From Chloroflexota bacterium (lineage in GTDB: Bacteria; Chloroflexota; Anaerolineae; SpSt-313), in assembly GCA_029553955.1 (NCBI GenBank), contig JAKPJZ010000161.1, forward strand, positions 62,001 to 126,000: a stretch of DNA of 64,000 bases. The letters run 5' to 3'. Below the pieces are notes generated by a model. The model made no database searches. It was given only the letters and a program-made list of their open reading frames with translations, and was not told the DNA's origin. The translations under genes and the position numbers were made by a program. Positions 1 through 64,000 of this stretch are shown here, one piece after another (the stretch's first letter is position 1; every line of letters starts with the position of its first letter).

Positions 1-81
1 AGCCTGCCCAGTCAGAGAACCCAAGGCTCAGGGAACCTTGCTTCCCTGGGCGCGGGGGACCACAGTGATGAGGAGGAAGGT

Positions 82-1446
82 ATGTGGACCGACACGTTGA
101 TCATCGGCGCGGGTCCGACGGGGCTGAGCGCCGCGTACCACTACCGGGGCGACTATGTGGTCGTGGAGCGAGAGAGCCGCGCCGGTGGGCTGTGCCGGTC
201 GATCTACGATCGGGGCTTTGTTTTCGACCATGCCGGCCACATCTTTTTCACCAGTGACCCCTACATCAACGATGTGCTCACCCCGATGCTGCTGGGCGAG
301 AACATCCACTGGCAGTACCGCGAGGCCTGGGTCTACTCGAAGGAAGCCTACACCCGCTACCCCTTCCAGGCCGGCACCTACGGCCTGCCGCCCGGCGTGG
401 TCAAGGAGTGCATCCTCGGCGCCATGGAGGCACAGCGCAGCTATCGCGCCGACCGGCGGCCCCAGAACTTTGCCGAGTTCATGGAGGCGCAGTGGGGCGC
501 GGGCATCTGCAAACACTTTATGGCCCCCTACAACCGCAAGATCTGGACCGTGCCGCTGCAAGAGATGAGCTGGGAGTGGCTCAGCGGGCGCGTGCCCCAG
601 CCCAACCTCGAAGAGATCATCGATGGCGCCCTGCAGCCCCAGCCCAAGCCCATGGGCCCCAACGCGCGCTTTGCCTACCCGCTGCGCGGCGGGTTTGAGG
701 CGCTGATGCGTGGCTGGCTGCGCTTTGTCGACAGCGGCCGCGTCTGGCTGAATACCCGCGTCACTGCTGTGGACCCCGCGGCGCACCTTGCCGTCCTCAG
801 CGACGGGCGCACGGTACACTACGAACGCCTGATCAGCACCGCGCCGCTGCCCGAGTTCCTCCAGCTGATCGCCAAGGTGCCGGCTGAGGTCCAGGAGGCC
901 GGGCGGCAGTTGCGCACCGTCTCGGTGCGTTGTGTGAACCTGGGGCTGGCGCGGGCCGATGTGAGCGAGCGCCACTGGATCTATTACCCCGAGGAGCGGC
1001 CGCTCTTCCACCGCGTATTTGTCCAGTCGAACGCATCGCCGCACGTGGCGCCGGCCGGCTGCAGCTCGCTGACGGCCGAGATCAGCTACTCGCCCACCAA
1101 GCCTCTGCCATTCGAGGGCGAGGCGCTGATCGAGCGCGCCATCGATGATGCCCGGGCGGTGGGCCTGCTGCGTGCGTCGGACTCGGTGCTGGTGGCCAAC
1201 GAGGCCGATATCCCCTACGGCTATGTGCTGCCCGACCTGCGCAAAGACGCTGCCGTGGCCCGCATCCAAGAGTGGCTGCGGCCGTGGGGCATCATCTCGG
1301 CCGGCCGCTTTGGCGAGTGGAAGTACCTCAACACCGACCAGTGCTTCCTGGCCGGCCGCAAGGCGGCCGAGCAGACCCCCGCGCCTGTCACGGCACGCAC
1401 CTTTGTGCCGCCGCGGCCTGCCATCCGCCTGGGCATGGGGAGCTGA
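82..1446 (+). CDS. FAD/NAD(P)-binding amine oxidase-like protein (protoporphyrinogen oxidase / UDP-galactopyranose mutase-like)
   Basis: 454 aa ORF; N-terminal dinucleotide-binding motif LIIGAGPTGLSAAYHY and acidic VVVERESRAGG; preceded by GAGGAGGAAGG RBS. Confidence 0.75.
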   Translation: MWTDTLIIGAGPTGLSAAYHYRGDYVVVERESRAGGLCRSIYDRGFVFDHAGHIFFTSDPYINDVLTPMLLGENIHWQYREAWVYSKEAYTRYPFQAGTYGLPPGVVKECILGAMEAQRSYRADRRPQNFAEFMEAQWGAGICKHFMAPYNRKIWTVPLQEMSWEWLSGRVPQPNLEEIIDGALQPQPKPMGPNARFAYPLRGGFEALMRGWLRFVDSGRVWLNTRVTAVDPAAHLAVLSDGRTVHYERLISTAPLPEFLQLIAKVPAEVQEAGRQLRTVSVRCVNLGLARADVSERHWIYYPEERPLFHRVFVQSNASPHVAPAGCSSLTAEISYSPTKPLPFEGEALIERAIDDARAVGLLRASDSVLVANEADIPYGYVLPDLRKDAAVARIQEWLRPWGIISAGRFGEWKYLNTDQCFLAGRKAAEQTPAPVTARTFVPPRPAIRLGMGS

Positions 1447-1449
1447 TCG

Positions 1450-2262
1450 GTGGATGTTGTCGACATGCACCTGCATGCGACGGGCCGCGAGACGGCGGGT
1501 GAGGTCCTGAGCGCCATGGACGAGGCTGGGGTCAGCCTGGCGTGCATCCTGGCACCCTTCCTGACCCCGCCGTACAGCCTGCAGGATGGCGCATCGTTGC
1601 AGGCGGCCAACGACTATGCGGCCGCCCTGGTGCACGGCGCCGAGGACCGCCTCGCCGGCTTTGCCGTGGTCAACCCGGCGTTGCCGGGCGCGGCCGCCGA
1701 GGTGGAGCGCTGCGTTGGCCTGGGCCTGCGCGGCCTCAAGCTCGTGCCGGCCGGGTGGTACCCCTACGATGATGCGCCGCGCGCTGTCTACGCGGCGGCC
1801 GAGGCCCATCGCCTGCCCGTGCTCTTTCACAGCGGCATCTTTATCGACGGCCGCTCGAGCCGCTACTGCCGGCCGGCCTACTATGAGGCTCTGCGCGACT
1901 CGCCCACATTGCGTGCCACCCTGGCCCACCTGGGCTGGCCGTGGTGCGATGAGGCCATCGCCGTGGCGCTGATCGACCGCATCCATGGCTTGCGGCCCAA
2001 CGACTGCCAGTTCCGGCTCGACATTTCTTTCGGCCCACCGCCGCCGTATCGCCAAGAGGTGATCGGGCGGGCCTGGCAGGTGCTGGGCGCCGAGCTCTTG
2101 CTCTACGGCAGCGATCGCTTCCTGCCCTGCACTGGGGCCGACTTGCGCCGTGCCCAAAGTGAGGCGGCCGCCGTGCTCGACCGCCTGGGCCTTTCAGACG
2201 CGGAGGCGCGGCGGGTGTTCTCTGAGAATGCTCGCGACTGGCTGCATGCCAGGCCAACCTGA
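1450..2262 (+). CDS. Amidohydrolase family (metal-dependent TIM-barrel hydrolase)
   Basis: N-terminal VDMHLHATG metal motif, PVLFHSGIF, TLAHLGWPW; start 4 nt after previous stop. Confidence 0.72.
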   Translation: MDVVDMHLHATGRETAGEVLSAMDEAGVSLACILAPFLTPPYSLQDGASLQAANDYAAALVHGAEDRLAGFAVVNPALPGAAAEVERCVGLGLRGLKLVPAGWYPYDDAPRAVYAAAEAHRLPVLFHSGIFIDGRSSRYCRPAYYEALRDSPTLRATLAHLGWPWCDEAIAVALIDRIHGLRPNDCQFRLDISFGPPPPYRQEVIGRAWQVLGAELLLYGSDRFLPCTGADLRRAQSEAAAVLDRLGLSDAEARRVFSENARDWLHARPT

Positions 2263-2268
2263 TCCGGA

Positions 2269-2375
2269 AACCTGACAGGTCTCCGCAGACCTGTCAGGGT
2301 TCCAGGTCTGCGCTGGTCCGGGGCACGGACCTTGCCGCTACAGACCTGACAGGTCTCCGAAGACCTGTCAGGTCT
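2269..2375. repeat. Two CCTGACAGGTCTCCGNAGACCTGTCAGG hairpins
   Basis: Inverted repeats immediately after the 2262 stop codon. Confidence 0.85.
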
Positions 2376-2396
2376 ACCGGTTCGCATGAGGACGGA

Positions 2397-3575
2397 ATGA
2401 GGATGGATCCCTTACAAACAGAACCTGCATCTCTCCAGGTCCTCGAGGTGGTGGGCAATGCCATCGTCGGGGGCGTGGAGCGGCACGTGCAGTTGCTCGT
2501 CGAGGGCTTGATGGCGAAGGGCTTTCGCGTCAGGGCGCTCTGCCCGTTTGAAGGCGGCTTTGCCGATGGCCTGCGCGCCCGCGGCTGCCCGGTGCAGATT
2601 GCCATGCTCGAACAGTCGCTCGAGTGGCGCTCGCTGCTGGCCGCTGCCGAGATCATCCGCCGCCAGCAGGTGGACCTGGTGCACAGCCACCTGTTCAACG
2701 CCACGCTGCTGGGCAGCGTGGCCGGTGCATTGGCGGGCGTGCCGGTGGTGGCCACGATCCACGGCAATACCATCAGTGCCGAAGAGGCCGCAGTGGCCCG
2801 CCTGACGGGCACACATCTGATCACCGTGTGCACGGCGGCCTACATGATGGGCCTGTCGCTGGGGCTGTCCGACGACCAGATCAGCCTGATCCCCAACGCG
2901 GTCAACACCCAGGACTATCGCCCCGAGATCGACGGCGCCGCCTTCCGTGAGCGGCTCGGCGTGCCCGAGGCGGCGCGACTGGTGGGCATGGTGGCCCGGC
3001 TTTCGCGCGAAAAAGGCCCCGACCTCTTTGTGCAGGCAGCGGCGGCTGTGGCCGCGGCTCGGCCCGACGTCCATTTCGCGCTCGTGGGCGAAGGCCCGAT
3101 GCGGGCCGAGCTCGAGCGCCAGATCGCGGGCCTGAACCTGGACGAGCGCTTCCACCTGGCCGGCCCCTTGGCCGACACCAGCGGCGTCTACCCGGCCCTC
3201 GACATCGTCTGCCTGCCCTCGCGCATGGAGGGCATCCCGCTGACGCTGCTCGAGGCCATGGCGAGTGCGCGCCCCGTCGTGGCGACCAGTGTCGGCGGCA
3301 TCGCCGAGCTCGTGCGCATGGGCGAGACCGGCTGGCTGGTGGCCCAAGGCGACATGCGCGCCATGAGCGAGCAGGTGCTGTGGCTGCTCGATAGGCCCAA
3401 GCAGGCGTGCGAGATGGGCCAGGCCGGGCGCCGGCGCGTGGAGGAGTCGTTCGACATCCGTGGCCAGACGACGGCCATCGCCGGCCTCTTCCAGCGCCTG
3501 GTCGAGAGTCGTCGTCCGCAGGCCCTCACCCCCCTGCGCCTGGGCCGGGTGTACGGGCACGCGCGGGTGTCATAG
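2397..3575 (+). CDS. Glycosyltransferase family 4
   Basis: GT-B fold motifs: GGVERHVQLL, VGMVARLSREKGPDLFVQAA, PSRMEGIPLTLLEAMASARPVVAT. Confidence 0.87.
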   Translation: MRMDPLQTEPASLQVLEVVGNAIVGGVERHVQLLVEGLMAKGFRVRALCPFEGGFADGLRARGCPVQIAMLEQSLEWRSLLAAAEIIRRQQVDLVHSHLFNATLLGSVAGALAGVPVVATIHGNTISAEEAAVARLTGTHLITVCTAAYMMGLSLGLSDDQISLIPNAVNTQDYRPEIDGAAFRERLGVPEAARLVGMVARLSREKGPDLFVQAAAAVAAARPDVHFALVGEGPMRAELERQIAGLNLDERFHLAGPLADTSGVYPALDIVCLPSRMEGIPLTLLEAMASARPVVATSVGGIAELVRMGETGWLVAQGDMRAMSEQVLWLLDRPKQACEMGQAGRRRVEESFDIRGQTTAIAGLFQRLVESRRPQALTPLRLGRVYGHARVS

Positions 3576-3617
3576 CCATCGCTGGACCTGCCCTGACGCC
3601 TGACAGGTCCACAAAGA

Positions 3618-3657
3618 CCCAAACCTGGCAGGTCTCCGCAGACCTGCCAGGTTTGGG
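3618..3657. terminator. Hairpin CCCAAACCTGGCAGGTCTCCGCAGACCTGCCAGGTTTGGG (terminator-like or repeat)
   Basis: 18-bp perfect arms, 4-nt loop. Confidence 0.5.
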
Positions 3658-3670
3658 CTCGCGAGGATGC

Positions 3671-4822
3671 ATGCGCCACGACAGCCTCTTCCCCAGCTTT
3701 TGGATGGCGGGCTTTGAGTGCTCGAGCCAGGTGCACTACCGCGGGCGTGGCCGGCTCGACTATACGGCGTTCCTCGACCACGACCGCCGCGCCGACGACG
3801 ACTATGCTCTGCTCGCCCAATTCGGCATGCGCACCGCGCGCGACGGCATCCGCTGGCACCTCATCGAGCGCCGGCCGGGCCATTTCGACTTTGCGACCGT
3901 CGAGCCCCTGCGCCTCGCCGCCGAACGCCACGGCGTGCAGGTCATCTGGGACGTCTGCCATTATGGCTGGCCCGAGGATGTCGACCCGCTGCGGCCCGAT
4001 TTTCCCGAGCGCTACGCCCGCTTCGCCCGCGCTTTTGCGCAGTACATCAAGGAGAGCTCGCCCGCCGTGCCCTACTATGCGCCGATCAACGAGATCTCTT
4101 TCCTCTCGTGGTGCACCGGCGAGGTGGCCATTTTTGCGCCCTTTGGCCGCGGCCAGGGCAACACCGCCAAGTTCAACTATGTCCGCGCCGCAGTGGCGGG
4201 CATCGAGGCCATCTGGGATGTGGACCCGCGCGCGCGCATCGTGCACACCGACCCCATCATCCGCGCCATCGCGCCGCCGCACCGCCCCGAGCTCTTGTGC
4301 GAGGCCAAAGACAAGTGCGAATCGCAGTTCCAGGCGTGGGACATGCTGGCCGGCCGCCTCGAGCCGCAGTTGGGCGGCCAGCCGCGCTACCTCGACATCC
4401 TCGGCCTCAACTTTTACCCGCACAACCAGTGGGAAGTCGAGGGCAGCACGCTCACCCGCTCGCACCCCTGCTGGCTCGACCTGCACGAGCTCCTCGCGCA
4501 GGTGCACGCGCGCTACGGCCGGCCCTTCTTCATCGCCGAGACCTGCGGCCGCGGCCCCACACGCGGCCCTTGGCTCGAATATATCACCGGGCAGGCCATA
4601 CTGGCCCGGCAGCGCGGCCTGCCGCTCGCCGGCATCTGCCTGTACCCCATCATCGACGCCCCCGACTGGAACACCGGCCTCTACCAGCACTGCGCCCTGT
4701 GGGATATCGTGCCTGCGCCCGGCGACCCGCTGGCCAGATCGCTCAACGAGCCCTATGCCGCCGCCCTGCGCGCCGCCCAGGCGCGGCTGGCCGCCCCCCC
4801 TTCGTCGTGGCGGCTTTGGTAG
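3671..4822 (+). CDS. Glycoside hydrolase-like TIM-barrel protein (GH1/GH5-like)
   Basis: Start MRHDSLFPSFWMAGFE chosen inside longer ORF; putative acid/base in YAPINEISF and nucleophile in PFFIAETCGRG. Confidence 0.62.
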   Translation: MRHDSLFPSFWMAGFECSSQVHYRGRGRLDYTAFLDHDRRADDDYALLAQFGMRTARDGIRWHLIERRPGHFDFATVEPLRLAAERHGVQVIWDVCHYGWPEDVDPLRPDFPERYARFARAFAQYIKESSPAVPYYAPINEISFLSWCTGEVAIFAPFGRGQGNTAKFNYVRAAVAGIEAIWDVDPRARIVHTDPIIRAIAPPHRPELLCEAKDKCESQFQAWDMLAGRLEPQLGGQPRYLDILGLNFYPHNQWEVEGSTLTRSHPCWLDLHELLAQVHARYGRPFFIAETCGRGPTRGPWLEYITGQAILARQRGLPLAGICLYPIIDAPDWNTGLYQHCALWDIVPAPGDPLARSLNEPYAAALRAAQARLAAPPSSWRLW

Positions 4823-4857
4823 TACTTTGTCACTATGCCGTACGAAGCGGCTGGCCA

Positions 4858-4962
4858 GGTTCGTAGTCGGCGCTTGAGCGCCTTGACCCTGCGGACTGGC
4901 GCGGCATCCGCACTTGGCGTCATGTTGGAGGGTCAAGGCGCTCAAGCGCCGACTACGAACCC
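4858..4962. repeat. GGTTCGTAG-family palindromic element
   Basis: GGTTCGTAGTCGGCGCTTGAGCGCCTTGACCC ... GGGTCAAGGCGCTCAAGCGCCGACTACGAACC. Confidence 0.9.
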
Positions 4963-5004
4963 ATTGCACATGGCGATTACTGACAGAGTACTACTAGTGA
5001 AGGT

Positions 5005-5090
5005 GGGGTTTGGGTGGGTTGGTTGGCCCTGCCGGCTGCCCCTGACGCGCCAAGGGCAGCCGGCAGGGCCAACCAACCCACCCAAACCCC
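5005..5090. repeat. 86-bp loop-free near-perfect palindrome (2 mismatched pairs)
   Basis: GGGGTTTGGGTGGGTTGGTTGGCCCTGCCGGCTGCCCC... mirrored. Confidence 0.95.
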
Positions 5091-5103
5091 TTAGAGGAAC
5101 GCC

Positions 5104-6258
5104 ATGAGTACAGACATGCGACCGGCGCCCAACGGCGCCCACATCTGCTTCTTTACCGACAGCCTCGAGCCCTCGGGCGTCGGCGTGCACCTGCTCAACC
5201 TCATGCGCTGGCTGCACCCGGAGCGTTACCAGGTATCGCTCGTCTGCCCCGGCACTGAGGGTGGCCTCCGGCTCATGGCCCGCGCTGCGCGGCTCGGCGC
5301 CGAGGTCCACCCCCTCACCGTGCGCAACCGGCGCGACCGGCGGAGCATCGACCGCCTGCGCGAGTTTCTGCAGCGCGAGGCCGTCACCATCTTTCACAGC
5401 CAGGTCGGCATCTCGTGGGAGGGGCTGCTCGGCCTGCGCATCGCCCACCAGGCCGGCGTGCCGGTGCGCATCGTCACCGAGCACCTGCCCTACCTGCTCA
5501 CGCACCGCGGCCAGGTGCGCGAGCACCGCGAGACCACGCGGCTGGCCGACCGCGTCATCACCGTCTCCGAAGCCAGCCGGCGCACCTTCCTCGCGCGCGG
5601 CTACCCCGAAGCGCAGTCCCTCTGCATTCACAACGGCATCGACCTGCCCACTGCCCGGCCTCTCGGCGAGGCGCGCTGCGTGCGCGAGGGCCTGGGGCTG
5701 CGGCCGGGCGCGCCGCTGCTGCTCACCGTCGCCCGCATGACGACACAGAAGGGGCACGACCTGCTCCTCGCTGCCGCGCCCGCCATCCTCGCGCGCCATC
5801 CGCAGGCCTGCTTCGCCTGGGTGGGCGACGGGCCCGAGCAGGCCAGGCTCAGGCGCCGCGCCGACGCGCTCGGGCTCGCCGGCCACGTGCGCTTCTTGGG
5901 CCGCCGCGACGACGTGCCTGCCCTCCTCGCCGCCGCCGACCTTTTCATCCTGCCCTCGCGGTTCGAGGGCCATCCCATCGCCGCCCTCGAAGCGCTCGCC
6001 GTTGGGCTGCCCGTTGTCGGCACGCGCGTCTGCGGCCTGAGCGAAGCCGTTGCCTCGGGAGAGTCGGGGCTGCTCGTCGAGCCGGGGCACCCCGCCGACC
6101 TTGCCGCCGCGGCCCTGGACTTGCTTGCGGATAGCGCCGCACGCCGCCGCATGGGCCAGGCCGGCCGCCGCTGCGTCGCCGAGCGCTTCACCGCCCAGGC
6201 CATGGCGCAGAGGACGATGGAGTTGTACGAAGAGCTGCTGAGAGAGAAGGGATACTGA
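5104..6258 (+). CDS. Glycosyltransferase family 4
   Basis: EPSGVGVHLLNLMRWL, LLTVARMTTQKGHDLLLAAA, PSRFEGHPIAALEALAVGLPVVGT. Confidence 0.88.
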   Translation: MSTDMRPAPNGAHICFFTDSLEPSGVGVHLLNLMRWLHPERYQVSLVCPGTEGGLRLMARAARLGAEVHPLTVRNRRDRRSIDRLREFLQREAVTIFHSQVGISWEGLLGLRIAHQAGVPVRIVTEHLPYLLTHRGQVREHRETTRLADRVITVSEASRRTFLARGYPEAQSLCIHNGIDLPTARPLGEARCVREGLGLRPGAPLLLTVARMTTQKGHDLLLAAAPAILARHPQACFAWVGDGPEQARLRRRADALGLAGHVRFLGRRDDVPALLAAADLFILPSRFEGHPIAALEALAVGLPVVGTRVCGLSEAVASGESGLLVEPGHPADLAAAALDLLADSAARRRMGQAGRRCVAERFTAQAMAQRTMELYEELLREKGY

Positions 6259-6383
6259 GTCTATCTCCCGACACCGGATCCTTGGTGTGAGTTCGTGTCA
6301 TTCGTGGCCAGCCTCGTTGGCCTGCGCCTCAGAGGAGAGGTACGGAGCCACGAATGACACGAATGGGCACGAAGGAGGGTGTT

Positions 6384-7328
6384 ATGCCGGCGCGCGTCGC
6401 GGTGCTGGGTGCCGGTTTCATCGGCGCCCGGCACCTGAAGAATCTGGCCACCATGCCCGATGTCGCCATCGCCGGCGTCGCCGACGTCGATGCGGCGCGC
6501 GCCCACGAGCAGGCTGCCCACTATGGCACCACCGGCTACGGCGACTGGCGGGTGCTCTTGGAGCGCGAGCGCCCCGATGCCGCCTACCTCTGCCTGCCGC
6601 CCTGCGCCCACGGTGAGCCCGAAGAGGCCCTCATCGCCGCCGGCATGCCCTTCTTCACGGAAAAGCCCCTGGGCACCACGCCCGACCTCCCGGAGCGCAT
6701 CGCCGCGCAGGTGCAGGCGCGCGGCCTGCTCACCTCCGCCGGCTACCACTGGCGCTACCTCGACACCGTCGACCGCGCCCGCGAGATCGTGCAGGCCACG
6801 CCGCCGCGGCTGGCCATGGGCTACTGGTTCGATTATGTGCCGCCGCCCGCCTGGTGGCTGCGCCGCGAGCGTTCCGGCGGCCAGGTCGTCGAGCAGACCA
6901 CCCACATCTTTGACCTGGTACGCCACCTGCTGGGCGAGCCGCAGCGCGTCTTTGCCGCCGCCTGCCCCGCCCGCCTGGCACAGCACCCCGAGGCCGACAT
7001 CGACGCCGCCGCCAGCGCCACGCTGCAATACCCCTCCGGCGCCATCGCCGTCATCAGCTCCACCTGCGTGGTGCACTATCCCTGCCGCATCGGCCTCTGG
7101 CTCTACGCCGAGGACCTCGTCGTCGAGTGCCGCGAGTTCTCGCTGCGCGTCGAGCGGCCACAGGGCACCGAGACCAGCGAGCCCACGGTCGATCCCTTCC
7201 TCGCCGAAGACCGCGCCTTCATCCACGCCCTGCGGACCGGCGACCGCAGCGCCATCCGCGTGCCCTACGCCGAAGCGCTGCGCACGCACCGCCTGGTGAT
7301 GCGCGTGGTCGAGGCGGCCCAGAGCTGA
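6384..7328 (+). CDS. Gfo/Idh/MocA family oxidoreductase
   Basis: MPARVAVLGAGFIGARHLKNL Rossmann motif, EKPLGTTP; start preceded by AAGGAGGG; the longer ORF-track start reads through a repeat. Confidence 0.88.
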   Translation: MPARVAVLGAGFIGARHLKNLATMPDVAIAGVADVDAARAHEQAAHYGTTGYGDWRVLLERERPDAAYLCLPPCAHGEPEEALIAAGMPFFTEKPLGTTPDLPERIAAQVQARGLLTSAGYHWRYLDTVDRAREIVQATPPRLAMGYWFDYVPPPAWWLRRERSGGQVVEQTTHIFDLVRHLLGEPQRVFAAACPARLAQHPEADIDAAASATLQYPSGAIAVISSTCVVHYPCRIGLWLYAEDLVVECREFSLRVERPQGTETSEPTVDPFLAEDRAFIHALRTGDRSAIRVPYAEALRTHRLVMRVVEAAQS

Positions 7329-7332
7329 CACA

Positions 7333-8028
7333 TTAGCCCGCCACCTGCTGTGCCTGCCGCAGGTCGCGCAGCACCTGCTCGTCGCTCAACTCGGGGAACT
7401 GGCGGTAGTAGCTGGCCACGGCAAAGGGCCCGCCCTCCTGCGCGATCAAGCAGAGCACGTCGTCGGCCTCCGCCGCCACCCGCTCCAACGACCGCCGCGG
7501 CGCCACCGGCACGGCCACAGCGAGGCGCTGCGGCTCGTGGGCGCGCACCGAGCGCAGCGCCGCGATCATGGTATAGCCCGAGGCCAATCCGTCGTCGACC
7601 AGCACCACCAGCCGGCCGGCCACCGGTGGCGGGCCGCGGCGCTCGCGGTACACCCGGCTGCGCCGCGCGATCTCTTGCTGCACCGCCTGCGCCGCCCGCG
7701 CGATCTCCTCGGGCTCGAGGCCCAGGAGCGGCAGCAGCTCCTCGTTCAGCACCGTCGTGCCGTCCTCGGTCACCGCGCCCAGGCCCGCCTCCGGCTCCCA
7801 GGGGATGGGGATCTTGCGCGGCACGATGACGTCGAGCGGCGCCCCCAGCGCCAGGGCGATCGGCAGGCCCACCGGCACCCCGCCCCGCGGCACCGCCAGC
7901 ACCAGCGCCTCCGCGCCCGCCGCACGCTGCAGCAGTTCATCGGCCAGCCGCCGCCCCGCCTCCTCGCGCGTCTGAAAGTACCACGAGGCGGGCATGGCCG
8001 GAATGGTTTGCAGCACCGTCAGGGCCAT
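7333..8028 (-). CDS. Phosphoribosyltransferase family protein
   Basis: VVLVDDGLASGYTMIAALRSVR PRPP-binding motif; LVLAVPRGGVPVG. Confidence 0.85.
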   Translation of the reverse strand: MALTVLQTIPAMPASWYFQTREEAGRRLADELLQRAAGAEALVLAVPRGGVPVGLPIALALGAPLDVIVPRKIPIPWEPEAGLGAVTEDGTTVLNEELLPLLGLEPEEIARAAQAVQQEIARRSRVYRERRGPPPVAGRLVVLVDDGLASGYTMIAALRSVRAHEPQRLAVAVPVAPRRSLERVAAEADDVLCLIAQEGGPFAVASYYRQFPELSDEQVLRDLRQAQQVAG

Positions 8029-8039
8029 CGGTCCTCCTT

Positions 8040-8160
8040 GCGCAACGCGTACTGCGTAATGCGTAAAACGTGTTGCGTGTTGCGTGTTGCGTGGTCTCCG
8101 TCGCGGTGGCAGGCACTGCAGGGAGCGACCTTACGCAGTACGTATTACGTATTACGCAGC
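8040..8160. repeat. TAATGCGTAA/GTGTTGCG composite palindromic repeat
   Basis: TGCGTAATGCGTAAAACGTGTTGCGTG ... ACGCAGTACGTATTACGTATTACGCA. Confidence 0.8.
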
Positions 8161-8165
8161 AGCGC

Positions 8166-10631
8166 TCAGGCAAAGCGCACCGGTTCCGGCTCTTTCTCGG
8201 GCTCGATGGCGCTGCGCTCCTCGGCGCCGGGCCCGAACTCGCGCACGGCCTCGGCCAGCTCGCGCAGCCGCGCCTCCACCGCCGCGTTCACCGAGCCTTC
8301 GGGGTAGTGGCCGTCGGGCGCGCGCTCGCCGGCGGGCCGCCCGGTCAACACCTCGATGCCCTGGTCGACGTTGCTGATGGCATAGATGTGGAAGCGGCCC
8401 TGGCGCACCGCCTCCACCACGTCCTCGCGCAGCATCAGGTGCTGCACGTTGTCGGCTGGGACGATCACGCCCTGCTCGCCGTTCAGCCCCAGCACGCGGC
8501 AGACGTCGTAAAAGCCCTCGATCTTGTGGTTGGCCCCGCCGATGGCCTGCACCCGGCCGTGCTGGTCGACCGAGCCGGTGACGGCCAGCCCCTGGCGCAG
8601 CGGGTAGCCCGAGAGGCTCGAGAGCAGCGCGTAGAGCTCGGTCGACGAGGCGCTGTCGCCCTCCACGCCCTCGTAGAGCTGCTCGAAGGCGATCGATGCC
8701 GTGAGGGTCAGCGGCTGCTCGACGGCGTACTTGCCGCCCAGGTAGCCCGAGAGGATGAGCACGCCCTTCGAGTGGATCGGGCCGCCCATCTTGGTCTGCC
8801 GCTGGATGTCGACCACGCCCTGGCGGCCGGGGAAGATGCGCGCCGTGATGCGCGAGGGCCGGCCAAAGGAATAGTCGGCCAGCGCCAGGACCGAGAGGCC
8901 GTTGACTTGGCCCACCGCCTCGCCTGTGGCGTCGATGCGGATGATGCCGCGCGCGATCATCTCGCGGATGCGCTCCTCGACCTGGTTCGAGCGATAGATG
9001 CGCGTTGCGATGGCCTGGTGCACGTCGGCGGCTTCGACCAAGGCCCGCTCGTTGTGCCCTGCCCAGAACGACGCCTCGCGCACCAGGTCCACCACCTCGC
9101 CCAGGCGCGCCGAGAGCTTGTGCTGGTCTTCGGCCATGCGCGCGCTATGCTCGAGGATGGCGGCGACGCCCGAGGGCGCAAAGGGGCGCAGCTTTTGCTC
9201 GCGGCAGACGTTGGCGATAAAGCGCGCATAGAGCAGGGCGTTTTCGGGCGTCCAATCCATCGCCACGGCAAAGTCGGCCCTGACCTTGAACAGCTCGCGC
9301 AGGTCCTCGTCGTAGGCTTCGAGCAGGTAGTAGACCATGGGGTCGCCGATGAGCACCGCTTTGACGTCGAGCGGGATCGGCTCCGGTTCGAGCGTGGTGG
9401 TGACGGCGAAGCGCAGCTCCTGGCCCATCTCTTCCACGTGCACGCAGGCCGTCTTGAGCGCCCGCTTGAGCGCGTCCCAGGCGAAGGGTTTGACCAACAC
9501 ATCGCGCACGTCGAGCACCAGGTAACCGCCGTTGGCGCGGTGCAGGGCGCCCGGCTTGATCAGCGTAAAGTTGGTCACCAGCGCGCCGAACTGCGCCTGG
9601 TACTCGATGCGGCCGATGAGGTTGGGGAAGGAGGGGTTTGTCTCGTGGATGAGCGGTGCGCCGTGCGCCTGCGCGTTGTCGACCAGCACGTTGACGCGGT
9701 ACTTGTCGAACGAGGGCGCCTGGGCGGCGGCGGCCATGCGCGCGAGTGGCGCGGGCAGCTCCGGCGGCATCTGCGGCCCGTGGTTGGGGCGGAAGGTGTC
9801 GAGGTTCTCGATGACGTCCTTCTGCGCCTCCGACAGGTACTGGATCACCGCGGGGAACTCGCTGTAGGCCTCGCGCAGCTCGTCGAACATCGGCGCCGCG
9901 GCAAAGTTGGCCACCTCGCGGTCGAGTCGCTGCACGCGGTCGCGGGCGGCGCGCTCGAGGCGGCGTGCCAGGCGCAGTGTGGCGTTCAGCGCCGTCTGGA
10001 TTTGCTGGCTCTCGTTCTCCAGGTGCTCGCGGGTGGGCTTGTCGAGGGCGGCGAACTCTTCGGGGCTGAGCGGCTTGCCCTCGCGCACCGGCACAATGGC
10101 GATGCCCGACGGGGTGCGCACCAGGCTAAAGCCGCGCTCGGCGGCGTAGCGCTCGAGCTGGCTGAACTCTTTCTGGCGCTCTTCGGCGAGCTGGCGGTTG
10201 ATCTCTTCCTTCTGCCGCGCATAGTCTTCGCCCTCAAAGGCGCGTGGGATTTCGGTGATGAGCTCGTCGACCAGGTTGTTCATGTCGTTGCGTAATTGCG
10301 CGCCCTTGCCCGGCGGCAGGCGCAGCGCGCGGGGGCGGTGTGGCTCGGCAAAGTTGTTGACGTAGCACCAGTCGTCGGGCACCGGCCGCGTCGCCGCCTC
10401 GCGCTCCAGGTAGCGCATGATCGTCGTCGTGCGACCGGTGCCCGAGGGGCCGAGCGCGAACAGGTTGTAGCCGGGGTTGGCGATGCTCACGGCAAAGTCG
10501 ATCGCCTCGACGGCGCGCGGCTGCCCGATGACCTCGACCGCGGGCTCGAGCTGGTCAGTGCTCTGGAAGTCGAGTTGCGCCGGGTCGGCCGTCCGCCGCA
10601 GTGCCTGGGGTTCGAGCTCTGCTGTCGCCAT
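8166..10631 (-). CDS. Lon-like ATP-dependent protease (AAA + S16 Ser/Lys protease), paralog 1
   Basis: Walker A GPSGTGRTT; catalytic EGDSAS and ANHKIEGF dyad; paralogous to 41960-44482. Confidence 0.85.
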   Translation of the reverse strand: MATAELEPQALRRTADPAQLDFQSTDQLEPAVEVIGQPRAVEAIDFAVSIANPGYNLFALGPSGTGRTTTIMRYLEREAATRPVPDDWCYVNNFAEPHRPRALRLPPGKGAQLRNDMNNLVDELITEIPRAFEGEDYARQKEEINRQLAEERQKEFSQLERYAAERGFSLVRTPSGIAIVPVREGKPLSPEEFAALDKPTREHLENESQQIQTALNATLRLARRLERAARDRVQRLDREVANFAAAPMFDELREAYSEFPAVIQYLSEAQKDVIENLDTFRPNHGPQMPPELPAPLARMAAAAQAPSFDKYRVNVLVDNAQAHGAPLIHETNPSFPNLIGRIEYQAQFGALVTNFTLIKPGALHRANGGYLVLDVRDVLVKPFAWDALKRALKTACVHVEEMGQELRFAVTTTLEPEPIPLDVKAVLIGDPMVYYLLEAYDEDLRELFKVRADFAVAMDWTPENALLYARFIANVCREQKLRPFAPSGVAAILEHSARMAEDQHKLSARLGEVVDLVREASFWAGHNERALVEAADVHQAIATRIYRSNQVEERIREMIARGIIRIDATGEAVGQVNGLSVLALADYSFGRPSRITARIFPGRQGVVDIQRQTKMGGPIHSKGVLILSGYLGGKYAVEQPLTLTASIAFEQLYEGVEGDSASSTELYALLSSLSGYPLRQGLAVTGSVDQHGRVQAIGGANHKIEGFYDVCRVLGLNGEQGVIVPADNVQHLMLREDVVEAVRQGRFHIYAISNVDQGIEVLTGRPAGERAPDGHYPEGSVNAAVEARLRELAEAVREFGPGAEERSAIEPEKEPEPVRFA

Positions 10632-10658
10632 GTGCGCGCTATCCTTCTACAGTACGAC

Positions 10659-10925
10659 TGTCATTGCGAGCCGCAGCGAAGCAATCTCCAATGTCCGACG
10701 TGGAGATTGCTTCGTCGGTGGCTGCGGCCGCCTCCTGATCTGAAAATGCTCCCAGGCGCCGTAGCCCCTTGTGGGCGTTTTCATCGCTTGTGGTGCCCTT
10801 GGGGGCATGATGTCTGCTCGGAAACTTGGTCCTGTCATTGCGAGCCGCAACGAAGCAATCTCCAATGTCCGACGTGGAGATTGCTTCGTCGGCGGCTGCG
10901 GCCGCCTCCTCGCAATGACAGTCAT
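10659..10925. repeat. Two copies of the TGTCATTGCGAG...CTCGCAATGACA palindromic element
   Basis: GAAGCAATCTCCAATGTCCGACGTGGAGATTGCTTCGTCGG repeated. Confidence 0.85.
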
Positions 10926-10937
10926 GGCGGCATGTCG

Positions 10938-11165
10938 CTACTCGTCGTAGTAGCCTGACTGCGGCTCGGCCGTGACGTCGGGGCCGCTCACTTGCTCTGG
11001 CTGCATAGCATAGAGCTCGATGTAGCCACAGTTGGTGCATACGCGTGCTTCGATGGATGAGATCTCGAGCGAGAACACACCGGCCAGCTCGACCTCACCG
11101 GTGCGCGGCGTGCGCAGCCGGGCCACGTCGACGTTGCCCCCGCATTTTTCGCATCTGACGAGCAT
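10938..11165 (-). CDS. Small zinc-ribbon protein
   Basis: Two CxxC pairs (CEKCGG, CTNCGY) in 75 aa; sigma-54 consensus 54 nt upstream. Confidence 0.65.
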   Translation of the reverse strand: MLVRCEKCGGNVDVARLRTPRTGEVELAGVFSLEISSIEARVCTNCGYIELYAMQPEQVSGPDVTAEPQSGYYDE

Positions 11166-11218
11166 GCCCGCTCCTCAAATAGACCTGTCAGGTCTGCGTT
11201 GACTGGCGGGAAGGGGGC

Positions 11219-11234
11219 AGCAAGAAACATGCCA
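11219..11234 (-). promoter_or_regulatory. Sigma-54 -24/-12 promoter TGGCATGTTTCTTGCT
   Basis: Consensus match upstream of the zinc-ribbon gene. Confidence 0.78.
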
Positions 11235-11264
11235 TGCCTGGTAGACCTGGCAGGTCTAGCGTCA

Positions 11265-11280
11265 TGGCACACCTATTGCT
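11265..11280 (+). promoter_or_regulatory. Sigma-54 promoter TGGCACACCTATTGCT
   Basis: Consensus match upstream of amrS; divergent from 11219-11234. Confidence 0.72.
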
Positions 11281-11520
11281 CCTCTGCCCGGGAGAGCCCC
11301 CCTACCGTTCCCCCGTCGCGGGGGAACTGAGCTGGTCTTCGCGCGCGCTGCCACTGCTTGGCTGCATGTCAAGGAGGCCAGGCCGCTGTCGGGCAACCGG
11401 ATTCCCCCACGACGGGGGAACGGTAGCGGGGGCCGCGGCTCGGGGCACTGGCAGGCGTCCGGCCGAACTGTCAATCCGTTTGCCAAGCCTGAGCCTGGCC
11501 GGGCGGGGAGGGAGGTGACG

Positions 11521-12546
11521 ATGGAACGAGAGGCCATACTCTGGGAAAAGCTCGACGAGGGCCTGGTGCACTGCTTCCTCTGCGCCCAGGAGTGCCGCAT
11601 CCGCCCTGGACGTACCGGGGTCTGCGGCGTGCGCGAGAACAGGGAGGGCACGCTCTACACCCTGGTCTTCGGCGAGGTCGTGGCGCTCAACGTGGACCCC
11701 ATCGAGAAGAAGCCCCTCTTCCACTTTTTGCCCGGCACGCAGGCGCTGTCGTTGGCCACGGTGGGCTGCAATCTGCGCTGCAAGTTCTGCCAGAACGCCG
11801 ACATTTCGCAGGTTTCCAAGGGCAAGACGGAGACAGTACACGGCGAGCCGTTGCCGCCCGAGCGCGCGGTCGAGCTGGCGCTCGACTATGGCTGTGCCAG
11901 CATCGCCTACACCTACACCGAGCCGACGATCTTTATGGAGTACGCGCTGGCCATCGCGGCGCCGGCGATCGAGGCCGGGCTGGCCAACATCTTTGTGACC
12001 AACGGCTTTATGACCCCGCAGGCGCGCCAGGCCATCCTGCCCTATCTGCACGCGGCCAACGTGGACCTCAAGGGCTTTGACGACCGCTACTACCGGCAGT
12101 TGTGTGGCGCGCGGCTGCAGCCGGTGCTCGATACCATCCGCGAGTTCCACGAGCGGGGGGTGTCGACCGAGGTGACCACGCTGGTCGTGCCCGGCGAGAA
12201 CGACAGCGACGAGGCGCTGCGGGCGGTGGCCGGGTTCCTGGCCTCGGTCAGCCCCGACCTGCCGTGGCACTTGTCGCGTTTCTACCCGACCTTCGAGCTG
12301 ACCGATCGGCCGGCGACGCCGGTGGAGACGCTGCGCCGGGCGGCGGATATCGGCCGCGAGGCGGGCCTGCGCTACGTCTACCTGGGGAACGTGCCGGGGC
12401 TGGGCGCCGAAGATACCGTCTGTCCGCAGTGCGGGGGCACGATCATCCGGCGCAATGTGTACGACATCAGCGTCTCGGGGCGGGCCGACCGCTGCATCTG
12501 TGGAGCGGAGTTGCCCGTGGTGGCTGAGTTCCGCCCGCAGACCTGA
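11521..12546 (+). CDS. amrS: AmmeMemoRadiSam system radical SAM enzyme
   Basis: CFLCAQECRIRPGRTGVCGVRENREG, radical SAM CNLRCKFCQN, C-terminal CPQCGG; RBS GGAGGTGA. Confidence 0.87.
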   Translation: MEREAILWEKLDEGLVHCFLCAQECRIRPGRTGVCGVRENREGTLYTLVFGEVVALNVDPIEKKPLFHFLPGTQALSLATVGCNLRCKFCQNADISQVSKGKTETVHGEPLPPERAVELALDYGCASIAYTYTEPTIFMEYALAIAAPAIEAGLANIFVTNGFMTPQARQAILPYLHAANVDLKGFDDRYYRQLCGARLQPVLDTIREFHERGVSTEVTTLVVPGENDSDEALRAVAGFLASVSPDLPWHLSRFYPTFELTDRPATPVETLRRAADIGREAGLRYVYLGNVPGLGAEDTVCPQCGGTIIRRNVYDISVSGRADRCICGAELPVVAEFRPQT

Positions 12547-12810
12547 CACACCGATTTCCCTGGCGGGTGGTTGGGCCGCCTTTCCCGGAAAGAAACAGCT
12601 CTCCGCTGGCAAGCTCGTAGTGGGCACGCCTGTGCGCTTTCTGCGGCGTGGCGCCAGTCCGTCCAGGCGCAGAGGGCTCGCGCAAGCGTTGCCTGGCCGT
12701 CAGGGGGGTGCGGCGCACAGGCGTGCGCACTACGAGCTCGAGTTCAGGCTCGCCGGCCTTCAGCGAGTTTTTGCCAATCGATACGCCGCCAGAGAAATCG
12801 GTGTGTCAGG
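12542..12810 (+). mobile_element. MITE-like element copy 1 (269 bp)
   Basis: Terminal inverted repeats CCTGACACACCGATTTCCCTGGCGG / CCGCCAGAGAAATCGGTGTGTCAGG; near-identical element inverted at 19435-19702. Confidence 0.85.
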
Positions 12811-12924
12811 TTTGCGGGCCGGTGAACTGGCCGCAGATGAACACGAATGAACGCTGATGGAACGGGCAAAGCTCGACAAGATCGGCGTTCATCCGTGGCC
12901 AAACCGATTGGAGTAAGCACAAGC

Positions 12925-13632
12925 ATGGAACGGATCAAGACCGACATCCGGCAGGCGGTGTTGGAGCAACTGGCGAACGACGAGCGGGTCAGCGTCGAGA
13001 GGGTCGACGTGATGGTCAACGACGGACAGGTGACGCTGCGCGGCACGGCGCCGAGCTACCGCAGCAAGTGGGCGGCTGCCGAGGCGGCGCGCCGCGTGTG
13101 GGGCGTTTACAGCGTCGACAACGAGATCGAGGTGCGCCTGACTGCGCCCAATGAAGACCAGCGCATCGCCACAGACATTCGCAACGCGCTGATGCGCGAC
13201 GCCGACCTGGATTCGCGCGCCATCAACGTTGACGTGCACGAGGGCCACGTGACCCTGCGCGGCACGGTGGCCACCGGCTGGGCCAAGAGCCGGGCCGAGG
13301 AGGACGTCCGCTGGGCGCGCGGTGTGGTCGGCGTGACCAACCAATTGGTGGTCGTGCCCTCCAGCTCGGCGACGGACCGCGACCTGGCGCTGCAGATCGA
13401 GCAGGCCCTGCGGCGCGATGCAGCGGTGAACGCCGACAACATCGACGTGGTCGTCGATAGCCGCCACGCGACGCTGAACGGCATCGTGCGCAACTGGGCC
13501 GAGCGCAACGCCGCCCTGGAGGATGCGCTGCATGTGCCGGGCGTGGTCGATGTGAGAGACGGGCTGTCGATCCGCTACGAGGCCGAGCGGCCGTCGCTGC
13601 CGACGCGCGGCCGCCGTGACTTGCCGGTGTAG
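12925..13632 (+). CDS. Triple BON-domain protein
   Basis: Three repeats with VxVxxGxVTLRGTV-like motifs. Confidence 0.85.
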   Translation: MERIKTDIRQAVLEQLANDERVSVERVDVMVNDGQVTLRGTAPSYRSKWAAAEAARRVWGVYSVDNEIEVRLTAPNEDQRIATDIRNALMRDADLDSRAINVDVHEGHVTLRGTVATGWAKSRAEEDVRWARGVVGVTNQLVVVPSSSATDRDLALQIEQALRRDAAVNADNIDVVVDSRHATLNGIVRNWAERNAALEDALHVPGVVDVRDGLSIRYEAERPSLPTRGRRDLPV

Positions 13633-13655
13633 AGTGTCGGGAAAGGAGCACAGGT

Positions 13656-14045
13656 GTGGAACTCGGAGCTCACCGCTGGCTGCCTGTCGTCGTGCTGACG
13701 GCCGCTGTGCTGGGCCTGATTCTGACCGAGTCGATCCTCGCCGCGCGCAACACGGTCGAGATCGCCCGGCCTGGTCAGAATGAGGCCATCAGCGGGGTCG
13801 TCGATGTACGGGGGACGGCAACCGGCGACGATTTCAGCTACTATCAGTTGGAGTACAGCGCACAGGGCCGGCCATGGACGCCCATCGGCCAGCCGCGCTG
13901 CAGCAGGCAGGTCAGCAACGGCACGCTGGGGGTGTGGGATACGCACCAACTGGCCCCAGGCCATTACCAGTTGCGACTGAGCGTGGCCGACAACATGGGC
14001 AACCATAGCCAGAGCACGATCGAGGTGACGGTCGCGGCCAATTGA
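13656..14045 (+). CDS. Secreted/membrane-anchored Ig-like small protein
   Basis: GTG start, hydrophobic N-terminal signal, Ig-like beta pattern (ISGVVDVRGTA...YYQLEYS...GHYQLRLSVAD). Confidence 0.5.
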   Translation: MELGAHRWLPVVVLTAAVLGLILTESILAARNTVEIARPGQNEAISGVVDVRGTATGDDFSYYQLEYSAQGRPWTPIGQPRCSRQVSNGTLGVWDTHQLAPGHYQLRLSVADNMGNHSQSTIEVTVAAN

Positions 14046-14163
14046 TGCGGCGGGATGCCAACCGGGTGATCGCCCAACCGGGAATCATGCAGTGACAGGC
14101 CAAACAGGCAATGGGGGAAGAAGCGGGTCCGGGCCGAGAGCCTGGATCCGCTTCTTCTTCTGC

Positions 14164-14179
14164 TGGCATGTTTCTTGCT
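14164..14179 (+). promoter_or_regulatory. Sigma-54 promoter TGGCATGTTTCTTGCT
   Basis: Upstream of gamma-glutamyltransferase gene. Confidence 0.78.
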
Positions 14180-14219
14180 TCGTTGTCTCCTACCACTCTC
14201 AATTCACCCCATGTGCGCC

Positions 14220-14257
14220 AGGTTCGCAGCCGGCGCTTGAGCGCCGGCTACGAACCT
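14220..14257. repeat. GGTTCGTAG-family element, short form
   Basis: AGGTTCGCAGCCGGCGCTTGAGCGCCGGCTACGAACCT. Confidence 0.85.
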
Positions 14258-14273
14258 CGAGGAGGCTCTGCCG

Positions 14274-15920
14274 GTGCAGCAGATGGCGATACAGACGGGG
14301 CGGCCTGTGACCATGGCCTCGCGCGGCATTGTGGCGGCGCCGCACTATCTGGCGGCCGAGGCCGGCACCTGGGCGCTGCAGCAGGGCGGGAACGCGGTCG
14401 ATGCTGCCATTGCGTCGAGCGCCGTGCTCTGCGTCGTCGAGCCGCACATGGCGGGCCTGGGCGGCGATGCCACGTTGATGGTGTGGCAGCCAGGGCGCGG
14501 GCAGCCCCTCTGCCTGAACGGCTCGGGCGCCGCGGGGGGCCGGGCGAGCGTCGAGTACTACCGCGATCGGGGCCACGATGCCGTGCCGGCGCGCGGCGTG
14601 CTGGCGGCCAGCACAGCGCCGGGTGCGGTGGCGGCCTGGGGCGACGTGCACGGTCGCTGGGGCGCGCTGGCCTGGGAGGAGCTTTTCGAGCCGGCGCTGC
14701 ACTATGCCGAGAGCGGCTTTCCCGTGTCGGCGCAACTGGCGCGCCGGCTGGCACAGGCGCAGCCGCTGCTCGAGCGGAGCGAAGGCACGGCGGCCATCTT
14801 TCTGCGCGAGGGCGCGCCGTACGCGGAGGGCGAGACCCTGGTGCAGCGCGACCTGGCCCGGTCGCTCGAAAGCCTGGCCGCCGACGGCGCCTCTACGCTC
14901 TACACCGGCGACCTGGCCGCGGCGATTGCCGATGACCTGGAACGACGCGGCGGCCTGCTCAGCCGCAGCGACCTGGCCGGCCACCACTCGGCCTGGGTCG
15001 CGCCGCTGCGCACAGCCTACCGCGGGCGCACGCTGTACGAACTGCCGCCCAACACCCTGGGTCCGGCGGCCATGCTCACCGCGAACCTGCTGGAGGGCTG
15101 GGATGTGGCGGCCATGGGCGACCAGGGCGCCGTCTACTATCACACCATGGCCGAAGTGGCCAAGATCTCGCTGGCCGATGGCGGCGCCTGGCCGGCCGAC
15201 CCGGCCTTCGTGGCGGCTTCCCTGGAGCGCCTGCTTTCGAAGGAGCATGCCGAGCGTCGGCGGACGCAGGTGCAGGCGAGCCGCGCACGGCCGCTCGCCG
15301 ACTATGCGGAGTGGGCGCAACAGGCGGTGTGCCCCCTGCCGCCGCTGACCGGCACCGCGGCCGTCGTCGCCGTCGATGCGGGCGGGCTTGCCGTGTCGCT
15401 GGTGCAGAGCCTGCACGCCGATTTTGGCTCTGGCGTGGTGGCGGGCGATAGCGGCATCCTGCTGCATTCGAGCGGCGCGGGCTTTGACCTCGACCCGGCC
15501 AGCCCCAACCGCCTCGAGCCCCACAAGCGCCCCGTGCAGGCGCTGCTGCCGGCGATGCTGTTCGCAGGCGAGCGGCCCTGGCTCGTCTTCGGCGCGAGCG
15601 GCGGCGTGGCGCAGCCGCAGATCCACGCCGGCCTGCTCACGCGCCTGGCGGATCTGGGGCAGAACGTGCAGCAGGCCATCGAGGCGCCGCGCTGGCGCTA
15701 CGAGGCGGCCGGCGACGGGGGCATGGGGACGCTCAACATCGAAGGCCGCGTGGCCGACTCGGTGCTGCGCCAACTGCGCGAGATGGGCCACGAGGTAAGG
15801 GCCGTCGACGACTGGGCCGAGATGATGGGCCAGGCGCAGGGCGTGGTCGTGGACCGCGAGCGCGGCATCCTCGCCGGCGGCGCCGACCCGCGGGGCGATG
15901 GGCAGGCGATTGGGTGGTGA
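14274..15920 (+). CDS. Gamma-glutamyltransferase family protein
   Basis: GIVAAPHYLAAEAG, GGNAVDAAIA, GLGGDATLMVW; TAAVVAVDAGGLAVSLVQS with candidate catalytic Thr; GSGVVAGDSGILL. Confidence 0.85.
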   Translation: MQQMAIQTGRPVTMASRGIVAAPHYLAAEAGTWALQQGGNAVDAAIASSAVLCVVEPHMAGLGGDATLMVWQPGRGQPLCLNGSGAAGGRASVEYYRDRGHDAVPARGVLAASTAPGAVAAWGDVHGRWGALAWEELFEPALHYAESGFPVSAQLARRLAQAQPLLERSEGTAAIFLREGAPYAEGETLVQRDLARSLESLAADGASTLYTGDLAAAIADDLERRGGLLSRSDLAGHHSAWVAPLRTAYRGRTLYELPPNTLGPAAMLTANLLEGWDVAAMGDQGAVYYHTMAEVAKISLADGGAWPADPAFVAASLERLLSKEHAERRRTQVQASRARPLADYAEWAQQAVCPLPPLTGTAAVVAVDAGGLAVSLVQSLHADFGSGVVAGDSGILLHSSGAGFDLDPASPNRLEPHKRPVQALLPAMLFAGERPWLVFGASGGVAQPQIHAGLLTRLADLGQNVQQAIEAPRWRYEAAGDGGMGTLNIEGRVADSVLRQLREMGHEVRAVDDWAEMMGQAQGVVVDRERGILAGGADPRGDGQAIGW

Positions 15921-15926
15921 GACGAG

Positions 15927-16044
15927 AGACGTGAGGCGTAATGCGTAAAACGTAATGCGTAAGATGTGTTGCGTGTTGCGTGCTGTGTCGTGCGTGTTCC
16001 GTTTCAGTAGGTGGGCAAACGGAATACGCAACACGCAACACGTC

Positions 16045-16058
<14 letters not shown>
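15927..16058. repeat. TAATGCGTAA/GTGTTGCG composite palindromic repeat
   Basis: GAGGCGTAATGCGTAAAACG ... CGTCTTACGCATTACGCCTC. Confidence 0.85.
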
Positions 16059-19143
<3,085 letters not shown>

Positions 19144-19434
19144 GACGACTGCCTCGCTGCGAATGCCGCTCGGTGGAGCGGCGGCCGGCGCAAAATGGGT
19201 TCGTTTCGCAGTTCCGATGAAGAGCGACGCCATTCTCGGCTGGGGCGACGCCGCGGCCGCCTCGACGGTCTGCATATCCCTGCCGATAGAAGCAGAGGCG
19301 GCTCCCACGCCGCCGGAACCGCCGCTTGATTTCTGAAGGCAAGGCGAGACGTACGGACACCTGGCCCAGTGGGCCAGAGAACAGCAGTTCTATTCTACAA
19401 CACATCGGCGAAGGAGTCAAGCGCCGGGGAGACA

Positions 19435-19702
19435 CCTGACACAGCGATTTCCCTGGCGGCGTATCGATTGGCAAGAACTCGCTGAAGGCCGGCGAGCCTC
19501 AGCTCGAGCTCGTAGTGCGCACGCCTGTGCGACGCCCCCTCTGACGGCCAGGCAACGCTTGTGCGAGCCCTCTGCGCCTGGACGGACTGGCGCCACGCCG
19601 CGGAAAGCGCACAGGCGTGCGCACTACGAGCTTGCCGGCGGCGAACTGGTTTTTGCCAGGAAAGGCGGCCCAACCACCCGCCATGGAAATCGGTGTGTCA
19701 GG
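19435..19702 (-). mobile_element. MITE-like element copy 2 (268 bp), opposite orientation
   Basis: Same TIRs and interior as 12542-12810, reverse-complemented. Confidence 0.85.
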
Positions 19703-19727
19703 TGTCTCCCCGGCACCGCTGTTCGAC

Positions 19728-19743
19728 TGGCACGCTTGTTGCT
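19728..19743 (+). promoter_or_regulatory. Sigma-54 promoter TGGCACGCTTGTTGCT
   Basis: 34 nt upstream of the DUF4418-like gene. Confidence 0.8.
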
Positions 19744-19776
19744 GGCAGCAGCGATCTAAGACGAAGGGGAGCGACG

Positions 19777-20217
19777 ATGAAGCTCATTGCGGCGTTGCTT
19801 CTGGCCTCGGCGCTGCTGGTGGCCGGGATTCCCTACCTGAGCAACTGCCAACACGACGGCAAGATGCTGGCGCTGGCGAACGGCAGCCAGGCGCCGATGC
19901 GCTGCTACTGGACGGCGCGCGGCGAGGTGGCGCTGGCGGTGCCGCTGGCCGGGTTGGCGCTGGCCCTGGGCGTGAGCCGGCGGAAGGAGACGCGGCGGCT
20001 GCTGGCGCTGCCGGGCGCTCTGTTGGGGCTGGGCGTGGCCGCGCTGCCCACGTATCTGATCGGCACCTGTACCATGGCCGAGGCATCGTGCAACCTGGTG
20101 ATGAAGCCGGCGCTGGCGCTGCTGGGGATCGTGGTGGCCGCAAGCAGCCTGGCGGCGGGGGCCATCCCCGAGGCGGCGCCACGGCACGCCCGGCCGGGCG
20201 GCGCGGCCGGCGGCTGA
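19777..20217 (+). CDS. DUF4418-like membrane protein
   Basis: Multiple TM helices, GSQAPMRCYWTARGEVAL pattern; sigma-54 consensus 34 nt upstream. Confidence 0.58.
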   Translation: MKLIAALLLASALLVAGIPYLSNCQHDGKMLALANGSQAPMRCYWTARGEVALAVPLAGLALALGVSRRKETRRLLALPGALLGLGVAALPTYLIGTCTMAEASCNLVMKPALALLGIVVAASSLAAGAIPEAAPRHARPGGAAGG

Positions 20218-20229
20218 TGGGAGCAGGCG

Positions 20230-21428
20230 TTGTCGCCGTTGGATGAGCTCAGGCTGGCCTGGCGCAACGTGGCGGGCAACCGCTTCCGCAGCGGGGCGGT
20301 CTTGGGCTGTGCGGCGGCCCTCGCCGGGCTGGCGCTGGCGACGGCGCTCCTGCTGAGTGGCGCGCAGCGGAGCCTGCAACTGGCGCGGGCGCGGCTGGGC
20401 GCCGATATTATCGCCGTGCCTGCGGGAGCGCAGCCTGGCGTGGAGGGCGCGCTGTTGATGGGCGTGCCCACGCAGGCCTGGATGCCGCGCGCGAACCTGG
20501 CGCGGATCGCCGCCATCCCCGGCGTAGCCGCCGTGTCGCCGCAGATGTATCTCGCGTCGCTCTCGAGGGCGTCGTGCTGTGCAGTGTCGGAGATGTTGCT
20601 GGTGGCCTACGACCCCGAGAGCGATTTTGCCGTCGCGCCCTGGCTGGCACGCAGCCTGGGGCGCGGCCTGGTGCTCGGCGAGGCTGTCGGCGGCAGCAGC
20701 GTGTTCGTGCCTGAAGGGGAGGAGGCCATCCGCCTCTACGGCTATGACGTGCGGCTGAGGGGCAACTTGGAGCCGACGGGCACCAACCTCGACCGCAGCC
20801 TGTTCTTCACCTTCGAGACCGCCGCCGAGATGGCACGGCTCTCGCACGGCCAGGCCGAGCGGCCGCTCGAAATCCCGCCCGACAGCATCTCGGCAGCGCT
20901 GGTCAAGGTGGCGCCGGGCAGCGATGCGCGGCTGGTGGCGCTGACCATCCTGCAGGAGGTGCCGGGAGTGACGCCGCTCGAGGGCGCGGATATGCTCCGC
21001 TCCTTTCGCGGCCAGATAGCGGGCCTCTTGCGCACGCTGCTGGCGCTGTTGGGGCTCACGCTGGGCGCCTCGCTGTTGCTGCTGGCGCTGGTCTTTTCTC
21101 TGGCGGCGCACGAGCGGCGGCGCGAGATCGCGCTGCTGCGCGCGCTGGGGGCGAGCGCGGGCGCGGTCTGCCGCATGTTGCTCGCGGAGGCGGGCTTGCG
21201 GCAGGGGGCGCCGCGCTGGGGAGCGCACTGGCCACGCTGTGCCTCGCTCTGTTCCGGGGCCTGATTGCGTCGTCACTCGCGATGCCTTTTCTTTTGCCGC
21301 CGTTGGGCGCCCTGTTCGTGCTCGCCGCCGGTTGTGTGGCCGTGGCTGTGGTGGGGGTAGCGCTGGCGGCGCTCGCGCCGGCGCTGTGGATCAGCCGCCA
21401 ACAGCCGGCCATGGCGATGAGGGAGTGA
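20230..21428 (+). CDS. FtsX/MacB-type ABC transporter permease, frameshifted near 21205
   Basis: ORF 20230-21264 has FtsX N-terminus and SLAAHERRREIALLRALGAS; missing terminal TM helices are encoded in another frame (ALGSALATLCLALFRGLIASSLAMPFLLPPLGALFVLAAGCVAVAVVGVALAALAPALWISRQQPAMAMRE*). Confidence 0.72.
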
Positions 21429-21430
21429 GC

Positions 21431-21824
21431 GTGCTGCGCCGCGCGCTTGCGCTCTGGGCGCTGCTCCACCTGGCGAGCTGCGCGGCGGGCGGCGCGGCGG
21501 CCTTTGCGCAGACGCAGACGCTCCCCGGCGGCACGGCGACGTTGAGCATGGCCGAGTACCCCCCGCCGACGATGCGGCGCACAACGTTGCGGCTGGCGCT
21601 CAGCGACGTGCAGGGGCGACCCCTGGCGGGCGCGCGCGTGTGCCTGGACCTCGACATGCCCGACTGCCCAGCCATGCCGCTGAACCGGCCGCAGGCGGTG
21701 GAGGTGGCGCCGGGGACGTATGAGGCGGCAGCCCTCTTTGCCATGGCGGGCTACTGGCAGGCGCGGGTGGAGGTGGAAGGCGAGGGAGAGGCAGGTGTAC
21801 ACGTTCTACCTCAGGGTCAAGTAG
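21431..21824 (+). CDS. YtkA/FixH-like secreted protein, probable C-terminal frameshift
   Basis: GTG start after FtsX stop; signal peptide; GRPLAGARVCLDLDMPDCPAMP; alternative frame ends QVYTFYLRVK* while the called ORF reads into repeat DNA. Confidence 0.5.
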
Positions 21825-21945
21825 GGTGGAGCGCCGGGCAGCGACCGGGCCTATCCGCGCCTTGGGCATTGAGCTCAGATTCCGCGCGCCAACAGGTCAA
21901 GGCGCTCAAGCGCCAACCACGAACAGGAGGGAGGCGATCTGAGCA

Positions 21946-22649
21946 GTGATACCCTTGGCGAGCACGCTGGGGGCGCTGTTGCTGAGTGGGCTGGTGGGGA
22001 GCGTGGGGCACTGCCTGGGCATGTGTGGGCCGCTGGCGCTGCTGGTGGGCGTGCAGACGGCCGGCCAGCGGCGGCGCTGGCCGCGCCAGTTGCTCTTCCA
22101 CGGGGCGCGGGTGGCGATGTACGCGCTGCTGGGCGCGGTGGCGGGCGGCCTCGGCGGCTTTGTCGCGATCGCCGAGGGGGTGAGCGCGGCCACGGGGGCG
22201 CTGAGCGTGGCGCTGGGGCTGGCGACGGCAGCGCTGGGCGCGGGCTATGTGGGCTGGCGGCCGCCGGCGCGCCTGGAGGGGCGGGCGGGGCTGTGAGCCG
22301 GGGCATGCAGTGGGCGCTCAAGCGGGGCGGCGCGGCAGGCATGGCGCTCTTGGGGGCGCTGAGCGGGCTCTTGCCCTGCTGCCTGGTGTATGGTGCGCTG
22401 CTCGTAGCCGGCTCGACGGCGGGGGCGCTGCCCGGCGCGCTCAACATGGTCCTCTTCGGCGCAGGCACGCTGCCGGCGCTGCTCGCCGCGGGGCTGGGGG
22501 CAGGGCGGCTGGGCGTGCGGGCGCGCCAGGCCCTCAGCCGCGCCGCCGGGGCGCTGATGGTGCTGGTGGGGCTGCAGCTCGCGGCGCGCGGGCTGGCCGA
22601 GCTGCATGTGGTGCCGCACCTGGAGGTGGGCGGACTGGTCTTCTGGTAG
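21946..22649 (+). CDS. Sulfite exporter TauE/SafE (UreH-like) membrane protein, split by a frameshift near 22280
   Basis: First frame GLVGSVGHCLGMCGPLALLVG; second frame GALSGLLPCCLVYGALL...LFGAGTLPALLAAG. Confidence 0.7.
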
Positions 22650-22670
22650 ACGGGTACGGCACAGATGGCA

Positions 22671-22769
22671 GGCGAGCCTGAGCGCCTTGACCCCGCGGAT
22701 TTGGCGCCGCATGCACAGCTGGCGCCGGGCTGGGGGGCAAGGCGCTCAAGCGCCGGCTACGAACCTGGC
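22671..22769. repeat. GGTTCGTAG-family element, degraded left arm
   Basis: CTGAGCGCCTTGACCCCGCGG ... GGCAAGGCGCTCAAGCGCCGGCTACGAACCTG. Confidence 0.8.
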
Positions 22770-22803
22770 CGCCCGCTTCAGATAAGCAAGGCACCGGGCG
22801 ATT

Positions 22804-24279
22804 TCAGCGCGCTGCTGGCGCGGACCTCACCTCACGCTGCTCGGCCTCGGCCAGTATCGCCTGGATCTTGGCGTTGATTGCGTCGGCGAGTGGCTCGGGC
22901 TGGTGGTTGTGCAGGATGTGGCGCAGCCGCTCGGCGATACGCTGTTCCATGCTCTTGGCCCCCTGCTCGTGCCAGATGGCGTAGGGGTTGCGGTCCATGA
23001 GCGTGGGCACCCACAGCTCCTTGCGGCAGAGGGCGACCGACTCCGGCTCGGCGATGAAGAACTGGCCGGGGCCAACCTCGTCGATGAGGTCCATCATGAT
23101 GGTGTCGGCGTTGACGACGATGCCGCGCATGATGCGCTTGGCCATGGCGATGGCCTCGTCGATGAGCACGAGCAGCGGCAGCGAGCCGGTGTCGGCGCAG
23201 TCGAGGAAGCCCAGGTCGTGCACCATGGCGGCGCCGCTGAGCGCCGACATGAGCACCTGGAAGGAGCACTCCATGGCGGCCTGCGAGTCGAGCAGCTTGC
23301 TCTCGGAGGCGCCGCCGGTGCCCATGAAGGGCACCTCCAGGTAGCGGCAAAGGTCCGACGCTGCGGCAGCGTGCAGGCTCATCTCGGGCCCGCCGTAGGC
23401 CGGGCGGGCGGTGCGCAGGTCCATGGGCTGGGGCGCCGAGCCGATGACCGTGGGCGCGCCCCGCCGCTTGAGCTGGATGATGGCGAGCCCGCTGAGCGCC
23501 GTGGCCAGGAAGATGACCATGGTGGCGGCCCCGGTGGCCGGCGCGCGCAGCCCCATGGTGGGTCCGCCGAGGTAGATGACAGGGATACCGTGTTCGGCGG
23601 CCCAGAACACATCGGCCAGGTCGTTGTCGGCGTGGCGCAGCGGCGTCTCAAAGGTGGCAAAGAAGGCGAAGCGAGGCCGCAGGCGCAGGGCCTCCTCGCC
23701 GCCCGCCACCGCCGTTGCGATGCGATAGATGTCGGCCACGTTCTGCGGCTTGTAGCCCCAGGCCACGATCGGCTTGGTGGTGTTGGCCACCAGCTCGGCG
23801 AACTCGTAGACCGGGGCCAACTGCGGCGTGACGTCGTCTATCAGCCCGAGGCCGATGCAGTAGTCGATGTTCTCGAGCGCATCGCAGAGGCGAGCCGTGA
23901 GCGTGCAGTCGCTGCGGCGCGACCGGCGCCGCTCGCCAGTCTCTGGGTCGATAAAGTTGGTGCAGGTCAGCCCGGGGCCAAAGGTCACCTTGCCCTGGGC
24001 TACCGGCATGGGGCGACGCCCATCGCGGTCCCACAAGGTGAAGGCGCGAGGGGTGCTCGCCAGGGCATCCTGGATGATGTGCGCCGGGATGCGCACGCGG
24101 TCGTCGGGGCCCAGGTGCGCCCCTGCCGCCGCAAGCAGCTCCCTGGCCTCATCGTTGCGCACCTGCACGCCTACGCGCTCGAGGCACTGCAGCGCCGCCA
24201 GGAACAGCTCACGGCACTGCGCATCGGAGAGCACGCGGAACTGCGGAGTCTGCCGGTCGGCATAGTTGGAAACGATCAT
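22804..24279 (-). CDS. Trimethylamine methyltransferase (MttB) superfamily protein, non-pyrrolysine
   Basis: Homologous across its length to 35470-36927 (ANTTKPIV, GGASESKLLDSQAAMECSFQ); no in-frame amber. Confidence 0.85.
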   Translation of the reverse strand: MIVSNYADRQTPQFRVLSDAQCRELFLAALQCLERVGVQVRNDEARELLAAAGAHLGPDDRVRIPAHIIQDALASTPRAFTLWDRDGRRPMPVAQGKVTFGPGLTCTNFIDPETGERRRSRRSDCTLTARLCDALENIDYCIGLGLIDDVTPQLAPVYEFAELVANTTKPIVAWGYKPQNVADIYRIATAVAGGEEALRLRPRFAFFATFETPLRHADNDLADVFWAAEHGIPVIYLGGPTMGLRAPATGAATMVIFLATALSGLAIIQLKRRGAPTVIGSAPQPMDLRTARPAYGGPEMSLHAAAASDLCRYLEVPFMGTGGASESKLLDSQAAMECSFQVLMSALSGAAMVHDLGFLDCADTGSLPLLVLIDEAIAMAKRIMRGIVVNADTIMMDLIDEVGPGQFFIAEPESVALCRKELWVPTLMDRNPYAIWHEQGAKSMEQRIAERLRHILHNHQPEPLADAINAKIQAILAEAEQREVRSAPAAR

Positions 24280-24288
24280 GGGCTCCCC

Positions 24289-25548
24289 CTAGCGACAGGC
24301 CTTGAGTGCCTGGTCCAGGTCATCCTTGATGTCCTCGACGTTTTCCACGCCCACCGACATGCGCATGGTGCCCCAGCCGATGCCGAGGGCGGCCAGCTCC
24401 TCGTCGTTGAGCCAGTGATGGGTGCTCGTGGCGGGATGGATGCAGATAGAGAACACATCGCCCAGCGAAGTGGAGGCCATGACGACCTTGAGGGCATCCA
24501 TGAAGCGGAAGGCCTTGGCCTTGTCGCAGCCGGCGATGTCAAAGCTGACCATGCCACCGAACTGGTCACCACGCAGGATGCGCTTGGCGACGTCGTGTTG
24601 CGGGTGGCTGGCCAGGCCCGGGTAGCGCACGCGCTCGATCAGCGGGTGGCTTTCGAGGAAGCGGGCGATCGCCATGGCGTTGGCGCAGTGCCGCTCCATG
24701 CGCAGGGCAAAGGTCTTGATGCCACGGAGCGCCAGGAAGGCCTCGTTGGGCCCCAGGGAACAACCGGTCTGGATCAGCATGTCGCGCAGGCGGTCAAAGT
24801 TCTCGAGGTGGCAGCTCACCGAGCCGGCGAGGACGTCGGCATGGCCCGAGAGGTACTTGCTCACCGAGTGCGTTACATAAGCGGCACCGACTGTGAACGG
24901 CTTGAACAGATAGGGCGTGGTAAAGGTGTTGTCGACGATCACCGCGGCCCCATAGCGGTGCGCAATGTCGATCACCGCCGGCGCATCGACGACCTTGGTG
25001 AGCGGGTTGGTCACGGCCTCAAAGTAGACGATGGCCGGCTTTTCGCGGCGGATTGTGTCTTCCACCTTGTCGAGGTCCGTCATCTCCATGAGCATGGTGT
25101 GCGTGCCCAGGGCCGGGAAGATGTTCTCGATCATTGTGTACACGCTGCCGTAGACGTCGCTGGAGCAGAGGATCATCCCTTCCTTGCCCGCACCGGCGGT
25201 CAGCAGCGCGAGGTGGCTTGCGGCCATGCCCGAGGCGCAGACGTGGGTGGCATCGGCGCCTTCCAGGGTCGAGATGGCGCGCTCCAGCGCCGTGCTCGTC
25301 GGGGAGCCGCCGCGCGAGTAGGTGTAGCCCGGCTTGCGGTAGTAGACGCGGTCGTCGCGCTCCTGGATGGTGTCGTAAAAGTACTCGGTGCCGTTATAGA
25401 TGGGGGTGCTCGACGTCCAAAAGTCCTGCTTCTCCCAGCGCTCGCCGGCGTGCAGGCACTGGGTCTCCAGCGCCTTGTCGGCATAGCGCGGGTCGGCCTT
25501 GCGCAGCTCGGCGTGGGCAGGCTTTTTGGAGTACTTCCACTTGGCCAT
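24289..25548 (-). CDS. Cys/Met metabolism PLP-dependent enzyme (cystathionine gamma-synthase / methionine gamma-lyase-like)
   Basis: SVSKYLSGHADVLAGSV PLP-lysine motif; VDNTFTTPYLFKPF; start MAKWKYSK. Confidence 0.88.
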   Translation of the reverse strand: MAKWKYSKKPAHAELRKADPRYADKALETQCLHAGERWEKQDFWTSSTPIYNGTEYFYDTIQERDDRVYYRKPGYTYSRGGSPTSTALERAISTLEGADATHVCASGMAASHLALLTAGAGKEGMILCSSDVYGSVYTMIENIFPALGTHTMLMEMTDLDKVEDTIRREKPAIVYFEAVTNPLTKVVDAPAVIDIAHRYGAAVIVDNTFTTPYLFKPFTVGAAYVTHSVSKYLSGHADVLAGSVSCHLENFDRLRDMLIQTGCSLGPNEAFLALRGIKTFALRMERHCANAMAIARFLESHPLIERVRYPGLASHPQHDVAKRILRGDQFGGMVSFDIAGCDKAKAFRFMDALKVVMASTSLGDVFSICIHPATSTHHWLNDEELAALGIGWGTMRMSVGVENVEDIKDDLDQALKACR

Positions 25549-25613
25549 GATACCTTCTCCTCGATTGCACGGCGGGGTCCTGGCCCGCCTTGGTTTTGCT
25601 GCGGGTTCAATAC

Positions 25614-25755
25614 TAGGTCGTGTTCGCAAACCGCCGTGGTCTAGGGCCTTGTGCCCGTTTGGCCTCGCCATGGCGCCAGATGCGCCGCCGGCGATGCCCA
25701 CGAAGCCGCCTACGGCGGCCAAGGGGGGCTAGGCTACTGGTTTGCGAACACGACC
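25614..25755. mobile_element. MITE-like element with TIR GTCGTGTTCGCAAACC
   Basis: GTCGTGTTCGCAAACC ... GGTTTGCGAACACGAC; shares interior CTAGGGCCTTGTGCCCGTTT with 25918-26012. Confidence 0.7.
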
Positions 25756-25917
25756 CACAACCGTACATGACCGCAGAGTCGTGGCATCAGTGCGCGGAGC
25801 GGGCGAGCCGGCTGTTGCCGAATGCCCGGACGCCAAGAACGGTTGTGGCATTAAGCCGCACTACATGGTATGGCGAGGGGGCGACAGCTCCCAGAACAGC
25901 CCTACGGCCCGGTGGCC

Positions 25918-26012
25918 TAGAGCCTATCCGGAAAGTCGCGTAGCCTAGGGCCTTGTGCCCGTTTTGCCGCGCCACGGGGGGCTATGCTACGGCTTTTCGG
26001 TTAGGCTCTAGG
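25918..26012. mobile_element. MITE-like element with TIR TAGAGCCTATCCGGAAA
   Basis: TAGAGCCTATCCGGAAA ... TTTTCGGTTAGGCTCTA. Confidence 0.65.
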
Positions 26013-26021
26013 TCACCGGGC

Positions 26022-27359
26022 CTACAATGCCCGCGCCAGGGCACGGGCGCTGGGCAGGCTTTCGAACTCGCGGACCAGGCGCAGCAAATGCTCGGCCGTC
26101 TCGCCGGGGACGACGTAGGCGGCGAGCCAGCGGAACTTGGCCTCCAGCAGTTCGTCATCCCACGACGGCGATTCGCGGTCGACGATGCCGGAGTCGAAGC
26201 TGCGGCCATCGGTCAGGGTGACCTGGGCACGGCTGGCGATGCGGGCGTCGGGCGAGGTGACGCCGCGGGCGCGCAGCCGGTACATGCGGTTGATCTCGGG
26301 ATCCTCGACGACCTCGATGCGGCCGATGAGGTCGTTGAGCGCGGGGTCGTCGAGGCGCGGCTCGAGCACCTGGTCGGGGCCCACCTGGCCGTCGAGGAGC
26401 ATGGTGGCCAGCGGCCACTTGATGCTGAACTGGGCCTCTTCGGTCGAAGTGGGGGGCTGCTGCCAGAGCCGCCAGCCCTCGTGAAAGGTGTGCAGCCGGA
26501 TGCGTGCGATCTCGGAGACGCGAATGCCGTGGCTGCGCAGCAGCTTGAGGGTGGCATGGATGGCTGCGTGGCCCCACGCGCACGAGCACCAGCGCTTGCG
26601 GTTCACGCCGCCCTCGGCAAGAGAGTAGCGACTGCCCAGGTCGGCCACCCAGTCGCGGTACTCATCAAAGCCGAGGATGCTGGGGATGCCCGTAAAGCCG
26701 CGCGCGGCCAACTCGGCCGAGGTAACGCCGTGCATCGCGCCCCAGCCGATGCCGTGCTTGACCATCGCCGGGCGGTCGATATCGCGCATCATGGGCGCAT
26801 TGGGGGCCAGGTACTCGGCGATGCCCAGGGCATGCTGCACCTGGCCGGCGTCGAGCCCCAGCAGCCGGGCACTCGCCGCCGCGCAGGCCACCGAGCCCCA
26901 GGAGGCACAGGCCTGGTAGGTCTCGTGATGGCTGTGCCAGGCGCGCGCGGTACGGATGGCGATCTCGTAGCCGACCACCAGGGCCTCGAGCAGCGCCTTG
27001 CCGCCGGCGTCGACCTTCTCGGCCACCGCCAGGGCAGCCGGGAAGAGCTGCGCCCCGGGGTGGCCGCGGGTATAGACGGCGTCGTCGTCGATATCCAGGG
27101 CGTTGGCGGCGCAGCCATTGGCAAAGGCGGCGCCGGCCGCCTGGGCACGGCGACCTGCGAGCAGAACAGTGGCCTCATCGCCACGCCAGGTGTCGGCGGC
27201 GTAGGCGGCGGCGATGCGGCCGACGCGAGTCAGTGTGCCGGCGAGCAGCGCGCCCAGGCTGTCGAGCAGGCACAGCCGTGCCTGCCGGCGCACCGGCTCG
27301 GGCAGAGACTCCCAACGCAGGCCGACGATGAACTGGGCCGCGTGTTCGTTGCCGTCCAT
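26022..27359 (-). CDS. MmgE/PrpD family protein
   Basis: LLDSLGALLAG, ANALDIDDDAVYTRGHPGAQLFPAALAVAE, family architecture over 445 aa. Confidence 0.85.
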   Translation of the reverse strand: MDGNEHAAQFIVGLRWESLPEPVRRQARLCLLDSLGALLAGTLTRVGRIAAAYAADTWRGDEATVLLAGRRAQAAGAAFANGCAANALDIDDDAVYTRGHPGAQLFPAALAVAEKVDAGGKALLEALVVGYEIAIRTARAWHSHHETYQACASWGSVACAAASARLLGLDAGQVQHALGIAEYLAPNAPMMRDIDRPAMVKHGIGWGAMHGVTSAELAARGFTGIPSILGFDEYRDWVADLGSRYSLAEGGVNRKRWCSCAWGHAAIHATLKLLRSHGIRVSEIARIRLHTFHEGWRLWQQPPTSTEEAQFSIKWPLATMLLDGQVGPDQVLEPRLDDPALNDLIGRIEVVEDPEINRMYRLRARGVTSPDARIASRAQVTLTDGRSFDSGIVDRESPSWDDELLEAKFRWLAAYVVPGETAEHLLRLVREFESLPSARALARAL

Positions 27360-27466
27360 GGCCTTGACCCCTTATGACAGTTGGCGCCGGGTTGACGCGC
27401 CTTTGGCCGCCAAAGACGGCCTGCGTGCCCAGGGACGTCGCCCATCAAGACCGATGCGGCGAACCA

Positions 27467-29566
27467 CTAGGCTCGCGAGCCTCGCCGCCCCGCCACGGTG
27501 AATACGGGTTCCACCCGGCGTAGTTCGGCGAGCGCGATATGGCAGTAGATGCGATGGCCGTTGCCCGCGTCCTGTTCGGGCGGCTCCTCCCGCTCGCAGA
27601 TGGCGCCCAGCTTGCGCGGGCAGCGGGTGTGGAAGTGGCACCCGGTGGGCGGGTTCAGCGCGCTCGGGACGGTGCCCTCGAGCCGGATGCGTTTCTGGTC
27701 GGCATCGGGGTCGGCCACGGGCACGGCCGAGAGCAAGGCCTCGGTGTAGGGGTGGTAGGGTGGGGCGTAGATCGCCTCAGCCGGGCCGATCTCACAGACC
27801 TTGCCCAGGTACATGACGGCCACATAGTCGGAGAAGAAGCGCACCACGCTCAGGTCGTGCGAGATGAAGGCCAGCGCGGTGCCATACTCGCGCTGCACTT
27901 CGAGCAGCAGGTTGAGGATTGAGGCCTGCACCGACACGTCGAGCGCCGACACCGGTTCATCACAGATGACGAGCTCGGGGTAGGTGGCGATGGCGCGGGC
28001 GATGGCCACGCGCTGTTTCTGCCCACCCGAGAGCTGGCGTGGTTGGCGGTGGTAGTAGCTCTCGTCGAGCTTGACGGCGCGCAAGAGCCTGACCACCTCT
28101 GCATGCACCTTGGCGGCAGGCACCTTTTTCATGCGGCGCAGTGGTCGCGAGATCTGGTAGCCCACTGGGAACGACGGGTTCAGGGTCGAGTCGGGGTTTT
28201 GGAACACCATCTGCAGCTCTTTGGTGATCTCGAAGGCGCGCTGCGAGGCCGGCGACGAGATATCGACGCCCAGGAACTCGAGCCGGCCCGAGGTGGGGGC
28301 CTCGAGGCCGACGATGGTGCGCGCCAGCGTGCTCTTGCCGCAGCCCGACTCGCCAACGATGCCCAATGTGGCCCCTTTGGGCAGCTCCAGGCTGACTCCG
28401 TCGACGGCCCTGACGTGCCGTTTGCGGCCCAGGCCGACAAGGCTGAGCAGCGAGGTCGACTCCTGCTCATAGTAGGTGCGGACGCTGTCGAGCTTGAGCA
28501 GGGGCGCTGCGCTCGCGGCGCGCGCCGGTGCAGTGAACTCGGGTGCCTTGGGGTGAGGCAGCCCGCCGGCCGCCAGTTCATCGGCGAAATGGCAGCGCAC
28601 AACGTGGCCCGGACGCACCTCGCGCACGGTGGGGCGCTCGGCCCGGCAGCGGTCACGCGCCATGTCGCAGCGGGGCTCGAAGAGGCAGCCCGAGGGGAGA
28701 CGATCGAGCCGCGGCACCTGGCCGCGGATGGGCGTGAGGTAGCTCGACTCTTTGCTGGCGCCCAGTTGCGGGATGCAGCGCAGCAGGCCCGCGGTATAGG
28801 GGTGGAGCGGCGCCGCAAAGACCTCGGCGACTGGCGCTCGCTCGACCATCTCGCCCGAGTACATGATGCCGACCCGGCTGCAGACGCGCGCCACGACCCC
28901 CAGGTTGTGGCTGATGTAGAGGATCGCCGTCTGCAGCTCGCGGCGCAGCTCATCGATGAGATCGAGGACGGCCGCCTCCACCGTCACATCGAGCGCCGTG
29001 GTGGGCTCGTCCATGATGAGGAGCGCCGGGTTGTTGAGCAGCGCCATGGCGATGATGACCCGCTGCTGCTGCCCGCCGGAGAGCTGGTGGGGATAGCGCC
29101 GCATGATGAGCTCGGGGTCGGGCATGTAGACGCGCTTCAGCATCTCCAGGCAGCGCGCGCGGGCGGCGGCCGCGCGCATCTTTTGGTGCACGGTGAGCAC
29201 TTCGCTGAGCTGCTCACCGATGCGCAGGCAGGGGTTGAGGGCCTGCATGGGGTCCTGGTAGACCATAGAAATCTGGCTGCCGCGCAGTTGCTGCAGTTCG
29301 GCCTCACGCCGGCCTACGAGATCGCTGCCCTGGAAGACGATGCGTCCGGCGTCGATGTGCCCATTGCGCCCCAGCGAGTTGACGATGCTGAACGCCACCG
29401 TACTCTTGCCGCAGCCGGATTCGCCGACCAACCCGAAGGCCTCACCTTTCTCGATGTGACAGGTGACGTTCCTGACTGCGTTGACTTGGCCCTTGCGTGT
29501 CTGATAGGAAACGGCCAGGTCTTCGATGCTGATGACCGGCGCTCCCGAGGCATCATGGGATGTCAT
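27467..29566 (-). CDS. Fused dipeptide/oligopeptide ABC transporter ATP-binding protein (DppD-DppF type)
   Basis: Two Walker A (GESGCGKST) and two LSGGQ signatures; oligopeptide C-terminal CxFxxRC motifs. Confidence 0.92.
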   Translation of the reverse strand: MTSHDASGAPVISIEDLAVSYQTRKGQVNAVRNVTCHIEKGEAFGLVGESGCGKSTVAFSIVNSLGRNGHIDAGRIVFQGSDLVGRREAELQQLRGSQISMVYQDPMQALNPCLRIGEQLSEVLTVHQKMRAAAARARCLEMLKRVYMPDPELIMRRYPHQLSGGQQQRVIIAMALLNNPALLIMDEPTTALDVTVEAAVLDLIDELRRELQTAILYISHNLGVVARVCSRVGIMYSGEMVERAPVAEVFAAPLHPYTAGLLRCIPQLGASKESSYLTPIRGQVPRLDRLPSGCLFEPRCDMARDRCRAERPTVREVRPGHVVRCHFADELAAGGLPHPKAPEFTAPARAASAAPLLKLDSVRTYYEQESTSLLSLVGLGRKRHVRAVDGVSLELPKGATLGIVGESGCGKSTLARTIVGLEAPTSGRLEFLGVDISSPASQRAFEITKELQMVFQNPDSTLNPSFPVGYQISRPLRRMKKVPAAKVHAEVVRLLRAVKLDESYYHRQPRQLSGGQKQRVAIARAIATYPELVICDEPVSALDVSVQASILNLLLEVQREYGTALAFISHDLSVVRFFSDYVAVMYLGKVCEIGPAEAIYAPPYHPYTEALLSAVPVADPDADQKRIRLEGTVPSALNPPTGCHFHTRCPRKLGAICEREEPPEQDAGNGHRIYCHIALAELRRVEPVFTVAGRRGSRA

Positions 29567-29708
29567 CCACTTGCTCCAAGGGTGATAGATCAGGTGCCCA
29601 ACATGCGATGCGGCGTGATCCTGCGTGCTCCGTCTATGGCGCTGCCCAGGATCAATGCCTCTCAGATAGCGCTGCCTTGAGAGGCACAGAGCGCCGGCAG
29701 CGCATCAG

Positions 29709-30593
29709 CTACTCGTAGCGACCAAGCTCCTCCTGTAGCCCATCGGCGAAGAGGTTCAGCCCCACCACCAACGAAGAGATGGCCAGCGAAGGCCACAGGA
29801 CCGCCCACGGATTAGTCCAGATATAGCGGCGGGCGACATTGACCATACTGCCCCAGTCGGGGCTGGGGGGCGGCAGGCCCAGGCCGAGGAAGCCCAGGGT
29901 GCCAATGGAAAAGACGGCATAGCCGATGCGCAGCGCCGCGTCGACGATGATCGGCCCCCGTGCGTTGGGCAGGATTTCTACGAACATGATGTACCAGGCG
30001 CTCTCGCCGCGCAGCCGGGCGGCGGCCACGTACTCGCGGGTGCGTATGTCGAGGGCCAGGCCACGCACCAGGCGCGCGATGCCCGGGGCTCCGGCGACGG
30101 TGATGGCGATGACGACATTGACCGGCGAAGCGCCCGCCGCGGCGATGATAATCAAGTAGAGGAGCACGGTGGGGAAGGCCATGATGATATCGACGATGCG
30201 CATCACCAGGTCGTCGACCCAGCCGCCGTGGTAGCCAGCGAGCAGGCCGAGGGTGGCGCCGATGATGAGCGAGCACAGCACAGAGAGCGGCGCCAGGACG
30301 ATGATCGTTTGGCTGCCGTAGGCGATGCGCGACCAGAGGTCACGCCCCTTGTTGTCGGTGCCCAGCCAGTGGGCCGCCGACGGTCCCTTGTTCACCACGC
30401 CAGGCAGCTCTTCGAGCGGCCCATAGCGAGTGAGCAGCGGGGCGGCGATGGCCACCACTACCCAGAACAGCACCAGGGTCAGCCCCACCATAGCGATACG
30501 ATTGCGCAACAGGGGCGCGACGGCACCCTTGAGGCGCTCCCATCGCGAGGGGGTGGCTGTGCTCGCGGCTGTGACTTGTCCCTCTGCCACCAT
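29709..30593 (-). CDS. ABC transporter permease (DppC type)
   Basis: GTDNKGRDLWSRIAYGSQ, EYVAAARLRGES EAA loop. Confidence 0.92.
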   Translation of the reverse strand: MVAEGQVTAASTATPSRWERLKGAVAPLLRNRIAMVGLTLVLFWVVVAIAAPLLTRYGPLEELPGVVNKGPSAAHWLGTDNKGRDLWSRIAYGSQTIIVLAPLSVLCSLIIGATLGLLAGYHGGWVDDLVMRIVDIIMAFPTVLLYLIIIAAAGASPVNVVIAITVAGAPGIARLVRGLALDIRTREYVAAARLRGESAWYIMFVEILPNARGPIIVDAALRIGYAVFSIGTLGFLGLGLPPPSPDWGSMVNVARRYIWTNPWAVLWPSLAISSLVVGLNLFADGLQEELGRYE

Positions 30594-30603
30594 TTGCTCT
30601 ACC

Positions 30604-32457
30604 TCAACTGTAGCGGATGCGCGGGTTCAGGAAGGTGTAGGCGATATCGGCCAGGAGCTGTGTGCTCACGGCCAGCGCGACCATGACCATGGCCCCGCCC
30701 TCGACGGCAGCCACGTCTTTGAACAGCGCTGCTTCGTAGATGAGCTTGCCCAGCCCTGGGAAGCCAAAGATGGCCTCGACCACCACGATGCCGCCGATCA
30801 GCCAGTTAACGTGGAGCATGATCACCGTGATCGGGGCGAGCAGCGCGTTGCGCAGCGCGTGCTTGAAGATGATGCGCCAGTAGGGCAGGCCTTTCAGGAA
30901 GGCGGTGCGGATATAGGGTTGGCGCATGACCTCGACCATGCTCGACCGCGTGATGCGCAGCACATAGCCCAGCTCGATCAGGGTCAGAGTCAGCACTGGC
31001 AGCACGAGCATCTGCGGGTTCTGGAAGATGGCATTGTCGCTGGGAAAGAGCGTGGCGCCGGGCAGCCACTTGAGCCACGACGCGAATACCAGGATCAGGA
31101 AGACACCGGTCGCGAATTGCGGCGTTGCCGTCGTCATCAGGCCAAGGATCGACAACAGCCGGTCGAGGAACTTGCCCTCGTTCATGCCGGCGATGAGGCC
31201 CAGCAGGAGGGCCAGGGGCATGATGATGGCAAAGGCGATTGCGGCGAGGAACAGCGAGTTGCGCAGGGCGCGCACCAGGCTCTCGATGACCGGGCGCCCT
31301 GTCTTGAGCGACTCGCCGGGGTCGCCGCGCAGGAAGCCGCGTGACAGCGGGATGAACTCGACGGGTCCGCCTGCAGTGGCCACGAACCCCGAGCCCGATG
31401 AGGCTAGCGTCCACGAGGTATGGCTGCTCAGGAGGGCCGAGCAGAAGGTGCGATAGCGCAGCCGGGCGCCGTCAGGGATCGTCACCGCGAGCTTGTCGAA
31501 AAGCGAGTAGCGCACGGCCGGCTGCTCGGCCAGAAGGCGCCCGGAGACCTTGAAGACTCGTGGCTCCGACGCGCTGATACCCTCGGCAAGCGCGTCGACC
31601 ATGGCGCCGGTGGTTTCGCCGCGCTTGCCCACGGCCGTGCCGCGAAAGCCCTTGCCGCCCAGCTCGCCGCGCCAGATCGTGCTGCCGTCGGCGCCGACAA
31701 TCTCGACCTGATCGACATAGACGGTGACCTGCACAGGGAACTCGGTTGCGGGGGCGTCATAGTCGACCGCTAACTGCACGCTGGCCAGCTCGCGGCCGCT
31801 CAGCGAGCTCAGGTCGATCTCGCGGGTGGTCCACGTGCCCGGAGGCAGCGCGCCCGGCCGCTCGGCGCCTGCGTTGGCACGCACGGCGAGGCCGCTCGCA
31901 TCGGTCAGGTCCGTTTCGCCGAGCACGGTGTTGTCGGCGAAGCGCAGGTCCACGGCGCAGGAAGCCGGGGCCGGCTTGGCTTGGACCCACTTGGCGGCCC
32001 GGTTGGCTTGGTTCACGCCCCAGGCGTAGCGCGTGCCTGAGGCGTCCTCGCGCCAGCGCTCGTTATCGGCGACCTCCTGCACCGTACCGTCGGGCCGGCG
32101 GCGCAGGGCGATGAGGTCGGTGCCATCCGCTTTCCAGCGCACCAGGGTGCCATCCTGGTCGACCGCCCACCATTCGGGGAAGCCTCGCTCGTCTCGGATG
32201 CGCTGCAGCGGCATGCCGATGAGTTGCTCGGCGTGCCAGTCGCTGCCGATGAGCCAGCTCACGTAGCGTGTGAGCAGCGGGCGGTTGTAGCCCAACTGCG
32301 CCATAAAGGACTTTTCCTGCTCGGGCGTGACAAATGCGCCCAGGATATTGCGTGCGATGTTGCCGGGAGCGATCTCGCTTACCAGAAAGACGAGGATCGA
32401 AACGGCGAGCATGGTCACGGCCATGAGCAGGAGACGGCGGACAATGAACTTTGCCAT
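30604..32457 (-). CDS. ABC transporter permease (DppB type) with a large extracytoplasmic insertion
   Basis: N-terminal FIVRRLLLMAVTMLAVSILVF and canonical C-terminal TM core, separated by about 300 extra aa including a beta-sandwich-like segment. Confidence 0.88.
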   Translation of the reverse strand: MAKFIVRRLLLMAVTMLAVSILVFLVSEIAPGNIARNILGAFVTPEQEKSFMAQLGYNRPLLTRYVSWLIGSDWHAEQLIGMPLQRIRDERGFPEWWAVDQDGTLVRWKADGTDLIALRRRPDGTVQEVADNERWREDASGTRYAWGVNQANRAAKWVQAKPAPASCAVDLRFADNTVLGETDLTDASGLAVRANAGAERPGALPPGTWTTREIDLSSLSGRELASVQLAVDYDAPATEFPVQVTVYVDQVEIVGADGSTIWRGELGGKGFRGTAVGKRGETTGAMVDALAEGISASEPRVFKVSGRLLAEQPAVRYSLFDKLAVTIPDGARLRYRTFCSALLSSHTSWTLASSGSGFVATAGGPVEFIPLSRGFLRGDPGESLKTGRPVIESLVRALRNSLFLAAIAFAIIMPLALLLGLIAGMNEGKFLDRLLSILGLMTTATPQFATGVFLILVFASWLKWLPGATLFPSDNAIFQNPQMLVLPVLTLTLIELGYVLRITRSSMVEVMRQPYIRTAFLKGLPYWRIIFKHALRNALLAPITVIMLHVNWLIGGIVVVEAIFGFPGLGKLIYEAALFKDVAAVEGGAMVMVALAVSTQLLADIAYTFLNPRIRYS

Positions 32458-32540
32458 GGCAACTTTCACTTGAGCAGGGGCGGGGAAGAGGTTGGATGGG
32501 CCGGAAGCCGGCCCACCCAACCCACAAGGGCAAGGCGCGC

Positions 32541-34238
32541 TTAGCTCTTCTTGTCGAGCCAGACGGCCGAAAAGTCGTCATAGTTGCTGGGGTGGGGCTC
32601 CAAGCCCTTGACGCTCTCGGTGCAGATGCGCCAGCAGTTGCGCCAGTAGGGCACGCCGACCGTGCCGCGCTCCTGCTGAATCTGCTCGAGCTTGCACATG
32701 ACTTGGCGGCGCGCCTCGAGGTCGACCGTAGAGTTGGCCTCATTGAGCAATGTGATGAACTCTTCGTCGACCCACTTGGTCTCGTTCCAGGCCGTGGGCT
32801 GGCCCTTTTCATCGACGGTGTAGGCCAGACTCATGACCATGGTGCCGAGTGGGCGGTGCGTCCAGATTGTGATGCCGAGGTCGACCTCGGTCCAGACGTT
32901 CCAGTACTCGGTGCCGGGCATGGTGTTGATGGTCAGGCGGAAGCCAGCCGGCTCGGCGTCGACCTTGAGGGTCTCGGCATACGACACCTGATCGGCCCAG
33001 GCCGTGCCGACCGTCAGTTGGACGTCGAGCCCATCCGGGTAGCCGGCCTCGGCCAGGAGTTGCTTGGCGCGCTCTGGGTCGTAGGCCGGGGTGTCGACCG
33101 AGCAGTACTCCGGGTGCACCGGGGCCACGTGATGGTCTTGCCCCTCAGCGCCCTCACCGAAGGCGGCGGTCTCCAGGATCTTTTTCCGGTCCTGGCACAG
33201 CATGAGGGCCTTGCGCACCCGCGGGTCCGACCAAGGCTCCACGTCGGCGCGCATGCGCAGCACGTTCGTCTGGCCGGTGACGACAGGTGTGATGACCAGG
33301 CCTGGGACGTTGCGTAGGGCCAAAAAGTCCTCGACCTGTGGCATTTCCATGACATCGGCCTGGCCCGACTGCATGGCCGCGATGTGCGCCGCGCGCTCGT
33401 CGCCCAGGTGGTACCACTCGAGGCGGTCGAGGTAGGGCAGGGCCTGTCCGTCGGCGCCGTTACGCCAATAGTCGGGCCGTCGCTCGGCCACGGCACGCTC
33501 TTCGGGTATCCACTCCTTGAGCACGAAAGGCCCGGTGCCGTAGGGCTGCTTGAGCCAGTCGCCCTCGAAGTCTCTGGGCAGGATCATGGCGGGGTAGTGG
33601 AAGAGGTGCTCGGGGACGGCGATCTCGGGGCGCGTGAGGTGCAGCGTGACGGTATGGTCGTCGACCCTCTCCACGCCGTTGGCGCTGAGGTAGGGCCCGA
33701 TCATTCCCTTCATAGAGGAGGCCACATCGTCACTCAGCCACTGCTGGAAGTTAAAGACCACGTCGTCTGCCGTGAGCTCTCTGCCGTGGCTGAACTTGAT
33801 GCCCTTGCGCACAAAGAGCGTCCAGGTCTTGGCGTCTTCGCTGACCTCCCACTTTTCGAGCAGGTAGGGGTGGGTGACGTTGTCTTTGTCGGTGAAGGTG
33901 AGGTACTCGACCATCTGGCGGGTCAGGTTCGAGACGGTGACCCAGGAGAGGCGCGCCGGGTGGTCGATGCGCGCAAAGCGTGCGGTCGACTTGAGCGTGC
34001 CGCCGCGCACGATGCCGGCCGGGATTGCGGTGGGGTTGCCCGCGGGCGCCGTGGTCGGGGCCGGTGCCGAGGTGGGAGCAGCCTGAGGTGCGCAGCTTGT
34101 GAGGAAGGTGTTGATGGCGCCGAGCGACATGCCGAGGAGCGCGGCATTGCGCATGAACTCGCGTCGGGTGACCCTCCCTTTCTGGAACAGGTTCTTGAGC
34201 TCGGGTACGTAGGGGTGCTCTTTCGAGGTACGGCCCAT
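32541..34238 (-). CDS. ABC transporter substrate-binding protein (family 5), Tat/lipoprotein signal
   Basis: RREFMRNAALLGMSLGAINTFLTSC twin-Arg plus lipobox; family 5 pattern. Confidence 0.9.
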   Translation of the reverse strand: MGRTSKEHPYVPELKNLFQKGRVTRREFMRNAALLGMSLGAINTFLTSCAPQAAPTSAPAPTTAPAGNPTAIPAGIVRGGTLKSTARFARIDHPARLSWVTVSNLTRQMVEYLTFTDKDNVTHPYLLEKWEVSEDAKTWTLFVRKGIKFSHGRELTADDVVFNFQQWLSDDVASSMKGMIGPYLSANGVERVDDHTVTLHLTRPEIAVPEHLFHYPAMILPRDFEGDWLKQPYGTGPFVLKEWIPEERAVAERRPDYWRNGADGQALPYLDRLEWYHLGDERAAHIAAMQSGQADVMEMPQVEDFLALRNVPGLVITPVVTGQTNVLRMRADVEPWSDPRVRKALMLCQDRKKILETAAFGEGAEGQDHHVAPVHPEYCSVDTPAYDPERAKQLLAEAGYPDGLDVQLTVGTAWADQVSYAETLKVDAEPAGFRLTINTMPGTEYWNVWTEVDLGITIWTHRPLGTMVMSLAYTVDEKGQPTAWNETKWVDEEFITLLNEANSTVDLEARRQVMCKLEQIQQERGTVGVPYWRNCWRICTESVKGLEPHPSNYDDFSAVWLDKKS

Positions 34239-34339
34239 TCTCGTATCCCTCCAGGGCGTGTGGCGGGTCGCAGCGGACCCAAATGGGAGAACACGGGTAG
34301 CCAGAGCGCGCTCCGGCAAGCCTATGAAGACCCGAACAT

Positions 34340-34350
34340 CTGAGGTTCTG
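34340..34350. promoter_or_regulatory. Candidate operator (variant) AACATCTGAGGTTCTG
   Basis: 14/16 match to AACATCTGAAGTTCAG at 34455-34470; downstream of the minus-strand promoter. Confidence 0.55.
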
Positions 34351-34355
34351 CTGGC

Positions 34356-34384
34356 ATGATACCATAGATTCCTGGGAGAGTCAA
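34356..34384 (-). promoter_or_regulatory. Candidate sigma-70 promoter for the ABC/MttB operon: TTGACT-N17-TATCAT
   Basis: Reverse complement reads TTGACTCTCCCAGGAATCTATGGTATCAT. Confidence 0.65.
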
Positions 34385-34415
34385 CCCTTGTCGCATGCTA
34401 GGCAACAACAGGCTC

Positions 34416-34444
34416 TTGACCACAGCATGATAGTGGTGTATAAT
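34416..34444 (+). promoter_or_regulatory. Candidate sigma-70 promoter TTGACC-N17-TATAAT
   Basis: Consensus -35/-10 with 17 bp spacer. Confidence 0.7.
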
Positions 34445-34459
34445 GCGCGTGAGAAACAT

Positions 34460-34470
34460 CTGAAGTTCAG
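34460..34470. promoter_or_regulatory. Candidate GntR operator CTGAAGTTCAG
   Basis: Inverted repeat CTGAA-N-TTCAG, 15 nt after the -10 element. Confidence 0.65.
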
Positions 34471-34559
34471 GGGTTTGTACGCGACCGGTTCCCAGAACAT
34501 CTTGGGGAGCTGAATAGCCAAGGAGGCTGTTGATACATCGGACAACCGGCGCAGGCGCC

Positions 34560-34588
34560 TTGACCGGGTTGCGGAAACCGCGTATAGT
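34560..34588 (+). promoter_or_regulatory. Candidate sigma-70 promoter TTGACC-N17-TATAGT
   Basis: Second promoter with identical -35 and spacer length. Confidence 0.7.
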
Positions 34589-34603
34589 ATGCGCCCTATG
34601 CCA

Positions 34604-34614
34604 CTGAAGTTCAG
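34604..34614. promoter_or_regulatory. Candidate GntR operator CTGAAGTTCAG
   Basis: Identical inverted repeat, again 15 nt after the -10 element. Confidence 0.65.
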
Positions 34615-34661
34615 GCGTTTGGCACGGCCATCCCGCGATGCGTTCCTGGAGGGACTAACGC

Positions 34662-35387
34662 ATGACTCAAGCTCCGCTGCCACGAGATAGCCTCACCGAT
34701 GCCATCATCCGTGAGCTGAAGCAGATGATACTGCGTGGCGATGTGCTTCCCGGCGGTTGGCTTCCGCCCCAGCCTGCCCTGGCGCAGCGTTTTGGGGTGG
34801 GCCTCTCGACGATCCGCGAGGCGGTCAAAGGGCTCACCCTATTGGGCGTGCTCAAGCCGCAGCCAGGCCGGGGCACACAGGTCTGTGACGATGCCCTCTC
34901 GCTGCTGCGCCGCTTCGATCCGGTCGGCACGCGGCTCGCAGAGCTCGACGTGTTCCAGATCCTCGAGGCGCGTGATACCATCGAGGTCGAGCTGGCCGGG
35001 CTGGCGGCCGAGCGCGCAACGGAGGAGGACATCGCGGCCATCCAGGGCGCGATTGCCGCGATGCGGCAGGTGCGGGGCGACGACGTTGCCTACGAGGCAG
35101 CGGATCTCGAGTTCCATCGCTCCATCGCCCGCGCGGCCAGGAGCCGCCTGCTCGAAGAGTTCTACAATACGACGCTGACGTTGATGGCCGCCGTCGCGGA
35201 GCAGATCATCCCGCTCCCAGGCGTGAAAGAGCGAGGCCTGACATTCCAGCAGAGCGTCGCCGATGCAATCAGCGCCCACGACCGGCAGGCGGCCCGGCAG
35301 CGTACACACAAGCACATGCGTCGCGTGCTTACCATCCTTCGCACCTCGCTCAGCATGCGAGGCGACAGCGCGGCCCAGGGCGAGTAG
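34662..35387 (+). CDS. GntR/FadR family transcriptional regulator
   Basis: N-terminal wHTH (LPPQPALAQRFGVGLSTIREAVKGLTLLGVLKPQPGRGTQV) and FCD-like all-helical domain. Confidence 0.9.
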   Translation: MTQAPLPRDSLTDAIIRELKQMILRGDVLPGGWLPPQPALAQRFGVGLSTIREAVKGLTLLGVLKPQPGRGTQVCDDALSLLRRFDPVGTRLAELDVFQILEARDTIEVELAGLAAERATEEDIAAIQGAIAAMRQVRGDDVAYEAADLEFHRSIARAARSRLLEEFYNTTLTLMAAVAEQIIPLPGVKERGLTFQQSVADAISAHDRQAARQRTHKHMRRVLTILRTSLSMRGDSAAQGE

Positions 35388-35469
35388 TGGGCAAACTGGT
35401 TTTGCGGCCGAAGCAGTGGGGGCAGGCAGGCCCTCGTTCCCTTCATCAAGCGAACACCGAGGTATCGAA

Positions 35470-36927
35470 ATGAACAGGACTCATGTGATGGCGAGGATGG
35501 CCGCCGAGTACACGCGGCTGGGTCAGGGAGAGCGGCAGGCGATCCACGACATGACGATGGAGCTCATGGAGCGCATCGGCATCCAGGTGCACGACGAGAG
35601 AGCCAAAACGCTCCTGGTCGCGGCTGGCGCCAAGGCCGACGGGGTGGTGGTGCGCATCCCGGAGCATATGGTGCGCAAGGCGCTCGACGTGACCCCGAAG
35701 CGCCTGACGCTGTACGATCGCAAGGGGCGCGTGGCCATCCGCGCGACCGGCTACAACACGTACTATGGCGGCGGCTCCGACTGCCTCTACGTGCTGGACC
35801 ACCGTACGGGCACTCGACGCCAGGCCGTGATGCAGGACGTGGTCGATGCGCAGATCGTCCAGGATGCGCTCCCCGAGATCGACTTTGCCATGTCGATGTT
35901 CCTGCCCTCCGACGTCGACCAGCTCATCTACGACCGCTACCAGATGGAGGCCATGCTCAACAACACCACCAAGCCCATCGTCTTTGTGGCTCCCGATTTT
36001 GAGGGTGCCGTGGCGGCGACGGAGATGGCCGAGGTGGTGGCCGGCGGCGCAGAGGCCTTCCAGCGGCGCCCCTTTGCTACGTGCTACATCAACGTCACTT
36101 CGGGCCTGGTGGCCAACGCCGAGGCGCTGCAGAAGTGCATGTATTTTGCTAAAAAGGGTCTGCCGCAGCTCTACATCCCGCTGAGCCACGGCGGCGTACA
36201 CGCTCCCTGCAGCATTGCGGCAGCCACCGCGGCCGAATGCGCAGGTACGCTGCTCGGCATCACCCTGGCCCAACTGGTGCGCGAGGGTTCGCCCGTTGCC
36301 GTGCCGGGCTGGTCGGGCGCGATGTACAACATGAAGGATATGGGCGGCATGTACGTCCTGGCCGACTCGATGGGCATGACCCTGGAGATGGGGCACTATT
36401 ATGGGCTGCCGACGTTTGGCCTGGGCGGCGCGACCGAGTCGAAGGTGCTCGACCAGCAGGCGGGCATCGAGATGACCCTCGGCCTCGTGTTCCAGACCCT
36501 GGAAGGCGCCAACATCCTGCACGACGTGGGCTTTATGAACTCGGGCATGCAGGGCTCGCTGCCGATGATGGCCATGGCCAACGACGTGATCGGCTGGATC
36601 CGCCATGCGACAGCCGGGGTGCCCATCAACGCCGAGACGGTCGACAAGGCGCTGGACCTGTTCGAAGAGGTGGGGCCGGGCGGCAGCCACCTCGTCCACG
36701 AGTACACGGTGAAGCACTTCCGTGAGGCCTTTTACCCCAAACTGATCAACCGCGCGGATTACGCTGCGTGGGAGGCAGCCGGCGCCACGAGCATGGCTGA
36801 CCGCGCCACAGAGATGGTCGCCGACATCCTCGCCAGCCACAAGCCCGAGCCGCTACCGGCTGACGTGCAGCGCGACATCCACAAGATCGTGGAACGGGAG
36901 CAGGAGCGCGTGCAGCGCGCCAAGTAG
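35470..36927 (+). CDS. Trimethylamine methyltransferase (MttB) superfamily protein, non-pyrrolysine
   Basis: NNTTKPIVFVAPD, GGATESKVLDQQAGIEMTLGLVFQTLEGANILHDVGFMNSG; start MNRTHVMARM. Confidence 0.88.
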   Translation: MNRTHVMARMAAEYTRLGQGERQAIHDMTMELMERIGIQVHDERAKTLLVAAGAKADGVVVRIPEHMVRKALDVTPKRLTLYDRKGRVAIRATGYNTYYGGGSDCLYVLDHRTGTRRQAVMQDVVDAQIVQDALPEIDFAMSMFLPSDVDQLIYDRYQMEAMLNNTTKPIVFVAPDFEGAVAATEMAEVVAGGAEAFQRRPFATCYINVTSGLVANAEALQKCMYFAKKGLPQLYIPLSHGGVHAPCSIAAATAAECAGTLLGITLAQLVREGSPVAVPGWSGAMYNMKDMGGMYVLADSMGMTLEMGHYYGLPTFGLGGATESKVLDQQAGIEMTLGLVFQTLEGANILHDVGFMNSGMQGSLPMMAMANDVIGWIRHATAGVPINAETVDKALDLFEEVGPGGSHLVHEYTVKHFREAFYPKLINRADYAAWEAAGATSMADRATEMVADILASHKPEPLPADVQRDIHKIVEREQERVQRAK

Positions 36928-37026
36928 GGCGCCGCAGAGATCCGGCCGGCCTGCATGCAAGCCGGCCGGACAGCCCGGGCACGCCACTGTGGCGCGCCCC
37001 ACCACATTCAGGAGACTCGAGAGACC

Positions 37027-37656
37027 ATGGACCTCAATGAGATGATGCAGGTGCTCTACAGGGGCGACGCGGCCAGAGTGGCCGAGCTGACCCGCCAGGC
37101 GCTCGATTCGGGGATGGCACCGCAGGACGTCCTCGAGCAGGGCCTGATTGGCGGCATGGACCGGGTCGGCAAGGACTTCAAGGACGGCACGCTGTTCGTG
37201 CCCGAGGTGCTGCTGGCGGCCCGGGCCATGAAGGCGGGCATGGAGCTCCTGCGCCCGGCGCTGGCCAAGAGCGGCGTCGCCCCTCGCGGCACGCTCGTCA
37301 TCGGCACTGTGAAGGGCGATCTGCACGACATCGGCAAGAACCTGGTGGGCATGATGGTGGAGGGCGCTGGCTATGCGGTGGTCGACCTGGGCGTCGACGT
37401 CGCGCCGGAGCGCTTTGTGCAGGCGGCAAAGGAGCACAACGCCGGCGTCGTCGGACTCTCGGCGCTGCTGACGACCACCATGGCCAACATGAAGGCGGTC
37501 ATCGACGCGCTCGGGGCGGCCGGCCTGCGTGACAAGGTCAAGGTCATGATCGGCGGCGCGCCTGTGACGCAACGCTTCGCCGACGACATCGGCGCCGACG
37601 CCTTTGCCGCCAATGCCTCGCTGGCGGTCGAAGCGGCGCGGACCTTCTTCGGCTGA
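37027..37656 (+). CDS. Corrinoid (B12-binding) methyltransferase protein, MttC/MtbC-like
   Basis: GTVKGDLHDIGKNLV (DxHxxG) cobalamin motif; GLSALLTTTM; N-terminal helical cap. Confidence 0.93.
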   Translation: MDLNEMMQVLYRGDAARVAELTRQALDSGMAPQDVLEQGLIGGMDRVGKDFKDGTLFVPEVLLAARAMKAGMELLRPALAKSGVAPRGTLVIGTVKGDLHDIGKNLVGMMVEGAGYAVVDLGVDVAPERFVQAAKEHNAGVVGLSALLTTTMANMKAVIDALGAAGLRDKVKVMIGGAPVTQRFADDIGADAFAANASLAVEAARTFFG

Positions 37657-37851
37657 GTCCTTTCCTCCCTTGTGCGAGAGGGGCGGGCCGGGCGCAGGCT
37701 GCGAATCTGCGCCCGGCTCGCCCCTCTCGCGACTCGAGCGCGCCCCCCTCTTTTGCTTCCCCCGCCCATGCGCGGTATCATAGGGATGAGCGACCGGTCT
37801 GCTGCAGGCGCCTGCGACGCCTGCCCCCGTTCTCCAGGTAGGAGTGTGGTC

Positions 37852-38121
37852 ATGTCCGAGGTCACCCTGACGATCCACCACCCCGCGGGCCTGCACGCCC
37901 GCCCCGCCGCCATCTTTGTGCAAGCCGCCAAGCGTTTTGCCAGCGACGTCCAGGTGAGCCATGGCGAGCGCCGGGCGAATGCCAAGAGCATCCTGAGTGT
38001 GCTCACCCTGGGCGCCAACCAAGGGGCCGTGATTACCATCAAGGCCGAGGGCGCCGACGCCGACGAGGCGCTGGCGGCGCTGCAGGCCTTGGTGGAGGGC
38101 AACTTTGGGGAGGCGAGTTGA
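37852..38121 (+). CDS. HPr family phosphocarrier protein
   Basis: AGLHARPAAIFVQAA (active-site His), NAKSILSVL. Confidence 0.88.
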   Translation: MSEVTLTIHHPAGLHARPAAIFVQAAKRFASDVQVSHGERRANAKSILSVLTLGANQGAVITIKAEGADADEALAALQALVEGNFGEAS

Positions 38122-39830
38122 AGACGCTCGAGGGCATCGCAGCTTCGCCGGGGATTGCCATCGGCGACGCGTTCCAGTTCCAGGCGGCCGACCTGCGCTT
38201 CGAACGGCGCCGAGTCGACGATCCGGCGGCGGAATGGCGGCGCTTTGAGGCGGCGGCGGCAACGGCAGCGGAGCAGTTGGCCGAGGTCTGTGACAGAGCC
38301 ACGGCCGAGCTGGGGCCAGAGCAGGCGGCGATCTTTCAGGCGCACCTGATGATGCTGGAGGACCCCGAGCTGCGGGTGGCGGTGCAGACGGCCATCGAGG
38401 AGCAGGGGCTCAACGCCGAGGCGGCGCTGAGCGATGCGGCGGCCTTCTATGCCGAGGCGCTGGAGGCGCTCGACGACGAGTACCTGCGCGCCCGCGCGGC
38501 CGACGTGCGCGATATCACCGGCCGCGTGCTGGGCATCCTGCTCGGGCGGGAGGCGCAGGCCGGGCCGCAGGCGCCGGCGATCATCCTGGCGCGTGACCTG
38601 ACCCCCTCCGACACTGTGCTGCTCGACAAATCGCGCGTGCTCGGCTTTTGCACGGCCGAGGGTGGGCCGACGTCGCACACGGCCATTCTGGCGCGGGCGC
38701 TGGGCCTGCCCGCCGTGGTGGGGGTGGGCGAGGAGGTGCTGGCGGTGCCGGCGGGGGTGACGGTGGTGCTCGACGGCGCGGCTGGCCGGCTGGTGGTGCA
38801 GCCCGATGAACCAGAACTCTGCGCCTGCCGCGAGCGCATGGCAGCCGCGACGGCGTTGCAGGCCGAGGCGCAGCGACGGGCGATGGAGCCGGCGGTCACC
38901 TGCGACGGGCACCGCGTGGAGGTGGTGGCCAACATCGGCAGCGTGCGCGATGCGCAGGCGGCGGTGCAGGCGGGGGCCGAGGGCGTGGGCCTCTTGCGCA
39001 GCGAGTTCCTCTACCTCGAGCGCAGCAGCCTGCCCAGCGAGGAGGAGCAGTATCGCGCCTATCGCGATATCCTCGAAGCGATGGGCGGACGCCCGGTGAT
39101 TCTGCGCACCCTCGACGCCGGGGCCGATAAGGAGATTGCCTACCTGGGCATGCCCCACGAGCAGAACCCGGCGCTGGGCGTGCGCGCCATCCGCCTGTGC
39201 CTGGCGCGGGCCGAGCTCTTTAGGGCGCAGTTGCGGGCGGCGCTGCGGGCGGCAGCGGGGCACAACCTCAAGGTCATGTTCCCCATGGTGGCCACGGCCG
39301 GCGAGCTGCGGGCGGCGCGGGCGGCGCTGGATGCGGCGCGCGAGGAGCTCGCGGCTGAGGGCGTGCCGTTGCCCGAGCGGCTGGAGGTGGGCATCATGGT
39401 CGAAGTGCCGGCGGCGGCGCTGATGGCCGACCGCCTGGCGCGGGAGGTCGATTTCTTTTCCATCGGCACCAACGACCTGAGCCAGTACACCATGGCCGCC
39501 GACCGCACCAACGCCCAGGTGGCGGCGCTGGCGAATGCGCTGCAGCCGGCGGTGCTGCGCCTGGTGGCCCGCGTCATCGATGCGGCACACGCTGAGGGCA
39601 AATGGGTGGGCATGTGCGGCGAATTGGCGGGCGAGCCGCTGGCGATCCCCATCCTCCTCGGCCTGGGGCTCGACGAGTTCAGCATGAACCCGCCGGCCAT
39701 CCCCATGGCGAAGCAGCTCATCCGCAGCCTCGAGGTGGCCGCGGCGCGCCAGGTGGCGCGGGCGGCGCTGGAGCTCAACAGTGCCGAGGAGGTGGCGGCG
39801 CTGGTGCGGGCGCGCGTGCCGGGCGTGTGA
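38118..39830 (+). CDS. ptsI: Phosphoenolpyruvate-protein phosphotransferase (enzyme I)
   Basis: GGPTSHTAILARALGLPAVVG active-site His; PEP-utilising barrel IGTNDLSQYTMAADR. Confidence 0.92.
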   Translation: MKTLEGIAASPGIAIGDAFQFQAADLRFERRRVDDPAAEWRRFEAAAATAAEQLAEVCDRATAELGPEQAAIFQAHLMMLEDPELRVAVQTAIEEQGLNAEAALSDAAAFYAEALEALDDEYLRARAADVRDITGRVLGILLGREAQAGPQAPAIILARDLTPSDTVLLDKSRVLGFCTAEGGPTSHTAILARALGLPAVVGVGEEVLAVPAGVTVVLDGAAGRLVVQPDEPELCACRERMAAATALQAEAQRRAMEPAVTCDGHRVEVVANIGSVRDAQAAVQAGAEGVGLLRSEFLYLERSSLPSEEEQYRAYRDILEAMGGRPVILRTLDAGADKEIAYLGMPHEQNPALGVRAIRLCLARAELFRAQLRAALRAAAGHNLKVMFPMVATAGELRAARAALDAAREELAAEGVPLPERLEVGIMVEVPAAALMADRLAREVDFFSIGTNDLSQYTMAADRTNAQVAALANALQPAVLRLVARVIDAAHAEGKWVGMCGELAGEPLAIPILLGLGLDEFSMNPPAIPMAKQLIRSLEVAAARQVARAALELNSAEEVAALVRARVPGV

Positions 39831-39842
39831 TCCCGATCGTGT

Positions 39843-39918
39843 AGTAGGGGTAAAGCATGCGGCCACCAGATGCGCCTCCATGGAGGCGCATCTGGTGGCC
39901 GCATGCTTTACCCCTACT
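39843..39918. repeat. 76-bp perfect loop-free palindrome
   Basis: AGTAGGGGTAAAGCATGCGGCCACCAGATGCGCCTCCA and exact reverse complement. Confidence 0.97.
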
Positions 39919-39977
39919 GATCCTGTTGCCACGTATGCCCCCGATTTATGGTATACTATTGGGGGGAGGTACAGGCT

Positions 39978-41717
39978 ATGTTCCGTATGCGGCGCATTTT
40001 CGATGACACGCTCCCGGCCAACCGGGAGGCTATCGCCCAGGTGCAGGAGATTGTGCGCGTCCAGTTCGGGCCGGAGTCGGCACAGCGTGTGGGCAATCTC
40101 CCCGACTGGATGCATGACCCGCTGCGCCGCCGCTTCCGGTCGATCCTCATCGTGGCCGATGACCTGCACCGCCGGGTGAAGGGGTTTGCACTGCTCATGC
40201 ATGCGCCGGATCTGGACTTTTGCTTCCTGGACTATATCGCCACCGCTAGCGGCAGGGTGGGCCGGGGCATCGGCGGCGCCCTGTACGAGCGGGTGCGCGA
40301 GGAGGCGCTGGCGCTGCGCAGCCAGGGGCTCTTCTTTGAATGCCTGCCCGATGACCCGGCCCTGTGCCGCAACCCACAGACGCTGAAGCAGAACGCGGCG
40401 CGCTTGCGCTTCTATGAGCGCTATGGCGCTCGGCCCATCGCCGGCACCATCTACGAGACGCCGCTGACCCCCGGCGCCGATTGCCCGCCCTACCTGATGT
40501 ACGACAACCTGGGCCAGGCCGGCGCGCTGTCGCAGGAGCGGGGGCGGACCATCGTGCGCGCGATCTTGGAGCGGGAGTATGGCACACGCTGCCCGCCGGG
40601 CTACATCGACGAGGTCGCGGCGTCGTTCCGCGACGACCCGGTGCGCCTGCGCGAGCCGCGCTACATCAAGCGCGAGGCGGCGCCTGCCCACAGTGGGGCC
40701 TGCCCGGCCGACGAGCGCATCGCACTGGTGGTGAACGACCAGCAGGCGATCCACCATGTGCACGAGCGCGGCTATGTGGAGGCGCCGGCCCGCATCGATG
40801 CCATCCTGAAGGGCCTGCAGCGCAGCGATCTGTTCGAGCGGATGGAGCCGCGCCACTTTGGCGATGCGCACATCAGGGCCGTGCACGACCGTGAATTCCT
40901 GGCCTACTTGCGGCGCATGTGCGAGAACCTGGAGCCGGGGGCCTCGGTCTATCCCTATGTCTTTCCCATCCGCAACGTGGCCCGCCCGCCCAAAGATATG
41001 GCCATGCGCGCCGGCTACTATTGCATCGACACCTTTACGCCGCTGAGCCACAACGCTTACCCGGCCGCGCGCCGGGCCGTCGACTGCGCGATCACGGCGG
41101 CACGGGAGGTGCAGACGGGGCGCCGGCTGGCCTACGCCCTGGTGCGCCCGCCCGGCCACCATGCGGAGCGCCGCGCCTTTGGCGGCTTTTGCTACCTGAA
41201 CTCGACCGCCATCGCGGCGCACTACCTGAGCGCCGAGGGGCGCGTGGCCGTGTTGGACCTGGATTACCACCACGGCAACGGCACGCAGGAGATCTTTTAC
41301 GAGCGCGCCGATGTGCTGACCGTCTCGATCCATGGGCAGCCGAGCTTTGCCTACCCCTACTTTAGCGGCTTTGCCGGCGAGAAGGGCCGCGGCGCCGGCG
41401 AGGGCTACAACCTCAACCTGCCGCTGCCTGAGGAGGTCGACGGCGCGGCCTACAGCCAGGCCCTGCAGAAGGCCTTGGCGCGCGTGCGGCGTTTCGAGCC
41501 GCAGTTCGTGGTGGTGGCGCTGGGGTTGGATACGGCGAAGCACGACCCAACGGGGACGTGGGCGTTGACGGGCGAGGACCTGGAGGCCAATGGCCGCATG
41601 GTGGGCGAGTTGCGGCTGCCGACGCTGGTGGTGCAGGAGGGGGGCTACTATACGCGGTCGTTGGGCAGGAATGCGCTGTGCTTCCTGCGCGGGCTGTGGG
41701 CTGAGGGACGGCCGTAG
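39978..41717 (+). CDS. Fusion: N-terminal GNAT-like acetyltransferase + C-terminal histone deacetylase / acetylpolyamine amidohydrolase-like domain
   Basis: N-terminal GRVGRGIGGALYERVREEA; C-terminal RPPGHHAERRAFGGFCYLNS, DLDYHHGNGTQEIFY, ALGLDTAKHDPTG, GGYY. Start after GGGGGGAGG; the 39948 ATG overlaps a TATACT box. Confidence 0.82.
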   Translation: MFRMRRIFDDTLPANREAIAQVQEIVRVQFGPESAQRVGNLPDWMHDPLRRRFRSILIVADDLHRRVKGFALLMHAPDLDFCFLDYIATASGRVGRGIGGALYERVREEALALRSQGLFFECLPDDPALCRNPQTLKQNAARLRFYERYGARPIAGTIYETPLTPGADCPPYLMYDNLGQAGALSQERGRTIVRAILEREYGTRCPPGYIDEVAASFRDDPVRLREPRYIKREAAPAHSGACPADERIALVVNDQQAIHHVHERGYVEAPARIDAILKGLQRSDLFERMEPRHFGDAHIRAVHDREFLAYLRRMCENLEPGASVYPYVFPIRNVARPPKDMAMRAGYYCIDTFTPLSHNAYPAARRAVDCAITAAREVQTGRRLAYALVRPPGHHAERRAFGGFCYLNSTAIAAHYLSAEGRVAVLDLDYHHGNGTQEIFYERADVLTVSIHGQPSFAYPYFSGFAGEKGRGAGEGYNLNLPLPEEVDGAAYSQALQKALARVRRFEPQFVVVALGLDTAKHDPTGTWALTGEDLEANGRMVGELRLPTLVVQEGGYYTRSLGRNALCFLRGLWAEGRP

Positions 41718-41783
41718 CCGGCCAGCAGCCTGCCGGAGGTGCGCGGGTGGCGACCGGCTTTCACGCTCCGCACTACGCCGGTG

Positions 41784-41883
41784 CTGAGCCCCTAAAGGGG
41801 GTTTGGGCGGGCTGGTTGGCCCTGGTGCGCCCGCGGGCGCACCAGGGCCAACCAGCCCGCCCAAACCCCCTTTAGGGGCTCAG
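41784..41883. repeat. 100-bp perfect loop-free palindrome between convergent genes
   Basis: CTGAGCCCCTAAAGGGGGTTTGGGCGGGCTGGTTGGCCCTGGTGCGCCCG and exact reverse complement. Confidence 0.97.
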
Positions 41884-41959
41884 AGCCGGGCGAGGGCGAA
41901 GCCGGCACCCGGCCATTGCCAGGATGCTGAGGGAGGTGAGTCTGCTTTCCGACAGGGTG

Positions 41960-44482
41960 CTAGCGCCGCCGGCTGAAACGGCGCGCGGCGCGGCGCGGCT
42001 CGCCGCGGCGCACCTGGATCGCTTCGCGCTTCTGGGGTTGCCCTTCCTCTTCGCCGGCCGCCTGGCTGAACTCTTGGTAGATGCGCGCCAGCTCTTGCAG
42101 GCGCTGCGCCACGCGATAGTTGACCGTCCCCTCGGGGTACTTGCCGTTGACCTTTTCGCCGGCGCGCATGCCGGTGAGCAGCTCGATGCCCTCGTCGATG
42201 GTGCGCACCTGGTAGATGTGGAACTTGGCCTCACGCACCGCCTGCACCACGTCGTGGCGCAGGTTGAGGTTATCGGCGTTCTGCGCCGGGATGAGCACGC
42301 CCTGGTCGCCGGTGAGGCCTTTCGAGCGGCAGACGTCGAAAAAGCCCTCGATCTTGGCGGTGGCGCCGCCGATGGGCTGCACCTCGCCGCGCTGGTTGAC
42401 CGAGCCGGTCACGGCCAGGTTCTGGCGGATGGGCACGCCCGCCAGGCTGGAGAGCAGGGCGTAGAGCTCGGCCGAGGAGGCGCTGTCGCCTTCGACGCCT
42501 TCGTAGCTCTGCTCGAAGGTGAGGCTGGCCGACAGGCTGAGCGGCAGCTCCTGGGCGAAGCGGCCGCCGAGGTAGCCGGCGAGGATGAGCACCCCCTTGT
42601 TGTGGATGGGCCCGGAGAGCTCGGCCTCGCGGTCGATGGCGATGACGTTGCCGCGGCCGACGTAGGTGCGGGCGGTGATGCGCGTCGGCTGGCCGAACTC
42701 ATAGTCGCCCAGCATCGAGACCGAGAGCCCGTTCACCTGGCCGGCGACGGCGCCTTCGGTGTCGACCATGATCACGCCGCGGTCGATCATCTCGCGGATG
42801 CGCTCTTCGATGCGGTTGGAGCGGTAGACCTTCTCGTCGATGGCCCTCTGCACGTCGGCCGCAGAGACGAGTTCGTGCCCTGCCTGCGTGGCCCAGAAGC
42901 TCGCCTCCGACACCATGTCGGCCACCTCGCTGAAGCGGGTGGCCAGCTTCTTCTGGTCCTCGGCCAGGCGTGAGCCGTACTCCACAATGCGCGCCACGCC
43001 GCCGGGGTCAAAGGGCCGCAGGCCGTTCTCGCGGATGTGGTTGGCCACAAAGAGCGCGTACTCGTCGATGGCCTTCTGGTCGCGGTCCATCTCGGAGCCA
43101 AAGTCGGCCTTGACCTTGAAGAGGCGCTGGAACTCGTCGTCGTACTCGTAGAGCAGGTAGTAGAGCCACGGCTCGCCGATGAGCACGACTTTGGTGTTGG
43201 CCGGGATAGGCTCGGGCTCGAGTGTCGTCGTGTTGAAGGCGCGGAATTGGGCGCCCATCTCCTCGATGTCGATGCGGCCGTCTTTGAGCACGCGTTTGAC
43301 CGCATCCCACGAGAAGGGGTTGGTGAGGACGTCGCGCGCTTCCAAGATCAGGTAGCCGCCGTTGGCCTTGTGGAAGGCGCCGGCGCGGATCTTGGTGAAA
43401 TCGGTCACCAGGGCGCCGAACTGGGCCTCCTGCTCGACCTGGCCGATGAGGTTGTAATAGGTCGGGTTCGATTCGGCGACGATGGGCGCGCCCTTTTGCT
43501 GGCAGCTATCGACAATGACGTTCACTTTGTAGCGGCTGAGGTCCATCTCTTGGGCGCCGCCGCCGAGCATCTGTGCCAGGGGGTTGGCCTGCTCGGCCTC
43601 GGGCCGGAAGACGTCGGCACTGTCAATGACATCGCGGCGCACTTCTTCGAGGTACTCTTCCACCTCGGCGTACTGGGCGTACTTGGCCTCGAGATCGTCG
43701 ACAAAGTGGCCGATGGCGAAAGCGGTCACCTGGCGGTCGAGCTCGTTCAGCGTGTCTTGGGCTTGCTTCTGGCGTGCCCGAACCTTGGTCAGCGTGCCGG
43801 CGACCTGCTGCTGCAGGTCGCGTTCGGCCGTTTCCTCTTCCTGCTTTTCGCCTGTAGAGAGGCGCTGGTATTCGCGCTCGGTGAGCGGCTCGCCGCTGGG
43901 GGAGGTGCGCACCAGCATCGTGCCCATGGGCGTGCGCGCCAGGCCATAGCCGCGCTGCCGCGCCTGCCGCTCCAGGTCGCTCAGGATCTGCGACTCCTGT
44001 TCCTGCAGTTGGCGGCTGATGTTGGCTTTTTGCTGGGCGTACTCCTCGCTCTCAAAGGCGCGTGGGATCTCGCGCTTCAGGCTCTCGACCAACTGGTCCA
44101 TGTCTCTGCGCAACTGGCAGCCCAAACCGGGCGGCAGGCTGATGGCGCGGGGCTTGGCTGGGTCGGCAAAGTTGTTGACATAGACCCAATCGGGTGGCGT
44201 GGGCGCGCCTTTGGCCTTTTCCTCGACCAGGCGCCTGACCATGGTAGAGCGCCCGGTGCCCACCTGGCCCAGGACGAAAATATTGAAGCCCTGCCCGGGG
44301 ACGTCCATGCCGAACTGCAGCGCGTGTCTGGCCCGATCCTGGCCGATCATGTCGGTGAGGCCGTGCAGATCGGCCGTGCTCTTGAAGGTGAACTGTGCGG
44401 GGTCCACGTTCAGCTTGAGCTGCTCCGGCTTGAGCTCGTGATTCTGGATCACCTCGCCCTCCTCTGCCTGTACCTCGAACAA
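41960..44482 (-). CDS. Lon-like ATP-dependent protease, paralog 2
   Basis: Walker A GQVGTGRST; EGDSASSAELYALLSSLAG; ATAKIEGFFDVC. Confidence 0.86.
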   Translation of the reverse strand: MFEVQAEEGEVIQNHELKPEQLKLNVDPAQFTFKSTADLHGLTDMIGQDRARHALQFGMDVPGQGFNIFVLGQVGTGRSTMVRRLVEEKAKGAPTPPDWVYVNNFADPAKPRAISLPPGLGCQLRRDMDQLVESLKREIPRAFESEEYAQQKANISRQLQEQESQILSDLERQARQRGYGLARTPMGTMLVRTSPSGEPLTEREYQRLSTGEKQEEETAERDLQQQVAGTLTKVRARQKQAQDTLNELDRQVTAFAIGHFVDDLEAKYAQYAEVEEYLEEVRRDVIDSADVFRPEAEQANPLAQMLGGGAQEMDLSRYKVNVIVDSCQQKGAPIVAESNPTYYNLIGQVEQEAQFGALVTDFTKIRAGAFHKANGGYLILEARDVLTNPFSWDAVKRVLKDGRIDIEEMGAQFRAFNTTTLEPEPIPANTKVVLIGEPWLYYLLYEYDDEFQRLFKVKADFGSEMDRDQKAIDEYALFVANHIRENGLRPFDPGGVARIVEYGSRLAEDQKKLATRFSEVADMVSEASFWATQAGHELVSAADVQRAIDEKVYRSNRIEERIREMIDRGVIMVDTEGAVAGQVNGLSVSMLGDYEFGQPTRITARTYVGRGNVIAIDREAELSGPIHNKGVLILAGYLGGRFAQELPLSLSASLTFEQSYEGVEGDSASSAELYALLSSLAGVPIRQNLAVTGSVNQRGEVQPIGGATAKIEGFFDVCRSKGLTGDQGVLIPAQNADNLNLRHDVVQAVREAKFHIYQVRTIDEGIELLTGMRAGEKVNGKYPEGTVNYRVAQRLQELARIYQEFSQAAGEEEGQPQKREAIQVRRGEPRRAARRFSRRR

Positions 44483-44595
44483 CGGTCAGGTATTCCTGTA
44501 GAGGCTCGCAGACGGCCGAATCGGCGTAATGCAACGCCCACAAGGGGCTACGTCGCCCCTACGACTACTTGACCGATATTCTAGAAGCTTGGCGG

Positions 44596-44611
44596 AGCAA
44601 GGTGTGTGCCA
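44596..44611 (-). promoter_or_regulatory. Sigma-54 promoter TGGCACACACCTTGCT
   Basis: Upstream of Lon-like paralog 2. Confidence 0.75.
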
Positions 44612-44617
44612 GGGGAG

Positions 44618-44740
44618 ACGTAATGCGTAATGCGTGTTGCGTGTTCCGTTCCTTGCCGAGCGACCACAGAGGGCGGCACGCTGCGCGGCATGGAACACGC
44701 AACACGCATTACGCATTACGTTTTACGCATTACGCCCCCG
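44618..44740. repeat. TAATGCGTAA/GTGTTGCG composite palindromic repeat
   Basis: ACGTAATGCGTAATGCGTGTTGCGTGTTCCG ... CATTACGCATTACG. Confidence 0.85.
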
Positions 44741-44748
44741 CCTTCACG

Positions 44749-44777
44749 TTGACCACGGACCCGACGTATGCTACAAT
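44749..44777 (+). promoter_or_regulatory. Candidate sigma-70 promoter TTGACC-N17-TACAAT for the histidine kinase gene
   Basis: Consensus boxes and spacer upstream of 44811. Confidence 0.55.
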
Positions 44778-44810
44778 ACACGCCAATCTTGAAAGGATTA
44801 CAGTCGGCCG

Positions 44811-46967
44811 ATGCGGCAGAAGATGCAGCGAACGAGCAGGCCCTGGGGTCGACCTGGCATCCGTGCTAAGCTGATGCTCAGCTTTCTGGCCGCGGTGTTG
44901 CCTGCGTTCGCTCTGCTGGCGGTGGTCGATTACCGGCACTATGCGGCACGCCAGGAAGCGGCGGCGGAGGAGTGCCGGGCGGTGGCGCAGGCCGCGGCGG
45001 CGACGGTGCAGGCGCGGGTCGGCGCGGCGGCGGGGGCGGCGCGCTTGGCAGCGCTGCGCAGGGCCGCGGAGGGCGAGCTCGCAGCTGCGCTCGAAGAGGC
45101 GCGTCGAGACCACCCCGAGTATCTCGAGCTGTTTGTGCTCGATGCCGGCGGCCAGGTGCTCGCTGCAGCGCCGGCCATGCGGCAGCCCCTCGTGCAACCC
45201 CAGGCGCCGGCCGCGCAGTCAGCGGTGCTGTCGGACCTTTTCCTCACTGCCCCCGAGAACCTGGCGGCGCTGCAAGTGCACGTGCCGCTGGAGCGTGGCC
45301 AGGGCGTGGCGAGCGCGGTGGGCGTTACCCTCGATGCGCACCTGCTGCTGGCAGGGCTGCCGGCCCCCGAAGACCAGGCCAGCCCCTTCGAGATCGTCCT
45401 CTACGACCGCCGTGGGCAGGCCATCGGCAGCGCGTCGCCGGCGGGCATTCCCTGGGAAGAGCACGGTGCGAGTGACTATGCCCATGTGAAGCAGGCGCTG
45501 CAGGGCCACGCCGCGGCCGCCGCGAGCATCACGAGTCACGGCACCGGCCAGGCCTACAGCGGCGCCGCTGTCCCTCTGGGTCAGATGGGTTGGGCGCTGG
45601 AGGTGCGCCGGCTCAGCCCCGAGGCGGCGGCGTACTGCCGCAGCCGGGCGTTGCTGGGCCTGCTGCCGCTGGCGGCGCTGACGGCGCTGGCGCTGGCGTT
45701 GGCCGTGGGCACGGGCAACTGGCTCACCGGTGCCATGCGGCGGCTGGCGGCGCATGCGTCGGGGCTGGGGCGTGGCCAACTCAACGAACGCATCACCATG
45801 CGCACCGGCGATGAGCTCGAGGACCTCGGCGGCGTGCTGAACGACATGGCGCGGCAGATGGAGGAGCGCGACCGGCGCCTGCGCGCGCGTACGGCCGAGC
45901 TGGATGCGATCATCACCCAGTCGGCCGACGGCATTGCCATCCATGGGCCGGCCGGCGAGCTGCAGCGTCTGAACCCGGCGGCCATCCGCATCCTGGGCCG
46001 CTCGAGCAGCCGCCTGGGCCTCTCGCCCGCCGAACAGGCCGCCTGGTTCAAGATCCACACCGCTGCGGGCGATCCCATCGACCCGAGCGACCTGCCGGTA
46101 GCGGCGGCCTTGCGCGGCGAGACACGGGTGGCCCAGGAGCTGCGCATCGAGACCGAGGCGGGCCAGGACCGCGTAGTGGCCTGCAGCGCCGCGCCGCTCT
46201 CCGATGCGCGGGGGCGTATCTATGGCGCCGTCTCCATCTTTCGCGACATGACCCAGATACACCAGGCACAGCAGGAGAAGGACAACTTTGTCTCGGTCGT
46301 GTCGCACGAGCTCAAGACGCCGATCACGTCGATCAAAGGCTACGCGCAGATGCTGCTGCGCCGGGCCGAGGAGGCGGGGAGCGACGAGCGCGACCTGAAG
46401 GGGCTGCGCATCATCAACGACGAGGTCGAGCGCATGGTGGAGCTCATCAACCAGTTGCTCGACGTCTCGCGGCTGGAGATGCAGCGCCTGCAGCTCAACC
46501 TCGACCGGGTGGACCTGGTGGCGCTGACCCTCGATGCGGTGGACCGGCTGCAGATGACGACCAGCCGCCACACCTTGCAGCCGCGGGTGCCCCAAGGGCC
46601 GCTGTGGGTGCGTGCCGATGCCTTGCGCCTGGTGCAGGTGCTGGGCAACCTGATCATGAATGCCATCAAGTACTCGCCTGAGGGAGGGCCGGTGGAGGTC
46701 TCGCTCGAGAGCCAGGAGGGGCGCGCCTGGATCAGCGTGCGCGACTGGGGCATTGGCATAGCGGCTGAAGACCAGCCGCACCTGTTCCAGCGCTTCTGGC
46801 GGGGGACGCGCGGCGAGAACACGTCGCTCATGGGCATGGGCCTCGGGCTCTACATCAGCCGCGAGATCATACGGCGCCATCACGGCGACATTGTCTTTCG
46901 TAGTCAGGCGGGGCAGGGCAGCACGTTCCTGTTCTGGCTGCCGCTGGATTCGGAGCGGGAAACCTGA
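44811..46967 (+). CDS. Sensor histidine kinase (extracytoplasmic sensor, HAMP, PAS, HisKA, HATPase)
   Basis: VVSHELKTPITSIKGY H-box, NLIMNAIKYSPEGG N-box, GMGLGLYISREII G2-box. Confidence 0.93.
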   Translation: MRQKMQRTSRPWGRPGIRAKLMLSFLAAVLPAFALLAVVDYRHYAARQEAAAEECRAVAQAAAATVQARVGAAAGAARLAALRRAAEGELAAALEEARRDHPEYLELFVLDAGGQVLAAAPAMRQPLVQPQAPAAQSAVLSDLFLTAPENLAALQVHVPLERGQGVASAVGVTLDAHLLLAGLPAPEDQASPFEIVLYDRRGQAIGSASPAGIPWEEHGASDYAHVKQALQGHAAAAASITSHGTGQAYSGAAVPLGQMGWALEVRRLSPEAAAYCRSRALLGLLPLAALTALALALAVGTGNWLTGAMRRLAAHASGLGRGQLNERITMRTGDELEDLGGVLNDMARQMEERDRRLRARTAELDAIITQSADGIAIHGPAGELQRLNPAAIRILGRSSSRLGLSPAEQAAWFKIHTAAGDPIDPSDLPVAAALRGETRVAQELRIETEAGQDRVVACSAAPLSDARGRIYGAVSIFRDMTQIHQAQQEKDNFVSVVSHELKTPITSIKGYAQMLLRRAEEAGSDERDLKGLRIINDEVERMVELINQLLDVSRLEMQRLQLNLDRVDLVALTLDAVDRLQMTTSRHTLQPRVPQGPLWVRADALRLVQVLGNLIMNAIKYSPEGGPVEVSLESQEGRAWISVRDWGIGIAAEDQPHLFQRFWRGTRGENTSLMGMGLGLYISREIIRRHHGDIVFRSQAGQGSTFLFWLPLDSERET

Positions 46968-46995
46968 CAGGTCTCCGAAGACCTGTCAGGTTTCC
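46958..46995. terminator. Hairpin GGAAACCTGACAGGTCTCCGAAGACCTGTCAGGTTTCC at the 3' end of the histidine kinase gene
   Basis: Long perfect arms, 4-nt loop; spans the stop codon. Confidence 0.6.
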
Positions 46996-47005
46996 TGTCT
47001 CGTGC

Positions 47006-47461
47006 CTACTTTCTGATCGCGCCGAGGCGCGGCATAGCCGGCTTGGAGATCTCCTCGAGGGCATCGCAGGCCACGCCTTGCTGGGTGGGCTCGGCGTCGA
47101 CGGCCAGGTCACCCAGGGAGACGATGCCCACCAGCTTGCCGTTCTCCATGATGGGCAGGCGGCGGATCTGCTCCTCGGCCATGAGGTCCGAGGCGCTGTT
47201 GACGTCCCAGTCGGGCATGCCGGTGAACAGGTCGCGGCTCATGATGTCGCCCACGCGGGCGCCGGCGCAGTCGAGCCCTTCTGCGACGGCACGGCAGGCG
47301 ATGTCGCGGTCGGTCAGGATGCCCATCAGTTGGTTGGAATCCTGGATCAGCACATCGCCGATATCTGCGTCGCGCATCAGGCGGGCTGCCTCCATGATCG
47401 TGGCCGACGACGGCACGGACACCACGTCGGTCGTCATGATCTCGCGGATTTTCATGTGCAC
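47006..47461 (-). CDS. CBS-domain pair protein
   Basis: MKIREIMTTDVVSVPSSATIMEAARLM...GILTDRDIACRAVA...IMSRDLFT...VSLGDLAV. Confidence 0.92.
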   Translation of the reverse strand: MHMKIREIMTTDVVSVPSSATIMEAARLMRDADIGDVLIQDSNQLMGILTDRDIACRAVAEGLDCAGARVGDIMSRDLFTGMPDWDVNSASDLMAEEQIRRLPIMENGKLVGIVSLGDLAVDAEPTQQGVACDALEEISKPAMPRLGAIRK

Positions 47462-47492
47462 CTCCCATCGGGCTGCGTATCACGCTTGATGC

Positions 47493-47508
47493 AGCAACCG
47501 GCGTGCCA
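47493..47508 (-). promoter_or_regulatory. Sigma-54 promoter TGGCACGCCGGTTGCT
   Basis: 32 nt upstream of the CBS-domain gene. Confidence 0.8.
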
Positions 47509-47514
47509 CCGGAA

Positions 47515-47600
47515 GGGATTTGGGTGGGTTGGTTGGCCCTGCCGGCTGCCCCTGGCGCGCCAGGGGCAGCCGGCAGGGCCAACCAACCCACCCAAATCCC
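47515..47600. repeat. 86-bp perfect loop-free palindrome, same family as 5005-5090
   Basis: GGGATTTGGGTGGGTTGGTTGGCCCTGCCGGCTGCCCCTGGCG and exact reverse complement. Confidence 0.97.
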
Positions 47601-47679
47601 ACCGCAAGAGCTCCGTTCCGGTTACGCGCGAAGCATGGCACCGGATGCCACGACTCTCCAGCCACATACGGTCGTAGCA

Positions 47680-47922
47680 CTAGCCAGGCCAGCGCGCGGT
47701 GCGCGGGATGAACTTGGGCAGGTAGCCGAGCTGCTGGATGGCGCTGGCCAGGGCGGGCGGAGAGACCAGGTCGGGGTCATAGTCGACGTCGATCTGCTGC
47801 TCGCCCAGCCACACGGTGACGTCGTGAACGCCGGGCAGGCCCTCCAGCCGCTTCTCGAGCAGTTCGCCGGCCTCTTCATCCATCCCCGGGATGCCGTAAG
47901 CGATGTGGCTGTGGTTGAACAC
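47680..47922 (-). CDS. Small HMA-like (heavy-metal-associated fold) protein
   Basis: GTG start with GGAGG upstream; EKRLEGLPGVHDVTVWLGEQQIDVDYDPDLVSPPALASAIQQLGY. Confidence 0.6.
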   Translation of the reverse strand: MFNHSHIAYGIPGMDEEAGELLEKRLEGLPGVHDVTVWLGEQQIDVDYDPDLVSPPALASAIQQLGYLPKFIPRTARWPG

Positions 47923-47923
47923 C

Positions 47924-48154
47924 TCACTCCTCCCACACGATGTAGATGGCGCCGGCCTGCGGCGCCCTGTTGGGGCCGGGCTCGATGGCTGCGAGCTGCT
48001 CGGCCAGTTGCGGCGCCAGGCGCATGAGCAGCTTGGGGTCGAGCTCGTCGAGCGCCCAGCCGCCAAAGGTCGAGAGTGCCCAGCCGGGCCAGACGGCGGG
48101 GCAGCGGTGCGCGCCCTCGCGGGCGGGGGCAGGGAAGGCCCAAATGGAGCTCAT
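47924..48154 (-). CDS. Hypothetical small protein, 1 nt upstream of the HMA-like gene
   Basis: 76 aa ORF ending next to the following GTG start; plausible but weak. Confidence 0.4.
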   Translation of the reverse strand: MSSIWAFPAPAREGAHRCPAVWPGWALSTFGGWALDELDPKLLMRLAPQLAEQLAAIEPGPNRAPQAGAIYIVWEE

Positions 48155-48204
48155 GGGTGACCCCCTGGGGGCGACGGTTCATGGGCAGACAGGCGAGCCT
48201 GTTC

Positions 48205-48495
48205 CCTCTCCCCCCATGCCGCCGCAGCGGCGCCGGGGGAGAGGGTTGGGGTGAGGGGGGATTCCACGACGTGGCAGGCGCCCGGATTGGCCGGATGCAG
48301 CTCGCCGGCGTGCCGACTTGGCCTCCTGCGCAGCTTTTCACCCTCACCCCCGCCCTCTCCCTCCGAGGGAGAGGGGGAAGCTGTCGCCTTGTTCGCCCCT
48401 GAGCCTTCCGAGGGAGAGGGGGAGGCTGTCGCCCTGTCTGCCCCTGAAGGCGAGAGCGCCAGGCAGTCTCCCCTCTCGAGGAGGGGGGCGTCTCT
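48205..48495. repeat. CCCTCTCCCTCCGAGGGAGAGGG-type low-complexity palindromic/direct repeats
   Basis: CCGAGGGAGAGGGGGAAGCTGTCGCC / CCGAGGGAGAGGGGGAGGCTGTCGCC direct repeats. Confidence 0.7.
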
Positions 48496-48616
48496 CTCCT
48501 CCACAACGCCGCCAAGCAGGGTGTAGCGCAGGGTGTCGCTGGGCCTCGGGCCCGCGTCGCCTCGTGTCATGGTTACGCGCACTCGGCGCCTCAACCGTGG
48601 GCTGTGCATGATGGCC

Positions 48617-50485
48617 TCACCTCTGCCCGCCCCCGGCCACGACGATCGCTTCGCGCTCGGCGCCGGGCTGTGGCCGGGGCACGCCCTCATACACGCGCCC
48701 GGCAAGGCGGTAGAGGGCCTGCTGCAGCGATTGGATGGCCATGCGGATGACGGCCGCATCGCCGGTCTGCATGGCGCGTCGGATGCGATCGGCCTCGAGC
48801 GTGATGCTCTGCCGCTCCTCGGCTGAGAGCCGGGGGCCGAGCTGGCGCAGGCTGCGTTCGGCAAACATGATGGCCTGGTCGGCCTCGTTGCGCGCTTCGA
48901 TCGCCTCGCGGCGGCGGCGGTCGGCGGCGGCGTGCTCGCGGGCCTCGGCCATCATGCGCTCGATATCGGCCTGGCTGAGGTTGGTCGACGCCGTGGCCGT
49001 GATCTGCTGGGCGCGGCCGGTGTCTCTGTCGCGGGCGGAAACGCTGAGGATGCCGTTGGCGTCGACGTCAAAGGTCACGTCGAGCAGCGGCGTGCCCCGC
49101 GGCGCTGGCGGAATGCCCTCGAGCCGGAAGCGACCCAGAGGCATGTTGTCGGCGGCGAACTCGCGCTCGCCTTGCAGCACGCGGACCTCGGCGGCCGTCT
49201 GGCCGTCGACGGCGGTGGAGAAGGTCAGCGTCCTGCGTGCTGGGATGGGCGTGTTGCGTGGGATCAGCACAGTCATGAGGCCGCCGAGGGTCTCGACGCC
49301 CAGGGAGAGGGGGGTAACCTCGAGCAGGACGATGCTTTCGACCGCGCCCGAGAGCATGCCTGCCTGCAGCGCCGCCCCGACGGCGACGACCTCATCGGGG
49401 TTCACGCCCCGGTGCACCTCCTTCTCGCCCACCAGGCTGCGCACCATGCGGTTGACTGCAGGCATGCGCGTGGCACCGCCCACCATGACCACCTCACGCA
49501 CGTCGTGCGCGGCCAGGCGGGCATCGCCGAGTGCGCGCTCGAAGGGCGGGCGCAGGCGCTCGGTGAGGTCGGCGGTGAACTGCTCGAACCTGGCCCGTGT
49601 CAGGCATGTCTGCAGGTGCCGGGGGCCTGCGGAGGTCGCGGCGATGAACGGCAGATCGATCTCGGCTTCGAGCACCATCGAGAGCTCGGTCTTGGCGCGC
49701 TCGGCCGCCTCGCGCAACCGCTGCAGAGCCTGGGGGATGCGGCGCAGGTCGATCCCCTGGGCCTGCTGGAACTCGCTGGCGATGGCGTCGATGATGCGCT
49801 GGTCATAGTCGTCGCCACCCAGGTGCGTGTCGCCGCTCGTGGCGAGGACCTCGATGACGCCTGCGCCCACGCGGAGGACGGAGACGTCGTAGGTGCCGCC
49901 GCCCAGGTCGAAGATGAGGATGTGGTGAGGCTCTTTCTTCTCGAGGCCGTAGGCCAGCGATGCTGCCGTAGGCTCGCTGGCGATGCGCAGGACGTTGAGC
50001 CCGGCGATGGTGCCAGCGTCCCTGGTCGCCTGGCGCTGGGCATCGTCAAAGTAGGCCGGCACGGTGATGACCGCCTGGTTCACAGGCTCGCCGAGGTAGG
50101 CCTCGGCATCGCGCTTGAGCTTTTGCAGGATCATCGCCGAGATCTCTTGCGGCGTATAGTCGCGGCCCTTCTGAGGGATGCGCACCCTCGCGTCGCCTGC
50201 CGGCCCCTCGACGACGTGGTAGGCGACCAGATGAGCTTCGTTTTGGACCTCGCTGAAGCGCCGGCCCATGAAGCGCTTGATCGAGTAGACCGTGTTCTCG
50301 GGGTTGATCGCGGCCTGCCGGCGTGCCTGGCCGCCGACGATGATCTCGCCGGTGCGGGTAAAGGCCGCCACCGATGGGGTAACGCGCCCGCCCTCCGAGT
50401 TAGGGATGGCGGTGGGGTGCGGTCCCTCCATCACCGCGATCGCCGAGTTGGTCGTTCCCAAGTCAATGCCGACCGCCTTGGGCAT
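48617..50485 (-). CDS. dnaK: Hsp70/DnaK-type chaperone
   Basis: VGIDLGTTNSAIAVMEG, IFDLGGGTYDVSVL, VVMVGGATRMPAV. Confidence 0.92.
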   Translation of the reverse strand: MPKAVGIDLGTTNSAIAVMEGPHPTAIPNSEGGRVTPSVAAFTRTGEIIVGGQARRQAAINPENTVYSIKRFMGRRFSEVQNEAHLVAYHVVEGPAGDARVRIPQKGRDYTPQEISAMILQKLKRDAEAYLGEPVNQAVITVPAYFDDAQRQATRDAGTIAGLNVLRIASEPTAASLAYGLEKKEPHHILIFDLGGGTYDVSVLRVGAGVIEVLATSGDTHLGGDDYDQRIIDAIASEFQQAQGIDLRRIPQALQRLREAAERAKTELSMVLEAEIDLPFIAATSAGPRHLQTCLTRARFEQFTADLTERLRPPFERALGDARLAAHDVREVVMVGGATRMPAVNRMVRSLVGEKEVHRGVNPDEVVAVGAALQAGMLSGAVESIVLLEVTPLSLGVETLGGLMTVLIPRNTPIPARRTLTFSTAVDGQTAAEVRVLQGEREFAADNMPLGRFRLEGIPPAPRGTPLLDVTFDVDANGILSVSARDRDTGRAQQITATASTNLSQADIERMMAEAREHAAADRRRREAIEARNEADQAIMFAERSLRQLGPRLSAEERQSITLEADRIRRAMQTGDAAVIRMAIQSLQQALYRLAGRVYEGVPRPQPGAEREAIVVAGGGQR

Positions 50486-50507
50486 GGCCTACCTCCTGCG
50501 CGTGCCC

Positions 50508-50523
50508 AGCAATTCCCGTGCCA
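50508..50523 (-). promoter_or_regulatory. Sigma-54 promoter TGGCACGGGAATTGCT
   Basis: 23 nt upstream of dnaK-like start. Confidence 0.82.
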
Positions 50524-50576
50524 GCAGTTACGCGAATTGGGGGGATTGGGGCAATTCTGCCGATTGGGGCGCTATG

Positions 50577-50592
50577 TGGCACGTTTCTTGCT
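50577..50592 (+). promoter_or_regulatory. Sigma-54 promoter TGGCACGTTTCTTGCT
   Basis: Upstream of response regulator; divergent from 50508-50523. Confidence 0.82.
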
Positions 50593-50635
50593 AACATGCG
50601 GATAGCATCAGCACACGGAGCGAGGGAACTCGACG

Positions 50636-51085
50636 TTGCTCGAGGCATCATACCAGATCCTGGTAGTTGAAGACGATCCGATCCTGGGGAACATGCTCAG
50701 GGAGATCCTCTCAGACGCCGGCTATCGCGTCCGCTGGGCGCAGGATGTGATCGCCGCGCTCTCGGCCCTGGAGCAGCAACCCGTCGATCTGATCACGCTC
50801 GACATCGAGTTGGGCACCTACAGTGGGCGCGGCTTGCTGGCCCTGCTCAAGGCCGACCCGCGCACCCGCGATATCTCGGTGATCGTCGTTTCGAGTTGCC
50901 AGCCGGACCCCGACCTGTGCCAGATGGCGCAGCATGTGCTGAGCAAGCCGTTCAACGTCGCCGTACTGCTGCAGCTTGTCGCGGCCTCCATCGATGGGCA
51001 GGGCCCGGCTTGCCTGGCGCGCTGGCAGCGGGCGGCTGCGAACGACAAGATCGGATGGGAAGTGGCACGTGAGATACTGGACTAG
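50636..51085 (+). CDS. Single-domain response regulator
   Basis: TTG start; QILVVEDDPILGNMLREIL, phospho-Asp LITLDIEL, VLSKPFNVAVLL. Confidence 0.85.
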   Translation: MLEASYQILVVEDDPILGNMLREILSDAGYRVRWAQDVIAALSALEQQPVDLITLDIELGTYSGRGLLALLKADPRTRDISVIVVSSCQPDPDLCQMAQHVLSKPFNVAVLLQLVAASIDGQGPACLARWQRAAANDKIGWEVAREILD

Positions 51086-51581
51086 GACGAGACTATCCGT
51101 CGCCGAAGTGCGGCAGCGTGCGATGCGCTACTTTGGCACAGAGGCGGTGCCCGACATGGCGCTGGTGCTGCGCGAGCCAGGGCGGCTGCTGTTCTCCGAT
51201 CCGTCGGGCGACCTGGCTGTGCGCGTCGATGCCGGGCAGCCCAATACCGTCAGCGTGATCACCAGCCACTGGCACGCGCAGGCCCAAGAGTTCCTCAAGC
51301 GCCAGGTGGAGGCCGAAGGGGGCGTCATCCACTATGAGGCGGTGAGCGAGCGGCCGCCCGGCGAGATCCTGCAGCACGCGCGCGAGTACTTTGGGCAGGG
51401 CGCGCAGGGCCTCGGCCTGGCCGTCTCGGCTGAGCAGCCACAGAGCGTCGAGTTTAGCGGCGGTGGCGGGCAGGTCACTGTGGCTGTGCGCAGCAACGGG
51501 CAGGCGAGCATCCATGTCAGTGCCCGTGAGTGGGATTACCACGCGGAGCAGTTCGTGCGCCAGGTGACGAGCGAGCACTAG
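51069..51581 (+). CDS. Hypothetical protein with an internal tandem duplication
   Basis: GTG start overlapping previous gene; two about 65 aa repeats (VRQRAMRYFG...FLKRQV / ILQHAREYFG...FVRQV). Confidence 0.68.
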   Translation: MRYWTRTRLSVAEVRQRAMRYFGTEAVPDMALVLREPGRLLFSDPSGDLAVRVDAGQPNTVSVITSHWHAQAQEFLKRQVEAEGGVIHYEAVSERPPGEILQHAREYFGQGAQGLGLAVSAEQPQSVEFSGGGGQVTVAVRSNGQASIHVSAREWDYHAEQFVRQVTSEH

Positions 51582-51603
51582 CCCACTGCAGGGGAGAGCA
51601 CCT

Positions 51604-53379
51604 ATGCTCCGTCTTCGTATCCGCCCTGAGTGGGCGCTGCGCGGTGCCATTGTTCTTGGCGCCCTCGCCGTCGCCGGCACGGTGCTGCTGGCCATCGCCG
51701 CGCTGCGGCCGGAGCTTTTCGCCGCCGATGCCGCCTGGTTCGTCGCCGACCTGCTCGCGCCGCCGCATTCGGTGGCCGATCTCCTCGCCAGCCCGCCCGG
51801 CGCGGGGAAGACCGTCGACGTGGACGCCTACCTGTCGCCAGCGGGCACTCTGCGTTGCACCGGCGCGGGCAGCGTCATCCTGGCCGACCGCCCGTTCAGC
51901 CGCGAGCTCGCCGTGCTTGGCAGCACCCAGGCCAACCCCCTGCTTGACGATGCGCCCTGGCTCGCCCTCGCCTCGGGGCCCGGAGTGCCGGCGGCGGCCG
52001 ATCTACCCTACCACGCGCGCGTGCGCGGGCGCCTGACCGAGCCTGCTGCGAGCGATGGCTGCTCGCCCGGCACGCCTGTGTTTCTCGTGGAGAGCGTCCT
52101 GCGCACCTACGTGCAGGACCCGGCGAAGGTGGTGGCAGCAGCGGGCGCGGCGCCTGCTGCGTGGCCGCGGCACCATGATGTCGAGATGAGCTGCAGCGTG
52201 CCGCTGCCCCCAGGGTGGCGTGTCGAGCACGCGGGCGACGGCAGCCTGTCGCTGAGCGCGCTCGAGTGGCCGGCGAGCGCGATCACGGTGCGCGTCTACC
52301 CCGGAGAGACACACCACGACCCCTACGAGCCCGACTCGCTGCCGGCGCTGTTGGTAGCCCAGAGCTGGAGCGTTCTTGCGCAGTCGACTGTGCTGGGCCC
52401 CGATGCGACGACGCAGGGCCTGTATGGCTATCGTATCGACCGCGAGGAGGGGCCCGCCGAGCGCAGTGTGGCCGTGCTCTTCAGCGGTCATGGCTACACC
52501 TACGAGCTGGGCGTGCACTACCCGCTCGGCTTTGCGGCCTCGCAGCCGCTGCTCGACGTCTTCTCGGCCGTCGTCGCCGGCTTTGGCCTGAACGCGCCGC
52601 TCACGCCCTCACCCACGCCGCCTGTGCGCCAGGCGCTGGGCCGGGGGCCTTTCTTGAGCGAAGAGGACGCCGTGAAGGCGGCCTGCGGCTGCCTGCGGCA
52701 GGAGATCGATGCGGTGGTGGCGCAGCAGCTCGTGCCCGAGGCCGAAGCGCGCCGCCTGGGCACCCCCTGTGCGACCTTCCGCGGCCACAATGACGCCATC
52801 TGGGCGATCACGGTAGAGACTCCCCTGGCCGAGCGCACCGGCAATCTGCGGTTGCTCATCGATGCGGCCACAGGCCGCGAGCTGTGCCGCGAAGAGATCA
52901 CGCCCGAGCAAGCAGCGGCACAGGCCGCAGTCGTCGCCACTGCGGGCACGGCACAGGTCAAGTTCGTCTCGAGCCGGCCCAAGCGTTGGATCGAGGTCAA
53001 CCTGTCGCAGCAGATGCTGATCGCCTGGGAGGGCGATACCCCCATGCGGCGCATCCTCGTCTCTACGGGGACGGACCTGCACCCCACCGTCACCGGCAGG
53101 TTCTACGTTTACTACAAGACCAGGACGATGGACATGCGCGGGCCAGACTATTTCATCCCGGGGGTGCCCTGGGTGATGCTGTTCTACGAGGGTTATGCGC
53201 TGCATGGCGCCTGGTGGCACTGGAGCTTTGGCCAGCGCGTCAGCCACGGCTGCGTGAACATGACCATCCCTGAGTCGGAATGGCTCTACGAGTGGGCCAG
53301 CCCGGTTCTGCCAGAGGGGGAGTACGCCGCCTGGGCGACGCCGTGCAACCCGGGCACGCCGGTGATCGTGCACTATTAG
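51604..53379 (+). CDS. L,D-transpeptidase (YkuD) with large N-terminal extracytoplasmic region
   Basis: C-terminal HGAWWHWSFGQRVSHGCVNMTIPESEWLYEW; N-terminal TM helix. Confidence 0.87.
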   Translation: MLRLRIRPEWALRGAIVLGALAVAGTVLLAIAALRPELFAADAAWFVADLLAPPHSVADLLASPPGAGKTVDVDAYLSPAGTLRCTGAGSVILADRPFSRELAVLGSTQANPLLDDAPWLALASGPGVPAAADLPYHARVRGRLTEPAASDGCSPGTPVFLVESVLRTYVQDPAKVVAAAGAAPAAWPRHHDVEMSCSVPLPPGWRVEHAGDGSLSLSALEWPASAITVRVYPGETHHDPYEPDSLPALLVAQSWSVLAQSTVLGPDATTQGLYGYRIDREEGPAERSVAVLFSGHGYTYELGVHYPLGFAASQPLLDVFSAVVAGFGLNAPLTPSPTPPVRQALGRGPFLSEEDAVKAACGCLRQEIDAVVAQQLVPEAEARRLGTPCATFRGHNDAIWAITVETPLAERTGNLRLLIDAATGRELCREEITPEQAAAQAAVVATAGTAQVKFVSSRPKRWIEVNLSQQMLIAWEGDTPMRRILVSTGTDLHPTVTGRFYVYYKTRTMDMRGPDYFIPGVPWVMLFYEGYALHGAWWHWSFGQRVSHGCVNMTIPESEWLYEWASPVLPEGEYAAWATPCNPGTPVIVHY

Positions 53380-53852
53380 CCGGGCCGGATCTCTGTCTCC
53401 AGGTCGAGCGCCATGTGGGTTTCACCATCGCGCACCTCGACGATGCGAAAGCCCTGCTGCAAGTAGAAGGCGATGGCTTCGGCCCAGGTGGAGGTGGTTT
53501 CTAGCACGACCTGGCAGTAGCCGGCGGCCCGGGCGCGCTCGAGGAGGTGCTGCAGGATCAGCCGCCCGATGCCGCGCCGGCGCATGGCGCGGGCCACCGA
53601 CATGCGCACGACGCGGGCCACGACCTCAGCCTCGTGGATCAGGGCGCCGGTGCCGACGAGCGCGTCGCCCTGCCAGGCGAGGAGGAAGGTCGCGCCTGCG
53701 TAGTTGGCCACGATGTCCTTGAGGTCGGGATTGCAGGTGGCGTCGATGGCGCCCCAGTGCTCCGCCATGCCGGCGAGGATCAGGCGCCGGGCGGTGTCCT
53801 GATCCTGTGGGCGCAGGGGGCGGATGACTGTGTCAGTACCATTGCTCTCCAT
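53376..53852 (-). CDS. GNAT family N-acetyltransferase
   Basis: VARVVRMSVARAMRRRGIGRLILQHLLERARAAGYCQVVLET. Confidence 0.9.
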   Translation of the reverse strand: MESNGTDTVIRPLRPQDQDTARRLILAGMAEHWGAIDATCNPDLKDIVANYAGATFLLAWQGDALVGTGALIHEAEVVARVVRMSVARAMRRRGIGRLILQHLLERARAAGYCQVVLETTSTWAEAIAFYLQQGFRIVEVRDGETHMALDLETEIRPG

Positions 53853-53885
53853 GGTTCTCTCCCTTACAGGCCATCCGGGCTTGAC

Positions 53886-54027
53886 GCTTCGCCCTCGCCC
53901 GGCTACTACCAGGAAGGGAGGAATTCTCGGCTGGTTGGCTGGCCCGTGGCCGCCCGCGGGCGGCCACGGGCCAGCCAACCAGCCGAGAATTCCCCCCTTC
54001 CTGGTAGTAGCCGGGCGAGGGCGAAGC
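53886..54027. repeat. 142-bp near-perfect loop-free palindrome (1 mismatched pair)
   Basis: 71-bp arms centred on GCCCGCGGGC. Confidence 0.95.
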
Positions 54028-54085
54028 CGCCACCGGGCTATTGCCAGCATGCCGGGGGCGGATGGGTCTCCTCTCCAACAGGCTG

Positions 54086-54529
54086 CTAGAGCTCCGCCAA
54101 CTGCACGCTGGCCCGCCCCAGGCCACGCAGGAGGGCGGCCATAGGTGTGGGTGTGCCCTGCCAGTAGTCGACGGCGCCTTGCAGGATGCTGAGGGCGACG
54201 GCGAACTCGTGCGGCGCGGCTGTGGCGAACTGGCCGGCGCTATCGTAGAGCACGAGGTAGCCGTGCTCGGCCGGCAGCCAGGAGAGGTCGCGCAGCGAGT
54301 CCTCCAGCGCATCCCAGTTGCGGCCAAAGGAGGCGGGGAAGCCGCAGGCGGCGGCGCAGGCGGCGAGGAAATCGACCTTGGCGGCGATGCGGCGGCCGTC
54401 AAGGTAGACAAAGCGCCAGCCGCAGATCGCTGCGCGCTGGGCGATGGCGGCGACGCTCGCCCGCGAGCGGCAGCGGTAGACGCCGGGCGCGACGGTGCCC
54501 ATGAGCAATGCGGCCAGCCTGGCGCTCAT
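54086..54529 (-). CDS. Barstar-family ribonuclease inhibitor
   Basis: YLDGRRIAAKVDFLAACAAACGFPASFGRNWDALEDSLRDLSWLPA. Confidence 0.85.
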   Translation of the reverse strand: MSARLAALLMGTVAPGVYRCRSRASVAAIAQRAAICGWRFVYLDGRRIAAKVDFLAACAAACGFPASFGRNWDALEDSLRDLSWLPAEHGYLVLYDSAGQFATAAPHEFAVALSILQGAVDYWQGTPTPMAALLRGLGRASVQLAEL

Positions 54530-55077
54530 GGCACGACCCGCCTAAAGCTGGCATAGTGATCGGCGGTGTAGTAGAGCTCGCCCTGCGTGCCGGCGACGAT
54601 GCGCCGCGCGCCGCGGTCGGGCGAGCCGGGGGTCACGACGGTGTACTCCTTGTAGTAGCCGCTGGGCTTGCCGGGCAGCAGGCGCTCGCGGTTCTGGAAG
54701 GTCGTGCCGTCTTGGCGGTAGGGGAAGGGGCCGCCGCGGGCGATCAACCGGATGACCTCGCGGCCCTCGGGCGGCAGGTGCTCGTAGCGAACGGTGGCCA
54801 GCCCCTCGCCCGGCGGCGGTGTGGGGATGGTGAGGCCGGCGGGCGGCGCGGTGCTGGCCGCGGGCGTGGCCGGCGAGCGGGTGGCTGTCGCTGAGGCGAC
54901 GATCGCCTGTGCGGGCGCCGCCGCCGCCGCGGCCGGGGTGACCGTGATCAGTTCGGCGGTGGGCGGCGTGGCCGGCGCATTGCCGGGGAGCCGGCCCAAC
55001 GCCAGCATGAGCACGACGAGCAGGATGGCGGCGCCCAGCGGCAACTGCAGGCGGCGGCGAGAGCGATTCATCGGCAT
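54526..55077 (-). CDS. Membrane-anchored/secreted guanyl-specific RNase (barnase/RNase Sa-like)
   Basis: N-terminal TM + Ala/Pro/Thr linker; GGPFPYRQDGTTFQNRERLLPGKPSGYYKEYTVVTPGSPDRGARRIVAG...GELYYTADHYASFR; ATGA overlap with barstar. Confidence 0.87.
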   Translation of the reverse strand: MPMNRSRRRLQLPLGAAILLVVLMLALGRLPGNAPATPPTAELITVTPAAAAAAPAQAIVASATATRSPATPAASTAPPAGLTIPTPPPGEGLATVRYEHLPPEGREVIRLIARGGPFPYRQDGTTFQNRERLLPGKPSGYYKEYTVVTPGSPDRGARRIVAGTQGELYYTADHYASFRRVVP

Positions 55078-55198
55078 GGCCTCCTGGAAGGCGCGAGATG
55101 GCGAGGTACGCGCGGACGACATGGTACCACGGCGCGCAGGGCTGTCAAGAAGGCCGGCCTGCGCGTGGAGCGCCCTGTGCCCGGCGCTATCACGGGTA

Positions 55199-55274
55199 GG
55201 GGTTTTGGAGGTTGTCTGGCGCCGTCGGCCCGCCCGCGGGCGGGCCGACGGCGCCAGACAACCTCTAAAACCCC
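55199..55274. repeat. 76-bp near-perfect loop-free palindrome (1 mismatched pair)
   Basis: GGGGTTTTGGAGGTTGTCTGGCGCCGTCGGCCCGCCCG mirrored. Confidence 0.95.
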
Positions 55275-55437
55275 CCAAAAGGGTTCGCTCCGGTCTTGTG
55301 CGAAGCATTGGGCCCGGACATTGCCGGGGTCTGGGAAGCAACTACGGTTGCAGTACTAGGAACGGCCCGCGCCGCCGCCTATTTCTCCCTCACTACGAAC
55401 TCGCGCCGTTCGCCTGGCGCACGCGGCTGGTCCTAGC

Positions 55438-55872
55438 TCACACAGGCTCGGGCACGGCCGCTGCCGCTGCGCTGCGCTGTGGCGCTTGTTGGAGCGATTT
55501 CTCCAGCTCGCAGGTGAGCGAATGCGTCTCGAACTCTTTGCGCCACTTCCTGGCCCAGTGCTCGAGGCTGTCGGGGGCGCACGCCTGCTGGCCACACAGC
55601 GCTGCCTCTTGGTCGAGGCGATGGTTGGTCGCCTCGGCATCCAGGTTCTGCAGCTTGGCCTTGAAGCTCGAGTCGTCCTCCATGGGAATGGTCTCTTCGG
55701 CATAGGCCTCGAGGGTCATGAGATGCTTGCGGATGCACATCTCGCCGGCCGGGCTGTAGGGACATGCTTGTGCGGCGGCATGGTCCTGAAGCAGCAGCAG
55801 GTGTTTGATGATCTGCTCGTACTGGTACTTGAGGGCGCCTGGCGCCATCGCTCTGAACTCATTCGGTTTCAT
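55438..55872 (-). CDS. Hypothetical protein
   Basis: 144 aa with start MKPNEFRAM and preceding purine-rich RBS; helical, several Cys. Confidence 0.55.
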   Translation of the reverse strand: MKPNEFRAMAPGALKYQYEQIIKHLLLLQDHAAAQACPYSPAGEMCIRKHLMTLEAYAEETIPMEDDSSFKAKLQNLDAEATNHRLDQEAALCGQQACAPDSLEHWARKWRKEFETHSLTCELEKSLQQAPQRSAAAAAVPEPV

Positions 55873-55942
55873 GCTGGTCCTCCCATCCCGTGAGGTTCTG
55901 CTCAACAGCCGTGGATAGGTTCCGTGGCGGTCACTGCCCAGC

Positions 55943-56185
55943 CTGTCATTGCGAGTACCCCAGGGTTCGCCGAACCCTGTGCCCAGCACAGAACCTTGGC
56001 CTGTCATCGCGAGGAGGCGGCCGCAGCCGCCGACGAAGCAATCTCCACGTCGGACATTGGAGATTGCTTCGCTGCGCTCGCAATGACAGTGCCCAAGTTT
56101 CTCAACAGCCGCAGCGAAGCAATCCCCAACGTGGCCGTGACGTGCATGGCTGGGGATTGCTTCGCTGCAGCTCGCAATGACAGGT
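55943..56185. repeat. TGTCATTGCGAG-family palindromic repeats
   Basis: Same motif, multiple units. Confidence 0.85.
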
Positions 56186-56357
56186 TGAGCAATTGCCCGT
56201 GGCGGCCATGCGCGCAGCGTTATGCTCCGCTGGCCGGCCCTGGCAGGTCACGTTGCCAGACCTGCCCCACCCCCAGCAACCCGCGTGCCAACTGCGGGCG
56301 CCGGCTGTGGCACGGGTTGTGCTGGTGCGGGGCGTGAGAAGCGGACCGAGTGAGGTG

Positions 56358-57299
56358 ATGCGCATGGCTCGAAGACCTGCAGGGCCCCCGCACAAGGGCT
56401 GCGGCGGGTGCGCAGTGCTGTTGGCCGGCTTGCTGGTGGGCGTGGGCCTGGTGGCGGCCAACCTGCTGCCGGGGGCGGGCACCCTGGTGGCGCGTGCCTG
56501 GTCGTTGGCGGCGCCGGGTGGGGCGCGGAGCGGGGCTAGCCGGCTGAGCCGGGCCGAGGTTCAGGCCCTGACGGCTGCCGCCGAGGCGGCCTGGCAGCGC
56601 GGCAACTGGGAGGATGTGGTGGCGAGCGTGACGGCGCTGGCCGAGGCCGGTCTCGCGAGCCGCGCGTACGACGCGCGCCTGTACGAGGCCCATGTCAGCC
56701 TGGGATGGGCGCTGTTGGCCGAAGACAGGCGCGAGGAGGCCGAGGCGCACCTGGTGCGCGCCCTGGAGGTCAGGCCCGACGGGCAGGAGGCGCTGGAAGG
56801 GCTGCGTATGGCGCGGCAGCCGGGGGCGGCTGCGTCGCAGTCCCTGGCGCAGCCCGTGGCGCAGGCGGCGGCGAGCAGCGTGGCCGTCAGCCATGTCGTG
56901 CAGCGCGGCGACACGCTGTTTGCCCTTGCCCGGCGCTTCGGCACGAGCGTCGAGGCGATTATGGCGGCGAACAGCCTCACGGGCAGCACCATACGGGTTG
57001 GTCAGACGCTGGTGATTCCGGCCTGCCCGACGGCGTGCGCGCAGATGGCGCAGGTGACGATGTGCACGCCGACATGTGTGCCCGTATGCCCCTCACCGCC
57101 ACCGCCGACGTGTGTGCCGGTGTGCCCGCCGGTGGTGTGCGTGCCGGTGTGCCCGACACCGGTGCCGACGTGTGTGCCGGTGTGCCCGCCCGTGGTGTGC
57201 GTGCCGGTGTGCCCGCCTGTGGTGTGCGTGCCGGTGTGCCCTCCTGTGGTGTGCGTGCCGGTGTGCCCACCCGTGGTGTGCGTGCCGGTTGATCCATAG
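56358..57299 (+). CDS. Membrane-anchored TPR-like/LysM protein with C-terminal Cys/Pro tandem repeats
   Basis: TM segment; SHVVQRGDTLFALARRFGTSVEAIMAANSLTGSTIRVGQTLVIP LysM; CPPVVCVPV repeats. Confidence 0.82.
   Translation: MRMARRPAGPPHKGCGGCAVLLAGLLVGVGLVAANLLPGAGTLVARAWSLAAPGGARSGASRLSRAEVQALTAAAEAAWQRGNWEDVVASVTALAEAGLASRAYDARLYEAHVSLGWALLAEDRREEAEAHLVRALEVRPDGQEALEGLRMARQPGAAASQSLAQPVAQAAASSVAVSHVVQRGDTLFALARRFGTSVEAIMAANSLTGSTIRVGQTLVIPACPTACAQMAQVTMCTPTCVPVCPSPPPPTCVPVCPPVVCVPVCPTPVPTCVPVCPPVVCVPVCPPVVCVPVCPPVVCVPVCPPVVCVPVDP
57084..57296 (+). repeat. Tandem 27-nt coding repeat (CPPVVCVPV) and related units
   Basis: Four consecutive CPPVVCVPV units preceded by PTCVPVCP variants. Confidence 0.85.
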
Positions 57300-57403
57300 C
57301 CGGGTGCCGGCGAGCGCCAGACGGTTGTGAGGCTCATAGTGCGCACGCCCGTGCGCACTATGAGCTTTTCCCATGCTGCCCACGCAGAGCACCGGCGGCA
57401 ATG

Positions 57404-57508
57404 GGTTCGTAGTTGGCGCTTGAGCGCCTTGACCCCTGCGGATTGGCGCTGCATCCGCACCTGGCGCCATGCTGAAGGGTCAAGGCGCTCAAGCGCCAAC
57501 TACGAACC
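57404..57508. repeat. GGTTCGTAG-family palindromic element
   Basis: GGTTCGTAGTTGGCGCTTGAGCGCCTTGACCC ... mirrored. Confidence 0.9.
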
Positions 57509-57517
57509 TGAGCAACA

Positions 57518-58363
57518 CTATACCTGGCCCAGGGTGCAGACGGCGCCGGGGCGCTTGATGCGCAGGCTGGCGATTTCGAGCACGCGCAGGTTGTGCTCCA
57601 TGGCCTCTGTCTCGAGGAAGGCGGTCACGATATCCTGGGCCACGGCCAGGTCCATGTTCTCGGTGCCCGGCGCGACGACGACGGCGACGCCTGGCGGCAG
57701 GGTAGGGCTCATGTAGACCTCGCCGCCCACGAGGCGGCGCACCTGGTCGATCTCGAGGACGCCGGTATTGTCGAAGACGCGGTTGAGTCGAACAAAGAGC
57801 GGCGGCGGCACGACGACGGTGAAGGGTTCGCGCATGCTGTGCCCCACCAGCTCGGTCACGGCGCTGAGGATAGCCGCAAAGGGGCCGCCGGGCTGGTCCC
57901 AATGGCCCAAGGGCACGCGCAGGCGGTCGGCAAAGTTGAGAAAGCCCACCTGCTGCTGTTCGTCATTGCCGTTAAGGATGGTGCGGTCCTCGAGGGTGGC
58001 CACGTGGGTGGCGGCGATGGCGGCCGCGGTCGTATCCAGCGGCATGCCCAGGCGGCGCGAGGTTTCGAGGTCGCGCCAACTGAGCCGAAAGTCGCGGTAC
58101 AGGATGGGCAGGGGCACACAGCGCCGGCTCTCGGGGAAGAGGATGTCCTCGCCCTCGGCGCCGAAGGCGCTGATGCGCGCGGCCTGGGTGGCCAGGTAGC
58201 GATCGGCGTTCAGGTGTTGCACGCCGGCGCCCAGCGGCCCAAAGATGGTCAGGAAGCGCCGGGCGACCAGGGTCCGGCGCGCCACCTGGACCACGGCCTG
58301 GTCGAGAGCCTGCCACTCTTCGGCGGTGAGCGGCGCCTGGGATCGCAACAAGTAGTCACTCAT
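57518..58363 (-). CDS. Encapsulin shell protein (family 1, linocin-M18-like)
   Basis: LTAEEWQALDQAVVQVARRTLVARRFLTIFGPLGAGVQ; whole-length encapsulin-like pattern, 281 aa. Confidence 0.88.
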   Translation of the reverse strand: MSDYLLRSQAPLTAEEWQALDQAVVQVARRTLVARRFLTIFGPLGAGVQHLNADRYLATQAARISAFGAEGEDILFPESRRCVPLPILYRDFRLSWRDLETSRRLGMPLDTTAAAIAATHVATLEDRTILNGNDEQQQVGFLNFADRLRVPLGHWDQPGGPFAAILSAVTELVGHSMREPFTVVVPPPLFVRLNRVFDNTGVLEIDQVRRLVGGEVYMSPTLPPGVAVVVAPGTENMDLAVAQDIVTAFLETEAMEHNLRVLEIASLRIKRPGAVCTLGQV

Positions 58364-58377
58364 AGCGTATCTCCCCA

Positions 58378-58540
58378 CTGTCACTGCGAGTACGCCAGGG
58401 TTCCCGGAACCCTGTGCAAGGCGCATGACACCGTGCTGTAGCCGCGGCATCGTGCCGCGTAGTAGAGTCCGCGGCAACATGCCGCGCCTACGGTCCGGCG
58501 GTCAATGTCATCAACAGCGCAGCGAAGCCATGACAGAGTG
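58378..58540. repeat. TGTCATTGCGAG-family-derived repeat between EncFtn and encapsulin genes
   Basis: TGTCACTGCGAGTACGCCAGGGTTCCCGGAACCCTG ... AGCGAAGCCATGACA. Confidence 0.7.
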
Positions 58541-58556
58541 TAAGGGCACATGGGGC

Positions 58557-58934
58557 CTACGGCTTGCCCATGAGGCTGCCCACGGTCAATTGCCCTCTGG
58601 GCCATGTAGCTCTCGGGGTTTCGCCGGCAGCCGTGGGCTCGACCTCACCTTCACTCAGGATTTGGGCGATGTTGCCGGGTGCGGTTTGTAGTTCCTGGGC
58701 CTGGGTGGGGTCGAGTAGGGCCAGGAGCTGGATGAACTCGGCGATGTGCTCCTTCTCTTCGTCGCGGATGTGCGCCAAGACGGCTTTGGCCCGCTCGTCG
58801 TCAGTGGCGTCGATGTGCGCCTGGTAGAGGTTGGTGGCGTCGATCTCCGACGCAATGTCGAGGCGGATGGCGCGTGCCAACTCGGAGGCGCTCATCTTGC
58901 GGGGCACCAGTGTGATGAAGGGGTCGGTGCTCAT
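58557..58934 (-). CDS. Encapsulated ferritin-like protein (EncFtn) with C-terminal cargo-loading peptide
   Basis: ELARAIRLDIASEIDATNLYQAHIDATDDERAKAVLAHIRDEEKEHIAEFIQLLALLDP; C-terminus RGQLTVGSLMGKP. Confidence 0.92.
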   Translation of the reverse strand: MSTDPFITLVPRKMSASELARAIRLDIASEIDATNLYQAHIDATDDERAKAVLAHIRDEEKEHIAEFIQLLALLDPTQAQELQTAPGNIAQILSEGEVEPTAAGETPRATWPRGQLTVGSLMGKP

Positions 58935-60829
58935 GTGGAGGCTTCTCCTTTCGCGTGTGCGATCTGCATGATCTCGTCGCCGCTGAGCTCTTCCTTCTCG
59001 GCCAAGGCGGCGGCCAGCGCATCGAGGGTGTGCCGCTGTTGCACGAGGAGGCTACGGGCACGCTCGAGGGCCTGGTTGAGCAGCCGCTGCACCTCCATGT
59101 CGATGGCGCTCGCCGTCTGCTCGCTGTAGGGTCGCGCGCGGCCCAGGTCTTCGCCCAGGAAGACGGTCCCCCCTTCGCTGTCAAAGCTCACCGGGCCCAG
59201 GCTCTGGCCCATGCCCCAGGTGGAGACCATACGGTGGGCGATGGTGGTGGCTTCGCGCAGGTCGGCCTCGGCGCCGGAGGTGCGGGTGTCAAAGATGTAC
59301 ATCTCGCTGGCGCGGCCGGCCAGGAGGACGGCCAGCCGGTCCTGCATATAGTCCTGCTGGTAGATGTGCGCCTCGCCCTCGGGCAATTGCTGGGTGACGC
59401 CCATGGCGCGCCCGCGGGGGATGATGGTGACCTTGTGGATGGGGTCGGCCTTGGGCAGGCTGATGGCCGCCAGGGTGTGGCCGGCCTCGTGATAGGCCAG
59501 GATGCGCTTCTCTTCCTCGCCGATGGCTACGCCTTCGCGCTTGAGGCCCATGAGCACCTTGTCGCGGGCGTCTTCTATGTCGGCCTGTTCGATCACGGTT
59601 TTGCCCTCGCGGGCTGCATTCAGCGCCGCTTCGTTGAGCAGGTTCTCCAGGTCGGCGCCCGAGAAGCCCGGCGTGCCGCGGGCGACCTGGCCCAGGTCCA
59701 CGTCGGGGCCCAGCGGCTTGTTGCGGGCATGCACCTCCAGGATGGCCTGGCGCCCGCTGGTGGAGGGCAGGTCGACGGTAACGTGGCGGTCGAAGCGTCC
59801 GGGGCGCAACAGGGCCGGGTCGAGGATGTCGGGGCGGTTGGTGGCGGCGAGGACGATGACGCCCTCGTTCGACTCAAAGCCGTCCATCTCGCTCAGGAGC
59901 TGGTTGAGCGTCTGCTCGCGCTCGTCGTGGCCGCCGCCGATGCCTGCGCCGCGCAGCCGGCCGATGGAGTCGAGCTCGTCGACAAAGATGATGCTGGGGC
60001 GGGTGCGCTTGGCCTCGTTGAAGAGGTCACGCACCCGGCTGGCGCCCACGCCCACAAACATCTCCATGAAATCGGAGCCGGTGATGCTGTAAAAGGGCAC
60101 GCCGGCCTCGCCGGCTACGGCGCGCGCCAGGAGCGTCTTGCCGGTGCCCGGCGGCCCGACGAGGAGGATGCCCTTGGGCATGGAGGCGCCCACGCGGCGG
60201 AACTTGCCCGGGTTGCGCAGGAACTCGATGACCTCGCGCAGCTCGTTCTTGGCGCCGTCGGCACCGGCGACGTCGTCAAAGGTGACGGCCGACGATGACT
60301 CCTTATGATACACCTTCGCGCCGCTGCGGCCAAACTCGTTCAGCGTGGGTCCTTGGCCGCGCATGCTGCGCATGAAGGCAAAGCCGATGGCCAGCAGCAG
60401 GAGGAGCGGCACCAGGGTCAGCAGGATCGAGCCGATGCTTGACGAGCTGGAGGCCGACACGGCTTCGATCTGCACGTTGCGCTGCGCCAGCAGGTTGAAC
60501 AGCTCGGGGTCGCCAAAGGGCGGCCGCATGGTGACGAAGGAGCTGTATTCGACGGGGTTGCCCTGGCTGCTCGTCGTCTTGGCCGGGCTCTGCAGCTCGC
60601 CCTGGATCTGGTCGCCCTGAGCGACGATGCTGGTGACGTTGCCGGCCAGGAGCTGGCTACGGAACTCGGAGTAGCGTATCTGGGTGGCGCTGGGGTTCAG
60701 GCTGCCTGCGCTGGTGGCACAGCCGTAGACCATGAGTGCGAGGACGATCGGCACCACGAGCCAGGCGATGAGCGTCGACCACTGCATGCCGCCCCCGGGC
60801 CCTGACCTGTTGTTCTGTCTTCCTGCCAT
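58931..60829 (-). CDS. ftsH: ATP-dependent zinc metalloprotease FtsH
   Basis: [42 protein letters not shown] region, HEAGH zinc motif; 4-nt ATGA overlap with EncFtn. Confidence 0.96.
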
Positions 60830-60848
60830 CCTGTCCCCTGTCGAGAGT

Positions 60849-60875
60849 CAACTCGCGAGCCGTGCTCGCGAGTTG
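60849..60875. promoter_or_regulatory. Perfect inverted repeat CAACTCGCGAGC-CGT-GCTCGCGAGTTG over the predicted ftsH transcription start
   Basis: 12-bp perfect arms, 3-nt centre. Confidence 0.7.
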
Positions 60876-60879
60876 GGGT

Positions 60880-60895
60880 AGCAACATATGTGCCA
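60880..60895 (-). promoter_or_regulatory. Sigma-54 promoter TGGCACATATGTTGCT
   Basis: Between the M50 gene stop and ftsH start. Confidence 0.8.
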
Positions 60896-60898
60896 GGC

Positions 60899-62059
60899 TT
60901 AGTGTCTCTCGCCGTTGGGCGGCCCCCCTGTCAGATCCTGCTTGCCGGTGTCGGACTGGGTGTGCAGGTAGCCGATGACGTCGCGGCGGCGCAGGAGGCC
61001 GGCCAGGTGGTGGGGGGCATCGATCACCGGCAGTTGCTCGTAGCCGCCCCGGCCCAGCTCGCTGATGGCTTTGGCGAGGTCGTCGGTGGGGCCGATGGTG
61101 CGCAGGCGCTCGTAGGGCGTCATGGCCTGGGCCACCGTCGTCGTGGTGCGCCCCTCACGCGGCACCTGGCGGATGTCGTGCAGGCAGATGAGCCCCACCA
61201 GCTCGCCATCGCGCGTCACCGGGTAGGCGTGCTGCCGGCCCGAGAGGATGTGTTGATCGATCACCTGCTCGATGGTGAGGCCCTCGGGGATGCGGTCGAT
61301 ATCGGTGGTCATGAGGCGCCGCACCTGGACCCCTTCGAGGGTCTGCCGGACGATCAGCTCGCGGTAGCTGGCGACGGCGGCGTTGTTGAGGAACCAGCCG
61401 ATAAAGGCCAGCCAGATGCCGGCGATAAAGTTGCCGCTGAAGAGGAGGGCAATGCCCACAAAGATCAGCAGGAAGGCGAAGCCCTGCCCCACGAGCGAGG
61501 CGATGCGCGTCGAGCGGCGCAGGTCGCCACTGGCCCCCCAGAGGATGGCGCGCAGCACGCGGCCGCCGTCGAGTGGGAAGCCGGGGAGCAGGTTGAAGGC
61601 GCCCAGGGCGATGTTGATGATGCCCATGTACTGGGCCACCGCGGCGGCGGCGCCCGAAGCCGGGCGGATGGCCAGGAAGGCGCCATAGAAGATGCCGCCC
61701 AGCACCAGGCTTGTCGCCGGGCCCACAACCGCCATGCGGAACTCGTCACCCGCGGTGCGCGGCTCCTCTTCGATCTGCGAGACGCCGCCGAAGACAAAGA
61801 GCGTAATGCTATCGACCGGCAGACCCTGCCTGCTCGCGACCAGCGAGTGGGCCAACTCGTGGCCTAGCACCGAAGCGAACAGGAGCAGGCTCGAGATCAC
61901 CCCGAGGCCCCAGTAGACTGCGGTAGACAGACCTGGGAACACGATGGGGTAGTAGCCGACAGCCAGCGAGACTGTGATCAGGATGAAGATGATCGACCAG
62001 GTCCAGTCGACGCGGATGCGGATGCCTGCGATCCTGCCGATTGTCCAAGCGCGCACCAT
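60899..62059 (-). CDS. Site-2 protease family (M50) zinc metalloprotease with CBS domains
   Basis: VLGHELAHSLVA, NLLPGFPLDGGRVLRA; C-terminal CBS pair. Confidence 0.92.
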   Translation of the reverse strand: MVRAWTIGRIAGIRIRVDWTWSIIFILITVSLAVGYYPIVFPGLSTAVYWGLGVISSLLLFASVLGHELAHSLVASRQGLPVDSITLFVFGGVSQIEEEPRTAGDEFRMAVVGPATSLVLGGIFYGAFLAIRPASGAAAAVAQYMGIINIALGAFNLLPGFPLDGGRVLRAILWGASGDLRRSTRIASLVGQGFAFLLIFVGIALLFSGNFIAGIWLAFIGWFLNNAAVASYRELIVRQTLEGVQVRRLMTTDIDRIPEGLTIEQVIDQHILSGRQHAYPVTRDGELVGLICLHDIRQVPREGRTTTTVAQAMTPYERLRTIGPTDDLAKAISELGRGGYEQLPVIDAPHHLAGLLRRRDVIGYLHTQSDTGKQDLTGGPPNGERH

Positions 62060-62081
62060 AGTCTCCTGGTGTACAAAGTCG

Positions 62082-62504
62082 CTATGGCCGGCGAGGGTGG
62101 CCGGCCATCGAGGGGCTCTGGGCTCCGAGCGGAGGCACGACCTCACCCTCGGGGGTCGTCTCCACGCGCACGGTGAGATGGCGATAGTCGGTGACGATCG
62201 CCGGCTCGCCCGCACGGCCGGGATAGTGCGAGGCGTCGAGGACAATGTCTTGCTCGGTGACCTCGAGCCCGTTCTCGAGCATGACGATGATAGCCTGGGC
62301 GCCCAGCCCGGCGGCGAGGTCGCGGTCGTCGAGCTGCTGTACCCGGCCGCCCAGCGCCTGGCGCAACGAGGGCCGTGCCTTGACCCGCACCTGCCACGAT
62401 TTGACCCCGTCGTCCTTGGTCACGGTAAAAGTCGCCAGGTCATGGTCCTTGCCCGTCAGCGGTTCATAACCATCAAAGGTGATGTCGTACACGTGCCACG
62501 CCAC
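62082..62504 (-). CDS. Hypothetical protein
   Basis: 140 aa from GTG (VAWHVYDITFDGYEPLTG); the longer ORF-track start reads through a palindrome. Confidence 0.55.
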   Translation of the reverse strand: MAWHVYDITFDGYEPLTGKDHDLATFTVTKDDGVKSWQVRVKARPSLRQALGGRVQQLDDRDLAAGLGAQAIIVMLENGLEVTEQDIVLDASHYPGRAGEPAIVTDYRHLTVRVETTPEGEVVPPLGAQSPSMAGHPRRP

Positions 62505-62528
62505 GGCATTCCCTCCAGAGTGCTGTCT

Positions 62529-62570
62529 GAGGTGGTTTTGGTGGGCCAACTGGCCCACCAAAACCACCTC
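62529..62570. repeat. 42-bp palindrome
   Basis: GAGGTGGTTTTGGTGGGCCA / TGGCCCACCAAAACCACCTC. Confidence 0.9.
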
Positions 62571-62617
62571 CTGGTTCAGAGCCGGACCCATGGGTGAGTC
62601 CCCTGTCCAACAGGTTG

Positions 62618-63064
62618 TTAGCGGCCTGCCGCGCTGCGCCTTTGCTCCTGCCGGCTCTCGACCTGGGCCGGACGGTAGATGATGAAGCGGCCGTCGATAA
62701 TCATGTAGGGTATGCGCCGGTGCTCGATCCACGGCCAGTGGCGATGGTACTGCCTGAAGGTGTCGTTGGAGACGACCTCGGCGTTGAGTTGGTCGGCCGT
62801 CTGCAGCACGAAATAGTCGGCTGGCGTATCGGCCGGCGCCTGGCGGACGGCCTGCTCGCGGATAAGCTTTTCAAGCTCCCGCGGCCGGTCGATGTGATGG
62901 CGCAATGCGGCGTCGACGATGACAATGACCTGGTCGTACTGCCTGCGCAGCGCAGCGATGGCCAGGTGCAGGTTCTCGATCTTGGGCTTGCCGCCGGCCG
63001 TCTGCTCTTCGTAGGCGACGTTGGAGCCGTCGAGCACGACCGACCACTGGTGCCGTTCGCTCAT
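62618..63064 (-). CDS. NYN/Zc3h12a-like ribonuclease-domain protein
   Basis: SVVLDGSNVAYEE, VIVIVDAALRHHI, VSNDTFRQYHRHWPWIEHRRIPYMIIDGRFII. Confidence 0.82.
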   Translation of the reverse strand: MSERHQWSVVLDGSNVAYEEQTAGGKPKIENLHLAIAALRRQYDQVIVIVDAALRHHIDRPRELEKLIREQAVRQAPADTPADYFVLQTADQLNAEVVSNDTFRQYHRHWPWIEHRRIPYMIIDGRFIIYRPAQVESRQEQRRSAAGR

Positions 63065-63257
63065 AGATACTCTGTCGTACTCCAAGCCTGCCGACGGGGC
63101 CGGCCACGAATGACACGAATTGCCACGAATGGAGCACCTTCGTGGCAACTCGTGCAATTCGCGGCCTCATACCCCGTCCAGATGCGTCGAGGTCGATTGT
63201 ACGCTACGGGGGCACGCATCCCGGACGCACCCGCGTAACGCAGGAGTCACTGCTCAG

Positions 63258-63502
63258 CCTGTCATTGCGAGCCACAGCGAAGCGTTCCCCAGCCATACGC
63301 GTCACGGCCACGTTGGCGATTGCTTCGCTGTGGCTGTTGAGAAACTTGCTTGTCATTGCGAGCCGCAGCGAAGCAATCTCCAATGTCCGACGTGGAGATT
63401 GCTTCGTCGGCGGCTGCGGCCGCCTCCTCGCAATGACAATCGCAGTTTCTGTGCTTGCACATGCCGCGCGGCGGCATGGGATACTCGCAATGACAGGCTG
63501 AG
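63258..63502. repeat. TGTCATTGCGAG-family palindromic repeats
   Basis: Same motif, multiple units. Confidence 0.85.
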
Positions 63503-63532
63503 CAGTTGCACGCAGGATCTGATGGGAAGCAT

Positions 63533-63988
63533 CTAGTCAATGGTGAGTTGCTCGCGGACCTCCTCGACGCCCTCGACTTCGGAGGCGATGTCTTCGGCCA
63601 GCAACACGTCTTGCAGCGTGCGCACCCGGCCGCGCAGGGTGGCGATGCCGTCGACGACCTGCACCGTGATGCTCAGGTCCTGAGTCGCGGCGTGCAGGCG
63701 CAGGGCGCGGCGCACGTGCTCGGCGATCTCCAGGTCGCCGAACTCCCGCTCCGTGGGCTCTTCGTACTCGTCATACGGCACATCGTCGGCCGACATGGCA
63801 AACCCGCCGGCTACGTCGACGTCGCGCAGCCGTGGGGAGGGCTGGGTTGGAGGGTCCTCGGGTGGGTAGTAGATCTTGCCGCCGTCGATGGCTTCGTAGG
63901 GGTCGGTGGTGGCGGCATCGTCGGCGATTTCCCGCGCAGCGACGTCGGGAACCTCGAGCCCATCCTTGGGGATAGGCGAACCCCACAT
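63533..63988 (-). CDS. BON-domain protein
   Basis: ITVQVVDGIATLRGRVRTLQDVLLAEDIASEVEGVEEV; may extend past the window edge. Confidence 0.8.
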   Translation of the reverse strand: MWGSPIPKDGLEVPDVAAREIADDAATTDPYEAIDGGKIYYPPEDPPTQPSPRLRDVDVAGGFAMSADDVPYDEYEEPTEREFGDLEIAEHVRRALRLHAATQDLSITVQVVDGIATLRGRVRTLQDVLLAEDIASEVEGVEEVREQLTID

Positions 63989-64000
63989 GCTCGGCGAGAA

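What the first reader, a model, noticed from the sequence alone, without database searches (positions are those of the whole stretch)
11219..60895. Nine sigma-54 (-24/-12) promoters in 64 kb define an apparent RpoN regulon
Seen directly: nine 16-mers fit TGGCA[CT][AG]NNNNTTGCT with no mismatch: 11219(-), 11265(+), 14164(+), 19728(+), 44596(-), 47493(-), 50508(-), 50577(+), 60880(-). All are outside the CDS I called and point at a gene 23-240 nt away. Targets: zinc-ribbon protein, AmrS, gamma-glutamyltransferase, DUF4418/FtsX cluster, Lon-like protease, CBS protein, DnaK-like chaperone, response regulator, ftsH-EncFtn-encapsulin. Established knowledge: sigma-54 consensus is YTGGCACGN4TTGCW with a fixed GG-to-GC spacing, held by all nine. 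Inference: many proteostasis/stress genes here share one sigma-54 programme.
Basis: partly seen in the sequence, partly recalled or inferred. Interest (0 to 1): 0.87.

Follow-up and report, generated by a model that had tools for sequence, protein, structure and literature searches.

The report
Global sigma-54 stress regulon, one activator
A family of uncultured Chloroflexota bacteria appears to run about a hundred stress, protein-quality, redox and dormancy genes from near-identical sigma-54 promoters with a single activator protein that seems to have lost its DNA-binding part, so a switch normally used gene by gene may here be a genome-wide master switch.

Summary
The window has ten exact TGGCAYRNNNNTTGCT sites (chance 0.02), not nine; all lie outside my called genes. 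The whole 5.4 Mb genome has 88 (2 for the reversed pattern). 83 of 88 are intergenic where about 79% of sequence is coding, and 78 of 80 with a resolvable next gene point at it. The genome has one rpoN and one convincing sigma-54 activator, adjacent, 5.5-8 kb beyond the window. Two genomes of the same family show the same (60 and 48 sites, one activator each). 28 of 51 targets in one of them are close homologues of targets here, against 2 of 95 neighbouring genes. None of about 300 other phylum genomes exceeds 22. Targets are broader than proteostasis: DnaK2, FtsH, Lon, encapsulin-ferritin, HPF, BON, YtxH, DUF2267, KaiC, SDRs, redox enzymes. I read them as a general-stress or quiescence regulon. 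The activator's helix-turn-helix is eroded and no shared upstream enhancer was found. I therefore propose one phosphorylation-controlled, weakly or non-tethered activator opening all sigma-54 closed complexes at once, as Chlamydia CtcC does. Promoter activity, trigger and DNA-free activation are inferred. The mechanism is known; the scale, content and lineage look new.

The parts
11219..11234 (-). sigma-54 promoter TGGCATGTTTCTTGCT; target zinc-ribbon protein 10938-11165(-)
   Evidence: PWM 27.0 bits; PF09855
11265..11280 (+). sigma-54 promoter (divergent partner), target radical-SAM/AmrS-like protein 11521-12546(+)
   Evidence: PF04055; homologue in G001 also has a site
14164..14179 (+). sigma-54 promoter, target gamma-glutamyltransferase 14274-15920(+)
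   Evidence: PF01019; conserved in G001
19728..19743 (+). sigma-54 promoter, target DUF4418 19777-20217 then FtsX/MacB-like 20239-21264 (+)
44596..44611 (-). sigma-54 promoter, target Lon-like (LonB AAA / LonC helical) protease 41960-44452(-)
   Evidence: homologues in G001 have sites
47493..47508 (-). sigma-54 promoter, target CBS-domain protein 47006-47455(-)
   Evidence: conserved in G001
50508..50523 (-). sigma-54 promoter, target second DnaK paralogue 48617-50485(-)
   Evidence: the higher-scoring dnaK of the genome lies on contig C134
50577..50592 (+). sigma-54 promoter (divergent), target receiver-domain protein 50693-51085(+)
   Evidence: conserved in G001
   Evidence: 19.4 bits
56308..56323 (+). 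weaker sigma-54-like site TGGCACGGGTTGTGCT before LysM/TPR protein 56415-57299(+)
   Evidence: 12.1 bits; near noise level
60880..60895 (-). sigma-54 promoter, target ftsH 58931-60787, EncFtn-like 58557-58934, encapsulin 57518-58363 (-)
48617..50485 (-). DnaK paralogue under sigma-54
   Evidence: PF00012 E=9e-229
57518..60787 (-). ftsH - EncFtn - encapsulin cluster under sigma-54
   Evidence: PF01434, PF22277, PF04454

Best explanation
The sites are real sigma-54 (-24/-12) promoters of one genome-wide regulon of roughly 90-130 promoters. Their products serve general stress, protein quality control, redox and iron protection, and growth arrest. RpoN-polymerase sits at these near-consensus promoters as silent closed complexes. 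A single NtrC-type response regulator (REC-AAA+ with GSFTGA, encoded directly before rpoN, downstream of htrA and ftsH) is phosphorylated by an unlinked kinase, forms the AAA+ ring and opens all complexes together. Its C-terminal Fis-type HTH is eroded, so it probably acts with little or no sequence-specific enhancer binding; promoter strength alone then defines the regulon. Shown: motif, placement, direction, single rpoN and activator, conservation, eroded HTH, no detected shared enhancer. Inferred: promoter activity, phosphorylation, trigger, DNA-independent activation, stress physiology.
For: 88 exact sites against 2 reversed; 83/88 intergenic and 78/80 pointing at the next gene. PWM sites of 14 bits or more are nearly all intergenic and directional. 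One rpoN with AID, CBD, DBD and ARRTVAKYR box. One strong Sigma54_activat protein, the other three hits being weak AAA+ matches; likewise one each in G001 and G002. 60 and 48 sites in G001 and G002, with 28/51 targets shared against 2/95 background (Fisher p=7e-14). HTH_8 scores 21.6 and 25.4 bits against 44-53 bits for intact relatives; HTH identity between genera 64% while REC is 88-89% and AAA+ 90%. No shared enhancer in 140 upstream regions; the strongest dyad is a second, divergent sigma-54 site. Target functions from Pfam.
Against: No expression data. The genome is a 272-contig MAG, 92% complete with 8% contamination, so another activator could be missing, although G001 (97% complete) also has one. 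The HTH is eroded, not deleted: G001 scores above the Pfam cut-off and G000 just below it, so weak or non-specific DNA binding remains possible. A few short words (e.g. GATGCC, CATCCC) are mildly enriched upstream. No kinase was identified. The target set is varied and 'general stress' is my reading. Not every stress gene is a target.
Confidence: 0.72

Rival explanations
1. Same regulon, but the single activator binds DNA through its residual HTH at degenerate or distant enhancers that simple word and dyad searches miss.
For: HTH is still recognisable (21.6-25.4 bits); mild enrichment of GATGCC/CATCCC-type words; many activators bind weak, variable sites (established knowledge).
Against: Putative recognition helix PARELEAKLRAL / STAELELKVREW has lost the basic residues kept in relatives (SRDELRYRLRKY, YRRLLYAKMKEY); identity is far below the other domains; no strong shared dyad.
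Confidence: 0.25
2. The sites are used by several activators, of which only one is visible in an incomplete MAG; the regulon is a mosaic as in Proteobacteria.
For: MAG is 92% complete, 272 contigs.
Against: Three genomes of the family (97%, 92%, 84% complete) each show exactly one strong activator, next to rpoN in all three; other hits are far weaker.
Confidence: 0.1
3. The 16-mer is not a promoter but another conserved intergenic element (repeat, binding site of a different regulator, processing site).
For: No expression data; the pattern was taken from the sites themselves.
Against: Matches the sigma-54 consensus including the unselected C before TGG and the spacer bias; directional toward genes; flanks are unrelated; enrichment is confined to an rpoN-bearing family.
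Confidence: 0.05
4. Regulon function is mainly cell envelope/exterior remodelling or redox metabolism under oxygen limitation, not general stress.
For: Envelope and redox items are present: MurT ligase, FemAB, glycosyltransferases, BrkB, cytochromes, molybdopterin oxidoreductase, ODP/flavodiiron-like protein, old-yellow-enzyme type oxidoreductase; Francke et al. proposed the exterior as the sigma-54 theme (PMC3162934).
Against: DnaK2, FtsH, Lon, HPF, L25/Ctc, YtxH, BON, DUF2267, KaiC, encapsulin-ferritin here, and Hsp20- and Ku-like targets (identified by eye) in G001, are typical general-stress items.
Confidence: 0.25

Closest known systems
Chlamydia trachomatis sigma-54/CtcC regulon (PMC7482065)
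   Same: One sigma-54, one NtrC-family activator without a working DNA-binding domain, a global late/quiescence-type programme (64 genes upregulated on expressing the CtcC ATPase domain, ftsH among them).
   Different: About 1 Mb pathogen genome with membrane and type III secretion targets. Here a 4-5.4 Mb Chloroflexota, 88 exact consensus sites, a stress/redox/proteostasis set, an eroded rather than absent HTH, no linked kinase, and a zinc-ribbon-like insert in RpoN.
Group 5 bEBPs, FlgR and CtcC (PMC7175178)
   Same: Response-regulator receiver plus AAA+, no functional D domain.
   Different: An HTH remnant persists here; some other Chloroflexota have lost the domain altogether.
Borrelia Rrp2-RpoN-RpoS pathway (PMC3037356)
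   Same: Single activator, single RpoN, stress/lifestyle role.
   Different: There RpoN directly activates rpoS, a cascade; here it sits directly at about 100 promoters.
Proteobacterial RpoN regulons
   Same: Identical -24/-12 consensus.
   Different: Many activators with dedicated enhancers and few perfect consensus sites: 9 in the Pseudomonas sp. and 1 in the Myxococcus sp. genome scanned here.
General stress sigma factors (sigma-B, sigma-S, EcfG)
   Same: Works like them in target content and breadth, if the reading is right.
   Different: Different sigma family; ATP-driven activator control instead of anti-sigma or partner switching.

Membership tests
sigma-54 (-24/-12) promoters | GG and GC dinucleotides at fixed spacing in a YTGGCACGN4TTGCW context | tested here: met
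sigma-54 (-24/-12) promoters | intergenic, directed at a downstream gene | tested here: met
   83/88 intergenic, 78/80 directional
sigma-54 (-24/-12) promoters | RpoN- and activator-dependent transcription start about 12 nt downstream | not testable with these tools
   needs RNA
RpoN | AID, core-binding domain, DNA-binding domain with RpoN box | tested here: met
   PF00309, PF04963, PF04552, ARRTVAKYR; aligns along nearly its whole length with solved sigma-54 chains
bacterial enhancer-binding protein (AAA+ activator) | Sigma54_activat AAA+ domain with GAFTGA loop | tested here: met
   PF00158 E=6e-74; GSFTGA variant
bEBP group 1 (NtrC) | functional Fis-type HTH binding an enhancer | tested here: inconclusive
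   HTH_8 21.6 bits (cut-off 22), recognition helix altered, no shared enhancer
bEBP group 5 (FlgR/CtcC) | receiver + AAA+, no D domain | tested here: inconclusive
   D domain eroded but present in this family; fully absent in L118, L120, L129, L136
general stress regulon | co-induction of the targets by several stresses | not testable with these tools
   target content only

The most novel reading that the evidence does not exclude
In this Chloroflexota family sigma-54 has become the general-stress/quiescence sigma factor: one activator that no longer needs enhancers switches about 100 consensus promoters at once. It evolved in a phylum where loss or erosion of the activator's DNA-binding domain is recurrent.
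Probability: 0.5. Interest if true: 0.82.

Novelty: new variant of a known kind. Interest (0 to 1): 0.72.

Why it matters
Sigma-54 control is taught as promoter-by-promoter: many activators, each with its enhancer. A free-living lineage with the highest count of exact consensus sites among the roughly 370 genomes scanned here, one activator, no detected shared enhancer and a stress-type target set would show that sigma-54 can be turned into a global switch outside reduced pathogens. It also makes a question testable by comparison: what happens to promoter strength and regulon size when an activator loses DNA binding. It gives functional hypotheses for many unannotated Chloroflexota genes (DUF2267, DUF4397, DUF4418, DUF362 proteins).

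Tried and rejected
Naming the organism: the one genome-contig scan returned Anaerolineales and other Chloroflexi MAGs as nearest named RpoN but not this family, so only 'Anaerolineae-like Chloroflexota, unnamed family' can be said. A shared enhancer was sought by k-mers (6-8), dyads and inverted repeats against 302 control upstream regions and not found. A cognate kinase was sought beside rpoN: none in G000, while related families carry rpoN-[intervening gene]-bEBP cassettes whose middle gene looks like a sensor kinase in some. Contamination as the source of the sites was rejected because two independent family genomes repeat them. Literature searches on Chloroflexota/Anaerolineae with RpoN/sigma-54 found no described regulon of this kind in the open-access library; a 2025 multi-phylum sigma-54 survey has no mention of Chloroflexi in its main text. 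Structure prediction was not used: the key proteins lie outside the window and would not add a decisive test.

Full report
What was checked. The pattern TGGCAYRNNNNTTGCT occurs ten times in the window with no mismatch; dinucleotide shuffles give 0.02. I wrote a Markov-model gene caller and trained it on about 0.7 Mb of this genome. All ten sites fall outside called genes, and the nearest downstream gene is in the right orientation in every case, at 22-240 nt except 402 nt for the tenth. A weight matrix adds one weak site at 56308(+).

Genome scale. The window is part of a 186 kb contig in a 5.37 Mb, 272-contig genome. The same pattern occurs 88 times, 44 on each strand, against 2 for the pattern read backwards. 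I fetched the DNA around every site. 83 lie outside genes although about 79% of the sequence is coding (binomial p about 2.5e-49), and 78 of the 80 with a resolvable next gene point at it. Positions that the pattern leaves free show C just before TGG and a T/C-biased spacer, as in the textbook consensus (my knowledge). Sites scoring 14 bits or more are nearly all intergenic and directional. In the 0.63 Mb scanned about 20 sites beyond the exact set look real, so the genome total is probably 90-130 (an estimate).

The machinery. There is one rpoN and one strong sigma-54 activator (E about 1e-74); the three other Pfam hits are weak matches in long proteins (E 1e-5 to 1e-6), with match positions typical of ClpB-type AAA+ proteins (not examined further). 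The two genes overlap by four bases (L040:7938-9368 and 6547-7941, minus strand), about 5.5-8 kb past the window's right end. Upstream on the same strand lie ftsH and htrA. A near-consensus site (TGGCACAGAACATGCT, 14.8 bits) precedes ftsH, so the cluster may be self-regulated (inference). The activator is receiver, AAA+ with GSFTGA, lid and a Fis-type HTH.

The eroded HTH. HTH_8 scores 21.6 bits in G000 and 25.4 in G001, against 44.3, 49.6 and 53.2 in relatives with an intact domain. Between the two genera the receiver is 88-89% identical, the AAA+ 90%, the HTH 64%. The putative recognition helix reads PARELEAKLRAL or STAELELKVREW instead of SRDELRYRLRKY or YRRLLYAKMKEY. In 140 upstream regions (82 from G000, 58 from G001) compared with 302 control regions, the strongest enriched dyad is simply another, divergent sigma-54 site; no common enhancer emerged, though a few short words are mildly enriched. 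This fits an activator that works with little specific DNA contact. CtcC of Chlamydia and FlgR are known precedents (PMC7175178; PMC3162934), and the induced CtcC ATPase domain alone raised 64 genes (PMC7482065). It remains an inference here.

Conservation. Two other genomes of the same family have 60 and 48 sites and one activator each. In G001, 58 of 60 sites are intergenic. 28 of its 51 resolvable targets are close homologues of G000 targets, against 2 of 95 neighbouring non-target genes (Fisher p = 7e-14). Shared targets include the AmrS-like protein, gamma-glutamyltransferase, Lon, CBS and receiver proteins of the window. The comparison started from sites in both genomes, so it tests sharing of targets, not site-by-site conservation. 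Of 60 class relatives only 12 have rpoN, and only this family is enriched. Among 301 phylum genomes the next highest count is 22, in family f62, which also has one strong activator and shares a type-II GAPDH target (one f62 genome) and a BON-domain target (the other). One Pseudomonas genome has 9 and one Myxococcus genome 1.

What it controls. Pfam on about 70 direct targets: DnaK (a second copy; the higher-scoring copy is on another contig), FtsH, Lon, encapsulin with EncFtn, HPF/RaiA, L25/Ctc, YtxH, BON proteins, DUF2267, SHOCT, Holin-X, BrkB, KaiC, short-chain dehydrogenases, an old-yellow-enzyme type oxidoreductase, c-type cytochromes, molybdopterin oxidoreductase, an ODP/flavodiiron-like protein, lactate racemase, type-II GAPDH, MurT ligase, FemAB, glycosyltransferases, DUF362, DUF4397, DUF4418, YetF. 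G001 adds proteins that look like Hsp20 and Ku (identified by eye). From established knowledge this resembles general-stress or stationary-phase regulons; that is a reading, not a test.

Evolution. In an activator tree this family falls with activators of other classes that have no linked kinase in the genomes examined (support 0.99), apart from the cassettes of other Anaerolineae, where rpoN, an intervening gene (kinase-like in some) and the activator lie together with a local site ending TTGCA. Several Anaerolineales activators next to rpoN have no HTH at all. Erosion or loss of the DNA-binding domain therefore seems recurrent in the phylum; the large regulon is seen only in this family. Having the domain eroded is not sufficient for expansion, since f65 shows no HTH_8 match yet has only about 9-14 sites, and f62 keeps an intact HTH and has about 20.

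Verdict. The mechanism (one activator for all, probably untethered) is the best-supported reading at about 0.7; the general-stress label and the trigger are open.

Noticed in passing
L040:6547-7941(-), and RpoN in G002, G003/G041-type, G027, G038: RpoN carries an invariant CxxC...CxxC zinc-ribbon-like insert between region I and the core-binding domain (C61, C64, C73, C76); the aligned solved sigma-54 lacks it. No paper describing it was found in the open-access library.
   Followed up: partly
L118:10338-11513, L120:10356-11540, L129:9349-10512, L136:10412-11614: Activators near rpoN in Anaerolineales/Chloroflexi MAGs end after the AAA+ lid and have no HTH.
   Followed up: yes
L305, L310, L311, L312: Other Anaerolineae families carry rpoN - intervening gene (kinase-like in some) - activator cassettes with a nearby sigma-54 site ending TTGCA, suggesting narrow local use.
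   Followed up: partly
L307:3697(+) and L308:4923(+): Strong sigma-54 sites upstream of rpoN itself (f65 genome G344) and of the activator (f62 genome G103): likely autoregulation.
   Followed up: no
L047:9477-10634(+) (contig C146): A type-II (archaeal-like) GAPDH is a sigma-54 target in G000, G001 and the distant f62 genome G193.
   Followed up: partly
window 48617-50485(-): Second full-length DnaK paralogue, sigma-54-driven; the higher-scoring dnaK is on contig C134.
   Followed up: partly
L266, L267, L265: Activators of families f62 and f94 have GSFTSA/GAFTSA in place of GAFTGA, an unusual change in the sigma-54 contact loop.
   Followed up: no
L040:13917-17459(+): A CHAT-domain protein with NACHT/NB-ARC-like and TPR matches lies near htrA-ftsH-activator-rpoN.
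   Followed up: no
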